DNA of 64,000 bases from Gemmatimonadota bacterium (lineage in GTDB: Bacteria; JAAXHH01), in contig JAPOZT010000026.1 in the NCBI GenBank assembly GCA_026705925.1, positions 1 to 64,000 on the forward strand. Reading direction: 5' to 3'. Both the position numbers and the translations under genes were made by a program. The notes under the pieces are model-generated. The model was not told the DNA's origin, made no database searches, and saw only the letters and a list, made by a program, of their open reading frames with translations. How positions within the stretch are numbered: position 1 is the stretch's first letter; the number at the start of each line of letters is the position of its first letter. Shown one piece after another: positions 1-64,000 of the stretch.

Positions 1-471
1 ATCCTGGACCACGAGAACGTCATCGTAACCCGCACCTTCTCGAAGATCATGGGCATGGCGGGCCTGCGTATCGGATACGGCCTGGCCCGGCCCCATGTCA
101 TCGAGAAGCTCGAAGACAACAAGGGCGGGCGGGTCAGCTCGCTCTCCGTGGTCGCCGCGGAGGCCTGCATAGAGGATCAGGACTATCAGGACCGGGCGAG
201 AGCGGCGGCCTGGGCCGGGCATGACTATCTCACCGGCCAGTTCGAGGAGATGGGACTCGAGTACGTACCCAGCCAGTCCAGCTTCATGCTGGTGAACGTG
301 CGCACGGACGCGGACGAGGTCACCCGAAAGCTGTTCGAAGAGTACAACGTGCTCGTGGGCAACGGCAAGCGCCGCTGGCGGATGAACAACTGGCTGCGCG
401 TCACCGCCGGCCTGCAGGCAGAAAACGAGGCCTTCATCGCCGCGTTGAAGAAGGTCCTGGTCAGCAGTTGA
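1..471 (+). CDS. Aminotransferase class I/II, C-terminal part (histidinol-phosphate aminotransferase-like)
   Basis: Partial gene; the reading frame is open from the first base, so the N-terminal half lies outside the window. The visible 156 residues are the C-terminal half of a fold-type I PLP enzyme. The segment TFSKIMGMAGLRIGYG carries the PLP-binding lysine (residue 15 of the visible part) followed by the GLRIGY motif typical of HisC-like enzymes, and the tail WLRVTAG contains the arginine that normally binds the substrate carboxylate. Family knowledge points to amino transfer between an amino acid or histidinol phosphate and 2-oxoglutarate. Nothing next to it is a histidine gene, so the substrate stays open; a general aromatic or histidinol-phosphate aminotransferase is the best guess. 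Confidence 0.85.
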   Translation: MLDHENVIVTRTFSKIMGMAGLRIGYGLARPHVIEKLEDNKGGRVSSLSVVAAEACIEDQDYQDRARAAAWAGHDYLTGQFEEMGLEYVPSQSSFMLVNVRTDADEVTRKLFEEYNVLVGNGKRRWRMNNWLRVTAGLQAENEAFIAALKKVLVSS

Positions 472-704
472 CGGCGCCGACCACCCTACGCCACATATCC
501 ATCCTGTAAAGTGACGGTTTCCGAGGCCGGGCGATCACACCTGTGATAACCTCAGACCCGGTCCGGAATCCGTTCATCGCGGACTTGGTCCGGAATCCGC
601 TCATCCCCGCCCCATTGCGTTTATTTGCATCTTCCCTGGTAGCGTTTTTCCTGGCTGACCGGGCTAGCCGGGCCTTGACCGGCTTAAACGAGCCTTGACC
701 GGCC
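472..704. other. Convergent intergenic region with short direct repeats
   Basis: This stretch separates two convergent genes. It contains two near-identical copies of ggtccggaatccg starting at 560 and 587 (period 27), a palindrome ATCACA-CC-TGTGAT at 534-547, and GC-rich repeats around 660-712 built on 'ccttgaccggc'. No open frame or RNA gene is evident. It may contribute to transcription termination, but there is no clean hairpin followed by a T run. Confidence 0.4.
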
Positions 705-3700
705 TTAACGGGTGCCGATCGGGTGAGATGCCGTGCCTTGCAGGAGGGTGTCGAGCATACCGGCGGCCTTCTTCTTCACCCTGAGCACCGAGCGGTGCTT
801 GACCTGCTCGTACCCGCGGATCTCGTCGGGCAGTCGCAACAGTTCCGAAACTTCGGGGTAGTTTTCCGGGGTGAGTGCGGCGAGGGCCTGATCCAGAAGG
901 GATTCGTACCAGGTTACGAGCACACGTTCCTCCCGCCGGGCCGCGGTGTATCCGAAGGGATCGAAGGGCGTTCCCCGAAGGAATCTGCATCGCGCCATGA
1001 TCCGCAGAACGGGCCTGAACCAAGGCCCCAGCCGTAGCTTGCGGTCGAGTCCCCACGCCCTCAGCAGCGGCGGATGCAGATGGTAGGATACCCGGACAGG
1101 TCCATCGAACCGTTCTGCGACGCCGGGTTCTGAACGGTCGGTCAGCAGCCGGGCTACCTCGTACTCGTCCTTGTAGGCCATGAGCTTGTGTAACATGAAT
1201 GCCGCGTGCGTGGTGAGCAGGTATCCGCGGTCCAGTCCGCCGTTCCGCCCATCCCCATCGTAGACCCGTGCGATCCGGTCGACGAATCGCTCAGCGAGCC
1301 TGGCGTCCTGAAAGGCGATCAGTTCGCCCACGCGGATGACCCAGCTCCTTCGGAACGACTCCTGGCGGACGGGGATCCTTTCGACCATCGCCTCGAAGGC
1401 CTGCGCCTCCTTACGGCCAAGTAACCGCGCATAGCGGCGGATCAGTTCATCCGAATCGGGTTCGGGTTCCTCCAGGGCCCCGTCCAACCGCGCCCGGTCT
1501 TGCACGGCCATGCGGCCCCATCGGAAGGCCTGGATGTTCAGGTCGACCGCCTGGCCGTTCAGCCGGATGGCGCGCTCGATGCTCCCGGCCTGCAGGGGGA
1601 TGTGCCCGGCCTGGTAGGCGACGCCGAGGAGGAACACGTTGGCCACGATGTGGTTCCCGAAGAGCTTCATCGCGTAGTCCTGCGCATCGATGAAGACATT
1701 GTCCTCCGACCGGGTGTATTCTTCGATCTGCGCTTCCATGGCCGGGACGTCGGCGCCGGGCACCTGGGGATCGTACACCATCTGCGCGGTGGGGACGCCG
1801 GACCGGCTCACGACGGCTACGGTCCGCTGCGCGGAGGCGACCTGGAGGTTCAGGAGGTTCACGGCGCCGGCGATATCCGCCGCCAGGTAGAGATCACACC
1901 GCCCGGCCGGTATATAGCTGGAAGGGGGGACCTCGCCTTCCCCCAGGACGATGGGCGATTCCACGGGACCGCCCTTCTGCGCCAGCCCCGTGCGGTTCAT
2001 CTCGCTCACCTTCTTCCCGTCGAAAAGCGCCGCGACGGCCAGCAGGTGGGCCACGGTCACGACTCCCGTGCCGCCGATCCCGATGAGGTGTATCGCGTAT
2101 TCTCCATCAATCGTCGCTTGGGCGGCGGGTGCTGAAAGATCCGATTCATCCAGAGACGGGCACACCGGATTCAATGGCTTGCTGTCTCCGACCGGTTCGA
2201 CGGAGATGAAGGAAGGGCAGTCTCCCTTCAGGCAGGACAGGTCCTGGTTGCAGGCCGACTGGAGTATGGCGGTCTTGGGGCCGAACTCCGTTTCCGTTGG
2301 TTCGAGCGCGAGACACATGGACTGCTGTCCGCAGTCGCCGCATCCTTCGCACACCCGTTCGTGAATGTAGACGTACCGTTCGGGGGCGAGATGCTGGCGC
2401 TTGCGGCGACGCCGGTGTTCCGTGGCGCATTCCTGGTCGTAGATCAGCACCTTCACGCCAGGTTTTCGCGACAGGCTCTCCTGGGCGGATTCGAGCCGGT
2501 CCCGCGGTTCGAGCAGCAGGTGCTGGCCCGGTTTCAACGCGGCCCGGGCGCGTTTGAGCGATACCTGCTGCGGGAACTTGCTGACGACCGTTACGTTCTG
2601 CACGCCCATGCCGAGCAGGATCAGCGCGAAGTCATCGAGCGTGGGCTGCCCGGTGATGTCCTGGCCGCCGGTCATGGCCACCACGTGGTTCCAGAGGACC
2701 TTATAGGTGATGTTGGCGCCGTGGGAAATGGAGCTGAATATGGTGATCAGGCCGCTGTGGAGCACCGTGCCGTCGCCGATATTCTGGAACAGGTGCCGGT
2801 TTTCATTGAACGGAAACATGCCGTTGTAGATGGCGCCGCCCAGGCCCATGGTGGGTATCCAACGCACGCCCCGGCCGTCCGCCTCGATGTAGGCATCCAG
2901 CGACGAGCAGCCGATCTCGCCGCCCGCGACTTCGCCCTCCGGCGCACGGGCCGATACGCTGTGGGGACATCCTGGACAGTAGTGGGCGGTGCGCCGGGCG
3001 AAGGAGCCCGGGTCTCGTTCCGCGATGGCGCTTAACTCCTCCATGCGGTCGAAAATGGGCGCCGAAGGGAAGATCTCCTGCAGCATCGGTCCGAGTCGCA
3101 GGGTGAGCAGGTCTGGATTCAGCTCTCCATAGGCTGGAATGAGCGGGCGGTCATCCGGACCCCACTTTCCGTAGACGTGTGCTACACCGGTGCCCAGGAG
3201 CGCGTGGGCCACCGCTTCTTCCACGAAGGGACCTTTTTCCTCCACGACCACCACGGTCTTCAGGCGCGCAGCGAACTCCCGGATCGTCCGCGGATTGACC
3301 GGATAGATCACGCCCAGCTTAAGGATCGGCACCCGGTCCTCCAGGTTCAGCAATCGAAGCGCCTGAACGATGTCGGCGTAGCTTTTACCCGTCGCCACGA
3401 TACCGAGGGAACCGTCCGATTCCGGGTACTCGACCGTGTCGATTCCGTTCACCCGGGCGTACTCGACGGCGATTCCCAGGCGCACCGTGGTCAGTTCTTC
3501 TTCGAAGGGGATGGACTGGGTGGAGATGACCACCTGGTGAAAGCGTTTTTCGTAGGGCCGTCCAGGCCGACCGCCAGCCGGTCCGGGCGGCAGCGTCACG
3601 CTGGGTAGTTCGAGGTTTACGTCCACCGTTTCGGCGCCGTCGCAGATGGGCGTGACGAGTTTCATCCCGCAGAGGACGCCTGCGTACCGGCTGAGTGCAA

Positions 3701-4298
3701 GGGCGTGATGCCCATAGGTGATGACCTCGGAGACCGTCGAAGGGTAGAAGACAGGAATGCGCGCGTCGCGCAGGGCCTGTTCGCTGCTGGCGGGGTAACC
3801 GGAACTCTTCGCCATGTGGTCGTCCCCGCAGAACAGGACGACGCCACTGTCCTTTCCCGTTCCCGCGATGTTGGCGAGGCTGAATTCGTCCAAGGCCCAT
3901 TTCACGCCGTGGGCCTTTCCGTACCAGAACCCGTCCACGTTTCCTTCGTACTGGCTGCCGTGCACCGCCGCCGCCGCCGTCTTCTCGTTGACGGCCGCCT
4001 GGTGAACGAAAGGCGCCGCTTCACTGAGCAGGGCGGCCTGTTGCCGGAGTTCGAGGTCGAGACCGCCGAGGGGCGAGCCTTCGTAACCGGCCACGAAACT
4101 GCGTCTTACCGTGCCGCCGGAAAGGGCGTCGCGCCGCTGCTTGTCCAGCAGGAAGCGGACGATGGCATGTATGCCGGTAAGGAAGACCGGACCGCGGTTT
4201 TTGAGGTATCGGTCCTGCAGCGAAGGCGCTGGAATGGCGTCGATGGTCAAGGCTGGACCTGCCTGGTCGCGAGGCATCTGAAAACAGGTGTCTTGCAC
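705..4298 (-). CDS. Fused indolepyruvate:ferredoxin oxidoreductase (2-oxoacid ferredoxin oxidoreductase)
   Basis: A 1197-residue single-chain member of the indolepyruvate ferredoxin oxidoreductase family, which oxidatively decarboxylates aryl pyruvates from aromatic amino-acid breakdown to acyl-CoA and reduced ferredoxin. Visible parts in order: pyrimidine-binding region with the GYEGSPLGG motif (about residues 70-80); TPP-binding region with GEIGCSS and NIGDGTVLHSG (about 460-520); a ferredoxin-like segment with HERVCEGCGDC and a second cysteine set around SCLKGDCPS (about 640-700); a gamma-type domain starting HLIGIGGTGVVTVAHLL (about 735-920); and a long C-terminal extension, as is normal for the fused bacterial form. 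The first codon is GTG; an ATG at 4277 is an alternative start. The gene stands alone, convergent with the upstream aminotransferase fragment. Confidence 0.9.
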   Translation of the reverse strand: MQDTCFQMPRDQAGPALTIDAIPAPSLQDRYLKNRGPVFLTGIHAIVRFLLDKQRRDALSGGTVRRSFVAGYEGSPLGGLDLELRQQAALLSEAAPFVHQAAVNEKTAAAAVHGSQYEGNVDGFWYGKAHGVKWALDEFSLANIAGTGKDSGVVLFCGDDHMAKSSGYPASSEQALRDARIPVFYPSTVSEVITYGHHALALSRYAGVLCGMKLVTPICDGAETVDVNLELPSVTLPPGPAGGRPGRPYEKRFHQVVISTQSIPFEEELTTVRLGIAVEYARVNGIDTVEYPESDGSLGIVATGKSYADIVQALRLLNLEDRVPILKLGVIYPVNPRTIREFAARLKTVVVVEEKGPFVEEAVAHALLGTGVAHVYGKWGPDDRPLIPAYGELNPDLLTLRLGPMLQEIFPSAPIFDRMEELSAIAERDPGSFARRTAHYCPGCPHSVSARAPEGEVAGGEIGCSSLDAYIEADGRGVRWIPTMGLGGAIYNGMFPFNENRHLFQNIGDGTVLHSGLITIFSSISHGANITYKVLWNHVVAMTGGQDITGQPTLDDFALILLGMGVQNVTVVSKFPQQVSLKRARAALKPGQHLLLEPRDRLESAQESLSRKPGVKVLIYDQECATEHRRRRKRQHLAPERYVYIHERVCEGCGDCGQQSMCLALEPTETEFGPKTAILQSACNQDLSCLKGDCPSFISVEPVGDSKPLNPVCPSLDESDLSAPAAQATIDGEYAIHLIGIGGTGVVTVAHLLAVAALFDGKKVSEMNRTGLAQKGGPVESPIVLGEGEVPPSSYIPAGRCDLYLAADIAGAVNLLNLQVASAQRTVAVVSRSGVPTAQMVYDPQVPGADVPAMEAQIEEYTRSEDNVFIDAQDYAMKLFGNHIVANVFLLGVAYQAGHIPLQAGSIERAIRLNGQAVDLNIQAFRWGRMAVQDRARLDGALEEPEPDSDELIRRYARLLGRKEAQAFEAMVERIPVRQESFRRSWVIRVGELIAFQDARLAERFVDRIARVYDGDGRNGGLDRGYLLTTHAAFMLHKLMAYKDEYEVARLLTDRSEPGVAERFDGPVRVSYHLHPPLLRAWGLDRKLRLGPWFRPVLRIMARCRFLRGTPFDPFGYTAARREERVLVTWYESLLDQALAALTPENYPEVSELLRLPDEIRGYEQVKHRSVLRVKKKAAGMLDTLLQGTASHPIGTR

Positions 4299-4470
4299 TT
4301 CAGGATCATGGCATCAGTATACTCGGTGGGTTGGTTCGTGTCAACCGACGCGGGGGGGGCGCCACGCCCGAGGAACGTGGTGAAACGGATTGCCTTGCAG
4401 CGGGCGTTTCTATAAGTTTCAGGGAACAATCGAGGGACAAAAAGAACCCCCGCAAGGACCCGTGCCTGAT

Positions 4471-5064
4471 ATGTCGAATGCCGCTGCGGATATACCGTTC
4501 ATCCCGGCCCTCTACGCATCTAACCGTGAAGACGCGCCGATCGATATGCTGGTGCTTCACTATACGGACGGTCCTTCGCTGGAAGACTGCGTCGCGATCT
4601 TTCAGGACCCGGAGCGGCGCGTCAGCTGCCATTACATCGTGGGACTCGACGGCGCCGTGCTGCAGATGGTCCGCGACGAAGACTGCGCCTGGCACTGCGG
4701 GACCAGCGCGTGGCGGGGGCGGGAAGGCTGCAACCGCTGGTCGCTGGGTATCGAGATCGTGAACTGGGGGCGGCTGGAGAAAAAAGACGGGAGTTTCTAC
4801 TGCTGGCCGGAGGACTACGGGACGCCGTACAACGGACCATCGCCCGTTTCGGCCGGGGGCGACTGGTGGGCGCCGTATCCGTCCGTCCAGGTCGATCAAG
4901 TCGAATCGCTGTCCGGTCGGCTCGTCGAACGCTACCGGATCCCCCTGGACCACATAGTGCGGCACAGCGACATCGCGCCGGATCGCAAGATCGATCCCGG
5001 ACCCGCGTTCCCCTGGAGTGCATTCAAGGCGCGGATGACCGAGGTGATCGCCGGCCGATGGTAG
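4471..5064 (+). CDS. N-acetylmuramoyl-L-alanine amidase (AmpD-like, amidase_2 fold)
   Basis: A 197-residue zinc amidase that would cleave the lactyl-amide bond between MurNAc and the stem peptide during cell-wall recycling or turnover. The order of motifs fits the family: LVLHYTDG near the start (first zinc His), SCHYIVGLDG, the SLGIEIVN segment, and the C-terminal block IVRHSDIAPDRKIDPGPAF holding the second His and the Asp ligand. The ATG at 4471 is preceded by AAGGA about 12 nt upstream; the open frame extends further (to 4390) but that part looks unlike the family. No signal peptide is visible, so a cytoplasmic recycling role like AmpD is more likely than an exported autolysin. It ends 82 nt before the SelA-type gene. 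Confidence 0.88.
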   Translation: MSNAAADIPFIPALYASNREDAPIDMLVLHYTDGPSLEDCVAIFQDPERRVSCHYIVGLDGAVLQMVRDEDCAWHCGTSAWRGREGCNRWSLGIEIVNWGRLEKKDGSFYCWPEDYGTPYNGPSPVSAGGDWWAPYPSVQVDQVESLSGRLVERYRIPLDHIVRHSDIAPDRKIDPGPAFPWSAFKARMTEVIAGRW

Positions 5065-5146
5065 CCAGGAATGTCGACACCCGAAGCCCGGCTTCAATCG
5101 GCGGCATGGACCATAACAGAGCGGACCACCCTAATCTAATCATCAT

Positions 5147-6451
5147 ATGCCAGACCAGGTTAATCCAACAGCATCAGGCCCTCCGACCGGCGCGTTGACG
5201 CCCGCCGTGAACGGTACAGGCGTGATCCTCCATACCGGGCTGGGTCGGGCCGTGCTGTCCAAGGCAGCGCGGCGGGCCGTGGCCGACGCGATCGAGGGAT
5301 ACTGCACGCTGGAGATCAATGCCGGGACGGGCAAGCGAGGTTCGCGCCACGACCTGGTTTCCGGGCTGCTGTGCGCCTTGACCGGAGCGGAATCGGCCAT
5401 CGTAGTGAATAACAACGCCGCCGCGGTGATGCTGATCCTGCACGCCCTGGCGCGGGATCGCGAAGTCATCATCTCCCGGGGACAACTGGTGGAAATCGGA
5501 GGGTCCTTCCGCATGCCGGACGTCATGGCCGCAGGCGGGGCCCGCCTCGTTGGGGTGGGGGCGACCAACCATACCGAATTGGAAGACTACCGCGCGGCCA
5601 TCACGGACCGGACGGCCCTCATCATGGCCGTCCACCGGAGCAACTTCGACTTCGCCGGCATGGACGTCTCGGTGCCTCTCGACGAACTGGCGTCGCTGGG
5701 CCGCGAGCGGGACATTCCGGTCGTGTACGACCAGGGAAGCGGCGCCCTGATCGACCTGGCAGCGTACGGTCAGCACGGCCTGGACAGCGGATACACAGTG
5801 CGGGAAGCGCTCGACCGGGGCGTCGACGTAGTCTGCTTCAGCGGTGATAAGCTGCTGGGCGGGCCGCAGGCCGGCATCATCGCGGGCCGGGGGGATCTCC
5901 TCGACGGGATGAAGAAGGATCCGCTGATGCGGGCCTTCCGTGCGGACAAGATGGTCTACGCCGCCCTGCAGGCCACCCTGGAGTTGTTTACCGATTCGGA
6001 CCGGCTCGCAGAAAGCCACACGGTTACGGGTATGATCGCCGCGTCGGCCGGGGAACTCGAATCCAGGGCGCATCGACTCGCTGAAGGTCTCGCGGGCCGT
6101 TTCGCGCATCGCGTCGACGTGACCGTGGAGGAATCCTCCGCGGAGATCGGCGGCGGCGCCCTTCCGGTCCAGCAACTCCCGTCCCGCGTCGTGGCGCTTC
6201 GGCCCGAAGGTTGGACGAACCGGCAACTCGCCGCCGCGTTCAGACGGCAGTCGCCGCCCGTATTCGGCCGGCTGTCGGGAGATCGTTTCCTGCTCGACCT
6301 GCGTACGCTGGAGGAGCGGGCGTTCCCGGTGGTCGAATCCGCGGCCGGCGAAATCGCGGATCTGATGGATGACGACGCGTCACCGAGCGAGAATGCGTCA
6401 CCGAGCGAGAATGGGTCACGAAGCGAGGACGCGTCACGAAGCGAGGATTGA
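5147..6451 (+). CDS. selA: SelA-type PLP enzyme (L-seryl-tRNA(Sec) selenium transferase family), lacking the N-terminal domain
   Basis: A 434-residue protein whose core follows SelA closely: NGTGVILHTGLG at residues 22-33, IVVNNNAAAV, SRGQLVEIGGSFR, and SGDKLLGGPQAG with the PLP lysine at residue 235. SelA converts Ser-tRNA(Sec) to Sec-tRNA(Sec) with selenophosphate. In standard bacterial SelA the HTNLG motif sits near residue 90 because a helical N-terminal domain, which contacts tRNA(Sec), comes first; here only about 20 residues precede it, and an in-frame stop at 5132 rules out a longer protein. The last 25 residues are an 18-bp tandem repeat (DASPSE/NASPSE/NGSRSE/DASRSED). tRNA(Sec) and selB lie 19-22 kb downstream. 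It could be a true minimal SelA or a SelA-like paralogue with another substrate, such as a beta-eliminating lyase. Confidence 0.75.
   Translation: MPDQVNPTASGPPTGALTPAVNGTGVILHTGLGRAVLSKAARRAVADAIEGYCTLEINAGTGKRGSRHDLVSGLLCALTGAESAIVVNNNAAAVMLILHALARDREVIISRGQLVEIGGSFRMPDVMAAGGARLVGVGATNHTELEDYRAAITDRTALIMAVHRSNFDFAGMDVSVPLDELASLGRERDIPVVYDQGSGALIDLAAYGQHGLDSGYTVREALDRGVDVVCFSGDKLLGGPQAGIIAGRGDLLDGMKKDPLMRAFRADKMVYAALQATLELFTDSDRLAESHTVTGMIAASAGELESRAHRLAEGLAGRFAHRVDVTVEESSAEIGGGALPVQQLPSRVVALRPEGWTNRQLAAAFRRQSPPVFGRLSGDRFLLDLRTLEERAFPVVESAAGEIADLMDDDASPSENASPSENGSRSEDASRSED
6376..6450 (+). repeat. 18-bp tandem repeat at the 3' end of the SelA-type gene
   Basis: About four imperfect copies of an 18-bp unit (core gcgtcacgaagcgaggac / gcgtcaccgagcgagaat) encode an acidic-serine tail of six-residue repeats. 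The period keeps the frame open, and the adjacent SDR frame is also open through the repeat. The tail is absent from SelA homologues I know of. Confidence 0.85.
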
Positions 6452-6458
6452 CGCGACT

Positions 6459-7238
6459 ATGAGCGAACGATTGAAAGGCAAAGTCGTGGTCGTCACCGGC
6501 GGCGGCACCGGCATCGGTCTCGGCATCACGCGCTGCTGTCTCCAAGCGGGGGCCGCCGTGATGATCGCCCAGCGCCGGATCGAGATCGCCGAGCGCGAGG
6601 CCGCACGCTTCCGGGACGAGGGCTTCGCCGTTCAGGCGCAACGGTGCGACGTGCGCCGAAGAGTGGACGTTGCCGCCCTGCTGGACCAGGCGGAATCGTC
6701 GCTTGGACCTGTGGACGTGATGGTCAACAATGCCGCGCTGACGGGTCAGTCCCTGGAGCTGCGGCCCTTCATGGAAGAGACGGACGAACACTGGCGAAAT
6801 GTACTCGACATCAACCTGACCGGCGCGTTTATCGGGACGCAGGAGGCGGCCCGTCGCATGATCGTCCGGGGAACGGGCGGTGCCATCATCAACATCTCGT
6901 CCGTCGCCCAGTTCGCCGCACAGGAAGGCGCCTCGGCCTACTGCGCCGGCAAGGCGGGACTGGATGGCCTCACCAAGTCCGCGGCCATCGAACTGGCGGC
7001 GCACGGCATACGCGTGAACAGCATCGCGCCCGGCGATATACACACGAAGCAGAGCGACCAGCCGAGAGAGGACGCGGTGGATCGGGGTGCTACGGGCAGG
7101 TTCTTCCGGGACGCGCCCCTGGATCGCCGGGGAACGCCGGAGGAAATCGGCCGCGTGGCCGTGTTCCTGGCCAGCGACGAGGCGAGTTTCGTTACCGGGG
7201 CGACATGGTTGGTGGACGGGGGATTCCTGAGCTACTAG
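6459..7238 (+). CDS. SDR-family NAD(P)-dependent oxidoreductase
   Basis: A 259-residue classical short-chain dehydrogenase. Visible signatures: the cofactor-binding TGGGTGIGLG near the N-terminus, NNAA after beta-4, the active-site Ser in INISSVAQF followed by YCAGK (YxxxK), and the C-terminal DGGF typical of 3-oxoacyl-ACP reductase/glucose-dehydrogenase-like SDRs. The ATG at 6459 begins MSERLKGK, a normal SDR start; an upstream in-frame ATG (6369) lies inside the repeat at the end of the preceding gene. Only 7 nt separate the two genes, so they are probably cotranscribed. Substrate cannot be predicted. Confidence 0.9.
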   Translation: MSERLKGKVVVVTGGGTGIGLGITRCCLQAGAAVMIAQRRIEIAEREAARFRDEGFAVQAQRCDVRRRVDVAALLDQAESSLGPVDVMVNNAALTGQSLELRPFMEETDEHWRNVLDINLTGAFIGTQEAARRMIVRGTGGAIINISSVAQFAAQEGASAYCAGKAGLDGLTKSAAIELAAHGIRVNSIAPGDIHTKQSDQPREDAVDRGATGRFFRDAPLDRRGTPEEIGRVAVFLASDEASFVTGATWLVDGGFLSY

Positions 7239-7292
7239 CCGGCCACAGCGGCCAGATTCCAACCGGGCGAGACGATCGGCTACTACGCGGAT

Positions 7293-8108
7293 TCACCACC
7301 GGATCCCGCGCTGCACCGGCCCGGTGTGCTGATCGCTGCGCTGCTCGATCGGCCACTGTTTGATATCGTCGACCAGCTCGATCAGGCCTTCCACGGACGC
7401 ATCGAAGATGATCTTGCCCTTCTCGGCCGTCGCCGGCGTCGGGTCACCGTGGACCCCCAGGCCTGTCCACCTCCCCCAGAAATCGTTGAAACGCACCGTC
7501 CCCGTGCTGTCGGAGGAGAAGTACTTACCCACCCGGTCCATGTCCGGCGCGGCCTTGTCCATCTTCACGCGATCGCCGGCCAGGTGCAGGTACAGGGACG
7601 TCTCCAGTTCGTCGGCGTGGGCCAACACCTCCGATTCCCTGACCTCGTTGAAGGCATCGATCAGGAAGGTGAAATAGTTTGCGGCAAAACACAACGACTC
7701 CGTGGCAAGCACCGTCTTCCGGGCGATCAGGTCGATCATCGGTGCGTTGGAGCCATGGCCGTTTACGATCAGGATCTTCTTGAAGCCGTGGTAGGCCACG
7801 CTCTTGGTGATGTTCACGCAGAAGGCGATGAAAACCTCGGGCTCGATGTGGATCGTGCCCGGGAAGTCGATGTGGTGCAGGTTCAGCCCGTAGGAGACCG
7901 TGGGCAGGACGAGGACGCGGTCGGGGATGCGCCGACCCAGTTCGTGGCAGACCGATTCGACGAGAAAGGCGTCCGTGTCCAGCGGCAGGTGCTTGCCGTG
8001 CTGCTCGGTGGAACCCGTGGGCAGGACCACCACCTTCTGCATGGCGATCGCCTCGTTCATGTCTTCCCAGGTCAGCCGGTTGTAACGATACTCGTCCCGC
8101 ACGTTCAT
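7293..8108 (-). CDS. Creatininase-family amidohydrolase
   Basis: A 271-residue member of the creatininase/MftE superfamily of divalent-metal hydrolases that open cyclic amides or act on formamides. Key motifs are visible: PTGSTEQHGKHLPLDTDAF (metal-binding Glu, His and Asp), NGHGSNAP, and HADELETSLYL with a further metal-binding Glu. The chosen ATG at 8108 has AGGAGA about 6 nt upstream; the frame continues to 8324 but that part is unrelated low-complexity sequence overlapping the PhyH gene upstream. It is the last gene of a minus-strand run containing four PhyH oxygenases and an enolase-superfamily enzyme, suggesting a hydrolytic step in the same catabolic route. Confidence 0.88.
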   Translation of the reverse strand: MNVRDEYRYNRLTWEDMNEAIAMQKVVVLPTGSTEQHGKHLPLDTDAFLVESVCHELGRRIPDRVLVLPTVSYGLNLHHIDFPGTIHIEPEVFIAFCVNITKSVAYHGFKKILIVNGHGSNAPMIDLIARKTVLATESLCFAANYFTFLIDAFNEVRESEVLAHADELETSLYLHLAGDRVKMDKAAPDMDRVGKYFSSDSTGTVRFNDFWGRWTGLGVHGDPTPATAEKGKIIFDASVEGLIELVDDIKQWPIEQRSDQHTGPVQRGIRW

Positions 8109-8143
8109 CTTACGTCTCCTGTTCTTCGGTGCTTCAACTCTAC

Positions 8144-8875
8144 TCACTCGTCCGGGATCTCCACGGGCGTCCGCCTGCCCACACTCGGCGGGCGGAGCAG
8201 GTCGCGCTGAATATCGGTGGCGGCCAGGGCGCGTACATCGTCCAGCCCGTCGGCGGAAACCCAGGCGGAATATCCGGGTGAAAACTTGTACAGCAGCGCG
8301 CGCCGCCGCTGGTCGGAAGTCCACGTGGTGGTGCCGTGGACCAGCGCTTCCGTGAAGATGAGCATGTCTCCCGCCATAAAGGAGGGGTTCGCAACCAGGT
8401 GGGAATCGACGGGCGGCCGGTACCGGAAGTTCGACTTGTGGCTGCCCGGTACGCAGATGAGCCCGCCGTCGCCCGGGTTGATGTCCTCGAGGGCGTACAT
8501 GACCACGATCAGTCCGTTATACATCTTGCCGTCGAACCACTGGTACTGGTGTTCGCCGTGATCGTGTCTCGGTCCGCCGTGCAGGTTGGGTTTTACGTGT
8601 CCCCGCTCCACAGTCAGCCGGTCCATTTGAATCCCGTAAGCGTGGTCCAGCCGCATCCATTCCCCGATCATCGTGCGGATGATACGCAGCGTTCCGGGAT
8701 GGGCCATGAGTTCCATGAACACCGGGTCGAGCGTGATAAACTGGAACTGGTGTGTCTCATCGGGGATGTGTTCGTCCAGGATCCCGTTCATATGGCCGAC
8801 CTGGTCACGGGTCAGCATGTCCTTGTAGACGATGTATCCGTTGAGGTCGAATTCGAAGATTTCGGCTTCAGTCAT
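8144..8875 (-). CDS. PhyH-family Fe(II)/2-oxoglutarate oxygenase with HxG in place of HxD
   Basis: A 243-residue phytanoyl-CoA dioxygenase-fold protein. The double-stranded beta-helix features are present: CVPGSHK (about 143-149), the distal iron His at 180 in GDMLIFTEALVHG, and an arginine cluster soon after for the 2-oxoglutarate carboxylate. The proximal motif, expected as HxD, reads H99-G-G101, so the carboxylate ligand is missing, as in Fe/2OG halogenases. An alternative ligand in the following RHDHGEH loop cannot be excluded. It is a tandem paralogue of the next gene (both start MTEAEIFEFDLNGYI), beginning 9 nt after that gene's stop. The start was set at the ATG matching the paralogue. 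Confidence 0.88.
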   Translation of the reverse strand: MTEAEIFEFDLNGYIVYKDMLTRDQVGHMNGILDEHIPDETHQFQFITLDPVFMELMAHPGTLRIIRTMIGEWMRLDHAYGIQMDRLTVERGHVKPNLHGGPRHDHGEHQYQWFDGKMYNGLIVVMYALEDINPGDGGLICVPGSHKSNFRYRPPVDSHLVANPSFMAGDMLIFTEALVHGTTTWTSDQRRRALLYKFSPGYSAWVSADGLDDVRALAATDIQRDLLRPPSVGRRTPVEIPDE

Positions 8876-8883
8876 GGGTCTTC

Positions 8884-9615
8884 TCACACTTCCGGTATTT
8901 CCACCGGAGTCCGGCCCTCGATACTGGGCGCCCTGAGCAGGTCGCGCTGCAGGTCATTGGCGGCGAGTGCCTGCAGCTTTTCCCAGTTCTCGGGTATGGC
9001 CCACGTGGAATGCCCTGGCGAGTATTTGTACAGCAGGGAGCGCCGCTTGTCCGTCGAGGTCCACGTGTCGGTCCCGTGGATCAGTGCTTCCGTGAAGATC
9101 AGCATATCGCCGGCCTTGAAGGTTGGATTCACGACGAAATGCGAGTCCACCTCCGGCTTGAAGTCCATGTTGGTCTTGTGGCTCCCCGGCACGCAGATGA
9201 AGCCGCCGTCGCCGGGGTTGACGTCTTTGAGGGCATACATGACGACGGTCAGTCCGTTGTACATCTTTCCGTTGAACCACTGGTAATGGTGCTCGCCGTT
9301 GTCTTCCAGCGGACCGCCGTGGAGGTTTGGCCTTACATCGCCCCGCTCCTCGGAGCGCGTATCCATCTGGAGCCCGTAAGCGTGGTCCAGGCGCATCCAT
9401 CCACCGATCATCGTCTCGAGGATGTTCAACGTCCGGGGCAGGGCCATGACCTCCATGAACACGGGGTCGAGTTCCAGGAAACGGAAATTGTAGGAATCAT
9501 CGTTGAGGTGCTGATCGAGCACCCCGTTCATATGGTCGACCTGTTCCGGGGTCAGTACATCCCGGTACATGATGTAACCGTTGAGGTCGAATTCGAAGAT
9601 CTCGGCTTCGGTCAT
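8884..9615 (-). CDS. PhyH-family Fe(II)/2-oxoglutarate oxygenase with HxG in place of HxD (tandem paralogue)
   Basis: A 243-residue protein of the same length and layout as its downstream neighbour; the two align without gaps over their whole length. The beta-helix core includes CVPGSHKTN (about 142-150) and the distal His180 in GDMLIFTEALIHG. The proximal iron motif is H99-G-G101, within NLHGGPLEDNGEHHYQW, instead of HxD. Both copies keep the same substitution, so it predates the duplication and has been retained, which argues against random decay. A GGAGCC stretch lies close upstream of the ATG. It sits in the middle of the six-gene minus-strand run. Confidence 0.88.
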   Translation of the reverse strand: MTEAEIFEFDLNGYIMYRDVLTPEQVDHMNGVLDQHLNDDSYNFRFLELDPVFMEVMALPRTLNILETMIGGWMRLDHAYGLQMDTRSEERGDVRPNLHGGPLEDNGEHHYQWFNGKMYNGLTVVMYALKDVNPGDGGFICVPGSHKTNMDFKPEVDSHFVVNPTFKAGDMLIFTEALIHGTDTWTSTDKRRSLLYKYSPGHSTWAIPENWEKLQALAANDLQRDLLRAPSIEGRTPVEIPEV

Positions 9616-9647
9616 GGATGGCTCCTGAACCCTCGTCTAACGCTGAC

Positions 9648-10682
9648 TTACTCCAGGTCCGCCGGTTGACTTCCTTCCGCCACTGCCAGGGGCGACCCCA
9701 CGGCGCCGACGGGCAGTGTGTTCCTCCGTTTCCATCGCCTCCAATCCCTTGCCCTCTTTTTCTTCATCTGTCTTTCCGCCCATGCTTCCAGGGGTACGTC
9801 GCCGGGCTCCGGACGCCAGTACCTGGAGGCCGGATGGGCAGGGTCGCCGTCCTGGTAGACTACGCCGTCTTCCGTGGTGTTGGAGCCCAGAAGCTGCCGC
9901 TGGACCGGCGTGCAACGGGCCAGCAGTCCGGCGTCCTGGCGGTCGTAATCCCCGGGGCGCGCCCAGCGGTGGTTGTATCCGTAGTAGAGACACTTGCGCG
10001 TGTGGGCAGACAGGTTGGGCGTCAGGCAGTGCCACAGGGCCGTGCGCCAGACCATGGCCGTCCCGGGACGGACGTTCACCTCGACGATGTCTTCCGGGTC
10101 GATGTGGTAATCCGGATCATGAATCAGTCTGGGCGAACGGAGGTGGCTGCCGCGCACGACGCAGATTGCGCCACTGTTGTGCTCGGTGAGATCGGTGAGG
10201 TAGTACCCGACCTTGACCTCCAGGAACGGGACGATGCCGTTCGTGACCGGGTAGCCGTAGTTGGGTGCGTCGGAGTGCCAGGGGAAGAATCCGCCCGCCG
10301 CCCCCAACTCACCCTCCACGTGGTCTTTCATGGGCGGCCGAACATCCACGTGAGACGTACGGATCTGGATGTTGACGCCCATGACGTCCACGACAAGCGG
10401 CAGGATCTTCCGGTACTCGATCAACGCGAAGAGTTCGTCGTGGTGGGCCAGGGCATTACGGATCTGGTACGCATCCTCCGCAGAGGTACCATGGGCTTTT
10501 CGGTGTTTATCGTAAAGCGTGTCGACGACGTTGATCATCCGGTCGACGTGGTCCGGCGAGAGGGCGTCCTCGATCAGGATGAAGCCGTCTTCGTCGAACT
10601 GTCGCCGTTGCGTTTCCGTAATGGCGAGATAGGGTTCGGGTTCGAACGGCCGGGGTGGACCCTGGGCGACTGGGATAGACAT
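9648..10682 (-). CDS. PhyH-family Fe(II)/2-oxoglutarate dioxygenase (canonical HxD)
   Basis: A 344-residue PhyH-fold enzyme with an intact facial triad: H136-S-D138 in FPWHSDAPN and the distal His218 in TALWHCLTPN, with VVRGSHLRS between them. It would hydroxylate an unidentified substrate with O2 and 2-oxoglutarate. The ATG at 10682 has an AGGAG about 7 nt upstream; the frame is open to 11228, but that part overlaps the enolase-superfamily gene and is not conserved-looking. The C-terminus (about 300-344) is rich in basic residues (RQMKKKRARDWRRWKRR). It is divergent from the HxG pair downstream and probably has a different role in the same operon. Confidence 0.87.
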   Translation of the reverse strand: MSIPVAQGPPRPFEPEPYLAITETQRRQFDEDGFILIEDALSPDHVDRMINVVDTLYDKHRKAHGTSAEDAYQIRNALAHHDELFALIEYRKILPLVVDVMGVNIQIRTSHVDVRPPMKDHVEGELGAAGGFFPWHSDAPNYGYPVTNGIVPFLEVKVGYYLTDLTEHNSGAICVVRGSHLRSPRLIHDPDYHIDPEDIVEVNVRPGTAMVWRTALWHCLTPNLSAHTRKCLYYGYNHRWARPGDYDRQDAGLLARCTPVQRQLLGSNTTEDGVVYQDGDPAHPASRYWRPEPGDVPLEAWAERQMKKKRARDWRRWKRRNTLPVGAVGSPLAVAEGSQPADLE

Positions 10683-10717
10683 TATTGACTCCTTCCGTCC
10701 TTCCGTCCCTCGGACGA

Positions 10718-11977
10718 TCAACTCCACAGGCGGTCGTGAGACCGTAACTCGTTCCACTCGTCGGTGGGTTCGAAGTAACCGGGATCCTTCTCGCTGATGT
10801 GCGCGCGTACGGCCTCTTCGTTCAGTTCGATCCCCAGGCCGGGCGCGTCCGGCACCGTCATGTATCCGTTCTGGACCGACGGCTTCGGCAGACCGGTCAC
10901 CAGGTCGTCCCACCAGGGCACGTCCACGTGGTGGTGCTCCAGGGCGATGAAGTTCTCCGTGGCGGCGGCGCAGTGCACGCTGGCCATCTGGGCAACGGGC
11001 ATGGCGGACATGTGCAGGGCCATGGAGATGCCGTATTCCTGGGCCGTATCGCCGATCTTCTTGGTTTCCAGTATCCCGCCCGAAGTGGCCAGGTCGGGAT
11101 GGCACACCGAAATGGCTTGGTGCTCGAACAGGTCCTTGAATCCTTCCCGAAGATAGATGTCCTCGCCGGTGCAGATCGGCGTGTCGCAGGCGTCGCGCAG
11201 GCGGACGTACTGCTCGGTGAACTGCCACGGGACCATGTCCTCGTACCAGGCCAGGTTGTACCGGTCCAGCGCCTTGCCCAGTCGGATGCAGTCCTCCACG
11301 CCAATGTGTCCGAAGTGATCAACGGCCAGCGGGATCTCGTAACCGACGATGTCGCGGACCCCGGCGACATAGTCCGACAGCAGGCCGATGCCTTTGTCCG
11401 TCAGCCTGATGCCCGTGAAGGGGTGCATGATGTGCAAGGTGTCCAGCATCCCGGAAGGGGCCGACAGGGTACCGGGAATGTTCTTCAATAAGCCGATGCC
11501 CACGTCCATTTTCAGGAAGGTGAACCCCCGGTCCATGCGTTCCTTCAGGCGGCGCCCCATCTCTTCGGCATCCGGGGTCGATGTCGTATCGCAGTAGATA
11601 CGCACGCGGTCTCGGAATTTGCCGCCCGCCAATTGATAGGCCGGTACGCCGTAGGCCTTGCCGGCGAGGTCCATGAGGGCCATCTCGATGGCGCAGACGC
11701 CGCCGGCCTGCCGGGCGTGGTGGCCGAACTGCCGGATCTTTCGGAAGATCCGGTCGACATCGCATGGGTTCTCGCCCAGGATGCGCGACTTGAGGGTCAG
11801 GGCGTAGGTCTTGCTGGCGCCGTCCCGCACCTCTCCCAGGCCGTGGATGTCCTGGTTGGTATCGAGCCTGATGATCGTTGATGCGCCGATCGTCACGGTG
11901 CGCATGTCGGTGATGCGCAACTCACCAGGGCGGGAAGCGGTGTTTAAATTGCTGGCTATTTCCGCTGTTGCTGGCAC
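10718..11977 (-). CDS. Mandelate racemase/muconate lactonizing-like enzyme (enolase superfamily)
   Basis: A 419-residue enolase-superfamily member, probably an acid-sugar dehydratase or racemase that abstracts a proton alpha to a carboxylate using Mg2+. The capping domain is followed by the barrel, with likely metal ligands in LAVDHFGH (Asp), WYEDM (Glu) and TGEDIYL (Glu), and a candidate base in ALHMSAMP. The lysine in FTFLKMDVG is in the usual place for a barrel lysine, but the second lysine of a KxK pair is replaced by Asp. It lies between two PhyH genes with gaps of about 35-40 nt. A second enolase-superfamily gene at 59850-61040 is also directly downstream of a PhyH gene, so the pairing recurs. 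Confidence 0.88.
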   Translation of the reverse strand: MPATAEIASNLNTASRPGELRITDMRTVTIGASTIIRLDTNQDIHGLGEVRDGASKTYALTLKSRILGENPCDVDRIFRKIRQFGHHARQAGGVCAIEMALMDLAGKAYGVPAYQLAGGKFRDRVRIYCDTTSTPDAEEMGRRLKERMDRGFTFLKMDVGIGLLKNIPGTLSAPSGMLDTLHIMHPFTGIRLTDKGIGLLSDYVAGVRDIVGYEIPLAVDHFGHIGVEDCIRLGKALDRYNLAWYEDMVPWQFTEQYVRLRDACDTPICTGEDIYLREGFKDLFEHQAISVCHPDLATSGGILETKKIGDTAQEYGISMALHMSAMPVAQMASVHCAAATENFIALEHHHVDVPWWDDLVTGLPKPSVQNGYMTVPDAPGLGIELNEEAVRAHISEKDPGYFEPTDEWNELRSHDRLWS

Positions 11978-12016
11978 GGATTCAACCCGTTTCTCGGCGT
12001 TACCCGTTTCTCGACG

Positions 12017-12874
12017 TTACCCGCCGCTCGGAGTTTCCTCGGACCAGTGCGCCGGCGGTTCGACCGGACCATGATCCCACACGGTGGGGAAGTAATGGCC
12101 GGTCAGCAGATTGCCGGGATCGACGTCGACCCGGCGCTCCATGATATGGGATCTGGAGGGTTCGTACCTTGTCCATCCCGGCATGTAGTGCACCGCGATG
12201 GCGGGCCGGCCGTTTTCGGACGGATTGGGCGGGCTGCCGTGCCAGGTCAGGCAGTGGTGGAACATGCACTCGCCCTTCTTCACCTCGCAGGGGACGATTT
12301 CCACCTCCTCGCTTCCCGGGATGAGGGACCGGTCGGGATCGGGGGTGAAACCGTCTTCGTTCGTGCCGATCGTACCGCCCTTGTGGGGTCCCCAGTGATG
12401 GCTGCGCGGCACCATGCGCATGCAGCCGTTCTCCACGGTGGCGTCGTCCAGGGCCACCCAGGCGCTCACCAGGTCCGCAGGCTGGATGATCGGCCAGTAG
12501 GGATGGTCCTGGTGCCAGTCGGTCGCCCCGCCGCGCCGGGGCGGTTTGTACTGGATCTGGTCGTGCCACACCCGCAGCACGTCGGTGCCGATCAGGTCGC
12601 AGGCCATCCGGCATATTTCCGGGTGGTAGAGGTGGCCGCGGAATCCATCGTCCGCCTGCCAGGTATTGACCACCTGGATCACCACGTCCCTTTCCGCCTC
12701 CAGATCCTCGCCGGCTATGTTTCGTACCGTCTCGGCCCTGCCGCGGGACGTACCCGCGATGACGGTCATCAGGCGGTCCCGCAACGCGTCTGCCTCTTCA
12801 TCGGTATAGACTCGGCCGACGTTGAGAAAACCGACGTCTCTGAACTGGTCGATCTGCGCCTGGGTCAGGGACAC
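12017..12874 (-). CDS. PhyH-family Fe(II)/2-oxoglutarate dioxygenase (canonical HxD)
   Basis: A 285-residue PhyH enzyme with complete iron-binding residues: H121-Q-D123 in WHQDHPYW and the distal His212 in LTWHGSPPN; MVPRSHHWG provides the usual turn after the third strand. The GTG at 12874 (VSLTQAQIDQF) was chosen as start because AGGAG lies about 7 nt upstream and homologues start at this helix; the frame extends to 12976 with no ribosome-binding site there. It is the first gene of the six-gene minus-strand run, divergent from the Gfo/Idh/MocA gene, so the 200-nt gap 12875-13076 should hold promoters for both directions. Confidence 0.87.
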   Translation of the reverse strand: MSLTQAQIDQFRDVGFLNVGRVYTDEEADALRDRLMTVIAGTSRGRAETVRNIAGEDLEAERDVVIQVVNTWQADDGFRGHLYHPEICRMACDLIGTDVLRVWHDQIQYKPPRRGGATDWHQDHPYWPIIQPADLVSAWVALDDATVENGCMRMVPRSHHWGPHKGGTIGTNEDGFTPDPDRSLIPGSEEVEIVPCEVKKGECMFHHCLTWHGSPPNPSENGRPAIAVHYMPGWTRYEPSRSHIMERRVDVDPGNLLTGHYFPTVWDHGPVEPPAHWSEETPSGG

Positions 12875-13076
12875 GCTTCGACTCCTTGTTCTTGCGGTTT
12901 TGCCAGGCTTCCGGTTCGTGGAAAGATTGGAGCGAACGTAGCGGAAACCGCGTCTTGTGTCAAGGCCGATGTCCACCCGAATTCGCTTGACGATGCCACG
13001 ACCGTTATTTACTTCCCGGAAACACCGGCACGATACGATTCACCGTGTTCAGAGGAACCCCGAAGAGGTACCCCAA

Positions 13077-14072
13077 ATGGCGATACGCATGGCACAGTAC
13101 GGCACCGGTCACGGGCATGCCGCCGGCAAGCTTCAATCCATGTTGACCCATCCCGATGTCGAGTGCGTCGGAGTCTATGAGCCTGACGCGGAGCGAAGGT
13201 CCACCCTTGAGCATGCCGATGGGCCCTATACAGACGTACGATGGTTCGACCGCGTGGAGGACATGTTGGGCGATCCGGCTGTCGTCGCCTTGGCTTCGGA
13301 AGGCCGCAATGACGAAAGCCTGGCCCAGACGGAGGAAATTGTCCGCGCCGGCAAGCATGCCTGGTACGACAAGCCCGCCGGCGACGACTGGACGGCCTGG
13401 CAGCGGGTGGTCGGCCTGGCCGAAGAGGCGAACCTGCAGGTGCAGATGGGATACATGTTCCGGTATCACGACGGATTCGGCAAGATCGCAGACTGGGCCA
13501 GGTCCGGCATGCTGGGCCGCGTGTTTTCGATCCGGGCCCACATGTCGACCAACGTCCCCGTTTCATCCCGCGAAGTGATCAGCGCCCACCGGGGAGGCAT
13601 TTTCTACGACCTGGCCGGCCACATGCTCGACCAGGTGGTCTGGATCCTGGGGCGCCCGTCCAGGGTGACTGCGTTCCTGCGCAACGAGACCGGGGAAGTC
13701 CCCGCCTTCGCAGATAACGGCCTGGGGGTGTTTGAATACGAGCACGCCATGGCCACCGTGGATATCGCCGCCATGGAACCGTCGCCGCCCGCCCGCCGCT
13801 ACGAGGTATACGGCACGGAGGGCAGCGCCATCCTCATCGAACCCTTCGAACCGGGTACGGAAATCAGGCTGGTCCTGACCGAAGCCCGGGACGGCTATCC
13901 CGCGGGCGAATCCCGGGTACCCGTGGCGGGCCGCAGCCGCCAGGCGCTGTATGACCTCGAACTGGCGTCCTTCCTGAAGACGATCTCCGGTGAACAGCCG
14001 CCGGACCGTTCCCTTTCCCACGAGCTGCTCGTGCAGGAGACCTTGCTCCGCGCGACACGGGGCCTGTCGTGA
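13077..14072 (+). CDS. Gfo/Idh/MocA-family oxidoreductase
   Basis: A 331-residue NAD(P)-dependent dehydrogenase of the glucose-fructose oxidoreductase/inositol dehydrogenase family. The N-terminal Rossmann domain opens with AQYGTGHGHAAGKL, and YDKPAGDDW is the family's EKP motif with Asp for Glu. The C-terminal alpha/beta domain begins near GYMFRYHDGF. The ATG at 13077 follows GAAGAGG by about 8 nt. The stop overlaps the start of the next gene (GTGA), so the two are translationally coupled, suggesting sequential oxidation of a sugar-, inositol- or amine-type compound. Divergent from the PhyH/enolase cluster; both transcription units may serve one pathway. Confidence 0.88.
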   Translation: MAIRMAQYGTGHGHAAGKLQSMLTHPDVECVGVYEPDAERRSTLEHADGPYTDVRWFDRVEDMLGDPAVVALASEGRNDESLAQTEEIVRAGKHAWYDKPAGDDWTAWQRVVGLAEEANLQVQMGYMFRYHDGFGKIADWARSGMLGRVFSIRAHMSTNVPVSSREVISAHRGGIFYDLAGHMLDQVVWILGRPSRVTAFLRNETGEVPAFADNGLGVFEYEHAMATVDIAAMEPSPPARRYEVYGTEGSAILIEPFEPGTEIRLVLTEARDGYPAGESRVPVAGRSRQALYDLELASFLKTISGEQPPDRSLSHELLVQETLLRATRGLS

Positions 14073-15250
14073 GTCCGCGGTCCGCCCAGTCCGTACATTA
14101 CGACGCTATCGTGGTCGGCGGCGGTATCGTCGGCGTCTCGACGGCTTACGTACTGGCACGCCGCGGGCTGAGCGTACTCCTGCTCGAACGGTACGCGCCT
14201 GTCCACGAACACGGCAGTTCGCACGGCGACAGCCGGATGATTCGTTTCGATTACGAAGACAATGTGTATGTCGAAATGGCGGCGCGCGCCTTCCGGGCCT
14301 GGGAGGATCTTGCGAAACGCCTGGGCAGGCCGGTGTTCAAACGGACCGGCATCTGCAACCTGGCGCCGGCCGGTGCGGAAGTGCTGGTGACCCTGGAATC
14401 CCGGCTGCGGGAATGCGATCTCCCTTTCGAGCGGCTGGCCGGCCCATCCTTTGCGCACCGTTTTCCCCAGTTGAACCTTCCACCGCAAAGTGAAGCCATC
14501 TACCAACCCGACAGCGCGGTGCTCTTCGCCGACGAGGTGGTAAGGAGCCTGTGGGACTGCGTCGTGGAAGACGGCGTGGACGCCCTGACGGAGACGGAAG
14601 TCGCTTCGATCGTCCCGAGCGAAGCGCGCGTCGAGGTCACGGCGTCGGACGGACGGTCCTGGTCAGGCACCCGCCTCGTGCTGGCAACCGGCAGCTGGAC
14701 GGACCGGTGGCTGAACGCGCTGGGCGTCGAGGTAGAACTAGTGGTGACGCGGGAACTGCTGGCCTACTTTCCACAGGCCGGGCCGGTCGCGCACGAAGCG
14801 GGTGCCATGCCCAACGTGATCGATTACCACACCCCCGATCCCTTCTACTGCGTGCCCCAGGTGCGGGTGCCGGGTGTCAAGGCGGGCTGCCATCGAACCG
14901 GCCGGGTCGTCAAGGCGGACGACCCCGAAGAAGTGGACGACGCCAATCTTGAAGCGGTGCAAGAATTCATCGGACGCAGGTGTCCCCACCTGTCGCGGGA
15001 TCCCGTCGCGGTGAAACACTGCCTGTACACCAACTCGGCGGACTTCCACTTCATCCTGGACCGCCACCCCGACCATGCGAACGTGGTCCTAGCGGCGGGC
15101 TTTTCAGGCCACGGGTTCAAGTTCGGCCTGGTGCTGGGCGAGATCCTGGCCGCCCGGCTGTTCGATGAAACACCGCCCGTCGACACGAGCCTGTTCGGTC
15201 TCGAAAGGTTCCGTGGTCCGACTGTACTAAAGCCCCGTACGCTCGCGTAG
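14069..15250 (+). CDS. FAD-dependent amine oxidase, sarcosine oxidase / N-methyltryptophan oxidase type
   Basis: A 393-residue DAO-family flavoenzyme resembling monomeric sarcosine oxidase and SolA. The N-terminal dinucleotide-binding motif GGGIVGVSTAYVLARRG and the following glutamate in LLLER are clear; SSHGDSRMIRF is the typical flavin-linked segment of MSOX/SolA proteins, and AAGFSGHGFKFGLVLGE is the C-terminal FAD-binding block. Family members oxidise secondary or tertiary N-methyl amines to imine plus H2O2. Starts at GTG overlapping the stop codon of the upstream Gfo/Idh/MocA gene by 4 nt. Confidence 0.88.
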   Translation: MSPRSAQSVHYDAIVVGGGIVGVSTAYVLARRGLSVLLLERYAPVHEHGSSHGDSRMIRFDYEDNVYVEMAARAFRAWEDLAKRLGRPVFKRTGICNLAPAGAEVLVTLESRLRECDLPFERLAGPSFAHRFPQLNLPPQSEAIYQPDSAVLFADEVVRSLWDCVVEDGVDALTETEVASIVPSEARVEVTASDGRSWSGTRLVLATGSWTDRWLNALGVEVELVVTRELLAYFPQAGPVAHEAGAMPNVIDYHTPDPFYCVPQVRVPGVKAGCHRTGRVVKADDPEEVDDANLEAVQEFIGRRCPHLSRDPVAVKHCLYTNSADFHFILDRHPDHANVVLAAGFSGHGFKFGLVLGEILAARLFDETPPVDTSLFGLERFRGPTVLKPRTLA

Positions 15251-15545
15251 CATCTCACCGCAGACCGGACGCGTTGAAACCCCGCACGAATGTATAATTC
15301 CTGCAACGTCAGCCAGGTGCGCTTTCTGTACACGCGAACCGTCGGCCTACCGCAAAAAAACACCGAAGTGCCAGCCCGCATCACAAATAATCACAAAACA
15401 AAACAGTAAAACCACATAATTATCACATCTATATGTGTTTTCTTCTTGGAAGAGGACACATCGTTCCTGTTATTGATTTGTATCTTAACCTCATTCTCGC
15501 TTTGATCTGGTTCAGTGGCCACCTCCGAATACAACCGCACGGCAC
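15251..15545. other. AT-rich intergenic region
   Basis: About 295 nt without a gene. Its central part (15340-15440) is strikingly AT-rich for this GC-rich window, with runs of A and the sequence around aaaaccacataattatcac. No RNA gene or clear promoter pair can be assigned with confidence. It probably carries the promoter of the MpaB-like gene downstream, or marks the edge of horizontally acquired DNA. Confidence 0.4.
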
Positions 15546-16709
15546 ATGAGCATACCCGAAGCATACCGCCCCGGTTACAGACAAGCTTACGCGGAAGATG
15601 TTGAGACCGCGGATAACTATGTAGCGCACACGCTTGTTGGCGATCCGGTCATGGATGCTGTGGTGGAAGACCTGGTGTCGATTCCGCAACAACAGGTGCA
15701 CAAGTTCATACGCGCCGGTATGGAAGAGGATCCGGACGGATTGCGGACCGCGCCGCAATCGCTTAGGGACTTTTTTTTCGATGCGCCGCAGCCCGATCCG
15801 GAATGGCTGGATCACGAAGCCTTCATGCCGGGCATACGCGCCTTCCAGAGAAACGCGGTCAGAGTCCTTTCAGCCTTTGTCACCGGCGTGTTGATCGACG
15901 GATTCTCGACACTGATAAGCACCTCTTTCGTGCAAACCGGACGGATATTTAACAACGGAGTCTGGCGCTTCAAGCAGAACAACAGGCATCAGATGGAGAT
16001 TTTCTTTCCCGGGGGACTGCGACGGTACGGCGACGGGTGGAAACTGTCCGTACGCATCCGATTCGTACATGCCCAGGTCCGGTACCTGCTGAGCAAGTCG
16101 GACAATTGGAATCACGGGGCCTTGGGATGTCCGATCAGCGCAGCCCACCTGGGCTACGCCGTAGCCTGCTTCGCCACGCGCACCGTAAAACACTCCGAGT
16201 CGCTGGGGGCTCACTATCGCATCGACGAACGAGCCAGTTTCCATGATGTCTGGCGGTACGCAGGCTATCTCATGGGTATACCCGAAACCATCCTGTTCAG
16301 CGACGAGCAACATGCCAATCAGATATACCGGATCGGTTCGATCTGCGAACCTTCTCCCGGCCAGGACGCTGTCATCATGACAAATGCGCTGATAAACTCC
16401 GCCCCGCTGGTCGCCGGCATCAAAGACACGCAGGAGCGGCGGAATCTGGTGAAGAAGGTCATCTACCCCGTTTCCCGCGCGCTCATTGGAAAACGCCTTG
16501 CAGACAACCTGAAATTCCCTGCGAACAGAATGCCGTTAACGCTGGTCTGGTACAGACTGGACAAGTTAGTCAAGCGGATGGGAGCATGGCTTCGCCGCGC
16601 ACCTCCAACTGATTTCGCGACGCTTCTCAAGGCATCGGCTTACGAAGAAGCCGGCCTGACGTACAGGTTGCCCGACCAGGTCCACGATGAAGAAGGCTCG
16701 AAATGGTGA
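15546..16709 (+). CDS. MpaB/rubber-oxygenase-like protein (DUF2236 family), putative heme oxygenase
   Basis: A 387-residue protein that I assign to the MpaB/Lcp (oxygenase MpaB, DUF2236) family from the segment SVRIRFVHAQVRYLL, which matches the R..R..H..VR helix that contributes the heme-ligand region in latex-clearing proteins, and from the all-helical composition and length. Characterised relatives are heme oxygenases (rubber cleavage) or the fungal MpaB, which cleaves a farnesyl side chain. No signal peptide is visible. There is no convincing ribosome-binding site before the ATG, and the upstream DNA is AT-rich, so the start and the gene's origin are less certain than its family. Confidence 0.6.
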   Translation: MSIPEAYRPGYRQAYAEDVETADNYVAHTLVGDPVMDAVVEDLVSIPQQQVHKFIRAGMEEDPDGLRTAPQSLRDFFFDAPQPDPEWLDHEAFMPGIRAFQRNAVRVLSAFVTGVLIDGFSTLISTSFVQTGRIFNNGVWRFKQNNRHQMEIFFPGGLRRYGDGWKLSVRIRFVHAQVRYLLSKSDNWNHGALGCPISAAHLGYAVACFATRTVKHSESLGAHYRIDERASFHDVWRYAGYLMGIPETILFSDEQHANQIYRIGSICEPSPGQDAVIMTNALINSAPLVAGIKDTQERRNLVKKVIYPVSRALIGKRLADNLKFPANRMPLTLVWYRLDKLVKRMGAWLRRAPPTDFATLLKASAYEEAGLTYRLPDQVHDEEGSKW

Positions 16710-16762
16710 TGTCGTGTATACCATAGGGCGTTCGGCACGTTGCCTGAGGAAGCTTTTTCGAT

Positions 16763-17950
16763 TCATACGAACCGCCGGCCGTCCTTGAACACGCCGACGA
16801 TCCGGCGGATGGCGCTGATGTCCTGCAGCGGATCTCCATCGACCGCAAGGATATCCGCGAACCTGCCGGGTTCCAGGGATCCGACCCGGTCGTCCATGCC
16901 CAGCATCTCGGCAGCCCGGCTGGTGGAAGCGATGATGGCGCCCATGGGCGAGAAGCCGCAGCACTTGACGGCGATGACGAGGCTCCCGCCGAAATCCTCG
17001 AAGCGGGTGTCCGGGACGCCCGCGTCGCTGGAGATGACCATGCGGACGCCTTCCTCCAGCGTCCGCCGCAGCAAGGCGTATCGTTCGCCGTACTCGCTGT
17101 TCATCAAATCATCAACTTCTTCCGACGAACCGGTCCTCGGCCCGGTGATGGTGTGGCTGACGTAAAGCCCCTTCTTCAGCATCAGGTCGACCGCCGCCTC
17201 ATCGTATCGGTGGCCCTCTTTCTTCCCCATCCAGGAGCAGTGCTCGATGCTGTCGGTGCCCGCAATGGCACAGTTCCTGATGCCTTCGGTCCCGTGGGCG
17301 TGGGCGGCGACTCTCCTGCCCAGGCGGTGGGCGTCCTGGACGAGGGCCGTCAGGGTCTCCGCCGAATACTGGGCGCGGCGCACGTTGCTGTCCGGGGTCA
17401 GCCCGCCGCCGGTGGCGCAGACCTTGACCCAGTCCACGCCCATGGCGACCACCGTGCGCACGGCCTTCAGCACCTCTCCCGTGCTGTCCGCGCTGATCCC
17501 CATGTAGTTAAGGTGCCCTGCCGTCGTGGTGATGGGCAGGCCGCAGGCGAGTATGCGCGGTCCGTCCAGGTGGCCCCCGTCGATGGCCCGCTTCAGGGTC
17601 AGGGTCACGCCGAACACGTCGGCGCAGTCCCGAACGGTCGTCACCCCGCCCCGCAAGGCCCGCCGGGCGTTCCCGGCGGCCTCGACCACGGACTCCACGG
17701 CGCTCTTGTGTGCTAGCGAGGTGACACAGTCCTCCTGCGCGTTCATGACGAGATGTACGTGGGTATCGATGAGGCCGGGAAGCAGCGTGGCCGTACCGAG
17801 GTCGACGACTTCCGCGTCCCGGGGAATGGAAAGGCCGTCGCGGGAACCGACGGCCTGGATCCGACAGCCGTCCACCAGGATCAGCCCGTCGGGGATGGGC
17901 GCTCCACCCTTCCCGTTGATGATCGAGCCGCCTGTGATGGCCTTGAGCAA
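16763..17950 (-). CDS. Metal-dependent amidohydrolase (imidazolonepropionase/prolidase-like)
   Basis: A 395-residue amidohydrolase-superfamily protein. Metal-site motifs visible in order: LIDTHVHL (HxH on strand 1), KVCATGGGLTPDSN, AAHAHGTEGI, DSIEHCSWM and the catalytic Asp in ISSDAGVPDTRF; the C-terminus LEPGRFADILAVDGDPL is the small beta domain found in imidazolonepropionase-like and Xaa-Pro dipeptidase amidohydrolases. A TTG at 17950 (LLKAITGG) with GGGAGCGGG just upstream is the most plausible start; no ATG lies near the N-terminus. The frame stays open to 18796, but there it overlaps accA on the same strand and is rejected. It follows accA by about 23 nt and may be cotranscribed. Confidence 0.85.
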   Translation of the reverse strand: MLKAITGGSIINGKGGAPIPDGLILVDGCRIQAVGSRDGLSIPRDAEVVDLGTATLLPGLIDTHVHLVMNAQEDCVTSLAHKSAVESVVEAAGNARRALRGGVTTVRDCADVFGVTLTLKRAIDGGHLDGPRILACGLPITTTAGHLNYMGISADSTGEVLKAVRTVVAMGVDWVKVCATGGGLTPDSNVRRAQYSAETLTALVQDAHRLGRRVAAHAHGTEGIRNCAIAGTDSIEHCSWMGKKEGHRYDEAAVDLMLKKGLYVSHTITGPRTGSSEEVDDLMNSEYGERYALLRRTLEEGVRMVISSDAGVPDTRFEDFGGSLVIAVKCCGFSPMGAIIASTSRAAEMLGMDDRVGSLEPGRFADILAVDGDPLQDISAIRRIVGVFKDGRRFV

Positions 17951-17973
17951 GAATCCCGCTCCCGGGTTCCGGC

Positions 17974-18975
17974 TTACGACGGGTCGTCCGCGGCAGGTAC
18001 TACATCGAAGGCGCCCATGCTGCTGTACTTCTCCAGCCGGGCTTCCAGGCGTTCCTCGACGGACTGCGTGCCCGCCTCGTGCAACGCCTTGAGGATGGAT
18101 TTTCTGACGTTCGAAATGGCTGTTTCGTGGTCGCGGTGCGCGCCCCCGAAGGGTTCGGGCACGATTTCGTCGATGACGCCGAACTGAAGCAGGTCGGTGG
18201 CCGAAAGCCGCAGGGCCTCCGCGCAATCGGCCTTGCGGGCAGCCGCCTTCTCCTGGTCTTTCCAGAGTATGGTGGAACAGGGTTCGGGGCTGATGACCGA
18301 ATACCAGGCGTTCTCCATCATGATCACGCGGTCGCCCACGCCGATGCCCAGAGCGCCTCCGCTGGCGCCTTCGCCGATCACCATGACGATGATCGGCACG
18401 CGCAGCCGTCCCATCTCGTAGATGTTCCGCGCGATCGCCTCCGCCTGGCCCCGCTCTTCGGCGCCCGCGCCGGGATAGGCGCCGGGGGTATCCACAAGGG
18501 ACAGGACCGGCATGTCGAACTTCTCGGCCAGCTTCATGATGCGCAGGGCCTTGCGGTATCCCTCGGGACCCGCCATGCCGAAGTTGCGCATCACGTTTTC
18601 CTTGGTGTTCTTCCCCTTCTGGTGTCCCACCACGGCGATTGGCCGGCCATCCATTTTCGCGAGTCCCGATACCATGGCCTTGTCGTCCCCGAAGGACCGG
18701 TCGCCGTGCAACTCGACGAAATCCTCCATCATCCCATTGATGTAGTTGAGCGTGTGGGGGCGGTTCGGATGGCGGGCGATGAGCACGCGCTGCCACCGGG
18801 TCAGGTTGGAATAGGTCTTCCGCCGCTGGCGCGCCACTTCCTCTTCCAGGCGCTGGATCTCGTCGGCCAGGGCGTCGAGGTTCTCGGTCACCGCATAGTT
18901 TCTCATTTCTTCTATGCGCTTCTCGAGCTCGTAGATCGGTTTTTCAAATTCCAGGATCGGGCCGTTCTCTTCCAT
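17974..18975 (-). CDS. accA: Acetyl-CoA carboxylase carboxyltransferase subunit alpha
   Basis: A 333-residue AccA, which with AccD transfers the carboxyl group from biotin to acetyl-CoA in fatty-acid synthesis. Diagnostic segments: the N-terminal coiled coil [49 protein letters not shown], the oxyanion-forming [19 protein letters not shown] and [16 protein letters not shown]. No zinc finger is present; in two-gene bacteria this belongs to AccD, which is not in the window. The ATG at 18975 has GGAG about 7 nt upstream and matches the usual N-terminus; ATGs further upstream are less likely. Confidence 0.96.
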
Positions 18976-19257
18976 GGCATGCTCCGGGCGCTGCGGTTCG
19001 GCCTTCATAAATGGTAATCGCGACGGACCCATGACGATCAAGTAGTTCCGCCGCGTTCTTTCAAATAAAGATCAACCGGTATGACCTGTCAAGGGCGGGG
19101 AACTGACGGTCCAAACCCCTTGACATTCAGGTTGCGGTCTGTTAGTTGACCGGTGCCCGGAACGGGCTGGTATGTCCTGATTGTAACTTCCCGGCTGGAA
19201 CGTCCCGGTTGGCCTGGCCCGGTCGGAATGTCATTACGGGTGAAAGGACCTGCTGCC

Positions 19258-20097
19258 ATGGCAGTGGATGACCGCACCGGTGTGTGTGGGCTTGATTCGC
19301 CGTACCCTCTGTCCGGTGAAGATGTGAGACAATACCGTGAAAACGGCCACGCGCATCTCCGGGACGTATGTACGCGGAATGAGATTGCCGAGTACCGCGA
19401 GGTGTTGAAGTCGGTCACCTCCGAACGCTTCGCCGGTACAAGCGAGATGAGCGACCGGCCGGAGGACGATTTCTCCCGCGTATTCATGCAGACGTTCAAC
19501 CTGAGGGAGGCGGACGAGCGCGCGGCCCGGTTCATCCAGTCATTCCGATTCGGGAAGATTGCGGCCGACCTCATGGGCGTGGATGCGGTCCGCATTTACT
19601 ACGACAAGGCCATGTTCAAAGAACCCGAAAGCTGGATCACACCCTGGCACCAGGATGGTCCGCACTGGCCGCTGTGTTCGGATCACGTCCTTACCATGTG
19701 GATCCCCCTCGTGGACGTCACCATCGACATGGGGCCGCCTCGCTTCGCGAGCGGTACCCACAGGGAAAGAGTCTTGGGCCCCAGGGGGATACACCGCGAA
19801 TCGGAGACGTTTTTCAAGGACTACATCCGCGCGAGTCGGGTTCCGGTCGTGGAGGAAGAAATCCCAGCAGGAGACGCGACCCTGCACAGCCACTGGGTGG
19901 TTCATGGCGCGCGGGCCAACACGTCCGGCCGCGTCCGAGAAGCGCTGGGCATCACATTCTACGAGGACGGTATCCCCATCGATGATTCCGCGTGCAGCGC
20001 GGAGAACCGGCCGGTCATCGATGCGAACCTGGGAAATCGGCGTCCCGGCCAGCGGGCCGATCATCCGCGCAACCAGGTCGTGTTCGCCCGGTCCTGA
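19258..20097 (+). CDS. PhyH-family Fe(II)/2-oxoglutarate dioxygenase (canonical HxD)
   Basis: A 279-residue PhyH enzyme with an intact site: H131-Q-D133 in PWHQDGPHW and the distal His216 in HWVVHGARAN, followed by SGRVREALG with an arginine placed to bind 2-oxoglutarate. The ATG at 19258 follows AAAGGA by about 10 nt; upstream in-frame starts (19153, 19228) have weaker signals. It precedes a NUDIX hydrolase with an 11-nt gap, so both are probably on one message. The substrate is unknown; the HQDGPHW motif suggests a small-molecule hydroxylase rather than phytanoyl-CoA itself. Confidence 0.86.
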   Translation: MAVDDRTGVCGLDSPYPLSGEDVRQYRENGHAHLRDVCTRNEIAEYREVLKSVTSERFAGTSEMSDRPEDDFSRVFMQTFNLREADERAARFIQSFRFGKIAADLMGVDAVRIYYDKAMFKEPESWITPWHQDGPHWPLCSDHVLTMWIPLVDVTIDMGPPRFASGTHRERVLGPRGIHRESETFFKDYIRASRVPVVEEEIPAGDATLHSHWVVHGARANTSGRVREALGITFYEDGIPIDDSACSAENRPVIDANLGNRRPGQRADHPRNQVVFARS

Positions 20098-20108
20098 ACG
20101 GTGCGTTG

Positions 20109-20714
20109 ATGCAGCCAGAGAACCTGATTGAAATGCTGCGAAACCGGCGGAACAGGCTGCTCGGTCCCGAAGACGGCGCGCTCACGGCGGCCGTAGCAGT
20201 CCTACTCCGCGGAGCGGTTGGGGGAGCGGAATTGCTCTTCCTCCAGCGTGCGCAACGCGAGGGCGATCCCTGGTCCGGCCATATCAGCTTTCCCGGCGGG
20301 AAGATCGATGCTTCCGATGAAAGCCCGCGGCAGGCGGCCATCCGGGAGACGCGGGAAGAAACGGCCATCGATCTCGACAAGGCGGATTTCGTCTGCCGCC
20401 TCGACGACCAGGCTACCCATCTCAGCAAGGTGCACGTCGCCGGATTCGTGTTCTACCTGGCGAACGGGTCCGAATTGACCCTCAACCACGAGATCCGGAA
20501 CGCGTTCTGGTTCCCGCTCGCCGATCTGACGGATGAAAACCGGTACGTTATGACCACGGTCACGGGTGAATGGGGAGCCAGGGAGGTATGCGCCATCGAC
20601 GTCCTGGATGGCGAAGGCCCCGTGCTCTGGGGCCTCACGTATCGTTTCACCGCCCAGGTGCTTGCCTGTGCCGGCCACGAACTGCCGGGCGGATCCGAAG
20701 TACAGTTGCGTTAG
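20109..20714 (+). CDS. NUDIX hydrolase, CoA-pyrophosphatase-like
   Basis: A 201-residue NUDIX enzyme. The Nudix box is complete: GGKIDASDESPRQAAIRETREETAID has the conserved glycines and the REtxEE metal-binding glutamates. The preceding FLQRAQREGDPWSGHISFP resembles the UPF0035-type signature of CoA diphosphatases (NudL), which hydrolyse CoA to 4'-phosphopantetheine and 3',5'-ADP. The ATG at 20109 sits 11 nt after the PhyH stop. Assignment to CoA as substrate is by motif only. Confidence 0.88.
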   Translation: MQPENLIEMLRNRRNRLLGPEDGALTAAVAVLLRGAVGGAELLFLQRAQREGDPWSGHISFPGGKIDASDESPRQAAIRETREETAIDLDKADFVCRLDDQATHLSKVHVAGFVFYLANGSELTLNHEIRNAFWFPLADLTDENRYVMTTVTGEWGAREVCAIDVLDGEGPVLWGLTYRFTAQVLACAGHELPGGSEVQLR

Positions 20715-20770
20715 ACCGCAAGGCCGATGGGACCGCCACGTCACCCTTTAACATGCAGAGGTTCTTGATC

Positions 20771-21598
20771 ATGGAACTCTCGTTGTCCGTACGGGTCGCC
20801 GAATCTGTCTTGAACAAGGAAGAAGCCAATCGATCCATGGAACACCTGGCCGACCTGGCACAGGCGATCGGATATTCCGCCATATGCATGCGGGCGTCCC
20901 AGGCGGGCATACAGTCGCCGCTGGAACAGATCACCGCGGTTCGGAAGGTACTCGACGATCGGGCGCTGCCCGTCTCCATGATCACGGGAGACATCCCCAT
21001 ACCCGCGAATGACGAGCACGCCCCGGACGCCCTCCGGAACATCACGCCCTACCTGGACCTGGCCGAACTGCTGGACGCCGACCTGATCCGGATCGGCATG
21101 AAGACGGAGGAAGACATCGCCTGGGCGCGGTGGGCCTCGGACGAGGCGGAGGAACGGGACATCCGGCTGGCCCACCAGTCCCACACCCGCAGCCTCTTCG
21201 AAACGGTGGAGGCGTCCGTCTCCGTGCTGAAGCAGGTGGGGCGAGAGAACTTCGGCATCATCTACGAACCGGCCAATCTCGACCTGTGCGGCCAGGACTA
21301 CGGACCGGAGACGATCAAGCGGTTCGAGCCCTGGCTCTTCAATGTCTATCTGCAGAACCACCGACTGAACCCCAAGGGCTCCATGACCCTGAATACCTGG
21401 GTACGGGGCCCCGCGCCCCACGATCCGGTGCCCCTTCAGGAATCCGGCGGGATCGACTTCCCCGTCATCATGCGGACGCTCGAAGAGATCGGTTACGAAG
21501 GCTATGTTACCGTGCACCAGGCCTTTGCCGAACTCATGGAACCCGAAGACGCCGCCCGCCAGAGCTACGAATACCTGACTTCCATAGCGGACTTCTGA
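20771..21598 (+). CDS. Sugar phosphate isomerase/epimerase (xylose isomerase-like TIM barrel)
   Basis: A 275-residue AP endonuclease family 2/xylose-isomerase-like TIM barrel. Supporting segments: GYSAICMRASQAG after beta-1, LAHQSHTRSLFETVE and IIYEPANLDLCGQDYG with candidate metal ligands, and the C-terminal IGYEGYVTVHQAF. Members are epimerases, isomerases or dehydratases on sugars, inositols or keto acids; the substrate cannot be set. Start taken at the ATG of MELSLSVRV with an AGAGG stretch upstream; an ATG 18 nt earlier is possible. Confidence 0.82.
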   Translation: MELSLSVRVAESVLNKEEANRSMEHLADLAQAIGYSAICMRASQAGIQSPLEQITAVRKVLDDRALPVSMITGDIPIPANDEHAPDALRNITPYLDLAELLDADLIRIGMKTEEDIAWARWASDEAEERDIRLAHQSHTRSLFETVEASVSVLKQVGRENFGIIYEPANLDLCGQDYGPETIKRFEPWLFNVYLQNHRLNPKGSMTLNTWVRGPAPHDPVPLQESGGIDFPVIMRTLEEIGYEGYVTVHQAFAELMEPEDAARQSYEYLTSIADF

Positions 21599-21775
21599 CT
21601 TCGAGTGACGAAGTTGAAATTAAGTTCGAGGTAGCATCGCGTTATTTCTACTCTTCCATTAGTAAAGGGCATTCCATACACCAGGCGGATTGCAGAGCTC
21701 GTCAGGTGGACTGCCGAAGACAACAACCAATGGAGTAGGTCAATACACGCGGACGAGGTTGAATGGGGGGCGCCT

Positions 21776-22069
21776 ATGGAAGTCGCACAACTGGTGATTA
21801 CACCGGCCGTCTTGTTGAGTGCTTTTGTCTTCTTCTGGCGGGAAGCGAAGCATGGAAGAGAAGAGCTGCGAAACGAGTTGAAGAACGAGCTGAGAGAACA
21901 TCGCAAGGAATTGAAGGATGAGATAAGTACCGTACGAGTGGAAGTTGCGGGCGTGAGAAATGAGATAAGTGATGTGAGAAACGAAATTCATGACATTAGA
22001 AAAGAAATGCACGATATGAATGGTCGCCTCGGAAACGTCGAAGGGATTCTGACGACCCTGGGCCGTTAG
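21776..22069 (+). CDS. Small membrane-anchored coiled-coil protein
   Basis: A 97-residue protein with one N-terminal hydrophobic helix (about residues 5-21, TPAVLLSAFVFFW) followed by an almost uninterrupted charged coiled coil in heptad-like repeats (RNELKNELREHRKELKDEI, then VRNEISDVRNEIHDIRKEM). The repeated VRNEI/IRKEM units suggest internal duplication of an 11- or 7-residue element. A GGGGGG run lies 5-10 nt upstream of the ATG. I do not recognise a family; a scaffold, or a DUF-type protein found near restriction or toxin genes, are possibilities without support here. Confidence 0.6.
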   Translation: MEVAQLVITPAVLLSAFVFFWREAKHGREELRNELKNELREHRKELKDEISTVRVEVAGVRNEISDVRNEIHDIRKEMHDMNGRLGNVEGILTTLGR

Positions 22070-22117
22070 CGGTACGCTCGAGGTCGATCGGTCCGATCCC
22101 CGTTCAGGTACGGTGCC

Positions 22118-22726
22118 TCAGACCAGGTAGACCAGTACGTAGAGGATGGGCCAGATGAGGACGACGAAGAGCCAGAACATGTAGCCCAGTACCACGCCGG
22201 TGTGCTTTTCTACGGTGTATGCGCCGGCGGAGGACCGGACCCAGAGGTAGAGCAGTACGAGGACGGTTGCGAGCACGTGGACGGCATGGAGCCCGATGAT
22301 CGTGTAGAACATGGCGCCGTACAGGCTCGAGGTCATGCTCAACCCGAATTGAATCAGCCGGATCCATTCGAACCCCTGGACCGTGAGGAAGACGACACCC
22401 AGCACGCACGTGACCATCAGCCAACGCGTCAACTGGCGGGACGCGTTCTGCTTCACGGCCCGGTATGCCCGGTGCATGGTGTAACCGCTCACCAGTAGAA
22501 ACACGGTATTAATGCCCGTGATCCCGATGGGCAGCCGAGGCTGGTCGGGCGGGGGCCAATCCGCCACGAGACCGGACCGCAGCCAGAACAGGATGAACAG
22601 CAGCGTGATGAAGATGATGAGTTCGCTGGCGATGAAGAGGTACATGCCCAGGATTTCCATGGGCATGCCCGGCTGCGTTTGCGGTTCGGTTGATCGTGCC
22701 GGCGGACGACCGGTCTGCTTCGTCAA
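22118..22726 (-). CDS. Heme-copper oxidase subunit III-like membrane protein
   Basis: A 202-residue polytopic protein with five predicted transmembrane helices, resembling COX3/CyoC: MEILGMYLFIASELIIFITLL at the first helix, INTVFLLVSGYTMHRA, and the paired helices TIIGLHAVHVL and YMFWLFVVLIWPILYVLVYLV at the end. COX3 stabilises the terminal oxidase but does not bind the redox centres. No subunits I, II or IV are adjacent. The start is TTG at 22726, with AAGGAG formed across the stop codon of the upstream sensor kinase gene, so translation appears coupled to it. It may be a stand-alone COX3 paralogue, for example in nitric-oxide reductase or alternative oxidase assembly. Confidence 0.8.
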   Translation of the reverse strand: MTKQTGRPPARSTEPQTQPGMPMEILGMYLFIASELIIFITLLFILFWLRSGLVADWPPPDQPRLPIGITGINTVFLLVSGYTMHRAYRAVKQNASRQLTRWLMVTCVLGVVFLTVQGFEWIRLIQFGLSMTSSLYGAMFYTIIGLHAVHVLATVLVLLYLWVRSSAGAYTVEKHTGVVLGYMFWLFVVLIWPILYVLVYLV

Positions 22727-22729
22727 GGG

Positions 22730-25096
22730 TTACTCCTTGCCCTGTACCTGCGCGGGTTTGGCCATTCGGTAACCGACGCGGGATTCCGTGAAGATGTACC
22801 GTGGATTTCCTGCCTCGTCGCCCAGTTTGCGTCTGAGATTCTTGACGATGGACCGCACGACCCTCAGGTCTCCTGAATTCCGCGACTGCCAGACGTTCCT
22901 CAGGAGTTGGTCGTAGCTGACCACCTTGCCGGCATGGTTCGAAAGCACCCGGATCAAATCGTACTCGGTGGCCGTCAGAATCAACGGCCTGCCATCCAGG
23001 ACCACCTTTCGTTCATCGTAATCGATGACCAGATCGTCCACCTGGAATGGTGCGGGCGGTCCCGCGTTCTTGCGCAGTGCGGCCTGGATCCGCGCAATCA
23101 GTTCCGTCGGCGAGAAAGGTTTCACCACGTAATCCGCCGCACCGATTTCCAGCGCCTTGGCGATCGTCTCGTCCCTGCCGTACGCCGACAGGAAGATCAC
23201 CGGACGTTCCGACAGCGCCGTCACGTTCTGCATCAGTTCGATTCCGTCGGTACCGGGCAACAGCAGGTCGAGCAGGACAAGATCCGGTTGCCGGTCGTTG
23301 ACCAGGTTTTCGACTTGTTCCGGTTCTCCGGTCAGAATCGGACTGTAGCCCGCGTTCACCAGAATTCCCCGGATGTATCCCAGTGCCTGGGGGTCGTCAT
23401 CCACGACGAGTATGCTCGGTTGTTGACCACCGGGAGGTGAGGAGCCGGTAAGCCTGGCGTCCGTTGCGGACGCGGCACTCGCCGGGACTTCATCGGCCAC
23501 CGGAATCGTAAAGGTGAATCGCGTACCGAGCCCCATCCCCTCGCTTTCGGCCCAGATACGTCCTCCATGGGCCTCCACCAGTCCTTTGCAGATGGACAGG
23601 CCCAGCCCCGTCCCCAGTCCCGCTTCGTCGCGGCCGCTCCGGGCATACTTCCTGAAAAGGTGAGGCAGCCGGTCCGCGGGAATCCCCCTTCCTTCGTCCA
23701 CGATCGACACCTCCACATGATAGTCTTTCAATTCGGCCTGTACGGTAATGGTGGACGAGTCGGGCGAATGACGCGCAGCGTTGGACAGAAGATTGCACAG
23801 TACCTGTACGACCCGCTGCTGGTCCGCCCGCACTCTCGGAAGATCCGGCGGCAGGTCGATCTGGACGGTCTGGCGATGCTCGCCGCTGAGAAACGCGCTT
23901 CTGGCCTGGTCCACGATCACGGCCAGATTCGCCGGTTCAGGAGAAACGGAGAGCGAACCCGTCTCGATCTGCGCTGCATCCATCAGATTGCCGATCAACT
24001 CGCTCAGATTGTCGACCTGCGCGTCGATGATTCGGAAGAACTGTTGAGATACGGCAGGCTGCAGTACGGAAGCGTTTCCGAGGGCCGTGGCCGCGCAACC
24101 CTTGATGGATGCCAGCGGGGCCCTCATTTCGTGGCTCACCGTGCTCAGGAACTCGGCCCGTTGACGTTCCAGGTCTTCCAGCGGTGTCATATCCTGCATG
24201 GTGACAATGACCGACTGTACTTCGCCCTGCTCCGATACGATGGGCGTGGCGTTGATGAGCGTCGTGACTTTTCTGCCATCGGGGACCTCGAGTACGATTT
24301 CCTCGGCCCGGACAGTTGTAGCCTCGCGCAGCAGGCGTACCAGCGTGTATTCCTCCAGTTCGATTTCACGCCCGTCCGCACGCTTCACGTTGATCTCGTC
24401 GAGCAGATCCACAATCGACATGCCCGGTGTCTGCAGGTCGCCCACGATACGGCGCGACTCCTGGTTGAACGACACGGCCTCTCCGGTCCGCGCGTCGAAT
24501 ACCGCGACACCTACGGGAGATGTTTCGATCAGCGCTTCAAGGTCGGCCCGGGCCTGTTGTTCGTCACGGTGCTTCTTGGCGTTTGCAATCGCCGCGCCGG
24601 CCTGGGAAATGAACATTGAAATGATCCGCTCGTCTTCCGCGGTGAACTGCTGCCCGGATTCCTTGTCGAGCAGGTAGAAGAATCCTACCTGGGTACCCTG
24701 GTGCCGAATCGGCACGCCCAGGAGTCCATGATCCATCACCGGATGAATGGCGAGACCGAGCGCCTTGAAGTGAGCCGACATGTTCTTTAACCGGAGCGGC
24801 TGTGTAACGCCTTTCAGATACTCCCAGATTTCCGGTCCGTCAGGCAGGTTCTGAACTTCCCGATGCTCCCTTGCACTCAGGCCATGGGCGACGAAGTCCA
24901 GTAACTGTCCCGACTCGTCAATCATGGTGATTCCGCCCATTCTTGCACCGGTCAGCGCACAGGCTCCCGCAACGACCTCCTGCAGGACCGTGTTGACGTC
25001 AAGACTTTCGCTGATGCGCAGACTGGCCTCGCTCAGTTTGGTGAGCTGCTCCTCCAGCTTCCTGTTACTTTCCTTTAACCTGTCAGCGTTCGGCAT
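22730..25096 (-). CDS. One-polypeptide sensor histidine kinase, response regulator and OmpR-type DNA-binding protein
   Basis: A 788-residue protein. Domains in order: short coiled coil (5-40), GAF (about 35-175), PAS (about 185-305), HisKA with the phospho-acceptor His322 in STVSHEMRAPL, HATPase with DEGRGIP and GLGTGLGLSIC (about 425-535), a receiver domain with Asp610 in LVLLDLLLPG and Lys659, and a C-terminal winged helix (about 690-785) ending RYIFTESRVGYRMAKP as in OmpR/KdpE regulators. There are no transmembrane helices, so the signal is sensed in the cytoplasm. The usual split into kinase plus regulator is fused, so phosphotransfer would be intramolecular. The ATG has AGGAG about 7 nt upstream. 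A COX3-like gene follows with overlapping translation signals. Confidence 0.9.
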   Translation of the reverse strand: MPNADRLKESNRKLEEQLTKLSEASLRISESLDVNTVLQEVVAGACALTGARMGGITMIDESGQLLDFVAHGLSAREHREVQNLPDGPEIWEYLKGVTQPLRLKNMSAHFKALGLAIHPVMDHGLLGVPIRHQGTQVGFFYLLDKESGQQFTAEDERIISMFISQAGAAIANAKKHRDEQQARADLEALIETSPVGVAVFDARTGEAVSFNQESRRIVGDLQTPGMSIVDLLDEINVKRADGREIELEEYTLVRLLREATTVRAEEIVLEVPDGRKVTTLINATPIVSEQGEVQSVIVTMQDMTPLEDLERQRAEFLSTVSHEMRAPLASIKGCAATALGNASVLQPAVSQQFFRIIDAQVDNLSELIGNLMDAAQIETGSLSVSPEPANLAVIVDQARSAFLSGEHRQTVQIDLPPDLPRVRADQQRVVQVLCNLLSNAARHSPDSSTITVQAELKDYHVEVSIVDEGRGIPADRLPHLFRKYARSGRDEAGLGTGLGLSICKGLVEAHGGRIWAESEGMGLGTRFTFTIPVADEVPASAASATDARLTGSSPPGGQQPSILVVDDDPQALGYIRGILVNAGYSPILTGEPEQVENLVNDRQPDLVLLDLLLPGTDGIELMQNVTALSERPVIFLSAYGRDETIAKALEIGAADYVVKPFSPTELIARIQAALRKNAGPPAPFQVDDLVIDYDERKVVLDGRPLILTATEYDLIRVLSNHAGKVVSYDQLLRNVWQSRNSGDLRVVRSIVKNLRRKLGDEAGNPRYIFTESRVGYRMAKPAQVQGKE

Positions 25097-25594
25097 GGAA
25101 CTGCTCCTCTGTATGCACGATCTTCGAAGACGCACTCCCGACCGGCTGAACCGGCATCGCGTGCGGCCCACCGAATTAGACCATCATGGCCCTGATCGGA
25201 TAAACAATCACATTGAATTTACACGATATGAATAGATCATCATATGAAATTCATAAACCGTGACTTTTTATTCACAATCTTTCCACTACCCATGTTCTGT
25301 CACCATAAATACAACTCCGGGTTTAGCAACGGGAAGGTCGTTGAGGTAAGTGTCCCAGGTCGCGGTGGAAACCCATGAGGGAGGAGAAGGCGGCGTCGAG
25401 CAATGTGAGGGAGGAGGAGGCGGTGTCGAGCAATGTGAGGGAGGAGGAGGCGGTGTCGAGCAGCGTGAGGACGGCGTCGTACATTGCGAAGGTGTAGTGG
25501 AAGGTGGTGATATGCAAAGTGAAGGTGGTGAGGAAGGCGGCGGTTGGCGCGGCGGCTGTTCGGTGTTGGAAACCGTCAATCGTTATGCGGATGC
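25097..25594. other. Intergenic region between the sensor kinase and tRNA-Sec, AT-rich part plus 30-bp repeats
   Basis: About 500 nt. The part 25190-25320 is AT-rich and presumably contains the promoter for the kinase gene; no consensus pair stands out. The part 25381-25470 is a 30-bp tandem repeat. Open frames exist on both strands through the repeat, one on the minus strand at 25286-25579 (97 codons, mainly Ser-Thr-Pro-Cys), but they follow from the repeat composition and are not called as genes. Confidence 0.5.
25381..25470. repeat. 30-bp tandem repeat, three copies
   Basis: Three directly adjacent copies of a 30-nt unit beginning gaggaggaggcggtgtcgag; copies one and three differ from the middle one at a few positions, and a partial copy precedes them. 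The period is a multiple of three, so frames stay open on both strands. There are no unique spacers, so this is not a CRISPR array. Confidence 0.9.
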
Positions 25595-25692
25595 TGGGGG
25601 GAGCGTGTGGGAATCGAACCCACCACGGACCTGTTTAGGGCCCGCCATCGGATTTGAAGTCCGTGAGGCGCACCAGCAACCCATACACTCCC
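25595..25692 (-). tRNA. selC: tRNA-Sec (anticodon UCA)
   Basis: On the minus strand the sequence folds as a selenocysteine tRNA. The acceptor stem is 8 bp (GGGAGTGT with ACGCTCCC), the T arm 5 bp (GTGGG/CCCAC) with loop TTCGATT, the anticodon loop reads CTTCAAA with anticodon TCA, and a long variable arm forms a 6-bp stem (CGGGCC/GGTCCG, one G-U) around CTAAAC. The D arm is extended, with one mismatch in my pairing. A CCA end is encoded (six C then A). This 8+5 arrangement is the bacterial tRNA-Sec hallmark. selB begins 26 nt beyond its 5' end on the same strand, with its stop codon just upstream of the tRNA. Confidence 0.95.
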
Positions 25693-25717
25693 ATGCAACT
25701 TGCTTCTGCTCAGTCTT

Positions 25718-27673
25718 TCAGTCCTCTTCCGCCAGCCTGTGCGTGCCGGATTCCCGGTTGGTGACGCCCAGGTCGCAGAAATAGTCCAGCAACGCGGTGG
25801 CGTGCGCCCGGGAAATGCCCAGGTGGCTCCGGAACTCGGACGCGCGCACGGTGCCGTGGGATTCCAGGTAGGCCACCAGGCGCTTCCTGACCGATTCGAG
25901 CGCCCGGTGATGCATGATCTGCCGGTCCGCGAACTCGGCAAAGACCGCTTGATCCATGGCATATCCGGCCATGTTTCTAATCATATCCGCGTCCGCTTTC
26001 AGATCAACCTGTAAATCCTCAGTAATCATCGACCGGTCTTCCATGACCTGCGGCAGGTCGTTCATGGTGAAAACGGCGGGAGGTTCGGCGTCACCCAGTT
26101 CCTCGAATGACTCGAGTATGCGTTTTTCCCGGTCGTTCAGCTCGACCGTGTGGGTGGCCAGCCGGACCGACCGGCCGGTCAGCACGATCCGGCCCTCCGC
26201 GTCGAGGTCGTTCAACAGCCCGTCATAGACGGCGTCGGCAGGTTCCCAGGACAGCTGCTGCCTCGGGGCTTCCTTGGGCAGCATATCCTTCAGTCGCTGG
26301 ACGCGGTGCATTTTCTTAAGCAGGTTGACCAGCTCGTCCTTCAGGCCCGTGTATCCTTCCCGGTGCAGAAACCGGTGGTCCGGGAAACGGATGAGTTCGC
26401 CCTTTTCCACCAGCCGTGTCAGGCCCTGTTTCAGCACTTCGGCATTCAGGTTCGTGGATCGCACCAGATCCTGTATCGATTTCTGCCGCTGCGCGCCGTG
26501 CGCGTGATGCATGACCCGTTCGATCAGGACATCCGGCTCCGCGCCGGTCACCGCTTCCAGGTAGTCCAGCACGGGCTGGCGAAACCGGCGGTTCTTCCGG
26601 GGATAGACCTCCACGAACCGGCCGCCGCCGAGCAGCCGCATCGATGAGAATCCGCGGATGATGAAACGCTCGTTGCGTTCGGCCACGATGGGTTTCTCCA
26701 GGCGAAGCTGCACGTAACCGGTCTCACCCGGTGTGAGTTCGTCGCGGTCGAGCACGATCAGCCTGCCGATGGTCTCGCTCGTGCCCTTGTGCAGGCGAAT
26801 GCGCTGCCGGTTCTTCAGCGGCTCTTCCATGGACTCCAGGCAATGCAGCGTGGCATCGGTCATCGAGGTCGGGAGCAGGTATCCGGGCTCGCTCAGCTCA
26901 TCGCCCCGCTGAATGTCGGCCGTCTTGACATTCGAGACGTTCAGCGCGACCCGCTGTCCTTTGACGGCACGGTCCACGGTGTCGTTGTGGGTCTGCATGC
27001 CCCTGATCCGAAGCGGCGTCCCGGCCGGGAGCAGTTCCGCGTCCGAATCCCGCGACAGGCTTCCCGAAAGGACCGTGCCGGCAATGACCGTGCCAAAGCC
27101 TTTCATACTGAACACCCGGTCCACGGGCATGCGGAAGTATCCGGCGTCCTCCGCGACCGCCAGCCCGGCCAACCGGTCTTCGATGATCTCTTTCAGCCGG
27201 TCGATCCCCTGGCCCGATACCGATGAAACCCGGACGACCGGTGCGTCCTCGAGGAACGAGCCGTTCACGAGCGATTTCACGTCGTCCTCCACGAGCATCA
27301 GCCACTCTTCGTCGACAAGGTCGCATTTCGTCAGGACGACGATGCCCGCGCCGACCCCCATGTATCTCACCGTGCCCAGGTGTTCGACGGTCTGGGGCAT
27401 GACGCCCTCGTCGGCGGCCACGACGAAGAGGACGAGATGTATGCCGCTCACTCCGGCGACCATGGTCTTGAGGAAACGTTCGTGGCCCGGGACGTCGACG
27501 ATGGGGACTTCCCGCCCGTCGCTCAGGGACATGAAGGCGAAACCGAGGTCGATCGTCATGCCCCGGTCCCGTTCCTCCTTGAGGCGATCGGGATGAACGC
27601 CGGTCAGCGCTTCCACCAGGGCGCTCTTTCCGTGGTCGACGTGGCCGGCCGTGCCTATGGTGAGATGGGACAT
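25718..27673 (-). CDS. selB: Selenocysteine-specific translation elongation factor SelB
   Basis: A 651-residue SelB, the GTPase that delivers Sec-tRNA(Sec) to UGA codons marked by a SECIS hairpin. The GTPase domain has GHVDHGKS (residues 10-17), a switch with TIDLGFA, DVPGHE, and TKCD. EF-Tu-like domains 2 and 3 follow (VDRVFSMKGFGTVIAGTV and later), and the C-terminal part (about 370-651) is made of winged-helix modules that bind the SECIS, ending GISRAHATALLDYFCDLG. The ATG at 27673 starts MSHLTIGTAGH, typical of SelB. It is followed by tRNA-Sec on the same strand, supporting a selB-selC unit. Confidence 0.96.
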   Translation of the reverse strand: MSHLTIGTAGHVDHGKSALVEALTGVHPDRLKEERDRGMTIDLGFAFMSLSDGREVPIVDVPGHERFLKTMVAGVSGIHLVLFVVAADEGVMPQTVEHLGTVRYMGVGAGIVVLTKCDLVDEEWLMLVEDDVKSLVNGSFLEDAPVVRVSSVSGQGIDRLKEIIEDRLAGLAVAEDAGYFRMPVDRVFSMKGFGTVIAGTVLSGSLSRDSDAELLPAGTPLRIRGMQTHNDTVDRAVKGQRVALNVSNVKTADIQRGDELSEPGYLLPTSMTDATLHCLESMEEPLKNRQRIRLHKGTSETIGRLIVLDRDELTPGETGYVQLRLEKPIVAERNERFIIRGFSSMRLLGGGRFVEVYPRKNRRFRQPVLDYLEAVTGAEPDVLIERVMHHAHGAQRQKSIQDLVRSTNLNAEVLKQGLTRLVEKGELIRFPDHRFLHREGYTGLKDELVNLLKKMHRVQRLKDMLPKEAPRQQLSWEPADAVYDGLLNDLDAEGRIVLTGRSVRLATHTVELNDREKRILESFEELGDAEPPAVFTMNDLPQVMEDRSMITEDLQVDLKADADMIRNMAGYAMDQAVFAEFADRQIMHHRALESVRKRLVAYLESHGTVRASEFRSHLGISRAHATALLDYFCDLGVTNRESGTHRLAEED

Positions 27674-27763
27674 GGTTGCTTGAGGATCGTGGTTGTGACT
27701 GCAGTGTGAGTATGCGCTCACCGGGATACAGCCATGGTGCGGGCCCGGAACAGGCGTGTGGAT

Positions 27764-28831
27764 CTAATCGGACCGGACGACGATCACGCGGTCCGCTCTT
27801 CCATGCAGGATGGCCCGGTTCTCGATGCCGGCGTCTCTGCCGATGACTGCATAGGAGATCGATGCGCCGTCGCCGACATCGGCGCCCGCCAAGATCACGC
27901 TGTGTTCGATGGCCGCGCCGTGTCCGATGCGAACGCCGGGGCCGATACTGACGCCGGGGCCGATGCGGCAGCGTTCGAGTTCGGCCGTGTCGTCGACGAT
28001 CACCGGCGGTCGCATCACGAGATTCGGAGAAGAGAAGTTGTCGTCCATGATCTCCGGCAAGGCCGACCTCGTGCTTTCCGGGCCTGAAGCGAGCATCCGT
28101 TCATTCGATGCCAGGTACGTCTCGGGCGAACGCACGTCGAATGGCGGATGGCCGGCATCCAGATCCAGCACGGTTTCACCGCGGCCGGCGAGCTCGACCA
28201 GCGCCGCGTCGAACAGGCTGTTCAGTGTATGGTCCCGGGTGTCTACATTTTCTAGGACTTCGCGGGTCCGGGGCATCATCAAATAGACACTGGATTCCGC
28301 AGCGGCATCACCAGGCGCACTGTAGGTGAGTCCGGCACTTCGCCCCGCACGGATCCCACATGGACGGTGCTCGCGGTACGACTGAACGAGGCGCGCGTAA
28401 TCCTCGGATTCCAGCAGCAGTGGACCGGGTGTCATCAGGAACAGCGCATCTTTCGTAAACGCCGTCACCTCCCGGACGAGCCGACAAAGACGCTGTCCGG
28501 CCGGAGCGTCCCGGGCAGCCGGTGCAATCCGATCGTCCCGTGCGTCCCGAGCGGCCGGTGCATCCCGATCGTTCCGTACGTCCCCGTAGGACAGGGACAT
28601 GCCCCACCGCGCGCCGTCGCCGCAAAACTCCGCGATCTCCCCGGTGTCCCGCCCGGCCGCGATCAGCGATTCCCGGACCCCGACCCGTGCGTATCCCGAC
28701 AGTATCCATTCGACAAGCGGCTTGTTGGCCAGGGGAAGGAGCAGATCCGGGCAGCTATCCCATTCGGCAGGCCCGGCCGCATCGCGATCTTCGGTCAGAA
28801 TGACGCCTCTAACCAACCCGTTGTCTTCCAT
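27764..28831 (-). CDS. Nucleotidyltransferase-like protein with left-handed beta-helix repeats, degenerate active site
   Basis: A 355-residue protein laid out like sugar-1-phosphate nucleotidyltransferases: an N-terminal Rossmann-like domain (VRGVILTEDR...LLLPLANKPLVEWIL) and a C-terminal left-handed beta-helix with hexapeptide repeats (RIGPGVSIGPGVRIGHGAAIEHS). The catalytic GGxGTRL loop is replaced by TEDRDAAG and the PK motif before the ANKPL segment by PD, so nucleotide transfer seems unlikely. A low-complexity insert built on repeats of DAPAARDARDD (about residues 85-110) falls where the nucleotide-binding loop would follow. It may be a regulatory or non-catalytic relative. The ATG at 28831 was chosen because the earlier frame has no homologous look. 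Confidence 0.65.
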   Translation of the reverse strand: MEDNGLVRGVILTEDRDAAGPAEWDSCPDLLLPLANKPLVEWILSGYARVGVRESLIAAGRDTGEIAEFCGDGARWGMSLSYGDVRNDRDAPAARDARDDRIAPAARDAPAGQRLCRLVREVTAFTKDALFLMTPGPLLLESEDYARLVQSYREHRPCGIRAGRSAGLTYSAPGDAAAESSVYLMMPRTREVLENVDTRDHTLNSLFDAALVELAGRGETVLDLDAGHPPFDVRSPETYLASNERMLASGPESTRSALPEIMDDNFSSPNLVMRPPVIVDDTAELERCRIGPGVSIGPGVRIGHGAAIEHSVILAGADVGDGASISYAVIGRDAGIENRAILHGRADRVIVVRSD

Positions 28832-29060
28832 GCCTCGACGGCTCCCCGCGACCGGCCAGAACCCGGCGAAGCCCACGGTCCGCGACCCGGCGCAACCCCT
28901 TCGGAATCCTCAGAAACGACTCGACTAAACTAAGTTTGGAACCTGACTTCGTCAAGGCCATTGGAGGCGGAGGATACGGGGGATTTGCTTGACAGAAACC
29001 ACGGTCAGGGCTTACTTACCGCCCGTTGTTCGGAAGTACTTACCGGCGAGAGGAACCGTC

Positions 29061-30299
29061 ATGTCCCCAGCGAAAGGCCGCAGCGGCGAGATGTCCTTCC
29101 TGGAACATCTCGAAGAGCTTCGCAGGGCCATACTGAAGTCCGTCCTCGCCATCCTGGTCGGCATGGTCCTCTGCTTCACTTTTGCCGACTACATTATCAA
29201 TTTCCTGCTCTCGCCGACCTTCCAGGAAAACCTCAAGACCGAAATCGAAATCCAGGCCATCCGGCCGGCCGGCATGTTCACGGCCAGGGTAAACATCTCG
29301 CTGCTGTTGGGATTCGCCCTCGTACTGCCCTACGTCCTCTACCAGCTCTGGACATTCATTTCCCCCGGCCTGCTCGACAAAGAGAAGAAGTACGTTCCCC
29401 TCGTCATCTTCTTCTGCTGCGTGCTGTTCCTCGTTGGCGCGGCCTTCGCTTTCTACGTCCTGATCCCGGTCATGGTCCGGTTTTTCGTGCAGCTCCATGT
29501 ACCGGACATCAAGCCCCAGTGGGACATAGGGTTCTATATCGGACTCGTAAACAAGATGGTGCTCATCATGGGCGTCGTGTTCCAGATGCCGGCCGTGGTG
29601 GCCTTTCTGACCTGGCTTCGCATCCTGAACGCCGGCGTGCTCAAACGGGTATGGCGCATCGCCCTGGTCGTCATATTCATCGCGGCGGCCGTCATCACGC
29701 CCACCGGCGATCCCTACACCCAGACCCTCGTGGCGATTCCGCTGGTAGTGCTTTATTTCATCAGCATGGGAATCGCCGCGCTGATCGGCCGAAGCCGCAG
29801 GAAAGCCGAAGAGGCGGAAGAAGAGGAGGAGGGGGACGACGACGATGACGGTGGCGGAGAAGGCGGCGGTGGTGAAGACGACGGGGAGCAGCCCGCACTG
29901 ACTACCGGCGAGCCCGATACCCCGACCCTTCCCCGGGGTTCGTCGACCCCGGCTGGCGAACAGCGCACCGGCCGAGGTTACTGGCCCGATGACGATGAGT
30001 TCATCTACGACTACGATGTCGAGATGGGGTACTCCGAGGAGCCGGAAGACAAAGCGGACGCGTCGGACCGTGACGACCGTAGAGGCGATGGCGACCCTGC
30101 GGATGGTGACGCGAGAGATCAGCAGAAGTCGGAAACGGACGAGTCCAGCGGGGAGGGGTCCAGTGAATCAGACGAGACCAGCATGAAGGATTCCAGGAAA
30201 CCGGATGAGGCCAGCGGGGAGGACCCCAGCGGGAAGGACGAGTCTGATGAGAAGGATGCTGCGGACTCAGACAGTGTAAATGATGACAAGAAGGCCTGA
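29061..30299 (+). CDS. tatC: Sec-independent protein translocase TatC with a long acidic C-terminal tail
   Basis: A 412-residue protein. The first about 243 residues are a standard TatC: MSFLEHLEELRRAI at the N-terminus (the twin-arginine signal contact region), then six transmembrane helices, with the conserved FVQLHVPDIKPQW-type periplasmic region and a TPTGDP motif. The remaining about 169 residues (from DNA position 29790) are a disordered, strongly acidic tail rich in Glu, Asp, Ser and Gly (EEAEEEEEGDDDDD and later repeats such as SGEGSSESDETS). Typical TatC proteins stop after about 250-260 residues. The ATG at 29061 follows AGGA about 7 nt upstream. tatA is at 53272-53502, far away. 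Confidence 0.92.
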   Translation: MSPAKGRSGEMSFLEHLEELRRAILKSVLAILVGMVLCFTFADYIINFLLSPTFQENLKTEIEIQAIRPAGMFTARVNISLLLGFALVLPYVLYQLWTFISPGLLDKEKKYVPLVIFFCCVLFLVGAAFAFYVLIPVMVRFFVQLHVPDIKPQWDIGFYIGLVNKMVLIMGVVFQMPAVVAFLTWLRILNAGVLKRVWRIALVVIFIAAAVITPTGDPYTQTLVAIPLVVLYFISMGIAALIGRSRRKAEEAEEEEEGDDDDDGGGEGGGGEDDGEQPALTTGEPDTPTLPRGSSTPAGEQRTGRGYWPDDDEFIYDYDVEMGYSEEPEDKADASDRDDRRGDGDPADGDARDQQKSETDESSGEGSSESDETSMKDSRKPDEASGEDPSGKDESDEKDAADSDSVNDDKKA

Positions 30300-30368
30300 A
30301 ATTTCGGGGATCAGACCGACTGTGCGCTGAACCCGGTCAGCGCTGAACCCGGTCAGCATGCCCGCCGC

Positions 30369-33188
30369 TCACAGGAAGTGCGACACCCGAAGGTACAGAT
30401 ACCGGCCCATGTAATCGTAGGTGGAGAAATCCGAGGTCCCCAGCAGCCCATTGAAGATCACCGAGGGCGGCTGGTTGAACACGTTGTTCATCCCCAGGGT
30501 CAGCACGGTACCGCCCGCTCCTGTAAACAGCCTGTACGTTCCACGAAGGCCTAGCACGCTGTTGGACGCCACGTCCCGGTAGGCCGGCGTCCCGACGACG
30601 TCCGACCGGTAAAGGCCCTTGCAGTCGTTGTCCTCACATTCCACGAAACCACCGATGTACTCCCATGTAAGTCCTGCCGAGGCGCGCCGCCACTTGAGAT
30701 CCAGCGCGGCACTGTGGCGCCACCGGGGGAACACGCCCACGTCGTAGTATCCCCTGGCCTTGATCACTTCCGTGCCGCCGGCCGCGGGAATGAACTGGTC
30801 GTACCGGAACAGCAGGTTTGCTTCCAACCGCGCCGACAGGATACCCATGGGGGTGTTGCCGTTGTATGTGGCCCCCAGGTCCAACCCGGCGGTCTCGGTC
30901 TCGCCGACGTTGGTGTTGGTCTGCACGATGTGGGAGATCAGCTTCGTATCGGCGTTCCGGACGACCTGGCCGCAACTGGTAGGGTTGTCCTGGGAGTAGC
31001 AATTGCTCAGGATGACGCCCGCGGGGAGTGATCCGATCTCGTCCTCGATACGGTTCCGGTAGAAGTTCAGGTCGAGTTGGAGGTCCGGTGCGATATCCGG
31101 GCGGTATCGCATGCCCACGGTGATCATCCCCGCGCGCTCCGGTTCAAGGTCGGTCGACCCGCCCTCCCGTGCCCGGAGCTGGGCGCGGGTGTCCCTGAAC
31201 CCGGACGGGACGCCCGCGGCGGCGCAGTTCCGCCGCTGCTGCGAGGTGAGTTCCCTGGGGTTGCCCGCTTCGTCCACCACGCTGCAGGGATCGCTCACCA
31301 GGGGAAACACGTCGTTCGCACCGAGGAACATCTCGGCGATGCCAGGGGCGCGGAAAGCGTTGGACCAGGTGGCCCGCAGCGTCAGGCCCCGGGGCAGTTC
31401 CACGCCGGCCCCGGTTTCATAGGTCAGCCCGGCCCCGAAGGTATCGTAGTGAAACACTCTTCCCGCCGCGTTCAGGTGGAACCCGATGCCGTTCCCGTGG
31501 TATACCGGCAGCCGGGTCTCGCCATACAGGGCGCGGACCGAGAAGCTTCCCTCGGTCGCTTCGGTCCGAAACCCCGTCGTGTTGCCCGAAGCCGTTATGG
31601 GGTCGGGCGTATAGGCGCCGGATTCCCAGCGCGAGGACACGCCCGCGGCCACCGACAGCGGTCCGTGCGTGAGTTCCGCCAGGTCGCCCGTCAGGTTCCA
31701 CTGCAGGACCTTCTGCTGCGTGTAGCCCCGGGCAACACCGGTGTACTGGATGTAGTCCAGCATCTCGGGCGTGATGGTCCCGGCACCGTGCAGGATGTCG
31801 AGGGGGACGCAGCTTCCCGTGCACTCCTCGTCCGGACCCAGCGCCCTGGTGAGGTTGCTCCGGATGAACCGACCCTGGTTGACCGTGGTACCGGATGTGC
31901 GCCCGAAGGCATAGAAGACATCGGAGTCGAAGCTTGCGAAGCGGCTTTTGAGGCCCAGTACGATGCGGAAGGTGCTGAGATCCTGGTTGAAGATGCGGTT
32001 GCCGGCCTCCACGAAACGTCGCCGCACGTCCACGAAGTCCCGTCCGAAATCGTTGTACCGGTTGTCCGCCGAGACCGGGGTGCCTTCTTCGATGGTGAAG
32101 AGCGGAGTCGGCGCGAGCTTCTGTTCGGACTGCCGGTTGGTGTACACCACCTCGAAGAACGGACGCAGCCGGTCGCTCAACCGGTGCGTGCCGCCGAGGA
32201 ACGTGGTATACCGTTTCTGTGGCGTGAAGATGTAGTTTTCGGGCTGGTAGTTGTAGAGGTCGCCGGTGCCGTCCAGCGAGTTCCCCGCGTAATTGAAGGG
32301 CCGCCAGCCCACGGATGGATCGAGAAAGTAGTCGCCGGCCTCCTCGCCCGCCGCCGCGTTGACCGCCTTCCAGGCGTCGTTTCCCGCTGCGCCCGACCGG
32401 TCGACGATGTGGCCTTCCGGCGTCGCCGAGCTGCCGCTCGTCGTGAAGGATCCGTCGTTCCTTCCCCAGTCGTAGCTCTTGTCGGCTTCGCTGAAACTAC
32501 GTTCGTAGGTCCAGACCGGCCGCTGGTCGTGGTATCCGGCGGAGAACAGGATGTTACCCCGTTCTCTTTCGAGGCCCGCGGTAAAAGCCAGGTCTATGGC
32601 CGCTCCGTCGCCGTCGCCCGAAACGCCCTGGTAGGCCTCGAATTCCACGCCGTCCAGGTCCGACCGCGTGATGACGTTGACGACCCCGCCGACGGCGTCG
32701 GAACCGTAGACCGCGGAGGCGCCGTCCTTGAGCACTTCAATCCGTTCGATAACAGTGGATGGGAGGGCGTTGAGATCGACCGCGGCGTCCGCGCCGAGAC
32801 CGCCGGGCACGAACCGGCGGCCATTGACCAGGACCAGCGTCCTGTGGGCGCCGAGTCCGCGAAGGCTGATGCGGGTGGACCCGTCGCCGCCGTAGTTCGC
32901 CTGGGTATTGGTGGCGTTGGACTGGACCGTGAGCGACTGGAGGACGTCCCCCACGGAGGCGAGCCCCCTGGCCCGGATCTCCTCGCGGGCCAGGATGACC
33001 ACGGGGGCCGTCGAGCCTTCCGCCTCGCCCCGGATCCTGGATCCGGTCACCGTCAGTTCGTCGAAGACGTAGTCGATCCGAAGGGAGTCCGGTTCGACCG
33101 CACCCTGGGCGAGGATCCCGGTACTGGTGGGCGCCACGCATAAACATGCCGCCAACAGCGCCAACAGCCATGTTCGTACGTAGTTCAA
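30369..33188 (-). CDS. TonB-dependent outer-membrane receptor
   Basis: A 939-residue receptor. A signal peptide (MNYVRTWLLALLAACLC onward, cleaved near GILAQGA) is followed by the plug domain with VTGSRIRGE and ALPSTVIERIEVLKDGASAV (about residues 45-175), and a 22-strand barrel ending YLYLRVSHFL with a terminal hydrophobic residue suited to outer-membrane assembly. The start codon is TTG, with a weak ribosome-binding site, 33 nt after the stop of the paralogous receptor upstream. Both receptors conserve cysteine pairs (for example in DPCSVVDEAGNPR and the NCYSQDNPT segment). The substrate is unknown; no SusD-like or siderophore genes are nearby. Confidence 0.93.
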   Translation of the reverse strand: MNYVRTWLLALLAACLCVAPTSTGILAQGAVEPDSLRIDYVFDELTVTGSRIRGEAEGSTAPVVILAREEIRARGLASVGDVLQSLTVQSNATNTQANYGGDGSTRISLRGLGAHRTLVLVNGRRFVPGGLGADAAVDLNALPSTVIERIEVLKDGASAVYGSDAVGGVVNVITRSDLDGVEFEAYQGVSGDGDGAAIDLAFTAGLERERGNILFSAGYHDQRPVWTYERSFSEADKSYDWGRNDGSFTTSGSSATPEGHIVDRSGAAGNDAWKAVNAAAGEEAGDYFLDPSVGWRPFNYAGNSLDGTGDLYNYQPENYIFTPQKRYTTFLGGTHRLSDRLRPFFEVVYTNRQSEQKLAPTPLFTIEEGTPVSADNRYNDFGRDFVDVRRRFVEAGNRIFNQDLSTFRIVLGLKSRFASFDSDVFYAFGRTSGTTVNQGRFIRSNLTRALGPDEECTGSCVPLDILHGAGTITPEMLDYIQYTGVARGYTQQKVLQWNLTGDLAELTHGPLSVAAGVSSRWESGAYTPDPITASGNTTGFRTEATEGSFSVRALYGETRLPVYHGNGIGFHLNAAGRVFHYDTFGAGLTYETGAGVELPRGLTLRATWSNAFRAPGIAEMFLGANDVFPLVSDPCSVVDEAGNPRELTSQQRRNCAAAGVPSGFRDTRAQLRAREGGSTDLEPERAGMITVGMRYRPDIAPDLQLDLNFYRNRIEDEIGSLPAGVILSNCYSQDNPTSCGQVVRNADTKLISHIVQTNTNVGETETAGLDLGATYNGNTPMGILSARLEANLLFRYDQFIPAAGGTEVIKARGYYDVGVFPRWRHSAALDLKWRRASAGLTWEYIGGFVECEDNDCKGLYRSDVVGTPAYRDVASNSVLGLRGTYRLFTGAGGTVLTLGMNNVFNQPPSVIFNGLLGTSDFSTYDYMGRYLYLRVSHFL

Positions 33189-33221
33189 TACCGGGACCCG
33201 TCTATTTATCGTTCGCTCATT

Positions 33222-36026
33222 CTACAGGTAGTGGGATAGTCTGATGTACAGGTACCTGCCCAGGAAGTCGTACGTCGATGCGTCCGACGTCCCCAGGGAG
33301 CCGTTGAAAAGAACCGCGGGCGGGGTGTCGAATACGTTGTTGATTCCGACCGTGATCACGGAGCTTCCGGCCCCCGAGAACAGGCGGTAGGACCCCTGGA
33401 TTCCGAAGAGGTGGTTCGCGTCCACGTCCCTGAACGCCGGATTCGTACCCACATCGTCGCGGTACAGGCCCTTGCAGTCGTCGTCCTCGCACTCCTGGTA
33501 TCCGCCGGTGTACTGCCATGATACACCGACCGATGTCCGGCCCCACTTCAGCCCGACGTTGGCGTTATGCCGCCAGCTGGGGAACACGCCAAGATCGTAA
33601 TAACCCTTGCCCTGGACCAGTTCGAAACCACCCGCTACGGGCAGCATCACGTCGTAGGCGAAGAGGAAATTGGATTCGAGCCGTGCCGAAAGCAGACCGA
33701 GGGGCGTGTCGTCGATGTAATTCAGTTCTATGTCCAGTCCGTTGGTTTCCGTCTCGCCGATGTTGGTGGCGGTCGAGAAGATGTTCCTGATCACGCCGCC
33801 CTGGTCACGCTGGACCTTGTCGCAGTCTGTCGGATTGTCCTGGGAATAGCAGTTGCTCAGGATCAGGCCCGCACCGAGCGCCCCGATTTCATCCTCGATC
33901 TTGGTGGCGTAATAACTGACCGCGACATCGAGGTTATCCAGGAATTCGGGCTGGTACACCACGCCGGCGGTCATCGTGTTGGCCCGTTCCGGATCGAGAT
34001 CGGTGGAACCGCCGATCCTGGCCCTGAGCTGCGCCCGGGTGTCTTCATAATCCGCAGGGACCCCCGCGGACGCGCAGTTGCTTATCTGCTGCGAGGTCAG
34101 GTTGCGCGGATTGCCGGCCTCGTCCACGACGCTGCACGGATCGCTGACCAGCGGGAAACTGTCACTCTGGCCCAGGAACATCTCGGCTATGCTCGGGGCG
34201 CGGAAGGCCTTCGAGTAGGTCGACCGAAGGGCCAGGCCTCGAGGCAGCTCGAGCCGGGCGCCCGCTTCGTACGTGAAGTCCGACCCGAAGGTGTCATAGT
34301 TGAACAGCCGGCCCGCGGCCGTGATGTCCAGGCCACCCATATCGTTCTGGTAAACTGGAATACTGGTCTCGGCGTAGACCGCGCGGACCGAGTAGTCGCC
34401 CTCGGTCGCATCTTCCTTGTTGCCCGTGGTGTTGCCCGTGGCGGTAATGGGATCGGGTATGGAACCGCCTGCTTCCCACCGGGACGATGCCCCGACGGCC
34501 ACGGCAAGGGGGCCCGCCGGCAAATCGTACAGGTCACCGGTCAGATTGTACTGAAGAATCCTCTGCGTCGTATATCCCCTGGCGATACCGGTGTACTCAA
34601 TGTATTTAAGCATGTCTTCGGTGATCGAGCCGGGACCATGCAGCAGGTCCAGGGGTACGCAAGGCGCCACACATTCCGAATCGGGCCCCAGCGCCCTCCT
34701 GACATTGCTCAGGATGAACCGGCCTTCGTTGACGTTGGTTCCGCTGGTGCGGCCGTAGGAGAAGGCCAGGTCCCCGGTAAATCCCTGGAACTCGTGCTCC
34801 ATTCCCAGGACGATCCGGTAGGTGTCCAGGTCCTGCAGGAAGTTGCGGTTGCTCGCTTCTACGAACCGCCGGCGTATGTCGAGAAAGTCGCGTCCGTATT
34901 CGTTGTACTGGTTCTCGGCCGACACCGAGACATCATCTTCGAAGAAGATAAACAGTGGGGTCGGCGCCAGCTTCTGATCCGACTGCCGGTTGGTATAGGA
35001 CACCTCGAAGAAACCGGTCAGGTTGTCGTTGAACAGGTAGTTCCCGCTGAGGAACGCGGAATACCGGGTCTGCGGCGTGTACAGGTAATTCTCCGGCTGG
35101 TAGTTGTACAGGTCGCCGGAGCCGTCGTCAGAGTTTCCCCCGAAATTCATGGGCCGCCATCCGCCGGATGGTGCGTTGAAATAAGCACCGGCGTCATCCC
35201 CGGCTCGTTCAACGATTGACTGCCAGGCCGCGTTACCTTCCGCCCCCAGCCGGTCGAAGAGGGTTCCTTCGGGTGTAGCCGTACTGCCGTTCGTGGCAAA
35301 GGAACCGTCGTTAGCCTCCCAGTCGTAGGCCTTGTCCGCTTTGCTGAAATCACGGTCGCCGGTCCAGACGGGCTTGCGGTCGTGGTATCCCGCGGAAAAC
35401 AGGATGCTGCCCCGGCCGCTTCGCAGTCCGGCCGTGATACTCGCGTCGATTACGTCCCCGTCGCCCGCGCCCGCGACCCCCTGGTAGTACTCGAACTCCA
35501 CCCCTTCCAGGTCGGAACGCGTAATTACATTAACGACACCCCCAACGGCATCGGAACCGTACACGGCCGACGCGCCGTCCTTAAGCACCTCGATCCGTTC
35601 AATGACGGAAGCCGGTATGGAGTTCAGGTCGACGGACGAATTCGCCCCGGTTCCGCCCGGCACGAAACGGCGGCCGTTGACCAGTACGAGTGTTCGGGTT
35701 GAGCCCAGTCCGCGAAGGCTGATCCGGGTGGATCCGTCGCCGCCGTTATTGGCCTGGGTGTTGATGGCATTGGATTGGACGGTGAGGGTCTGGAGCACAT
35801 CGCCGATAGACGCGAGCCCCTTCTCCTGGATCTCTGTCTTGGCGAGGATGACAACGGGTGCGGTGGATTCCGCGGCTTCGCCCCTGATTCGGGAACCGGT
35901 CACGGTCACCTCTTCAGCGACGAAATCGACGCCTTCGATTTCCTGGTCCTGCTGGGCCATGGAATCGGTCGATACCAGGGCGAACAGCCCAACGGCCAAC
36001 CAGGATAGGTACTTGCGGGGTTTCAT
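33222..36026 (-). CDS. TonB-dependent outer-membrane receptor (tandem paralogue)
   Basis: A 934-residue receptor highly similar to its downstream neighbour throughout, including plug (VTGSRIRGEAAEST, PASVIERIEVLKDGASAV), barrel, cysteines and the C-terminal YLYIRLSHYL. Signal peptide MKPRKYLSWLAVGLFALVSTDSMAQ. The ATG has a strong AAGGAGG about 6 nt upstream. It is the first of the tandem pair, and its AT-rich upstream region carries the likely promoter, so expression of both probably starts here. The duplication suggests divergence toward two related substrates. Confidence 0.94.
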   Translation of the reverse strand: MKPRKYLSWLAVGLFALVSTDSMAQQDQEIEGVDFVAEEVTVTGSRIRGEAAESTAPVVILAKTEIQEKGLASIGDVLQTLTVQSNAINTQANNGGDGSTRISLRGLGSTRTLVLVNGRRFVPGGTGANSSVDLNSIPASVIERIEVLKDGASAVYGSDAVGGVVNVITRSDLEGVEFEYYQGVAGAGDGDVIDASITAGLRSGRGSILFSAGYHDRKPVWTGDRDFSKADKAYDWEANDGSFATNGSTATPEGTLFDRLGAEGNAAWQSIVERAGDDAGAYFNAPSGGWRPMNFGGNSDDGSGDLYNYQPENYLYTPQTRYSAFLSGNYLFNDNLTGFFEVSYTNRQSDQKLAPTPLFIFFEDDVSVSAENQYNEYGRDFLDIRRRFVEASNRNFLQDLDTYRIVLGMEHEFQGFTGDLAFSYGRTSGTNVNEGRFILSNVRRALGPDSECVAPCVPLDLLHGPGSITEDMLKYIEYTGIARGYTTQRILQYNLTGDLYDLPAGPLAVAVGASSRWEAGGSIPDPITATGNTTGNKEDATEGDYSVRAVYAETSIPVYQNDMGGLDITAAGRLFNYDTFGSDFTYEAGARLELPRGLALRSTYSKAFRAPSIAEMFLGQSDSFPLVSDPCSVVDEAGNPRNLTSQQISNCASAGVPADYEDTRAQLRARIGGSTDLDPERANTMTAGVVYQPEFLDNLDVAVSYYATKIEDEIGALGAGLILSNCYSQDNPTDCDKVQRDQGGVIRNIFSTATNIGETETNGLDIELNYIDDTPLGLLSARLESNFLFAYDVMLPVAGGFELVQGKGYYDLGVFPSWRHNANVGLKWGRTSVGVSWQYTGGYQECEDDDCKGLYRDDVGTNPAFRDVDANHLFGIQGSYRLFSGAGSSVITVGINNVFDTPPAVLFNGSLGTSDASTYDFLGRYLYIRLSHYL

Positions 36027-36115
36027 GACGAACCTCCTTACGTATGGCAGTGTGGAATCGATAGTATTCCTCCTCCTCTTTGTGTGGGATGTGATGGTGT
36101 GATGGGAAGGTAGTA

Positions 36116-36130
36116 ACTACAATATGTAGT
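36116..36130. promoter_or_regulatory. Palindrome in the promoter region of the TonB receptor pair
   Basis: ACTACA-ATA-TGTAGT is a perfect 6-bp inverted repeat about 90 nt upstream of the receptor start, within an AT-rich segment. On the minus strand a TTTACA-like -35 lies about 17 nt upstream of the palindrome, so the palindrome would overlap the -10 region, a usual place for a repressor operator. The regulator is unknown and the -10 match is weak. Confidence 0.35.
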
Positions 36131-36257
36131 AAAACAGTGAAGTTGTAAATACAGAAAGTTTAGTTTTTTAATAAAATCTACATCATGCGGATGTTGCCGA
36201 ATCTGCCGATTTTACGGATTCACATCGTTATGCCGGAACCTGCCGGCCGGTCTGCGT

Positions 36258-37619
36258 TCAACCAGGCGGCGCGGAAGCGATGTACCTTCGGAACGCATTC
36301 ATCACCCGGGGCGCGAGCCGCAGGGTGGAAGTCACGGTCGGAATCGCCATAAGGGCAAACAGCCCATCGGCGAAACTGATCACCGCGTCGATCGAGGCGA
36401 CGGAAGCGACCACGACGAAACCCACGTAGGCCGCGTTGTACAGTTTCACATATCTGGCGCCAATCAGAAAGCTCAGGCACTTGGCGCCGTAGTAGGAGTA
36501 GGTCAACAGGGTGGTAACGGCGAAGAAGAACACGCACACGGTGAGGACGTATGCGCCGTATCCGGGTATGGCCGCATCGAAAGCGCTTGCAGTCAGCGTC
36601 ACCCCGTTTTCCGCGGTCGTCTGCCAGACGCCCGTCATGAGGATCACAAGCGCCGTGCACGTACAGACGATCATCGTATCGATGACGGGTCCCATCATGG
36701 CGACCAGGCCTTCCCGGACCGGCTCTCCGGTCTTTGCGGCGCCGTGAGCCAATGCTTCCGTGCCGATGCCGGCCTCGTTGGAAAAGGCCGCGCGCCTGAC
36801 TCCGGTGACGATGGTCGTGCCGACCACCCCGCCCGCCACTGCTGCTCCAGTGAAAGCGTCCGTGACGATCAGTGCGAAGTATCCCGGGACCTCCTCCAGG
36901 TTGTACAGGATGATCCAGAGCGTCGCGACCATGTACAGGACCACCATGGCCGGCACGGCGCGGGAGGCGACTTCGGCGATCCGGGTGATCCCGCCGAAGA
37001 TCACGGTGGCCACGAGACCGGACAGGATCAGCCCGGCGACGAGATCGAACTGGAAGTGGCCGTTTTCGAAGGACAGGTACGGCGAGAACACGACGTCCCG
37101 GACGATCTGGATCAGCTGGTTGGGTTGCAGGAGCGGGAGGCAGCCGATGACGCCGGCGACAGCGAAGAGGACGGCCAGCGGTTTCCATAGGCCCCCCAGT
37201 CCTTCCGATATCACGTACATCGGTCCGCCCTGGATGCGCCCCGCGGTGTCTCTTCCCCGGTACATGACGGCCAGCGAGCAGGTGAAGAACTTGGTCGCCA
37301 TGCCGACGAACGCACTGACCCACATCCAGAAGATCGCCCCGGGGCCCCCCGTGGTGATTGCGATGGCCACGCCGGATATGTTCCCCATGCCGATCGTGGC
37401 GGAGAGGGCGCTGACCAGCGCCTTGAAATGGGAGACTTCGCCGGGGTCGTCGGGATCGTCGTACCTGCCGCGTACCAGGTCGATGGCGTGCTTCACGTAC
37501 CGGAACGGCGTGAAGCGGCTGTAGAGCAGCAGGAGGGCTCCGCCGCCGATGACCAGGTAGAATACGTAGGACCAGGCCAGGTCGGAAAAGGCGACCACGT
37601 AGGGTTCTAAGGTTTCCAT
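36258..37619 (-). CDS. Alanine/glycine:cation symporter (AGCS family)
   Basis: A 453-residue polytopic transporter of the AGCS (AgcS/DagA) family, which imports alanine, glycine or related amino acids with Na+ or H+. Signatures: the N-terminal YSRFTPFRYVKHAIDLVRG, GDPDDPGEVSHFKALVSALSATIGMGNI, and GGPMYVISEGLG in the middle; about ten hydrophobic helices. The ATG at 37619 was used; a GTG start at 37649 would add ten residues. It is the last gene of a minus-strand run behind an Fe/2OG oxygenase of a family that modifies free amino acids, which makes amino-acid uptake or efflux relevant to that enzyme. Confidence 0.92.
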   Translation of the reverse strand: METLEPYVVAFSDLAWSYVFYLVIGGGALLLLYSRFTPFRYVKHAIDLVRGRYDDPDDPGEVSHFKALVSALSATIGMGNISGVAIAITTGGPGAIFWMWVSAFVGMATKFFTCSLAVMYRGRDTAGRIQGGPMYVISEGLGGLWKPLAVLFAVAGVIGCLPLLQPNQLIQIVRDVVFSPYLSFENGHFQFDLVAGLILSGLVATVIFGGITRIAEVASRAVPAMVVLYMVATLWIILYNLEEVPGYFALIVTDAFTGAAVAGGVVGTTIVTGVRRAAFSNEAGIGTEALAHGAAKTGEPVREGLVAMMGPVIDTMIVCTCTALVILMTGVWQTTAENGVTLTASAFDAAIPGYGAYVLTVCVFFFAVTTLLTYSYYGAKCLSFLIGARYVKLYNAAYVGFVVVASVASIDAVISFADGLFALMAIPTVTSTLRLAPRVMNAFRRYIASAPPG

Positions 37620-37675
37620 GCCAGGGTTTTCGGTCTTGCGCGACACCACGAACGTTACGCTTGATGGACGCGGGA

Positions 37676-38503
37676 TCAGCCCGCAGGCGCATCCTGCCTG
37701 AAGCTGCGCACCATCTCGATATAGTCGCGGGAGAATAACTGGTCCGGACGCTTGTCGTAGCTGAAGATCGCGATGATCCGGGGCCGTTTCGTCGGACCGA
37801 CCGGTGACACGCGGTGCAGGGCGTATTTACCGTTGAACAGCACCAGCGTCCCCGGCCGGATGTCCGTGCGGCGAACGCGTTTTCCAGGCGCTTCGAAAAC
37901 GGCGCGCACGTCGTCGTAATGCTCGTCGTGGTCCGCTCTGAGGTCCGGAACGTATTCGAATGCCCCACCGGAATCGGGCGCCTGGATCAACAGCGTGATA
38001 TTGCCGTTATTGGAATCGAAGTGCCACCCGTTGCTGTCTCCCTCGTGCGCGATTTGCAACGTCAGGGCGAGATGGGGACAGGCGCTCGTGTACAGGTTTT
38101 CGAACCCGAGCACCCTTCGCACGAATTCGGTCAGGGCCGGCCAGAGGAATACGCTGCGCACGAGACTGTCGTTGGGGATCTGGTAGTTGAGCACCTGCCG
38201 GTAGCGGTTTACATGCTCAATGGTTCGGGGATGGCCGGCGGGCCACGTCCGGTCTACGTAGTCGTTTCCCTCGTAGCTGGTGCGCGGCCGGTCGTAGTAG
38301 TATCCGAGCGGGATCAAGGCGCTGGTTTCCCGCACCATGCCGGCCAGCGCCCGAGGATGCAGAAAACCCTCGAGTACGCAGATGGACTGCTTCTCGAGCC
38401 CGGATTGGCAAGATGTGAGGAATGCCTGGCCGTCGGGACTGTCGAGGTTCTCCAACGGGTACCGGCCGACATCCACCAGCGTGGCGGGACTAGTGGTTTT
38501 CAT
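37676..38503 (-). CDS. BesD/HalD-like Fe(II)/2-oxoglutarate oxygenase (amino-acid hydroxylase type, HxD intact)
   Basis: A 275-residue protein of the BesD/HalD family, whose characterised members chlorinate free amino acids such as lysine or hydroxylate them. Family features visible: VDVGRYPLENLDSP at the N-terminus, ACPHLALTLQIAHEGD, NGWHFDSNNGNITLLIQ and GGAFEYVPDLR, the distal His230 in LFNGKYALHRVSPV. The proximal motif is H161-F-D163; in the halogenases this Asp is Gly. Retention of Asp predicts hydroxylation rather than halogenation. The ATG at 38503 gives the usual N-terminus; the open frame continues to 38848 inside the next gene and is not used. Downstream is an AGCS amino-acid symporter. 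Confidence 0.85.
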   Translation of the reverse strand: MKTTSPATLVDVGRYPLENLDSPDGQAFLTSCQSGLEKQSICVLEGFLHPRALAGMVRETSALIPLGYYYDRPRTSYEGNDYVDRTWPAGHPRTIEHVNRYRQVLNYQIPNDSLVRSVFLWPALTEFVRRVLGFENLYTSACPHLALTLQIAHEGDSNGWHFDSNNGNITLLIQAPDSGGAFEYVPDLRADHDEHYDDVRAVFEAPGKRVRRTDIRPGTLVLFNGKYALHRVSPVGPTKRPRIIAIFSYDKRPDQLFSRDYIEMVRSFRQDAPAG

Positions 38504-38555
38504 GGTCCTGGTCCTCCCGGTCGTGTCCGCCGGGTACGGGGCGCCCGAATGTGCT

Positions 38556-39416
38556 TCACAGACGGCGGATCTCCCAGAGTTCCACCACCATTTCCGACGG
38601 ATAACCGATGGGATCGAAATCGTCCGTCTCCCTCGCGTCGTATCCCACTTCGGCGAACAGGTTCTCGATGGTCCGGGAAGAATGGTGTTGCGCTTCCCCG
38701 ATCGTGTGGTAGAGGTAAACCGCGGAGGGCAGGATGACGGGATAGCCCATCTCGTACAGCGCGTAGGCCAGCTCGCCTTTTCCCAGACGTGAGACGATGT
38801 CGTCGGCATGCTGGATGATTTGCGTATCGTCCTGCTTGACGTCCACATCGAATCTGAAGGCGAAATGACTGCGGAGATATCCCTGTTCGTGCAGGAAACG
38901 GCCGATTCGGTCGATGGCGACGGACAACCGTTCGAGCTGACTCGGTGTGTTCAGGCCGTCGGGCAGGTCCAGCGCGAGGTGACGATTCAGGCGGTCGAAG
39001 AACAACTTGCCCACCCGGATGGTAAACAGCCGGCGTTCCCGTTCCAGTCCCTCATCGAAGCGTTCCGGATGCCTTTCGATGTGCCGGAAAGCCGATCGGT
39101 AAAAGGCATAGGAAAGGGCGTCGAATTCGCCCGACTGCAGCGCCGTTTCACCGTCCGTGTGAACGAAGGCTTCCACCAACTCTCGCCGGGCCGGCCTGTC
39201 GTACACCGTCCTGATGTACTTTTCAGCATCTTCCCGAACATCGTTCAGCGCACCGCAGTCGGGTTCCAGCGCGCCGCTGTCGGGTACCAGCGCTTTCCAT
39301 TCACTGACGATGGCTTCGGACATGAACGCGGTGAACGCGCTGCCTACCGGCCACCAGGCGGCATACTCGGGGAACGGCCTTTCACCGACGACCTGTTCGA
39401 GTGTTTTTACCGTCAT
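38556..39416 (-). CDS. Protein of unknown function (286 residues) next to the BesD/HalD-like oxygenase
   Basis: A soluble, mostly helical, acidic protein I do not recognise. Segments that look conserved-type are FPEYAAWWPVGSAFTAF at the N-terminus, LFTIRVGKLFFDRLNRHLALDL, and ELAYALYEMGYPVILPSAVYLYHTIGE toward the end; no signal peptide, transmembrane helix or known metal-binding motif is obvious. A duplicated 21-bp unit at 39246-39293 encodes ALVPDSGALEPDCGAL. It lies 40 nt below the TPR lipoprotein gene and 52 nt above the Fe/2OG oxygenase gene, in the same run as an amino-acid symporter, so a role in processing the same amino acid, or carrying it, is a reasonable guess. Confidence 0.7.
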   Translation of the reverse strand: MTVKTLEQVVGERPFPEYAAWWPVGSAFTAFMSEAIVSEWKALVPDSGALEPDCGALNDVREDAEKYIRTVYDRPARRELVEAFVHTDGETALQSGEFDALSYAFYRSAFRHIERHPERFDEGLERERRLFTIRVGKLFFDRLNRHLALDLPDGLNTPSQLERLSVAIDRIGRFLHEQGYLRSHFAFRFDVDVKQDDTQIIQHADDIVSRLGKGELAYALYEMGYPVILPSAVYLYHTIGEAQHHSSRTIENLFAEVGYDARETDDFDPIGYPSEMVVELWEIRRL

Positions 39417-39456
39417 TTTCGCGCAGGTTTCTCTTCCGGGAATGCAGCGGTGCCGG

Positions 39457-41691
39457 TTATCCCGATCTGTTCAAAAAAGTCTCCACCTGGGGAAGCAGCA
39501 TGGGGTCCTCGGAGAGACGAATATACTCACTCAGCGAATCCCGGGCTTTTTCGAAATCGCCTATCCGGAAGTAAGCGATTCCCAACCGGAAATGCCCGGC
39601 GCCAAGATCCGGGGCGAGGCGGACGACCTCCCGGTAGCTTAGTATGGCCTGATGGTATCGACGAAGCATATCGTTGACAAGGCCAATATTGAAATGTGCG
39701 GTCGTAAACCGCGGTCGCTGTGCCACAGCCTGGTCCAGGGCGCGCAACACCCGGTCCGCGGCCTCGGTTTTCGTACGCATCGCCGTCAGCGACTCCATCG
39801 CGGCGGAACCGTCCGGTTCGCCGGACAGGCGTACGGCACCTTCCCATGCCTGAAGCGCCGACTCGAAGTCGCCGCTGGAAACCTTAGCGATGGCCAGGAT
39901 GGCGTGGGGCAGCGGATCCGCGGTTTCCGGTTCAATCGCTTTCTCGACTGCTGTCGCCGCCTCCTCCCACTTCCCCTGGACCAGCAGGACGGCGGCAACG
40001 GCCAACTGGGCGGCGTTCCATTCCGACCGTGCGGCAAGGGAATCCCGGAAGTGCGAAAGCGCGGCTTCAAGATCGTGGCCATCGGCGGCTTCGACCCCGT
40101 TCCGATACGCCGACCGCGCTTCACCTCCCACGCCGGAGGACCGGGCGGCCACCCGCCGGAGCGGCATCCAGTCGAAGCTCTCGCGGGCAGACGTGTCACG
40201 GCCCGCCCATCCGGCCGCGAGTCCGCGCCAGGTTTCGATCACGTCATCCACGGCGGCATCCCGGCTGTAGGAAAGCGCGAGGTTGTTGTAGGCTTCCGGG
40301 AAATCCCCGCGGAGCGAGATAGCCCTGTTGAACTGCTCGCTGGCCTCTGCATCTTTCCCCTGCCTGAGATAGACGATGCCGAGGTTGTTGTGGACCTCGG
40401 CGATGCCTACTTCGGCGCGGATGACCTTCTTGAATTCCTCGACCGCTTCGTCCAGTCTGCCCGCCTCCGCATACAACAGTCCGAGGTTGGTACGGGCGTC
40501 GTAGAAACGGTCGTTCAACGCGAGCGCTTTCTTGTATGCGTCCATGGCGTCATCGGTCCGGCCCAAATCGGCATACATGCTGCCCAGGTTGTTGTAAGTC
40601 TCGAAGAACTGCGGGTCGACGGCGATCGCGGTCTCATAGGATTCGACCGCCTCCGCATGGCGGTCCTGAATTGCGTAGATGTTGCCGATGTACAGATGCG
40701 CCTCCGCAAGCCCGGGATCTTCGGCCAGGGCCTGTTCGAAGGCTTGCATAGCCTCCATGTACGCGCCTTGTTCGTAATAGTTCAACCCCCTCACATGGAC
40801 ATAGGGCGGCGACCGGCGTCCCTGCCGGATGCCGGGAGACGGTGGACCGCCCATCCTCCCTAACCTGGCTCGGTAGGCCGCGATGCTGCGGGTCTTCGAC
40901 CGGTCCACGGCACTTACGGTACTGCTTTCCAGTGCGCTCTCCAACCGCCGGTCCAACACGGGGTTGTCCTCCAGCAGCCCGAACGCCTCGTCAAATCTCT
41001 CCGTCCTTGAGTAGACCAGTGCCAGATTGTACCTGGCCACGGCGTGCGTGGAGTCCTGTGCCAACGCACGGTGATACGACGCCTCGGCCTCGTCCAGCCG
41101 TCCCAGCCGGAAGTATATGTTGCCGACCCCGGTCAGCATTGCCATGTCATCGGGCGCGAAGACCAGCGCCTCCTCGTACGCGCCCAGTGCCTGGTCATAC
41201 GAACCGGACAGTTCACTGGACCGGCCGAGGCCCATCAGGGCGTTTCGGAGTTGATAGCGGTTTTCCTCCGGAAGGCCGCGGGCGATACCGACGGCCGCGC
41301 CATAGGCTCTCGACGCTCCCTCGTGGTTTTCCCTGCGAGTATAGATCGCGCCCAGATTGAGCCGCCAGTTGATTTCGTCGGGCGCAAGCACGACGGCCTG
41401 CAGTGCATTCCGCAACGCCTCGTCGTATCTGCCCAGGTAGTAGTAGGCCACGCTCAGGTTTCCGAAGGCCTCGGAGTCCGTCAGGTCCAGGGCCAGCGCC
41501 CGGCGGTAGTAGGCGACGGCGCCTTCGTAGTCGCCTTGATTCATAAGTGCGAAACCGGATGCCATCACGCTCGCACTATCGGTGTCGACGGAATTGGTTC
41601 TCGGCGCACCCGCACCCGCACAGCCCGATGATGCCCAATGAAGGCAGAGGGCGGCCGTTCCGAGGCAGATGAATTTCCTTAAAGCACTCAT
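39457..41691 (-). CDS. Large TPR-repeat lipoprotein
   Basis: A 744-residue protein with about 15 or more tetratricopeptide repeats in two blocks; most carry the pattern AxxxYxxALxLDPxxxEAYxNLG (for example EAYNNLALSYSRD and VARYNLALVYSRTERFDEA). The N-terminus MSALRKFICLGTAALCLHWASSGCAG is a lipoprotein signal with the lipobox cysteine in SSGCAG. The ATG at 41691 has GGAG about 6 nt upstream. TPR proteins scaffold complexes; here the lipid anchor places it in the outer or periplasmic face of the membrane. It starts a minus-strand run with the unknown 286-residue protein, an Fe/2OG oxygenase and an AGCS transporter. Confidence 0.9.
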   Translation of the reverse strand: MSALRKFICLGTAALCLHWASSGCAGAGAPRTNSVDTDSASVMASGFALMNQGDYEGAVAYYRRALALDLTDSEAFGNLSVAYYYLGRYDEALRNALQAVVLAPDEINWRLNLGAIYTRRENHEGASRAYGAAVGIARGLPEENRYQLRNALMGLGRSSELSGSYDQALGAYEEALVFAPDDMAMLTGVGNIYFRLGRLDEAEASYHRALAQDSTHAVARYNLALVYSRTERFDEAFGLLEDNPVLDRRLESALESSTVSAVDRSKTRSIAAYRARLGRMGGPPSPGIRQGRRSPPYVHVRGLNYYEQGAYMEAMQAFEQALAEDPGLAEAHLYIGNIYAIQDRHAEAVESYETAIAVDPQFFETYNNLGSMYADLGRTDDAMDAYKKALALNDRFYDARTNLGLLYAEAGRLDEAVEEFKKVIRAEVGIAEVHNNLGIVYLRQGKDAEASEQFNRAISLRGDFPEAYNNLALSYSRDAAVDDVIETWRGLAAGWAGRDTSARESFDWMPLRRVAARSSGVGGEARSAYRNGVEAADGHDLEAALSHFRDSLAARSEWNAAQLAVAAVLLVQGKWEEAATAVEKAIEPETADPLPHAILAIAKVSSGDFESALQAWEGAVRLSGEPDGSAAMESLTAMRTKTEAADRVLRALDQAVAQRPRFTTAHFNIGLVNDMLRRYHQAILSYREVVRLAPDLGAGHFRLGIAYFRIGDFEKARDSLSEYIRLSEDPMLLPQVETFLNRSG

Positions 41692-41900
41692 TTCACGCTC
41701 CGCATGGGTCGACTGGTCCAGCGACGGAGATGGGGGTGTATAGTCATAATATACGGCTTTCGAAGCCCTTCCTCTCCGGTTTTTTTCCATGTGCACGTCA
41801 ACAGGCCGGATCAGCGTGAAATTACTTTACTTTTGGGTCGTTCGGGGATACTTTTTTCCAAGTTTCCTCACCCGGATTAAGACCATTTCATTATAGTCAG

Positions 41901-41911
41901 GCGAAATTCGC
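41901..41911. promoter_or_regulatory. Short palindrome just upstream of the recA -35 box
   Basis: GCGAA-A-TTCGC is an 11-bp palindrome that ends one base before the TTGACA box of the recA promoter. It could be a LexA-type or other operator, but it does not match the E. coli (CTGT-N8-ACAG) or Bacillus (GAAC-N4-GTTC) SOS boxes. Confidence 0.4.
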
Positions 41912-41941
41912 TTGACACTACACAAATGTTTGGCATATTGG
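41912..41941 (+). promoter_or_regulatory. Predicted sigma-70-type promoter of recA
   Basis: TTGACA at 41912-41917 is a perfect -35 box. A -10 candidate lies at 41935-41941 (atattgg, poor match to TATAAT) with 17-18 nt spacing. The start codon of recA is at 41996. Confidence 0.55.
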
Positions 41942-41956
41942 ACAGGGTATGCCAAA
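41929..41956. promoter_or_regulatory. 9-bp inverted repeat overlapping the recA -10 region
   Basis: TTTGGCATA (41929-41937) and its exact complement TATGCCAAA (41948-41956) flank a 10-nt spacer. The first arm overlaps the -10 box, so a dimeric repressor bound here would block transcription; alternatively it forms a hairpin in the 5' leader. A lineage-specific LexA operator is a plausible reading. Confidence 0.5.
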
Positions 41957-41995
41957 AAGACGTTCACTTGCATCAACGAAGGGGAGATCGCGAAT

Positions 41996-43075
41996 ATGAA
42001 CGATACCGATCCGGGAAGGGAGAAGGCGCTGAGCGGCGCCATATCGCAGATAGAGCGGCAGTTCGGCAAGGGTTCCATCATCAGGATGGGAGACGAGAAC
42101 CCCCAACTGTCCGTCGAGTCCATACCAACAGGATCCCTGACCCTCGATCTGGCGTTGGGCATCGGCGGCGTGCCGCGTGGGCGCGTGGTGGAGATCTACG
42201 GTAACGAGTCCTCCGGTAAGACCACGCTGGCCAAGCATATTGTGGCCGAGGCGCAGAAACTGGGCGGGATGGCCGCCTTCATCGACGCGGAACACGCGCT
42301 GGACATCCGCTACGCGCGGGCCCTCGGCGTGGACATGGACAAACTGCTCATCCATCAGCCGGATACGGGTGAGCAGGCCCTCGACGTGGCCGAGATCCTG
42401 GTCCGGAGCGGTGGCGTGGACGTGATCGTCATCGACTCGGTCGCCGCGCTGGTACCGAGGGCGGAAATAGAAGGAGAAATGGGTGATTCCCATGTCGGCC
42501 TGCAGGCCCGCCTGATGTCGCAGGCGCTACGAAAGCTGACCTCGGTGATCAACCGGTCCAGGACCTGCCTGATCTTCATCAACCAGATCCGCCAGAAAAT
42601 CGGCGTAATGTACGGCAATCCGGAAACGACGACCGGAGGGCTGGCCCTGAAGTTCTACTCCTCGGTCCGGATCGAGGTGCGCAGGATCGGGAACATCAAG
42701 GGGGACGACGCCTCGGCGGGCATCCAGGTACGGGGTACCGTAAAGAAGAACAAGCTGGCGGCGCCATTCCGCGAGGCGCAGTTCGATATCATCTACGGGG
42801 AAGGCATCTCCAAAGAAAGCGACCTGATCGAACTCGGGGTCAATAACGGCATCATTGAAAAGAGCGGGACCTGGTTTTCCTACAATGACGAAAGGCTCGG
42901 GCAGGGCCGCGAGAACGTGCGGCAGTTACTCAGGGAACAGCGGGATCTCGCCGGGGAGATCGAAGAGAAAGTCCGAGCGATTTTCGCACCGCCGGGCCAG
43001 GACGAATCCGCCGAAAACAACGGCGTCGCCGGGAAACCGGCCGCCCGTCCCGAACCCTCGGTGAAACGGCGCTGA
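41996..43075 (+). CDS. recA: Recombinase RecA
   Basis: A 359-residue RecA, the DNA strand-exchange ATPase that also triggers LexA cleavage. Walker A at residues 69-77 reads GNESSGKTT (Asn for the common Pro), followed by FIDAEHALD, the ATP-sensing [20 protein letters not shown] (Walker B region), MSQALRKLT, and the L2-region [22 protein letters not shown]. The C-terminal region is typical except for an acidic end with few features. The ATG at 41996 has an AGGGGAG about 9 nt upstream. The gene is convergent with mutY, with a hairpin between them. Confidence 0.98.
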
Positions 43076-43137
43076 ACGGCGGTGGCGCCCGGTGGCGTCC
43101 TGTGGCGCCGGTAGCGCCGGTAGCACCGGCAGTAGAC

Positions 43138-43169
43138 CGCGCCGGATGGGGTTGTGCCCGTCCGGCGCG
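43138..43169. terminator. Bidirectional hairpin between convergent recA and mutY
   Basis: CGCGCCGGA (43138-43146) pairs perfectly with TCCGGCGCG (43161-43169), with an inner GGG/CCC extension around the loop. No T run follows on either strand, so termination would be weaker than a classical intrinsic terminator, but the position between converging genes fits. Confidence 0.6.
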
Positions 43170-43172
43170 CCG

Positions 43173-44321
43173 CTATGTGTTATGTGGAACCGGCAGGTTG
43201 CCGCCTTCATGGTACTCCGCCGCGGCTTCGATCAAGCGCCGATAGGCTCTGGGAAAAGCGAAACGGCCGAGGTCTTCGAATCGAACCCATCGGCATTCGT
43301 TTCCGTCGCGATGGCGGGCTACCCCTTCAAGGTGTGAACAGCAATAGCCCTGCAGTGTCATCTCGAAATGGGTAAAGGCATGTCTCAGGGTGGCAACGGC
43401 GCTATCGACGCGGATTCCGATTCCCAGCGTGTTTTTAATTTCCTCTGCCAGAAACGTTTTCCCTTCGACCCCTTTGCCGACGATCCCGCCCGGAAACTCC
43501 CACAGTCCACCCAGCAGGCCTTCTGTCGGCCGCCGGACGATCAGTACCTCGTCGTTCCGGCTAACGATGCCGGCCGCGACATGGTGGTGAGGCCGTTGCT
43601 TGCGCGGCCGTTTGCGCGGCAGCACCGAAGGGTCCGGCAGCGTTTTTCGGGCTTTGCAATACGGGTTCACGGGACATTCGCCGCAGCGGGGTTGGCGCGG
43701 CGTGCAAATCGTGGCCCCCAGTTCCATCATGGCCTGGTTGAATTCGCCCGCCCGGCCCCTGGCGAGGAGTCGCCCGGCGAGGCTATCCAGTCTCTTTCTG
43801 GCCGCTGAGGTGGCCGGGTCATCGATCAGGTGGAACAGGCGGCTCAATACGCGAACGACATTGCCGTCGACGACCGGACAGTCTCTTCCGAAGGCAATGC
43901 TCAATATGGCGGCAGCCGTGTAGGGTCCTATGCCCGGCAGGTCCGAGATCTGCGCGGAATCATCGGGTATCCGTCCGCCGTGTTCGTCGACGACTCGGCG
44001 GGCGGCGCGATGGAGGTTCCTTGCCCTGGCGTAGTAGCCCATGCCTTCCCATGCCTTCAGGACGTCCTCGAGCGGTGCCTTGCCGAGGTGCGCTACCGTG
44101 GGAAAACGTTCCATGAACCGGTCGTAGTAGGGCCGTACCTGGTCTACCCGCGTCTGCTGGAGCATGATTTCCGAAACCCAGACCGCGTAGGGGTCACTGG
44201 CCCTTCGCCACGGCAAGTCACGCTGGTTCTCGTCATACCAGTCGAGCAGGGCGCGGCGGAACGCGTCGATCTGTTTGGCGTCCAGACGGACTTCCGCGTT
44301 CTTGTCCATGGTCAGGCGCAT
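43173..44321 (-). CDS. mutY: A/G-specific adenine glycosylase MutY
   Basis: A 382-residue MutY that removes adenine mispaired with 8-oxoguanine. The catalytic Glu51 lies in SEIMLQQTRV, the helix-hairpin-helix is LPGIGPYTAAAIL, the catalytic Asp152 is in VVDGNVVRVLSR, and the 4Fe-4S cysteines are C206, C213, C216 and C222 (CX6CX2CX5C in CTPRQPRCGECPVNPYC). The C-terminal domain (from about 235) is NUDIX-like and recognises 8-oxoG. Start set at ATG 44321; ATG 44309 is a close alternative. Convergent with recA. Confidence 0.97.
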   Translation of the reverse strand: MRLTMDKNAEVRLDAKQIDAFRRALLDWYDENQRDLPWRRASDPYAVWVSEIMLQQTRVDQVRPYYDRFMERFPTVAHLGKAPLEDVLKAWEGMGYYARARNLHRAARRVVDEHGGRIPDDSAQISDLPGIGPYTAAAILSIAFGRDCPVVDGNVVRVLSRLFHLIDDPATSAARKRLDSLAGRLLARGRAGEFNQAMMELGATICTPRQPRCGECPVNPYCKARKTLPDPSVLPRKRPRKQRPHHHVAAGIVSRNDEVLIVRRPTEGLLGGLWEFPGGIVGKGVEGKTFLAEEIKNTLGIGIRVDSAVATLRHAFTHFEMTLQGYCCSHLEGVARHRDGNECRWVRFEDLGRFAFPRAYRRLIEAAAEYHEGGNLPVPHNT

Positions 44322-44343
44322 TCCTTAGATTTCCATCTGTCGA

Positions 44344-44405
44344 CGTACGGGTGTCTGTGGACGTCGCATGCGTGCGGGTGTCTGTGGGCGTCGCATGCGT
44401 GCGGG
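44344..44405. repeat. 27-bp tandem repeat upstream of mutY
   Basis: Two nearly identical 27-nt copies (44344-44370 and 44371-44397, core cgtgcgggtgtctgtg) followed by a partial third copy lie between the oxidase stop codon and the mutY start. The same 27-nt period occurs at 560-607, with unrelated sequence. Confidence 0.85.
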
Positions 44406-44424
44406 AGGCCGCCGGCCCGAACGC

Positions 44425-45675
44425 CTAGTGCCGACGGGAATGACCGGGCATGCTGTATTCTCCGTGGGTGATCCGGGTCCGGTTGTAGGCTTCCGTCTCC
44501 TGAGGATCGAACCGGTCCGGCGAGAATTCCCCGATATCGATTTCGGGCCGCCCGTCTGCGACGCATCCCGCCAGCAATACACCGGCCGCGGGGTTGTAGG
44601 CAAAGCCGCCGGAATGGAAGGCGACGCCCACGTACAGCCCCGGAAAGCGTTCCACGGGCCCGAGCACCGGTTCGCCGTCCGCGGAGAAGGACAGCAGTCC
44701 CGCCTTCTCGATTTCCCAGCCGGAATGGGCAGCCCGGTCCACCCGGCCGGTCGAGCCCGCCTGGCCAGCTCGCCAGGCCCCGGGGACGAGCGGGAGCAGG
44801 TTTTCCCGCGCGGCCTCGCCGAGTCCGGGCGGCGGGGCAATCGTCGACATGTGGAAATCGCGGCCGGGTACGCGAAACTCCGGCGCCTCGGGGTTCTCGA
44901 TGCCCGCAAGCAAGCGCTGTCCGTAATGCGGCCGGATGTATCCACCGTAGGGATTGGCGTTGACCGCCGGGATCCGGATCGGAGCGGGTAGCGGCGCTGT
45001 GACGTAACGCTGGTGCACGAAGGATTTCAGGGGCAGCTGCAGTCCGATGGTTTCCAGTACCTTCAGGGTCCATACGTGCACGGTACTCACCACGGCATCG
45101 GCTTCTATGCGCCTTCCATCGGCGATGACGCCCGCCATGCGTCCCCCATCCATGATGAAGTCGGAGACCATGCAGTCTTCCCTGATCTCCACGCCCAGGG
45201 CGCGGCAACCGTCCGCCAGGGCCGGAAGGTAATGATCCGGTTCGCTGTAACCGCCCAGGGGATCGAAGAGCCCGATCGGCTCACCGGACAGCGCCAGGTC
45301 CGGCCAGGCCGCGACCATCTCGGTGCAGTCCATGACGGTGTATTCCACGCCCAGGCGGTCGTACAGGGGCAACAGCCGTTCCCGTTCCGGCCAGCTTGCC
45401 GCGTCGAACAGGTTCAGGCAACCCACGTCCTGGTACCTGTAGCCATCCAGTTCTCCGGACAGTTCCCTGAACCGGGTCAGGCTGATCTTGCGGGCCAGGA
45501 TACCGGTCTCCGACCACAGCAGTCCCGTGATGATCCCGGCGGCCCGGCTGCTGGCGCCGTCTCCCACGCGTCCCTTCTCGACTACCGTGACACTTCCGTA
45601 CGACTTGCGGGCCAGATGGTAGGCCGTGCTGAGGCCGATCACCCCCGCGCCGACGATAACGGCGCGTCTCGACAT
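44425..45675 (-). CDS. FAD-dependent oxidoreductase, DAO family
   Basis: A 416-residue glycine oxidase/D-amino-acid dehydrogenase-like flavoprotein. The N-terminal FAD site is VIVGAGVIGLSTAYHLARK with a following Glu (VVEKGRVGDGASSRAAGI), and the C-terminal block LYVGVAFHSGGFAYNPAAG matches the DAO FAD-binding end. Substrates of relatives are D-amino acids, sarcosine, glycine or N-methylated amines. The ATG is 3 nt from the stop of the bacilliredoxin-like gene, and the GGAGG used for its translation lies inside that gene. Confidence 0.88.
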   Translation of the reverse strand: MSRRAVIVGAGVIGLSTAYHLARKSYGSVTVVEKGRVGDGASSRAAGIITGLLWSETGILARKISLTRFRELSGELDGYRYQDVGCLNLFDAASWPERERLLPLYDRLGVEYTVMDCTEMVAAWPDLALSGEPIGLFDPLGGYSEPDHYLPALADGCRALGVEIREDCMVSDFIMDGGRMAGVIADGRRIEADAVVSTVHVWTLKVLETIGLQLPLKSFVHQRYVTAPLPAPIRIPAVNANPYGGYIRPHYGQRLLAGIENPEAPEFRVPGRDFHMSTIAPPPGLGEAARENLLPLVPGAWRAGQAGSTGRVDRAAHSGWEIEKAGLLSFSADGEPVLGPVERFPGLYVGVAFHSGGFAYNPAAGVLLAGCVADGRPEIDIGEFSPDRFDPQETEAYNRTRITHGEYSMPGHSRRH

Positions 45676-45678
45676 GGT

Positions 45679-46029
45679 TCAGTCCTCCAGCGCGTTCTTT
45701 ATGTCCTTGCCCGTGATGGAAAAATGGGAAGCGTGCCAGGTTACCTTCCCGTCCCGGAGCAACAGCAGTTGCGGCGACTCGTGCCGGATCCCCAGGCGGG
45801 ATTCGATCTCATTGGAGAGATCCCTGTTCTCGATGACCATGACCTGGGTGAACAGCGGCGTGGGCGTGGAGGTGTCCTCGTCCGCGAAGTCGTAGTAATG
45901 ATCGGCGGCCCGGGCGCTCACCGGGCACACCGTACTGTGCTTGTAGACGAAAACGGGACGTTCGGCCGACGAGGCGATGGCCTCGTCCAATGCCGCAAGT
46001 TCGGTCAGGCGCACGACACGGTCAGACAT
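45679..46029 (-). CDS. Monothiol bacilliredoxin-like protein (YtxJ family)
   Basis: A 116-residue thioredoxin-fold protein resembling YtxJ/BrxC of bacillithiol-using bacteria. The active site TVCPVS has a single cysteine (C35) in KHSTVCPVSARA, followed by FTQVMVIENRDLSNEIESRLG and SPQLLLLRDGKVTWHASH, both typical of the family, which reduces S-bacillithiolated proteins. Its presence suggests that the organism makes bacillithiol or a related thiol, which occurs in some Bacteroidota and other phyla as well as Bacillota. ATG with AGGAG about 7 nt upstream; coupled to the following oxidase. Confidence 0.85.
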   Translation of the reverse strand: MSDRVVRLTELAALDEAIASSAERPVFVYKHSTVCPVSARAADHYYDFADEDTSTPTPLFTQVMVIENRDLSNEIESRLGIRHESPQLLLLRDGKVTWHASHFSITGKDIKNALED

Positions 46030-46135
46030 GGAGGGTCTCCTTGAAACCACGGGGTGTTGCCGACAATCCCCGGATTCGATTTCGACACAACGACCCCTGC
46101 TTCCACGTCCTGCAGGGATCAGGTCACTTACTCGA

Positions 46136-47341
46136 TCAGGTCACTTCCTCAACAGCCGCGGCCACCTTGCGCACCTCGGTAGCCGCCTTTCGGAATTCGC
46201 GGTCCCGCGGCAGCATCAGGGCCAGCGCCACTGCGGCCATCGGGATCACGGCCAGTACTTCAAGCGTCGCCACTACGCCGACGCGGTCCGCGATACCGCC
46301 GAAGACGATCAGCGCGCCACCCGCCGCGCCCCAGCTGAAACCCATGGGAAAGCTGGAGGCCGTTCCCGCACTGTCCGGGACGAGTTCCTGCGCCATGGCG
46401 ACGGAAACGGAATTGGACGCCATGTTCATGAATCCGGCCAGGAACAGCCAGACGGGAAGCAGCGGTCCGGTGTCGTAGAGCGAAGCGAACAGAAAGGGGG
46501 TGGAAAGCAGGATCGTAGTCCAGATCACGCGGCTTCGTCCCAACCGGTCCGAAAGCCAGCCGCCGACGAACCCGCCGATCACCGCGCCGCCCTGGAAGAC
46601 GAAGAGCAGGTCGCCCCCTTGCTGCAGGGTAAGGCCCCGGTCCTTGAGCAGCAACACGAAAAAGGTGGCGAAACCGACCCCGGAGATGGTCCGGATAATG
46701 CCCACTACCGTGAGATTGACCATGGGCCACAGATTCGGCCGGAATGAAGCGCCCACATCGGCCAGGCGGGTTATCTTGCGGTCTTCGTTGCGGATGGGGA
46801 TGACCCGGGCCATGGCCAATACGGCGATTACCGTGGGAACCGCGAGCCAGACCAGGCTTTCGAGACCGAAGCGCTCCACGATGCGGGGTACGACAAAGGG
46901 GCTTGCCGCCAGCCCGGCGGTCCCGCCGACGATGAAAAGCGACACGCCATAACCGCGTCTCGAACCGCTGACGTCACCGGCCATGGATACGCTCTGCGGG
47001 TGGAAACTGGCGGTGCCGAATCCGCCCAGGACGATGAACAGCAGCAACACGAGAAAAGAGGGCGCCAGTCCCACGGCGGACATGAAGACGGCGCAGAACA
47101 CCGGCCCGAGAATGATGAAATAGCGTTTCTCCATCCGGTCCCCCAGGACGCCCATCAGGGGCTGGACCAGGGAGGAGGTCATGGCCGGCAGACCGGCGAG
47201 CAGGCCGGCCTGCGTGAGGGAGAGCTGCAGGCGCGTCACAAGTGCAGGAAGAATCGGCGTCAACAGGGAGGAAAAGAGGTCCACCAGGAAGTGTACCACG
47301 GTGAGCAGGACGAGCTTGGCGCGCTGCATGTCAGACTTCAT
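46136..47341 (-). CDS. MFS transporter
   Basis: A 401-residue Major Facilitator with about 12 hydrophobic helices; LLAGLPAMTSSLVQPLMGVLGDRMEKRYFIILGPV is the helix 2-3 region with the GxxxDRxEKR loop, and RGLTLQQGGDLLFVF, GWLSDRLGRSRVI (helix 8-9 loop) support two six-helix halves. The ATG at 47341 overlaps the stop of the DUF1028 gene by four bases (ATGA) and has AAGG upstream. Substrate is unknown; the coupled genes suggest a hydroxy acid or degradation product. Confidence 0.9.
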   Translation of the reverse strand: MKSDMQRAKLVLLTVVHFLVDLFSSLLTPILPALVTRLQLSLTQAGLLAGLPAMTSSLVQPLMGVLGDRMEKRYFIILGPVFCAVFMSAVGLAPSFLVLLLFIVLGGFGTASFHPQSVSMAGDVSGSRRGYGVSLFIVGGTAGLAASPFVVPRIVERFGLESLVWLAVPTVIAVLAMARVIPIRNEDRKITRLADVGASFRPNLWPMVNLTVVGIIRTISGVGFATFFVLLLKDRGLTLQQGGDLLFVFQGGAVIGGFVGGWLSDRLGRSRVIWTTILLSTPFLFASLYDTGPLLPVWLFLAGFMNMASNSVSVAMAQELVPDSAGTASSFPMGFSWGAAGGALIVFGGIADRVGVVATLEVLAVIPMAAVALALMLPRDREFRKAATEVRKVAAAVEEVT

Positions 47342-47988
47342 GGATTGAGCCTTCCATGGAGCAGGTACAGGCGTTTCAGTTCCTCTATGGGATCGGCATG
47401 GTCGTCGACCCGCAGGTCCACGAGGTAGTCGGAGGTGCCGCCGCAACCCCCGCCTTCCCGCGCCACGAGCAGGGCGGCCGACTGCATGCCCCGCCGGTCG
47501 CCTCCGGCTTCCTGGCCGGCCGAGAGCGCGGCGAGCAGCTTTTCCGAGAAATCCTCATCGCCGGGGGCCTCGAAGGTTTCCGCCATGGCGGTAATCACCT
47601 CTTCACCCGCGAGGATGTTGCCCAGGCAGACATGGCCCGGACCGGTGACGTGCCCCGCCCACTCCTGGCAGTCCTCCCCCGTGAAGGCCGCCGCTGTGCC
47701 GTCGAGATCCACCACGCCGACCTGGCGGGATTGCCGGCCGGCATCCGATTCGATCAGGCGTTCGAGGGTGTCGATGGCGCCGACGTCCTGCTCGAGTAGG
47801 TCGAGCCCCCTGGGGCCGAAGGACGCGTTGGCCCAGGCCTGCGTGGCGATGGCGCCGGCGTCGAACCGCACCCAGGGTACCACGGATCCCACGGCGAGAT
47901 ACTTCGACTGGGTCGCCACGCCGAGATCCCCCGATTCGGGGTCAAGGGCGACGATGGAGAAGGTGGAGAAACAGGGAGGGCGGTTCAA
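47338..47988 (-). CDS. DUF1028-family protein (Ntn-hydrolase-like)
   Basis: A 216-residue protein of the DUF1028 family (STFSIVALDPESGDLGVATQSKYLAVGSVVPW at the start, ATQAWANASFGPRGLDLL and LLVAREGGGCGGTSDYLVDLRVDDH toward the end). Family members resemble N-terminal nucleophile amidases and are often found beside peptide or amino-acid metabolism genes, but no function is known. Starts with TTG, overlapping the previous stop by four bases, and its own stop overlaps the MFS start. The three genes form one translationally coupled unit. Confidence 0.85.
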   Translation of the reverse strand: MNRPPCFSTFSIVALDPESGDLGVATQSKYLAVGSVVPWVRFDAGAIATQAWANASFGPRGLDLLEQDVGAIDTLERLIESDAGRQSRQVGVVDLDGTAAAFTGEDCQEWAGHVTGPGHVCLGNILAGEEVITAMAETFEAPGDEDFSEKLLAALSAGQEAGGDRRGMQSAALLVAREGGGCGGTSDYLVDLRVDDHADPIEELKRLYLLHGRLNP

Positions 47989-50909
47989 CGCTCGATGCTC
48001 CGTCGGTCGCCAAGGGCTCTTCTGATCAGTTCGATCGGATGGAAGGCCGTCCTGCCCGTGCCGTCGGCGATCTGGTGCCGGCAGGAGGTCCCCGTCGCGG
48101 CGAATTCCGTCCCCTCATCGGCGGCGCGGATGGCGGGAAAGAGCCGGTCTTCGCCGATTTTCATGGACAGGTCGTAGTGCTCCCGCTCGTAGCCGAAGCT
48201 GCCGGCCATGCCGCAGCACCCGGTATTCAGCGTCGTGACCTCGTACCCGGGCACCAGTTCCAGGGCGGCCGCGGTGGAGCCCGTGCCGGCGATGGCCTTC
48301 TGCTGGCAGTGTCCGTGCAGGCTGATCGCCTGGTCGGTGGGCATGACCGGAAGCGAAAGGCGTTCGGCCCCGTGTTCCCGGGCCAGGAACTCGTCGATCA
48401 TGAGCATGCCGTCGGCGACCCGGTCGGCCCGCGGGTCGTTCACGAGGTCGCGGTAGTCGTCGCGGAACGTCATGACGCAACTGGGTTCGCAACCCACGAT
48501 GGTCCATCCGCGGTCCACGTACCGTGCAAGCTGGGCGATGTTGTATTCGGCGGCCGCCCGGGCCTGGCGCAGCATGCCCTTCGAGATCAGGGGCCTGCCG
48601 CAGCAGGCGCGCGGTTCGGCCAGCACCACGCGGAATCCGGCGCTTTCGAGTACCTCCACGGCGGCGATCCCGATATGGGGCTCGCTGTAGTTGACGAAGG
48701 TGTCTGGGAAGAAGACGACGGTCGGTCGATCAAGGCCGGCGTCCTCCGTCGAACCGCCCGGACCGCCCGGACCGCCCGGACCGCGCTGATAGAACCACTG
48801 CTCGAACGTAACTTCGGCGAACTCCGGAAGGGACCGCCTTCTGTCCACGCCGATCGTCCGCTCCAGGAACCGCTTGTGCCAGGGATGGTTCACGATCCGG
48901 TTGCTCAGCGGCGCGAAGGCGGTACCGAGCCGATTGAGCGTTTCGATGCGGCCGAACAGGCGGTTGCGCAGTGGCAGGCCGTGTTTTTCATAGTAGTGGG
49001 CGAGGAACTCGTACTTCATCTTGGCCATGTCGACGTTGGAGGGACACTCGCCCTTGCAGCCCTTGCACTCCAGGCAGAGGTCGAGGGCTTCGTAGACCCG
49101 TTGGCTCGTGAATCCCTCGCCGTCCAGCTTCCCCGAAAGGGCGGCCCGGAGCACGTTCGCGCGTCCCCGGGTACTGTGCTCTTCGTCGAGCGTGGCGATA
49201 TAGGAAGGGCACATGGTCCCCACCAGCTTCTTGCGACAGGCGCCGACTCCGTTGCAGAGCTCGATGGACCGCGAGAACCCGCCGTCGACCGAGAAATCGA
49301 AATACGTGTTGATCTCCTCTGCCTGGTAGGCGGGGCCGAATCGCAGATTGTCGGTCATCTTCTGGTTCGCGATGATCTTGCCCGGATTCATGATGCCGTT
49401 CGGGTCGAACACGGCCTTGACCGCCTTGAAGGCCTCGTACAGCCGCGGGCCAAACACCTTTTCGTTCCACTCGCTGCGCACGAGTCCGTCGCCATGCTCG
49501 GAACTGACCGCGCCGCCGTAGGCCAGGACCAGGTCGCGGATTTCTTCCGCGATGGTCCGCATGCGTGTGACGCCCTCGGATTCCTTGAGATTGATGAGCG
49601 GCCGGATGTGGATCGTGCCCACGCTGGCGTGGGCGTAGTAGGACGCCACCGTGCCGTGCTTGTGGACGATGTCGCGGAAGTCGCGGATGTAGTCCGGGAG
49701 CTTCTCCGGCGAGACCGCCGTGTCCTCCACGAAAGTAGCCGGCTTGGTGTCCCCCTTCATGCCCATCAGCAGCCCCAGCCCGGCCTTCCGGATAGCCCAG
49801 GCGTTCGACTGGGCGGAGGCGGTCGTGGCCCGGACGCAGGCATAGCCCAGGTGCTTCTCCCGGAGCAGGGATTCGAGCTTATCCAGGCGGTCCGAAACCT
49901 CGCCTTCCGTTTCCCCGTAGTACTCCACCATGAGGATGGCTTCCGGGTCGCCTTCGATGAAGTCGCGCTGATGGGCGGCCGCGGGGGAGGCCTTGGCCAG
50001 GTCAAGTATGGTCTTGTCGGTGAGTTCCACGGCGGAGGGGTCGGTCTTCAGGATCTCGACCGTCGCTTCCATGGATTCGATCAGGTCCTTAAAATGACAG
50101 ATGCCGAGGGCCTTATGGGCAGGCAGCGGCACCAGGTTGACGCGCGCTTCGGTCACGGCGGCCAGGGTGCCCTCGGACCCGACGATCATCTTGCAGGGGT
50201 CGAAGGGACCGTCACCGGTGAATTCGTCCAGGTTGTATCCGCCTACGCGTCGCATGATCCGGGGGTACCGGGCCTCGATCTCGTCCCGGTTCTCGTGGGC
50301 GATGCGGCGGATTTCGCGGTAGATTCGGCCCTCCAGGCCGCCGAGTGCGGACTTCTCGCCGTATTCGCGATCACCGACCGGCTTGAAGACTGTCCGCGTT
50401 CCGTCGCTCAGGACCACGTCGAGTTCCAGGACGTGGTCGATCGTCTTTCCGTAGATGATGGAATGGGAGCCGCAGGAGTTGTTGCCGATCATGCCGCCGA
50501 CGTTTGCCCGGTTGCTCGGGGAGACGTCCGGCGCGAAGAGCAGTCCCATCGGTTTCAGGTGGGCGTTGAGTTCGTCGAGCACCACGCCGGGCTGGATCCG
50601 GGCCCACTGCTCCTCGACGTTGACCTCGAGGATCCGGTTCATGTGCCGGGAGAAATCCACCTGGATGCTGCGGCCCACCGCCTGGCCGCCCAGGCTGGTG
50701 CCCCCGCCGCGGGGTGTGACGGGAATGCCTCTTTCGTAGGCGAAACGGAGGATGCGGGAGACGTGGTCCGCGTCGGCCGGATACGCGACGCCCAGCGGCT
50801 GGATTTCGTAGATGCTGGCGTCCGTGCTGTACAGGACCCTGGCCGTTTCGTCGAATCGAAATTCGCAGTCGATCTCTTTCCCGATCTGTTCTTGCCAGGC
50901 TGTGTCCAT
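47985..50909 (-). CDS. FAD-binding oxidase/dehydrogenase fused to an Fe-S (CCG-domain) module, D-2-hydroxyacid dehydrogenase-like
   Basis: A 974-residue YdiJ/GlcD-GlcF-type fusion. An FAD-binding PCMH domain (RGGGTSLGGQAVGRSIQVDFSRHMN, about 60-240), the FAD-oxidase C-terminal domain (SSEHGDGLVRSEW, about 270-540), then Fe-S segments (CNGVGACRKKLVGTMCPSY and CLECKGCKGECPSNVDMAKMK) and CCG repeats (EPRACCGRPLISKG, GHCQQKAI, NTGCCGMAGSFGYE). Such proteins oxidise D-2-hydroxy acids (lactate, 2-hydroxyglutarate) and pass electrons to the quinone pool. A repeat RGPGGPGGPGG interrupts the region before the CCG part. The ATG at 50909 follows AAGG; the frame extends to 50990 without reason. Coupled to the DUF1028 gene. 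Confidence 0.9.
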   Translation of the reverse strand: MDTAWQEQIGKEIDCEFRFDETARVLYSTDASIYEIQPLGVAYPADADHVSRILRFAYERGIPVTPRGGGTSLGGQAVGRSIQVDFSRHMNRILEVNVEEQWARIQPGVVLDELNAHLKPMGLLFAPDVSPSNRANVGGMIGNNSCGSHSIIYGKTIDHVLELDVVLSDGTRTVFKPVGDREYGEKSALGGLEGRIYREIRRIAHENRDEIEARYPRIMRRVGGYNLDEFTGDGPFDPCKMIVGSEGTLAAVTEARVNLVPLPAHKALGICHFKDLIESMEATVEILKTDPSAVELTDKTILDLAKASPAAAHQRDFIEGDPEAILMVEYYGETEGEVSDRLDKLESLLREKHLGYACVRATTASAQSNAWAIRKAGLGLLMGMKGDTKPATFVEDTAVSPEKLPDYIRDFRDIVHKHGTVASYYAHASVGTIHIRPLINLKESEGVTRMRTIAEEIRDLVLAYGGAVSSEHGDGLVRSEWNEKVFGPRLYEAFKAVKAVFDPNGIMNPGKIIANQKMTDNLRFGPAYQAEEINTYFDFSVDGGFSRSIELCNGVGACRKKLVGTMCPSYIATLDEEHSTRGRANVLRAALSGKLDGEGFTSQRVYEALDLCLECKGCKGECPSNVDMAKMKYEFLAHYYEKHGLPLRNRLFGRIETLNRLGTAFAPLSNRIVNHPWHKRFLERTIGVDRRRSLPEFAEVTFEQWFYQRGPGGPGGPGGSTEDAGLDRPTVVFFPDTFVNYSEPHIGIAAVEVLESAGFRVVLAEPRACCGRPLISKGMLRQARAAAEYNIAQLARYVDRGWTIVGCEPSCVMTFRDDYRDLVNDPRADRVADGMLMIDEFLAREHGAERLSLPVMPTDQAISLHGHCQQKAIAGTGSTAAALELVPGYEVTTLNTGCCGMAGSFGYEREHYDLSMKIGEDRLFPAIRAADEGTEFAATGTSCRHQIADGTGRTAFHPIELIRRALGDRRSIER

Positions 50910-51009
50910 GTACCTTGCCTTTGCGACCTTCCGTGCGGTGCCGGTCAGGCCCGCTGTCGGGGCCCTGCGATGGCGGGTCAGGCTCGACACCGCGTCCGTG
51001 CGGTGCGTG

Positions 51010-51816
51010 TCATACGGTTAACGTGACCACATCCCTCTGGGCCACGTCCTTGACCTCCGTGAAGGAGGCCAGGGCCATCAGTTCGTTGGTCTCGGGCGAA
51101 AGCCGGGCCTTCAGCGTGTCCGTCGTCCACGGTCCGCCGCCGCTGTACTGGGGCGCGTAACGCAGCACGAGCACGATACGCTTCCGATCGGTCGGCTTCC
51201 ACCGGAGAGTACCGTGCGTGAGCAACTCGGATATGATCACCGCGTCGCCCGCCCTGGGCGTGACGTTGATCGTGCCGGGCGGCGCATCGTCTTCCAGGTC
51301 GCCCCCGTCGAAGACCGTATCGGGTCGGTCGAAATTGCACTTGTGGGACCCGGGTACGACCACGAGCCCGCCGTCGCCGGGATTCACGTCGGTAAGATAG
51401 ATGAATACGACGAAATCATCGCAGTAGATGCGGCCGTCCCGGCATTCGTAACGTGTACTCTGCCAACCGTAGGCCTCGCGCGCACAGTGGAGCGATCCAG
51501 GATCGACGACACCTCCGGGCTGGTTTACGAGCATGGACCCCCGGACGAAACGGGGTTTGCCGGACGTGAACTCCTTTATAATGGGCCAGTAGCTCGGTTG
51601 GAAGACCAGCCGCTCCAGTGCCTTGTCGAAGGCGAATCCGTTGTCGTAAATACGGCCATCCCTGCTTCCAAAGTCCGGCGGGAGATCTTCGGCGGGCGTC
51701 TGTATATACCGCTCCGCGGCGTCAAGTGCCCCGGCGAGCGCCGGTTCCCCGAGGGCGCCTTCCAGGTGCAGAAAGCCGGTCAGGTCGAACAGGTACCTTT
51801 GCGTTTCGGTCATCAT
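51010..51816 (-). CDS. PhyH-family Fe(II)/2-oxoglutarate oxygenase with HxA in place of HxD
   Basis: A 268-residue PhyH-fold protein. The distal His201 in ISELLTHGTLRW, VVVPGSHKCNF and the R..R following it are present, but the proximal motif is H110-C-A112 in SLHCAREAYGW; the carboxylate position carries Ala, exactly as in SyrB2-type halogenases. GDGGLVVVPGSHK and the HGT...W end relate it to the HxG pair at 8144-9615. It follows the glycerate 2-kinase gene by 24 nt on the same strand. Two adjacent start codons (51816, 51813) are possible. Confidence 0.86.
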   Translation of the reverse strand: MMTETQRYLFDLTGFLHLEGALGEPALAGALDAAERYIQTPAEDLPPDFGSRDGRIYDNGFAFDKALERLVFQPSYWPIIKEFTSGKPRFVRGSMLVNQPGGVVDPGSLHCAREAYGWQSTRYECRDGRIYCDDFVVFIYLTDVNPGDGGLVVVPGSHKCNFDRPDTVFDGGDLEDDAPPGTINVTPRAGDAVIISELLTHGTLRWKPTDRKRIVLVLRYAPQYSGGGPWTTDTLKARLSPETNELMALASFTEVKDVAQRDVVTLTV

Positions 51817-51840
51817 GGTGGATTCCAGTTTTTGGCGTCC

Positions 51841-53169
51841 TCAACCCACGAGCAACAGTCGCAGGTCCATGACATTGGTATGAGTAGGACCGGTCATGAC
51901 GAGGTCACCCAGCGGTTCGAAAAAGTGATAGGCGTCGTTCTGGTCCATGCAGGCGTCGGCGTCCAGGCCCATTTCGGCAGCCCGGAGCAGCGTACGGCCG
52001 TCCGCCACCGCGCCCGCGGCGTCGGTCGGACCGTCCGTTCCGTCCGTTCCGGCGCTGAACACGACGGTTCGTTCCAGTCCCTCGATGTCGGCAACGGTGG
52101 CCAGCACGAATTCCTGGTTCCGTCCGCCCTTACCGCCGCCCTTGAGCGTGACCGTGGTCTCGCCGCCCGAGATAACGCACGCCGGGCGCCGGACCGGATC
52201 GCCGTACCCTTCGATCTCCCGGGCCATGGCGGCGTAGACACGGGCGACCTCGCGGGTCTCGCCGTCGATCGAACTGGACAGCACGAGCGGGTTGTAGCCT
52301 CTCTTTTCCGCCTCGATCCGGGCGGCATCAAGCGCCTGCCGGTTGTTGGCGACCATGACCGTCTGTGTACGACCGAAGACCGTATCACCGGGACCCGGCG
52401 TTTCGGGTTCGGTTCCCTTCGACCCCGCTTCCAGGTGGCCCGTCACCGATGCGGGCAGTCTATTTCGCAGACCGTACTTTTCGAGAATCGACCGGCAATC
52501 GGCATAGGTGCTTTCATCCGGCACCGTGGGCCCCGATGCGATGACGTCGAGCGGGTCCCCGATGACGTCCGAAAGGACCAGGCTCACCAACCGCGCGGGC
52601 GAGGCCAGCCTGGCCAACTGTCCACCCTTCACCCGCGAGATATGCTTGCGAACCGTGTTGGTCTCGTTGATCGTCGCGCCGCACTGCAGCAGTAGTTCCG
52701 TGACCGCCTGTTTCTCCTGCAGCGTCACCCCTTCTGCAGGCAGTGGCAGGAGTGCGGATCCCCCGCCCGAAAGCAGGCAGAACACCAGGTCGTCTTCTCC
52801 AAGGGGCGCCAGAAGCTCAACGATTTTCTGCGTTCCGGACACGCCCGCCGCGTCGGGTATGGGATGGCCCGCTTCGACCACCTCCACGCGCCGCAACGGC
52901 GTCGTATGACCGTACTTGACGTTGACTCTGCCCCCGGTAAGCAGGTCGCCGAGTAACGATTCCATGGCGCCGGCCATCACGGAACCTGCCTTGCCGGCAC
53001 CGACGACGTAGACGTTTTCGAACCGGCCCAGGTCGTAGCCGCGGCCGTCGATCGTCAACCGGTTCCCTTCAAGTACGACATGGCGCCGTATAGCCACCGC
53101 TGGATCTACGGCTTGAAGGGCCGCTTCGAATATGCACCTTGCGTCTTTGCGAAGGGCGGCAGTGGACAT
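51841..53169 (-). CDS. Glycerate 2-kinase (GckA/MOFRL family)
   Basis: A 442-residue glycerate kinase of the GckA (DUF4147 plus MOFRL) type, which makes 2-phosphoglycerate from glycerate at the end of hydroxypyruvate and glyoxylate pathways. Signatures: VVGAGKAGSVMAGAME, VFCLLSGGGSALLPLP, LSDVIGDPLDVIASGPTVPD, and the MOFRL part GGETTVTLKGGGKGGRNQEF followed by SAGTDGTDGPTDAAGA. The ATG at 53169 is preceded by AGGAC very close, so the start is approximate. It is 24 nt from the PhyH gene downstream. Confidence 0.92.
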   Translation of the reverse strand: MSTAALRKDARCIFEAALQAVDPAVAIRRHVVLEGNRLTIDGRGYDLGRFENVYVVGAGKAGSVMAGAMESLLGDLLTGGRVNVKYGHTTPLRRVEVVEAGHPIPDAAGVSGTQKIVELLAPLGEDDLVFCLLSGGGSALLPLPAEGVTLQEKQAVTELLLQCGATINETNTVRKHISRVKGGQLARLASPARLVSLVLSDVIGDPLDVIASGPTVPDESTYADCRSILEKYGLRNRLPASVTGHLEAGSKGTEPETPGPGDTVFGRTQTVMVANNRQALDAARIEAEKRGYNPLVLSSSIDGETREVARVYAAMAREIEGYGDPVRRPACVISGGETTVTLKGGGKGGRNQEFVLATVADIEGLERTVVFSAGTDGTDGPTDAAGAVADGRTLLRAAEMGLDADACMDQNDAYHFFEPLGDLVMTGPTHTNVMDLRLLLVG

Positions 53170-53271
53170 GTCCTGTAGTCGTGGAAAGCGCTGCGGGCTT
53201 CGGATCATGCAAAACGGGCGCACCGCCCGCCGGCCGGCACGCCCATTCGACAAGCCTGCTGTTCCGTTGTC

Positions 53272-53502
53272 CTATGACCGGTCCAATTCCTTTGTCGGCG
53301 GAGGCTTTCGCGGGGGCGGTTCCTTCTCGTCGATGTCGATGGCGCGCTGGATTTCCGTATTCGCATTGTTCACGACCCGCTTGAACTCCCGCACGCCCTT
53401 GCCCAGCCCTCTCGCCAGGGCCGGAATACGGTCCGCGCCGAACAGGAGCAGGACGATCAGGAAGATCACCATCAGTTCCTGCATGCCGATATCACCGATC
53501 AT
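53272..53502 (-). CDS. tatA: Twin-arginine translocase subunit TatA/E
   Basis: A 76-residue TatA-type subunit: a single N-terminal membrane helix (MQELMVIFLIVLLLFGADRIP) with the FGxxxxP hinge, then an amphipathic helix (LARGLGKGVREFKRVVNNAN) and a short Pro/Glu-rich tail. The ATG at 53502 has GGAG about 9 nt upstream; an in-frame extension to 53676 does not look like TatA. It pairs functionally with the distant TatC (29061). Confidence 0.9.
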   Translation of the reverse strand: MIGDIGMQELMVIFLIVLLLFGADRIPALARGLGKGVREFKRVVNNANTEIQRAIDIDEKEPPPRKPPPTKELDRS

Positions 53503-53817
53503 GCCGTTAAACTCCCGGAATGAGCGTAAGAATGCCCGCTTGCCCGGACAGACCGCGTTGCGCGGCCTTCCGATAGTAAAGCCGGATGCGGAAAATGTAC
53601 AGGACGGGCTGAAACCGGGCAAGCGATTTATGCGGAACTGCCGCGCGCAGGGGCCGCGCGCAAGTGCCGCGCGCAAGGGCCTCGCCGGTCGGTCTCCCAG
53701 TCCTCCCTTGACGTCCGGCCCAGTGCGGATCAGTATACACGGATACAGACCGTGGGCCGGTTACGCGGATCGTGAGCCGGCTACGCGGACCGTGGATATG
53801 CGCATCGGAGGGGCCGG
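53503..53817. other. Intergenic region with short tandem repeats
   Basis: About 315 nt. It contains three copies of a 13-nt unit (ccgcgcgcaaggg-type, 53641-53679) and two copies of a 20-nt unit (cgtgagccggctacgcggac-type, 53751-53790). No gene or RNA is evident; a promoter for the gene at 53818 and one for tatA must lie here, but neither is clear. Confidence 0.5.
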
Positions 53818-54453
53818 ATGGGCAGGCCGATCGTCAACCCGGGCAGGCTGTACTGGACGGGCCAGCACTGGATCAATTATTTGCGACCCCCGGATGCCGG
53901 AGAGAACAGTGCGATGGTCAGCCTCTGGCATACGCACTTCAGTTCGGCCGGCGAAGGGACCGTGGCCTATGTGCTGATCGAGCATGAATCCCCGTATTAC
54001 AGGATTTGTACCGACAACCCGGAACTGGCCGCGTTCATTGGAAACTGGATGAGCGGCCGGGGCGGCATGTACGACATGGAACTGGACGTGGTGCCGGCTG
54101 TTTTCTCGCGGAGCGGCAACGTGCTCGAAGCGCCCGCGTGGACGATCGAAACAGCGGATGATCTGGTCATCGCCCGCTGGGACGGCCTGCAGCCCCCCGA
54201 ACTGCTCGAAGCGCCCGGTCCGGGACTCAGGGAGGGATGGGACGTCTTCTCCTGCCTGTTCTTTGCCCGGTCCGCCCAGATCATGTTCAACGGCCACATG
54301 ATCCCGGGCGAACCCTATCCGGTCGATATCTGGAAGCCCAGTCTCGGCGGCCAGCGCAGCTCCTGCGTGTTCGCGCTGTCCGAGACCTTCATTGAAGCGT
54401 CCGGTCAGCCTGGTCAGAACGAAGGAACGCCCATCCCGCGAAGGCGGCGATGA
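53818..54453 (+). CDS. Protein of unknown function (211 residues)
   Basis: A soluble protein without signal peptide or transmembrane helix. It has an organised globular look with segments MGRPIVNPGRLYWTGQHWINYL, SLWHTHFSSAGEGTVAYVLIE, and DIWKPSLGGQRSSCVFALSE. A GGAGGGG lies 4 nt before the ATG. The 3' end overlaps the HupE/UreJ gene on the other strand by 65 nt, so the two transcripts are antisense there. I do not recognise the family. Confidence 0.65.
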   Translation: MGRPIVNPGRLYWTGQHWINYLRPPDAGENSAMVSLWHTHFSSAGEGTVAYVLIEHESPYYRICTDNPELAAFIGNWMSGRGGMYDMELDVVPAVFSRSGNVLEAPAWTIETADDLVIARWDGLQPPELLEAPGPGLREGWDVFSCLFFARSAQIMFNGHMIPGEPYPVDIWKPSLGGQRSSCVFALSETFIEASGQPGQNEGTPIPRRRR

Positions 54454-55885
54454 CCAACATCAGTACCAGGAGTCCCGCCACCCCGTACAGCGCGCCGTCC
54501 GGCGTCGTGGCCAGTACATCGAATTCCCACAGAATGGTGCCCCGTTCCAACAGCCAGTGCCAGGCCGTATGGCCCGCGAGGACCGAGAGGATGACCGCGC
54601 CGATCCGCCTGGGTTGCCCGGTCCACCCGGTCCGTCCGGCCTGTCCAATCTGCCCGGCCTGCCCACTTTGCCCGGCCTGCTCACTTTGCCCGCCCCGCCC
54701 ACTCTGTCCGGGCTGCTCTCCCGGAAGGTATCTGAAGAGTAACCGCAGTATCGGGACACAGACCAGGATCACCAGCAGCTGACCGATCTCGACCCCCACG
54801 TTGAACGCCAGCAGCGAGACCGCCAGGTGGTCACCGCCGAAAGGCAGCATGTCCCGCAGAGCGTAGGCGAAACCGAACCCGTGCACAAGACCGAACCCGA
54901 ATACGGCCATCCAGCGCCGGCGCAGGCCGGGCGACACGATGTTCTCCAGCGCCATGTAGACGATGGAGGCGGCGATCACCGTTTCCACGAGGGGTACGAA
55001 CCAGAGGGCGGCGGGCGTCAGGCCCAGGGTGGCAGCGACCAGCGTGACCGAGTGCGCGACCGTAAAGGCGGTAACGAGGATCACGAGTACGCGCAGGCGC
55101 TGGAAGGGGATGATCAGGCACAGCAGGAACAGCAGATGGTCCATGCCGTCGAGGATGTGGGTAAAACCGAGCTGCACGAAACGAAACGCGGCCTGGTGCC
55201 AGCGGGGATCGAGAACGACAAGGCCCGGATTCCCGGTATACTGGTAGAGACGTTCGTCCCCTGAAACGGGCAGGAAGCGCAGTACGGTCGAGACCCGCAA
55301 CCCCAGCCTCTCGAGACCGGGGAGGATCGAAAACTCCGAACGATCCGACGTGATCCGGTACTCGAAGAGCACATCCAGCATCACCTGCTGCCAGAAGAGC
55401 TGTGTACCGGCCGGAAGCGGCGGTCCCCGGGTGGAAGCCAGCGCGGTATCGTACGCGTCAAATGATCGATCGGATGGCAGGGAGGCCCGGATGGCCACCA
55501 GTTCGGGCACGGCCAGGCGCGTGCCGTCTTCGTAGATCGACACCTCCTGTCCGAGCCACAGCATGGCGGCGTCCCTCAGGGATTCGTCGGCTCGGGACAG
55601 ATCGAGGTAGCCGGGGCCGGTCAGGGGAAAGGTGACGTCGAGCATGGCCTCGAGGGGGACCCGTACGAGCATCCTGAGGCGCTGGCCTTCCGGCTTGATG
55701 AAAGCGCGAACCGTGATGTCGGAGGGGATGTCGTGGCCGAATGCGCCGCTTGGCGGCACGGCTGCCGCGAGTCCGGCTATAGCAAGCGAGAGAAGGACGC
55801 GGACGGCAACGCGGCCGGTCGCCGTCCGTCGTCCCGCAAGAGGAGAGACCCGATCCGTCGTGCCTACCGGGATGCGGAGGGCCAT
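54389..55885 (-). CDS. HupE/UreJ-family membrane protein
   Basis: A 498-residue protein: N-terminal signal region (RVLLSLAIAGLAAAVPPSGAFG), a periplasmic beta-rich part (about 50-225), then about seven helices with the HupE/UreJ motifs GFTHILDGMDHLLFLLCLI, VAHSVTLVAATLGL and VHGFGFAYALRDM. Relatives are metal-related permeases (nickel or cobalt); large versions of this kind are of unknown cargo. Between the last helices it has an inserted low-complexity repeat (GQSGQAGQIGQAGRTG, 9-bp period, about 54607-54716). Overlaps the propeller lipoprotein gene upstream by 22 nt, and the gene at 53818 by 65 nt on the opposite strand. Confidence 0.85.
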   Translation of the reverse strand: MALRIPVGTTDRVSPLAGRRTATGRVAVRVLLSLAIAGLAAAVPPSGAFGHDIPSDITVRAFIKPEGQRLRMLVRVPLEAMLDVTFPLTGPGYLDLSRADESLRDAAMLWLGQEVSIYEDGTRLAVPELVAIRASLPSDRSFDAYDTALASTRGPPLPAGTQLFWQQVMLDVLFEYRITSDRSEFSILPGLERLGLRVSTVLRFLPVSGDERLYQYTGNPGLVVLDPRWHQAAFRFVQLGFTHILDGMDHLLFLLCLIIPFQRLRVLVILVTAFTVAHSVTLVAATLGLTPAALWFVPLVETVIAASIVYMALENIVSPGLRRRWMAVFGFGLVHGFGFAYALRDMLPFGGDHLAVSLLAFNVGVEIGQLLVILVCVPILRLLFRYLPGEQPGQSGRGGQSEQAGQSGQAGQIGQAGRTGWTGQPRRIGAVILSVLAGHTAWHWLLERGTILWEFDVLATTPDGALYGVAGLLVLMLVIAAFAGWAFLRSDQADRTLQ

Positions 55886-57099
55886 ATCACGCCCTGGTCC
55901 TGCTGCTCGACCGGGCCCTCACCCATGTAGGTGAACTTCTGCACGCGCTTGCCTTCGTAGGTCTCCGTGGTGTAGATGTTTCCCTTCGAATCGGTCGCGA
56001 TGCTGTGGGTGCCGAAGAACTGGCCCGGCTGGCGGCCGCCGTCTCCGAACGTGGTCAGCACTTCCATCGTCTCCCGCAACAGCACGTACACCTTCATGTT
56101 CTGGCCGTCCGCCACGTACAGGTATTTCTGGTCCGCATCCTTCGAAAAGGCGACGTCCCAGGTCGACCCGGCGCCCAGCGTGTTGCCGGAGAGGACTTTC
56201 TCCATCACGAAGGTTCCGTCCGTCCGGAAAACCTGGATACGGTTGTTGGGACGGTCGCAGACGTATACGTGACCGTCGTTCGAGGGATCGGCCGCATGGA
56301 CGGGATTGCGGAATTGCTGGGCCGGCGGCGCTTCGGGATCGTATCTCCCTATATTGGCGTCATCCGGCTCGTTGCCGTAGGCGCCCCAGTACCGCTTCAG
56401 GGCCCCGGTCTCGATGTCGAGGACCGCGACGCGCTTGTTCAGGTAACCGTCGGCCACATAGGCTTCGTTCGTGGAGGCATCGAAGGAGATCTTGGCCACA
56501 CGACCGAAATTCCCTGGATCCATGCTGTTGCCGCTCCACGCCGGATCGGCCTCGTCGAAGCCATCGGCCCTTCGTGCGCCCGGTTCGCCGAACTGCTTCA
56601 GGAAGGTGCCGTCCTGGGCGAAAACCAGGATGTGGGCGTCGTCGCCCCCGTTGCCGCCGATCCAGAGATTACCCATCGGGTCGACGGTGATCCCGTGATT
56701 CGAACCCGGCCAGTCGTATCCTTCTCCCGGTCCGCCCCAATGGTTCAACAGATCGCCCTCGGGACTGAACTGGAGTACCGGCGGGGCGGGAATGCAGCAT
56801 TCGGCCACGGGCGGGTCTTGCGCGGCGCCCAGTTCCGTGCTCGGGTTGCCGTTTCCGCGGTGTATGATCCAGATGTTGTCGTTGGCGTCGACGGTTACGC
56901 CGATGGCGGAACCCAGGATCCAGTGGTTGGGCAGCGGCTTGGGCCACAGGGGGTCCACCTCGAACATCGGCGCCATCACCGCATCGGCGTCAGCCGTCTG
57001 CTCGGCCACTTCCATGTCCGCACACGCGACCGCCAGAAACGCTATTCCTGCCGCGGTCAGGGCGGCCGTGGCCATGGGTATGAAGGACCTTCGAATCAT
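55864..57099 (-). CDS. Six-bladed beta-propeller (NHL-repeat) lipoprotein
   Basis: A 411-residue protein with a lipoprotein signal (MIRRSFIPMATAALTAAGIAFLAVAC, lipobox AVAC at C26) and repeated NHL-type blades (GITVDPMGNLWIGGNGGDD, YVCDRPNNRIQVFRTDG, SIATDSKGNIYTTETYEGKRVQKF). Proteins of this shape in the peptidyl-alpha-hydroxyglycine lyase or SMP-30/NHL groups are exported hydrolases or binding proteins, and a copper- or calcium-binding role is sometimes assumed. The ATG has AGGA upstream. Overlaps the HupE/UreJ start by 22 nt. Confidence 0.88.
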   Translation of the reverse strand: MIRRSFIPMATAALTAAGIAFLAVACADMEVAEQTADADAVMAPMFEVDPLWPKPLPNHWILGSAIGVTVDANDNIWIIHRGNGNPSTELGAAQDPPVAECCIPAPPVLQFSPEGDLLNHWGGPGEGYDWPGSNHGITVDPMGNLWIGGNGGDDAHILVFAQDGTFLKQFGEPGARRADGFDEADPAWSGNSMDPGNFGRVAKISFDASTNEAYVADGYLNKRVAVLDIETGALKRYWGAYGNEPDDANIGRYDPEAPPAQQFRNPVHAADPSNDGHVYVCDRPNNRIQVFRTDGTFVMEKVLSGNTLGAGSTWDVAFSKDADQKYLYVADGQNMKVYVLLRETMEVLTTFGDGGRQPGQFFGTHSIATDSKGNIYTTETYEGKRVQKFTYMGEGPVEQQDQGVIWPSASR

Positions 57100-57364
57100 G
57101 ATTCCTCCCGGGTATCTCCTGCGCTCATTCCGCGTTACGCCAGCCCACGCCCTTCATCGGTTATTCGCTTGAAGTCCGGCCGCATGGCCGGCGCGATACG
57201 ACGGGCGGTCTGGTATGGCGGCAGTCTGCCTGCAGGCGAAGATGGAAAGTTCGTACCTTTCACGGTCTGCATCGGTTGTCGGTATAGGGCGAAGTTACCC
57301 CGTGCCCCAAGGGTGGTCAAGCGAATATTCGCCGATTGCGATCGCGGGGCCGGTCATTTATAGA

Positions 57365-57393
57365 TCGACAAACACGCGGCGGGATTCTATAAT
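57365..57393 (+). promoter_or_regulatory. Predicted sigma-70-type promoter before the aminotransferase gene
   Basis: TCGACA (57365-57370; one mismatch to TTGACA), a 17-nt spacer, and a perfect TATAAT (57388-57393). The expected transcription start near 57400 makes GTG 57398 an unlikely start and favours an internal ATG for the gene. Confidence 0.65.
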
Positions 57394-57433
57394 TTAAGTG
57401 ATCCTGAAAATGCAACCCATCGGAACCGGAACC

Positions 57434-58942
57434 ATGCACGCAAAAGCGCCCTGGGACATGTCGGTCAACCGCAGGATACTCGAAATGGAGTACGCCGTAC
57501 GGGGACCGATTCCCCAACGGGCGGCCGAACTGAAGCAACGGGGAAAACGCATCATCCCGTGCAACCTCGGCAACCCCCAGGCGCTTGGCCAGCAGCCCAT
57601 CTCCTTTTACCGGGAGGTGCTGAGCCTGGTCGAACATCCCGTTCGTATCGAACGCGAGCGGCGACTCAAAGCGTTGTTTAACGGCGGCGCCCTGGACGGA
57701 CCAGGCAGATTGGGTGGACCAGGCGGATTGGGACCGGACGGACCGGGCGGACTGGAACAGGACGACTTCCACTCCGACTACGTGCTCGATCTCAGTGAAC
57801 GCTACCTTGCGCAGATGGAGACCGGCATGGGCGCTTACTCGGACAGCAGCGGACCGCGGTTCATCCGGGAAGCCGTGGCGGATTTCATAGACCGCAGGGA
57901 CGGTGCGGACGATGCGGACCGCGGCACCGTTCCCCGTTCCGACCCGGACCAGGTATTCATCACCAACGGCGCCAGCGAAGCCGTGCGGTACGTCATCGAC
58001 CTGTTGATCGACGACGAATCGGACGGCATCATGATCCCCATTCCCCAGTATCCCCTGTACTCGGCGGCCATCAAGCGTTGCGGCGGCGTGCAGGTCGACT
58101 ATTTCCTCGATGAGGAGTCGGGTTGGGCCCTGGACCGGGACCTGCTGGAATCTTCCCTGGAAGCCGCACGGGGGCGCGGCGTGTCCGTCAAGGCCATCGT
58201 GGTCATCAACCCGGGCAACCCGACCGGCGCGGTGCTGGGCGAAGAGACCGTCAGAGAGGTGGTCGCCTTTGCCGGCGACAACGGCCTGGCCATCATCGCC
58301 GACGAGGTCTACCAGGAGAACGTCTACGGCGGGGACGCGGGGTTCGTATCCATCGCCCGTGTGCTGGGACGAAGCGGTGTGCCGCTGTTCAGCGTGCACA
58401 GCACCTCGAAGGGCTACTACGGCGAGTGCGGCCATCGGGGCGGCTATCTCGAGATCAGGAACGCGCCGCGTGTTCGGAATACCGAACTGTCGTTTACCGA
58501 CCTCGTGCTCAAGCAGGCGTCGGTGAACATCTGTTCGAACACGGTCGGGCAGCTGATGATGTACCTGCTCGTCAATCCGCCGCCCGAGAACGCCGAACCC
58601 TATCGCCGCTTCACGAATGAGCGCAGGACGATCCTCGAAGACCTCCACGAAAAGGCGGTCATGATCAGGTCGGGATTCGATCAGATGGAAGGGGTGTCCT
58701 GTTTCGGGCGAACCGGGGCGATGTACCTCTTCCCCCGGCTGGACCGGCTGCCGGAAGGAACGAACGACTTCGATTACTGCATGGCACTCCTGGAGCGGAC
58801 CGGACTGGTCACGGTCAACGGCGAGGGATTCGGGCAGCGGCCGGGCACCAGTCATCTGAGGATCGCGTTCCTGCCGCCCCGGGAGGTGATCGAGGAAGTC
58901 CTTCCGAAGTGGATCGCGTTCCACAACGCCTATGTAAACTGA
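57434..58942 (+). CDS. Aminotransferase class I/II (alanine aminotransferase-like)
   Basis: A 502-residue fold-type I aminotransferase resembling alanine aminotransferases, which interconvert alanine/2-oxoglutarate and pyruvate/glutamate. Signatures: YAVRGPIPQRAAEL and IPCNLGNPQALGQ at the N-terminus, ITNGASEAVRYVIDLLI, VINPGNPTGAVLGEE, ADEVYQENVY, and the PLP lysine in HSTSKGYYGECGHRGGY. A repeated insert (DGPGRLGGPGGLGPDGPGG, about 57690-57760) lies between conserved regions. GTG 57398 and ATG 57410 are alternative starts; I prefer ATG 57434 because a promoter is immediately upstream. A PhyH gene follows 29 nt downstream. Confidence 0.9.
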   Translation: MHAKAPWDMSVNRRILEMEYAVRGPIPQRAAELKQRGKRIIPCNLGNPQALGQQPISFYREVLSLVEHPVRIERERRLKALFNGGALDGPGRLGGPGGLGPDGPGGLEQDDFHSDYVLDLSERYLAQMETGMGAYSDSSGPRFIREAVADFIDRRDGADDADRGTVPRSDPDQVFITNGASEAVRYVIDLLIDDESDGIMIPIPQYPLYSAAIKRCGGVQVDYFLDEESGWALDRDLLESSLEAARGRGVSVKAIVVINPGNPTGAVLGEETVREVVAFAGDNGLAIIADEVYQENVYGGDAGFVSIARVLGRSGVPLFSVHSTSKGYYGECGHRGGYLEIRNAPRVRNTELSFTDLVLKQASVNICSNTVGQLMMYLLVNPPPENAEPYRRFTNERRTILEDLHEKAVMIRSGFDQMEGVSCFGRTGAMYLFPRLDRLPEGTNDFDYCMALLERTGLVTVNGEGFGQRPGTSHLRIAFLPPREVIEEVLPKWIAFHNAYVN

Positions 58943-58971
58943 CGGGTCGGGTTAATTGACGGGCGGGTTAC

Positions 58972-59853
58972 ATGCTTACGAATAAAGAGAAGTGGCTTTT
59001 CGATCTGCACGGTTATCTCGTCGTGCGCCAGGTCGTCACGTCCGAGGACCTTGATCGCATGATCGCGCGGTGCGACGAATGGCACGGGATGGAAGAGGAA
59101 GAGCTTCCGCCGCCGCTCTGTTCCTATGAGGATCCCGGGAAAAACCCCACGGCCGCGCGGGCCATTCTCCATGCCGAGTATGCCGACCCGGTCTTTGACC
59201 GGCTCGTGCTGAACCTGCCGGTCATGCGCCTGGTGCTCGCCCTGACGAGGGAGCGGCCCCAGCACCTGCTGTCGGCCCTCACAGTGAACCTGCCGGACAG
59301 CGACGAGATCACGCTGCACAACGGCGCTTCCGGGGCGTGGAGGAATCCGGCCAACGACTACCAGGCCGCGGACGGCGAAGTGTTCGCCACCTTCATCAAC
59401 GTGGCCATTTCCCTGGTTGACGTGCCCGAAGGGGCCGGATTCGTGTGCATTCCCGGCAGCCACAAGACCTATTTCGAACGGCCGGAACTCATCGACATCC
59501 GCTCAGGCCCGCCGACGGTCGTCAACGTGCCCATAAACGCGGGGGACGCCGTCGTATTTACCGAAGCCCTCTGCCACGGCGCGCTGCCCTGGCCCTTGCG
59601 CGATCCGCCGCGGCGCACCATGTTCCAAAGGTACTGCACGTCCTACGCGTCCTGGACACCCGGCGCGGGTCCCATCGAGGAGTACCGGCACCTGCTGTCT
59701 GACGGCGTTTGCGAAATGAAACGCCAGGGCGGATTCCAGGGACCGAAGGGCATCGTCGAACGCCTGCTGGACGAAATGACCGCCTGGGAGGCAGCCGGCC
59801 GGCCGGCGGGATGGGAGCGCCGGTTGCAACAGTCCACAGGGAGTCCTGCATGA
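58972..59853 (+). CDS. PhyH-family Fe(II)/2-oxoglutarate oxygenase with HxG in place of HxD
   Basis: A 293-residue PhyH-fold protein. It has CIPGSHKTY, the distal His202 in FTEALCHGALPW (sharing FTEAL.HG with the pair at 8144-9615) and arginines after it, but the proximal motif is H116-N-G118 in TLHNGASGAW. The carboxylate is missing as in halogenases. Its stop overlaps the start of the next gene (ATGA), an enolase-superfamily enzyme. Together with the aminotransferase upstream, this forms an apparent operon. Confidence 0.86.
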   Translation: MLTNKEKWLFDLHGYLVVRQVVTSEDLDRMIARCDEWHGMEEEELPPPLCSYEDPGKNPTAARAILHAEYADPVFDRLVLNLPVMRLVLALTRERPQHLLSALTVNLPDSDEITLHNGASGAWRNPANDYQAADGEVFATFINVAISLVDVPEGAGFVCIPGSHKTYFERPELIDIRSGPPTVVNVPINAGDAVVFTEALCHGALPWPLRDPPRRTMFQRYCTSYASWTPGAGPIEEYRHLLSDGVCEMKRQGGFQGPKGIVERLLDEMTAWEAAGRPAGWERRLQQSTGSPA

Positions 59854-61040
59854 AGATCACCGACCTGAAATGTGCCGTCATCGGCCAGAACCCCGTGGTA
59901 CGGATCACGACGGACGAGGGGATCCACGGGCTGGGACAGATCGAGAACTCCAAGCCCTACATGAAACCCCACGTCCTGTTCTACCGGGACCACATTATCG
60001 GCCAGGATCCCACGGACGTGAACCGCGTCGTCGCGAGCATACGGCGGCTGGGCAGCTTCAAGCCCTGGGGCAGCGCGGTAAGCGCCATCGAGATGGCGCT
60101 GTGGGATATCGCGGGCAAGGCGGCCGGACTGCCGGTGTACAAGCTGCTCGGGGGCAAGATGCGGGACCGGGTCCGGGTCTACAACGGCGCCGTGCGGTTT
60201 CCCATGAAGGGAGCCACCGTGGAGGACTACGCGGAGGACATGGCCCGGATGAAGGCGGCGCCCGAGGGGTTCACCATCATCAAGCAGGGCATCAGCTTCC
60301 ACAGCCAGATGCCGTCGCAGGTCCCCGACTTCTTCTACGGCGACCAGCAGAAGCAGGGCTTTCACGGCAATCGGGGGCCGCTCACCGAGAAGGGCCTGAA
60401 GCACCTCGTAGCCTGCATCGAGGCCATGAAGGCGGTCCTGGGCGATGAAGTCGGCCTGGCCCTCGACTGCGGCCCCGGCATGCTCGTGCCGGACGCCCTG
60501 CGCCTGGCGAAAGCCGTTGAACACCTGCACGTCATGTGGCTGGAAGACATGATCACCGGCGACTATACGCCCTACGTCCTGGCCGACCTCTACCGGGAGG
60601 TGAATTCGAGGACTTCCACGCCGATTCACACGGGGGAACAGATCTATCTTCGGGAGAACTTCGTCGATCTCATCGAAAAAAGGGCCGTGGACGTGGTGGG
60701 CCCCGATCCGGCCGATGTGGGCGGGATCGCGGAACTGAAGTGGATCGCGGAATACGCCGACCTCCACGGCGTGCTCATGGCGCCCCACGGCGTCATTGAC
60801 GGCCTGATCGGCCTGGCCGCCCTGGTGCACGCCTCGGCCGCCATGCCGCCCAACTACATCGCCTTCGAATACCCCGTCGGCAACCCGTCCTGGTGGTACG
60901 ATATCGTGGAGGGATTGCCGGAAACGATCGTGAAAGACGGCTTCATCGACGTGTGGGACAGCCCCGGCCTGGGGGTCGACCTGGTGCAGGACCGGGCGCT
61001 GCCCTACCTGATGGAAGACGACCAGGGCTTTTTTGACTAG
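59850..61040 (+). CDS. Mandelate racemase/muconate lactonizing-like dehydratase (enolase superfamily)
   Basis: A 396-residue enolase-superfamily protein, probably a sugar-acid dehydratase. Possible metal ligands lie in LALDCGPG (Asp), LEDMITG (Glu) and TGEQIYL (Glu); MAPHGVID near the C-terminus supplies a histidine at a position used as a base in galactonate-type dehydratases. The barrel begins with FTIIKQGI. The start overlaps the PhyH stop, ensuring coupled translation. It is paralogous in type to the enzyme at 10718-11977 and shares its PhyH neighbourhood. Confidence 0.88.
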   Translation: MKITDLKCAVIGQNPVVRITTDEGIHGLGQIENSKPYMKPHVLFYRDHIIGQDPTDVNRVVASIRRLGSFKPWGSAVSAIEMALWDIAGKAAGLPVYKLLGGKMRDRVRVYNGAVRFPMKGATVEDYAEDMARMKAAPEGFTIIKQGISFHSQMPSQVPDFFYGDQQKQGFHGNRGPLTEKGLKHLVACIEAMKAVLGDEVGLALDCGPGMLVPDALRLAKAVEHLHVMWLEDMITGDYTPYVLADLYREVNSRTSTPIHTGEQIYLRENFVDLIEKRAVDVVGPDPADVGGIAELKWIAEYADLHGVLMAPHGVIDGLIGLAALVHASAAMPPNYIAFEYPVGNPSWWYDIVEGLPETIVKDGFIDVWDSPGLGVDLVQDRALPYLMEDDQGFFD

Positions 61041-61066
61041 TACACCGTGGATCGCCGGAGCGGCCC

Positions 61067-62221
61067 ATGTATGTGCGGCACCTGAAAGTCAGAAACTGGC
61101 GAAATTTCCCGCGGATCAGCGTCGATCTGCAGAAGCGGCAGTTCGTCGTCGGCCCCAACGCGTCCGGGAAGTCCAACCTGATGGACGTGTTCCGGTTTCT
61201 CCGGGATATCGCCAGGGAAGAGGGCGGGGGACTCCAGAAGGCCGTCGCGGACCGGGGCGGCATGACCAAGATCCGCAATCTCGCCGCGCGCAGGGATCCG
61301 GATATCGCCATCGAGGTGCGGTTCTGCGACCCAGTGAACGGACGGGAGACCTGGCGCTATGAACTCGGGCTCAAGCAACAGGCCAGGGGGAACCGGCACA
61401 CGCTGATCACTTATGAACGGGTAAGCAAAGACGAGGTGGTCATACTCGACCGGCCGAACGAGGAGGACCGGGAAGACATCGTACGGCTTACCCAGACTTA
61501 CCTGGAGCAGATCACCGCCAACCGGGCGTTCCGGGAGATCGTCCGGTACTTCCAGGCCATCACCTACCATCACCTGGTTCCTCCGCTGCTCCGCCACGCG
61601 GACCTGATCGGCGGACGGACGCTCGAGGGCGACCCCTACGGGCAGAACTTCCTGGACCGCATCGCCCGGGAACACGATCGGACCCGGAAAGCCCGGCTGT
61701 CCCGGATCGAGGCGGTGCTCAAGGCGGCCGTGCCGCGGCTCGAGCAGCTAGAGTTTATTCGGGACCCGGAGACCGGACGCCCCCATCTTCAGGCGCTGTA
61801 CGCCCACTGGCGGCCCAGGGCGGGCATTCAGCGGGAGGACCAGTTCTCCGACGGGACACTACGGCTCATCGGCATGTTGTGGGCGCTGCTCGAAGGGGAA
61901 TCCATGCTGTTCCTGGAGGAACCCGAGCTCTGCCTGCACCCGGGCATCGTCAACCGGCTCGCTGCACTGATCCTGCGCATGCAGCGGAACACGGACCGGC
62001 AGGTGTTGGTCAGCACGCACAGCGCGGCGCTGCTGTCCGATCCCGATATCGAACCGGAAGAAGTCCTGCTGCTGAAACCCGTCCATGAAGGATCGGAAGC
62101 GGAAGTGGCCGGCGACGTGTCGGACGCGCTGCTCCTCCTGGACCGCGACGTCGACGAGGAAAGGGCGCCCCGGGAGAGAACCCTCGAGAAAGACCCGAAT
62201 CAGTTGAGCCTGTTCGAATGA
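61067..62221 (+). CDS. AAA-family ATPase (RecF/OLD-like, AAA_21 type)
   Basis: A 384-residue ATPase with an N-terminal KVRNWRNFPR strand, Walker A GPNASGKS (residues 29-36), a signature-like FSDGTLRLIGMLWALL, Walker B LFLEEPELCLHPG, and H-loop STHSAALLS. This layout belongs to SMC/RecF-like ATPases of the AAA_21 group, which include defence and DNA-repair ATPases, but usual partners (TOPRIM nuclease, DUF4276 protein, helicase) are missing. GGAG precedes the ATG by a few bases. It lies 26 nt after the enolase-superfamily gene and before a purine biosynthesis gene. Confidence 0.85.
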   Translation: MYVRHLKVRNWRNFPRISVDLQKRQFVVGPNASGKSNLMDVFRFLRDIAREEGGGLQKAVADRGGMTKIRNLAARRDPDIAIEVRFCDPVNGRETWRYELGLKQQARGNRHTLITYERVSKDEVVILDRPNEEDREDIVRLTQTYLEQITANRAFREIVRYFQAITYHHLVPPLLRHADLIGGRTLEGDPYGQNFLDRIAREHDRTRKARLSRIEAVLKAAVPRLEQLEFIRDPETGRPHLQALYAHWRPRAGIQREDQFSDGTLRLIGMLWALLEGESMLFLEEPELCLHPGIVNRLAALILRMQRNTDRQVLVSTHSAALLSDPDIEPEEVLLLKPVHEGSEAEVAGDVSDALLLLDRDVDEERAPRERTLEKDPNQLSLFE

Positions 62222-62260
62222 AGGGATCGGTTGAATGAGGGATCGGTTCAGGTACGCACC

Positions 62261-63025
<765 letters not shown>

Positions 63026-63050
63026 TCCTTCTATTCAGAGGTGATCCACT

Positions 63051-64000
63051 TTGCGGTTGGTAAACGGTATTACGGGAATCTTGATGGTCGTGTGGATAAC
63101 GATGGCCGCGTGCCTGCTCGCGGGCTGTGGCGAGTCCGCTCCTTCCCGCGATGTGTGGGAGGAAGCCCTTTCCGCGAAGCACACCGGACTGGCCTACCTT
63201 TACCGGAACGACCTGGAGGGTGCGGCAGGTTCCTTCGAGTCGGTGGCCCGGCTGGTGCCTCGCGAGCCGCTCGGTCACGCGAACCGGGCCCTGGCGTTGC
63301 TGAAGCTTCGAGACTACGGGCAGGCCGCCGCATCCGTCGACCGGGCCGTTGATCTTGCCCCGGAAGACGGTGAAATCCTTTCCATCAAATCCGATATCGT
63401 GGCGGCACAGGGAGACCGCGAAGCCGCCCTGGGTCTGCTGGCCCACGCCGTTGGGCACAACGCCTCCGACGTGGTGCTCAGGTACAAGTATCTCATCGAG
63501 ATGAGAAGGCTGCGGGGTCCGGATCTCCAGGAGGAGGACGCCCTGGAGGAACTGCAGGCCATGCTCGAATATGAACCGGAAAACCTGGCCGTGCTGGTCG
63601 AACTGAATGAAATCCTGGTCCGCCTGGGACGGTCGCGGGAAGCAACGGCCGGGTACCGGCGGATGTCCCGGTTGCTCGAGCCGGTTCCCGAAGAAATCCA
63701 GACCTGGCTGGACCGGACGCTGGACGCATTGGATCGCGGGGATGGGTCAGAAGCCGAATCCAGCGCGGGCATCCTGGGCAACCTGCTGGTGGTGGACCCG
63801 GCCTACCGTACTTCGCGGGACCGCCTGGGGGATCCTTCACAGCAGTCGCCCCCGCTCTACGATTTCCGGACGGCGCCGCCCGATCTTGCCGTCGCGGCGG
63901 CGAACTCCCTCGTTGATATGCAGTTCGTGGATGCGAGCGGTGAATGGATGGGCGGTATCCTGCCCGAAGAGGAGCAATGGACGGACCTTGCACTGGCGGA
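63051..64000 (+). CDS. TPR-containing lipoprotein, N-terminal part
   Basis: Open to the window end (at least 316 residues). Starts at TTG with AGAGG about 8-12 nt upstream, giving a lipoprotein signal (MRLVNGITGILMVVWITMAACLLAGC, lipobox LAGC). The visible part contains several TPR-like helical hairpins (for example LGHANRALALLKLRDYGQAA, VELNEILVRLGRSREAT). Proteins of this composition in related bacteria often continue into VCBS/ASPIC repeats, but the sequence ends too early to see them. Confidence 0.75.
   Translation, partial: MRLVNGITGILMVVWITMAACLLAGCGESAPSRDVWEEALSAKHTGLAYLYRNDLEGAAGSFESVARLVPREPLGHANRALALLKLRDYGQAAASVDRAVDLAPEDGEILSIKSDIVAAQGDREAALGLLAHAVGHNASDVVLRYKYLIEMRRLRGPDLQEEDALEELQAMLEYEPENLAVLVELNEILVRLGRSREATAGYRRMSRLLEPVPEEIQTWLDRTLDALDRGDGSEAESSAGILGNLLVVDPAYRTSRDRLGDPSQQSPPLYDFRTAPPDLAVAAANSLVDMQFVDASGEWMGGILPEEEQWTDLALA

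Follow-up and report, generated by a model that had tools for sequence, protein, structure and literature searches.

PhyH-family oxygenases without the HxD carboxylate in a Gemmatimonadota bacterium: HygX-like enzymes with a glutamate near the distal histidine as candidate substitute ligand

Introduction

Four of the eight Fe(II)/2-oxoglutarate (Fe/2OG) oxygenases encoded in the window, the whole stretch of 64,000 nucleotides analysed here, lack the acid of the HxD motif, which raises the question of whether they halogenate their substrates or hold their metal in another way. According to PMC8407142, Fe/2OG halogenases carry Ala or Gly at the position of the HxD acid, and HxG/HxA serves as a filter for new halogenases, for instance in an AdaV-based search described in PMC11186838. 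A sequence-only reading of the window had offered two interpretations, candidate halogenases or a hydroxylase clade using a different ligand set; the second gained support in the present analysis, and the first did not. On a judgement somewhat better than even, the four proteins would be HygX-type members of PhyH, acting as Fe(II)/2-oxoglutarate oxygenases, in which a Glu replaces the HxD carboxylate.

Sequence sets and alignments

The genome comprises 3.77 Mb in 38 contigs, and the window belongs to contig 5. For the wider set of relatives, loci were added from the phylum's 16 genomes, from the phylum of genome G054, which we would guess to be Poribacteria, and from four plasmid records. Hits with less than 60 bits or fewer than 180 filled columns were dropped, and the remainder was thinned at 85% identity from 258 to 162 rows, to which HygX was added. 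The 163 thinned rows consisted of 126 non-HxD rows, 11 HxD/E rows of the HygX-like set and 26 outgroup rows, the last of which were assigned HxD manually, some of them having been misaligned by the clade profile. In PDB searches with single sequences, P0004 was represented by P0003, to which it is 68% identical.

Oxygenases of the window

Three of the four genes without the HxD acid (P0003, P0004 and P0005) lie on the minus strand. P0003 (8144..8887, minus strand) was read as a 247-aa frame, an ATG at 8875 being equally possible as start. Its H-G-G codons at the HxD position were located at 8573..8581 (minus strand; residues 103-105 of the 247-aa frame) and its E-A-L-V-H segment, with the candidate substitute carboxylate E180 and the distal His H184 (same frame), at 8336..8350 (minus strand). 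Counted from the ATG at 8875, the motif is H99-G-G101 and the distal His is H180. The tandem copy P0004 (8884..9615, minus strand) likewise carries H99-G-G101 (codons 9313..9321, minus strand) and the distal His H180, the latter within E176-x3-H180 (9076..9090, minus strand). P0005 (51010..51816, minus strand) contains H110-C-A112 (codons 51481..51489, minus strand) and E197-x3-H201 (51214..51228, minus strand), and P0002 (58972..59853, plus strand) contains H116-N-G118 (codons 59317..59325, plus strand) and E198-x3-H202 (59563..59577, plus strand), H201 and H202 being the respective distal His.

The other four proteins keep HxD and carry no acid at the fourth position ahead of the distal His (distal His minus 4). 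They are a PhyH oxygenase with HSD (9648..10661, minus strand; T at distal His minus 4), which belongs to the same cluster as the genes at 8144 and 8884 and has a longer open frame reaching to 11228; a PhyH oxygenase with HQD (12017..12976, minus strand; C) in the conserved cluster described below; and two comparison proteins, namely a PhyH oxygenase with HQD (19153..20097, plus strand; H), which is the gene placed at 19258 by the sequence-only reading, and a 2OG oxygenase with HFD (37676..38848, minus strand; K), whose start codon is probably later. PF05721 (PhyH) was above its cut-off in seven of the eight proteins, the non-HxD proteins scoring 51.6, 50.1, 42.4 and 46 bits (curated cut-off 22). 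The exception, the protein at 37676, matches Pfam HalD with 53.2 bits (cut-off 26).

Checked residue by residue, the motifs HGG, HGG, HCA and HNG given by the sequence-only reading for the genes at 8144, 8884, 51010 and 58972 were all correct, as were its intact distal His (180, 180, 201 and 202) and GSHK turn and its HxD assignments for the other four genes. The Gly or Ala is not displaced from the HxD position, the flaw that would have undone that reading on its own terms: in a 112-row alignment, the proximal His of the four proteins, of the window HxD proteins and of HygX occupies a single column. The argument that conservation in both tandem copies speaks against decay also holds, with HGG invariant in 16/16 rows (the pair and 14 relatives from other genomes, 65-89% identical to P0003).

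A HygX-type branch

Genome-wide, 111 PhyH matches were found (7 in the window and 104 outside). HxD is present in 96 of them, 95 by alignment and one (L070, H-W-D) by eye; two (L097 and L114) were unclassifiable, and 13 lack the acid, with eight HxG, two HxA and one each of HGN, HGY and HVV. A family tree by HxD state, the check suggested by the sequence-only reading, was calculated by a quick method from 107 PhyH proteins and HygX, leaving out four short fragments; L070 carries a non-HxD label in this tree, though its sequence reads H-W-D. All 13 non-HxD proteins grouped with HygX and with two HRD proteins (L092 and L100) in one branch (SH-aLRT 97). Since all 13 group together in the tree, the absence of the acid characterises a single branch, not scattered enzymes.

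The best match by profile and by fold was HygX (PDB 4xc9, 4xca, 4xcb and 4zpi), an oxygenase that takes part in making hygromycin B in Streptomyces hygroscopicus. In phmmer searches against the PDB, HygX chains came first for P0003 (2e-10), P0005 (2e-14) and P0002 (1.1e-8). A profile of 15 clade members of this genome matched HygX at 7.4e-31, followed by SnoK (2.9e-19), EctD (1.6e-17), PHYH (5.1e-15) and SyrB2 (4.8e-14). For the fold search, a modest AlphaFold model of P0003 was used (model 1, built from 13 sequences; mean pLDDT 65, pTM 0.72), in which the active site is weak (pLDDT below 50 at 99-124 and 181-187) and in whose alignment the 51010 protein probably has its proximal His out of place; a second model from 16 close sequences was worse (mean pLDDT 45). 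Ranks 1-15 were all HygX entries, comprising the Ni+2OG, Fe, apo and Ni+2OG+hygromycin B forms, and SyrB2 appeared at rank 37.

HygX reads L-H-G-G at the HxD position, with the proximal His at chain-sequence position 102 and a Gly at 104, and N-E-A-L-M-H-G at the distal His, so that its E-x3-H consists of a Glu at chain-sequence position 202 and the distal His at 206. The combination of HGG and E-x3-H thus recurs in the window, except that P0005 has HCA and P0002 HNG in place of HGG. Identity between HygX and P0003 is about 20-24% over the fold match. Homology makes it close to certain that the four window proteins are of HygX type. The abstract of the 2015 PNAS report by McCulloch on the HygX structure is said to mention variation in metal coordination in HygX. 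EctD, PHYH and SnoK share the PhyH family and fold, the two His and the Arg with the window proteins, and all three keep HxD; at distal His minus 4, EctD has S in place of E in its alignment to the clade profile.

The HygX-like clade was found in 16/16 genomes of the phylum, and 54 of 58 genomes of the phylum of G054 had a match at 1e-35. An expansion of PhyH is reported for Poribacteria in PMC3909097. Viral contigs scanned with P0003, P0005 and P0002 yielded no relative. At one further locus, in Gemmatimonadetes bacterium SB0665_bin_8, identity over the 8144 protein was 100%.

An acidic residue shortly ahead of the distal histidine

Within the genome, every one of the 13 non-HxD proteins is acidic at distal His minus 4, with E in 12 and D in 1; among 94 readable HxD rows, the counts are 0 E and 3 D. 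In the wide thinned set, which is a biased sample of best matches and picked members of a few genomes and no random draw, the acid was present in 122/126 non-HxD rows (111 E and 11 D), in 0/26 HxD outgroup rows and in 4/11 HxD/E rows of the HygX-like set (HGD, HGE, HAD and HHE). Counting by alignment column gave 123/126 and by residue 122, the row of L215 being shifted; the lower value was used. The four non-HxD rows without the acid have G (L215, L227 and L246) or P (L259, in which the proximal His is lost as well). Among 224 unthinned matches above 100 bits with both His, 185 have the new acid without the HxD acid, 29 have HxD/E without the new acid, 7 have both and 3 have neither.

In a single column, distal His minus 4, an acid that the outgroup lacks fills at least 90% of the non-HxD rows. 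D14 and D130 (aligned numbering) are also acidic in at least 90% of these rows and are common to HxD proteins too, and D81 and D135 are clade-enriched acids (0.73 and 0.81) that fall short of being near-universal. An acid of the RHDHGEH loop, which the sequence-only reading had put forward as a possible metal ligand, was rejected: the loop is not conserved beyond the family of the tandem pair and contains no such near-universal column. A literature search returned no paper on the E-x3-H idea, which is no proof of its absence from print.

After removal of the trait columns, a wide tree from which eleven rows were omitted as long or degenerate, the remainder being thinned at 62%, separated 54 family rows from 20 outgroup rows with a support of 97. 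Nested inside the family lies an HRD/HKD group, in which the HxD acid is present and distal His minus 4 is T or P (acid in 0/4 rows); both sites therefore differ from those of the neighbours in opposite directions. In the unthinned wide tree, the HygX branch fell on the outgroup side, a placement that is very weakly supported (8). The two traits changed at least 7 and 5 times on the wide tree, and a sign test on independent pairs was not significant and had no power (5 pairs, median p 0.5). Since the independent changes are few and the sign test is powerless, the ligand argument rests more on conservation than on repeated exchange.

Conservation in these alignments slightly favours the Glu at distal His minus 4 as a direct or water-bridged metal ligand. 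E180 of P0003 (247-aa frame), E176 of P0004, E197 of P0005 and E198 of P0002 would then supply the third protein ligand, a carboxylate, directly or via water, and this substitute would come from the segment leading into the distal His, not from the HxD loop. Fe(II) would be held by two His and the Glu, and would chelate 2OG, which the conserved Arg would keep in place. Iron and 2-oxoglutarate would activate O2 as usual in an ordinary ferryl cycle, the hydrogen of a substrate C-H bond would be abstracted, and the outcome would be hydroxylation, demethylation or oxidative cyclisation, not C-Cl formation.

The Glu may have another role, because it is also found beside an intact HxD, both in the four HxD/E rows mentioned above and in 5/5 TIGR01762-like proteins that were fetched (L285-L289). 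The ligand step is not rated higher because of this second lineage. Together with L284, a SyrB2-like protein with HQA and a Glu at distal His minus 4 by eye, it indicates that the Glu is not tied to HxD loss across the whole of PhyH; a second-sphere or substrate-binding role is therefore a live rival. The proteins would then be two-His hydroxylases in the manner of human AspH, with water in the third site and no metal carboxylate. AspH, a 2OG hydroxylase whose motif is HXG...H, has two His as its only ligands according to PMC8252765, and L215, L227 and L246 keep both His while having neither the HxD acid nor the Glu. Against this reading stand the near-invariance of the acid in the non-HxD rows, set against its absence from the outgroup, and its loss in the nested HRD/HKD group, where the HxD acid is present. 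We consider such two-His hydroxylases rather unlikely, if worth keeping in view.

Comparison with halogenases

A third site left empty and filled by chloride or bromide, the arrangement of SyrB2 and BesD, would fit the HxG/HxA motifs with an intact distal His, and SyrB2 is a remote homologue by the clade profile. SyrB2 and CytC3 share the PhyH-type fold and HxA/HxG in place of HxD with the window proteins. SyrB2 is, however, a much weaker profile match to the clade than HygX, and at distal His minus 4, where the four window proteins have Glu, both SyrB2 and CytC3 show Ser (PDB alignment of L284). The third residue of the motif is also more varied than a chloride pocket would suggest: in the 126 non-HxD rows it is G in 71, A in 17, S in 17, V in 6, N in 5, Y in 3, H in 3, W in 1 and K in 1, the proximal His being lost in 2. 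The closest solved relative, HygX, itself HGG, is an oxygenase of an orthoester pathway according to PMC8234114 and to PDB entry titles.

Searches with halogenase models agree with this picture. TIGR01762, the NCBIfam model of chlorinating enzymes (cut-off 226.3 bits), gave 12.7 bits for P0003 and 15.9 bits for P0004, with P0005 and P0002 absent from the matches listed, and Pfam WelO5 and HalD gave no match for the four non-HxD proteins at E 0.1. TIGR01762 was over its cut-off in 0/384 genomes searched, the present genome included; 5 genomes had matches at 1e-20, the best match being L284. The substrates of SyrB2 and CytC3 are amino acids tethered to carrier proteins, as stated in PMC8407142; a scan of 30 neighbour proteins at 1e-5, covering part of the open frames, reported no carrier-protein domain.

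A working enzyme with HxG that does not halogenate is plausible, because AspH hydroxylates with HXG and because P4H whose Asp was changed to Ala or Gly showed no halogenation according to PMC2767507. AspH, which is likened to the clade here by its published motif (PMC8252765), belongs to another family of the superfamily than the PhyH proteins. The missing acid is not to be taken as a sign of chlorination, because the solved oxygenase HygX has this gap too, and in almost the whole sampled family an acid at another place may fill it. Chloride or bromide binding at the third site is thus improbable, and the candidate-halogenase interpretation of the sequence-only reading is not favoured; we are fairly confident that the four window proteins are not halogenases. 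That they are non-catalytic paralogues with a lost metal site is hardly credible: a His is missing in some members outside the window (L216, L219 and L259), but the four proteins keep both metal-site His, the Arg that follows them and the GSHK turn, the distal His is H in 124/126 non-HxD rows, the Arg is invariant, and the clade is conserved across the phylum.

For the favoured reading with Glu as ligand, the alignments leave it evenly balanced whether a whole Fe/2OG branch, with tens of copies per genome and in two bacterial phyla, may have rebuilt its 2-His-1-carboxylate site, the HxD column drifting and the Glu taking over. If this is true, HxG/HxA is unsafe as a halogenase signature, and HxG with E-x3-H marks a separate class. 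The HxG/HxA filter lets through a large, expanded branch for which HygX-type oxygenases are the better explanation. Should the Glu be a ligand, a two-part sequence test, covering the HxD position and distal His minus 4, could sort candidates before assay.

Gene neighbourhood

The cluster around the genes at 8144 and 8884 (7.3-15.3 kb) contains two HxD PhyH genes, an enolase-superfamily (MR_MLE) gene (10718..11977, minus strand), a creatininase-family gene (7293..8324, minus strand), which as an open frame overlaps the 8144 gene at the latter's 3' end and which may start later, and a divergent MocA-type dehydrogenase gene; a gene for an FAD-dependent oxidoreductase is also among the neighbours. 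The order of the cluster is kept in L001-L003 and L006 and partly in L004, L005, L007 and L012, and a record from Zixiibacteriota (L008) keeps the order PhyH, enolase, PhyH, HxG protein. The 51010 gene is flanked by a glycolate-oxidase-like FAD/FeS gene on one side and by a glycerate-kinase-like (MOFRL) gene on the other, and the 58972 gene adjoins another enolase-superfamily gene.

The clusters of the non-HxD genes are apparently catabolic, whereas HygX sits in an antibiotic cluster. We would guess that the substrates are sugar or sugar-acid derivatives, given the neighbouring genes and the action of HygX on an aminoglycoside. A plasmid-borne relative (L281) is located in an antibiotic cluster, beside APH(7'')-Ia.

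Halogenase-related proteins

The protein encoded at 37676-38848 on the reverse strand was matched by the Pfam family HalD (Halogenase D) with 53.2 bits against a cut-off of 26. It retains HFD, so that the sole window protein assigned to a halogenase-named family carries the hydroxylase motif. A SyrB2-like protein (L284:1195-2334, forward strand, genome G150; 1.1e-37 to SyrB2) has HQA at the HxD position and Glu four residues before the distal metal His. It is a candidate halogenase, or else the same arrangement, in which Glu accompanies loss of the HxD acid, may have arisen independently. In proteins resembling the chlorinating-enzyme family TIGR01762 (L285-L289), HxD and this Glu occur together in all five cases, the distal His lying in the stretch F-[NT]-E-R-x-x-H.

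HygX-like family members

The source genome (3.77 Mb) contains 111 PhyH matches, and the 16 genomes of the phylum each yielded 20-51 matches to the HygX-like profile at 1e-15. Three family members (L215, L227, L246) have neither acid, with Gly four residues before the distal His, and three others (L216, L219, L259) have lost a metal His; all six are possibly non-catalytic paralogues. A close HygX relative is encoded on a plasmid of Streptomyces sp. SAT1 (L281, 5992-6768) within a sugar-biosynthesis gene cluster, adjoined by a predicted APH(7'')-Ia gene. The cluster is therefore probably hygromycin-type.

Other genes of the window

The domain scan identified POR and DUF6537 domains in a large protein (705-4298, reverse strand), the product of an indolepyruvate:ferredoxin-oxidoreductase-like gene. 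A SelB-like elongation factor (25718-27721, reverse strand) suggests that selenocysteine is used in the source genome.
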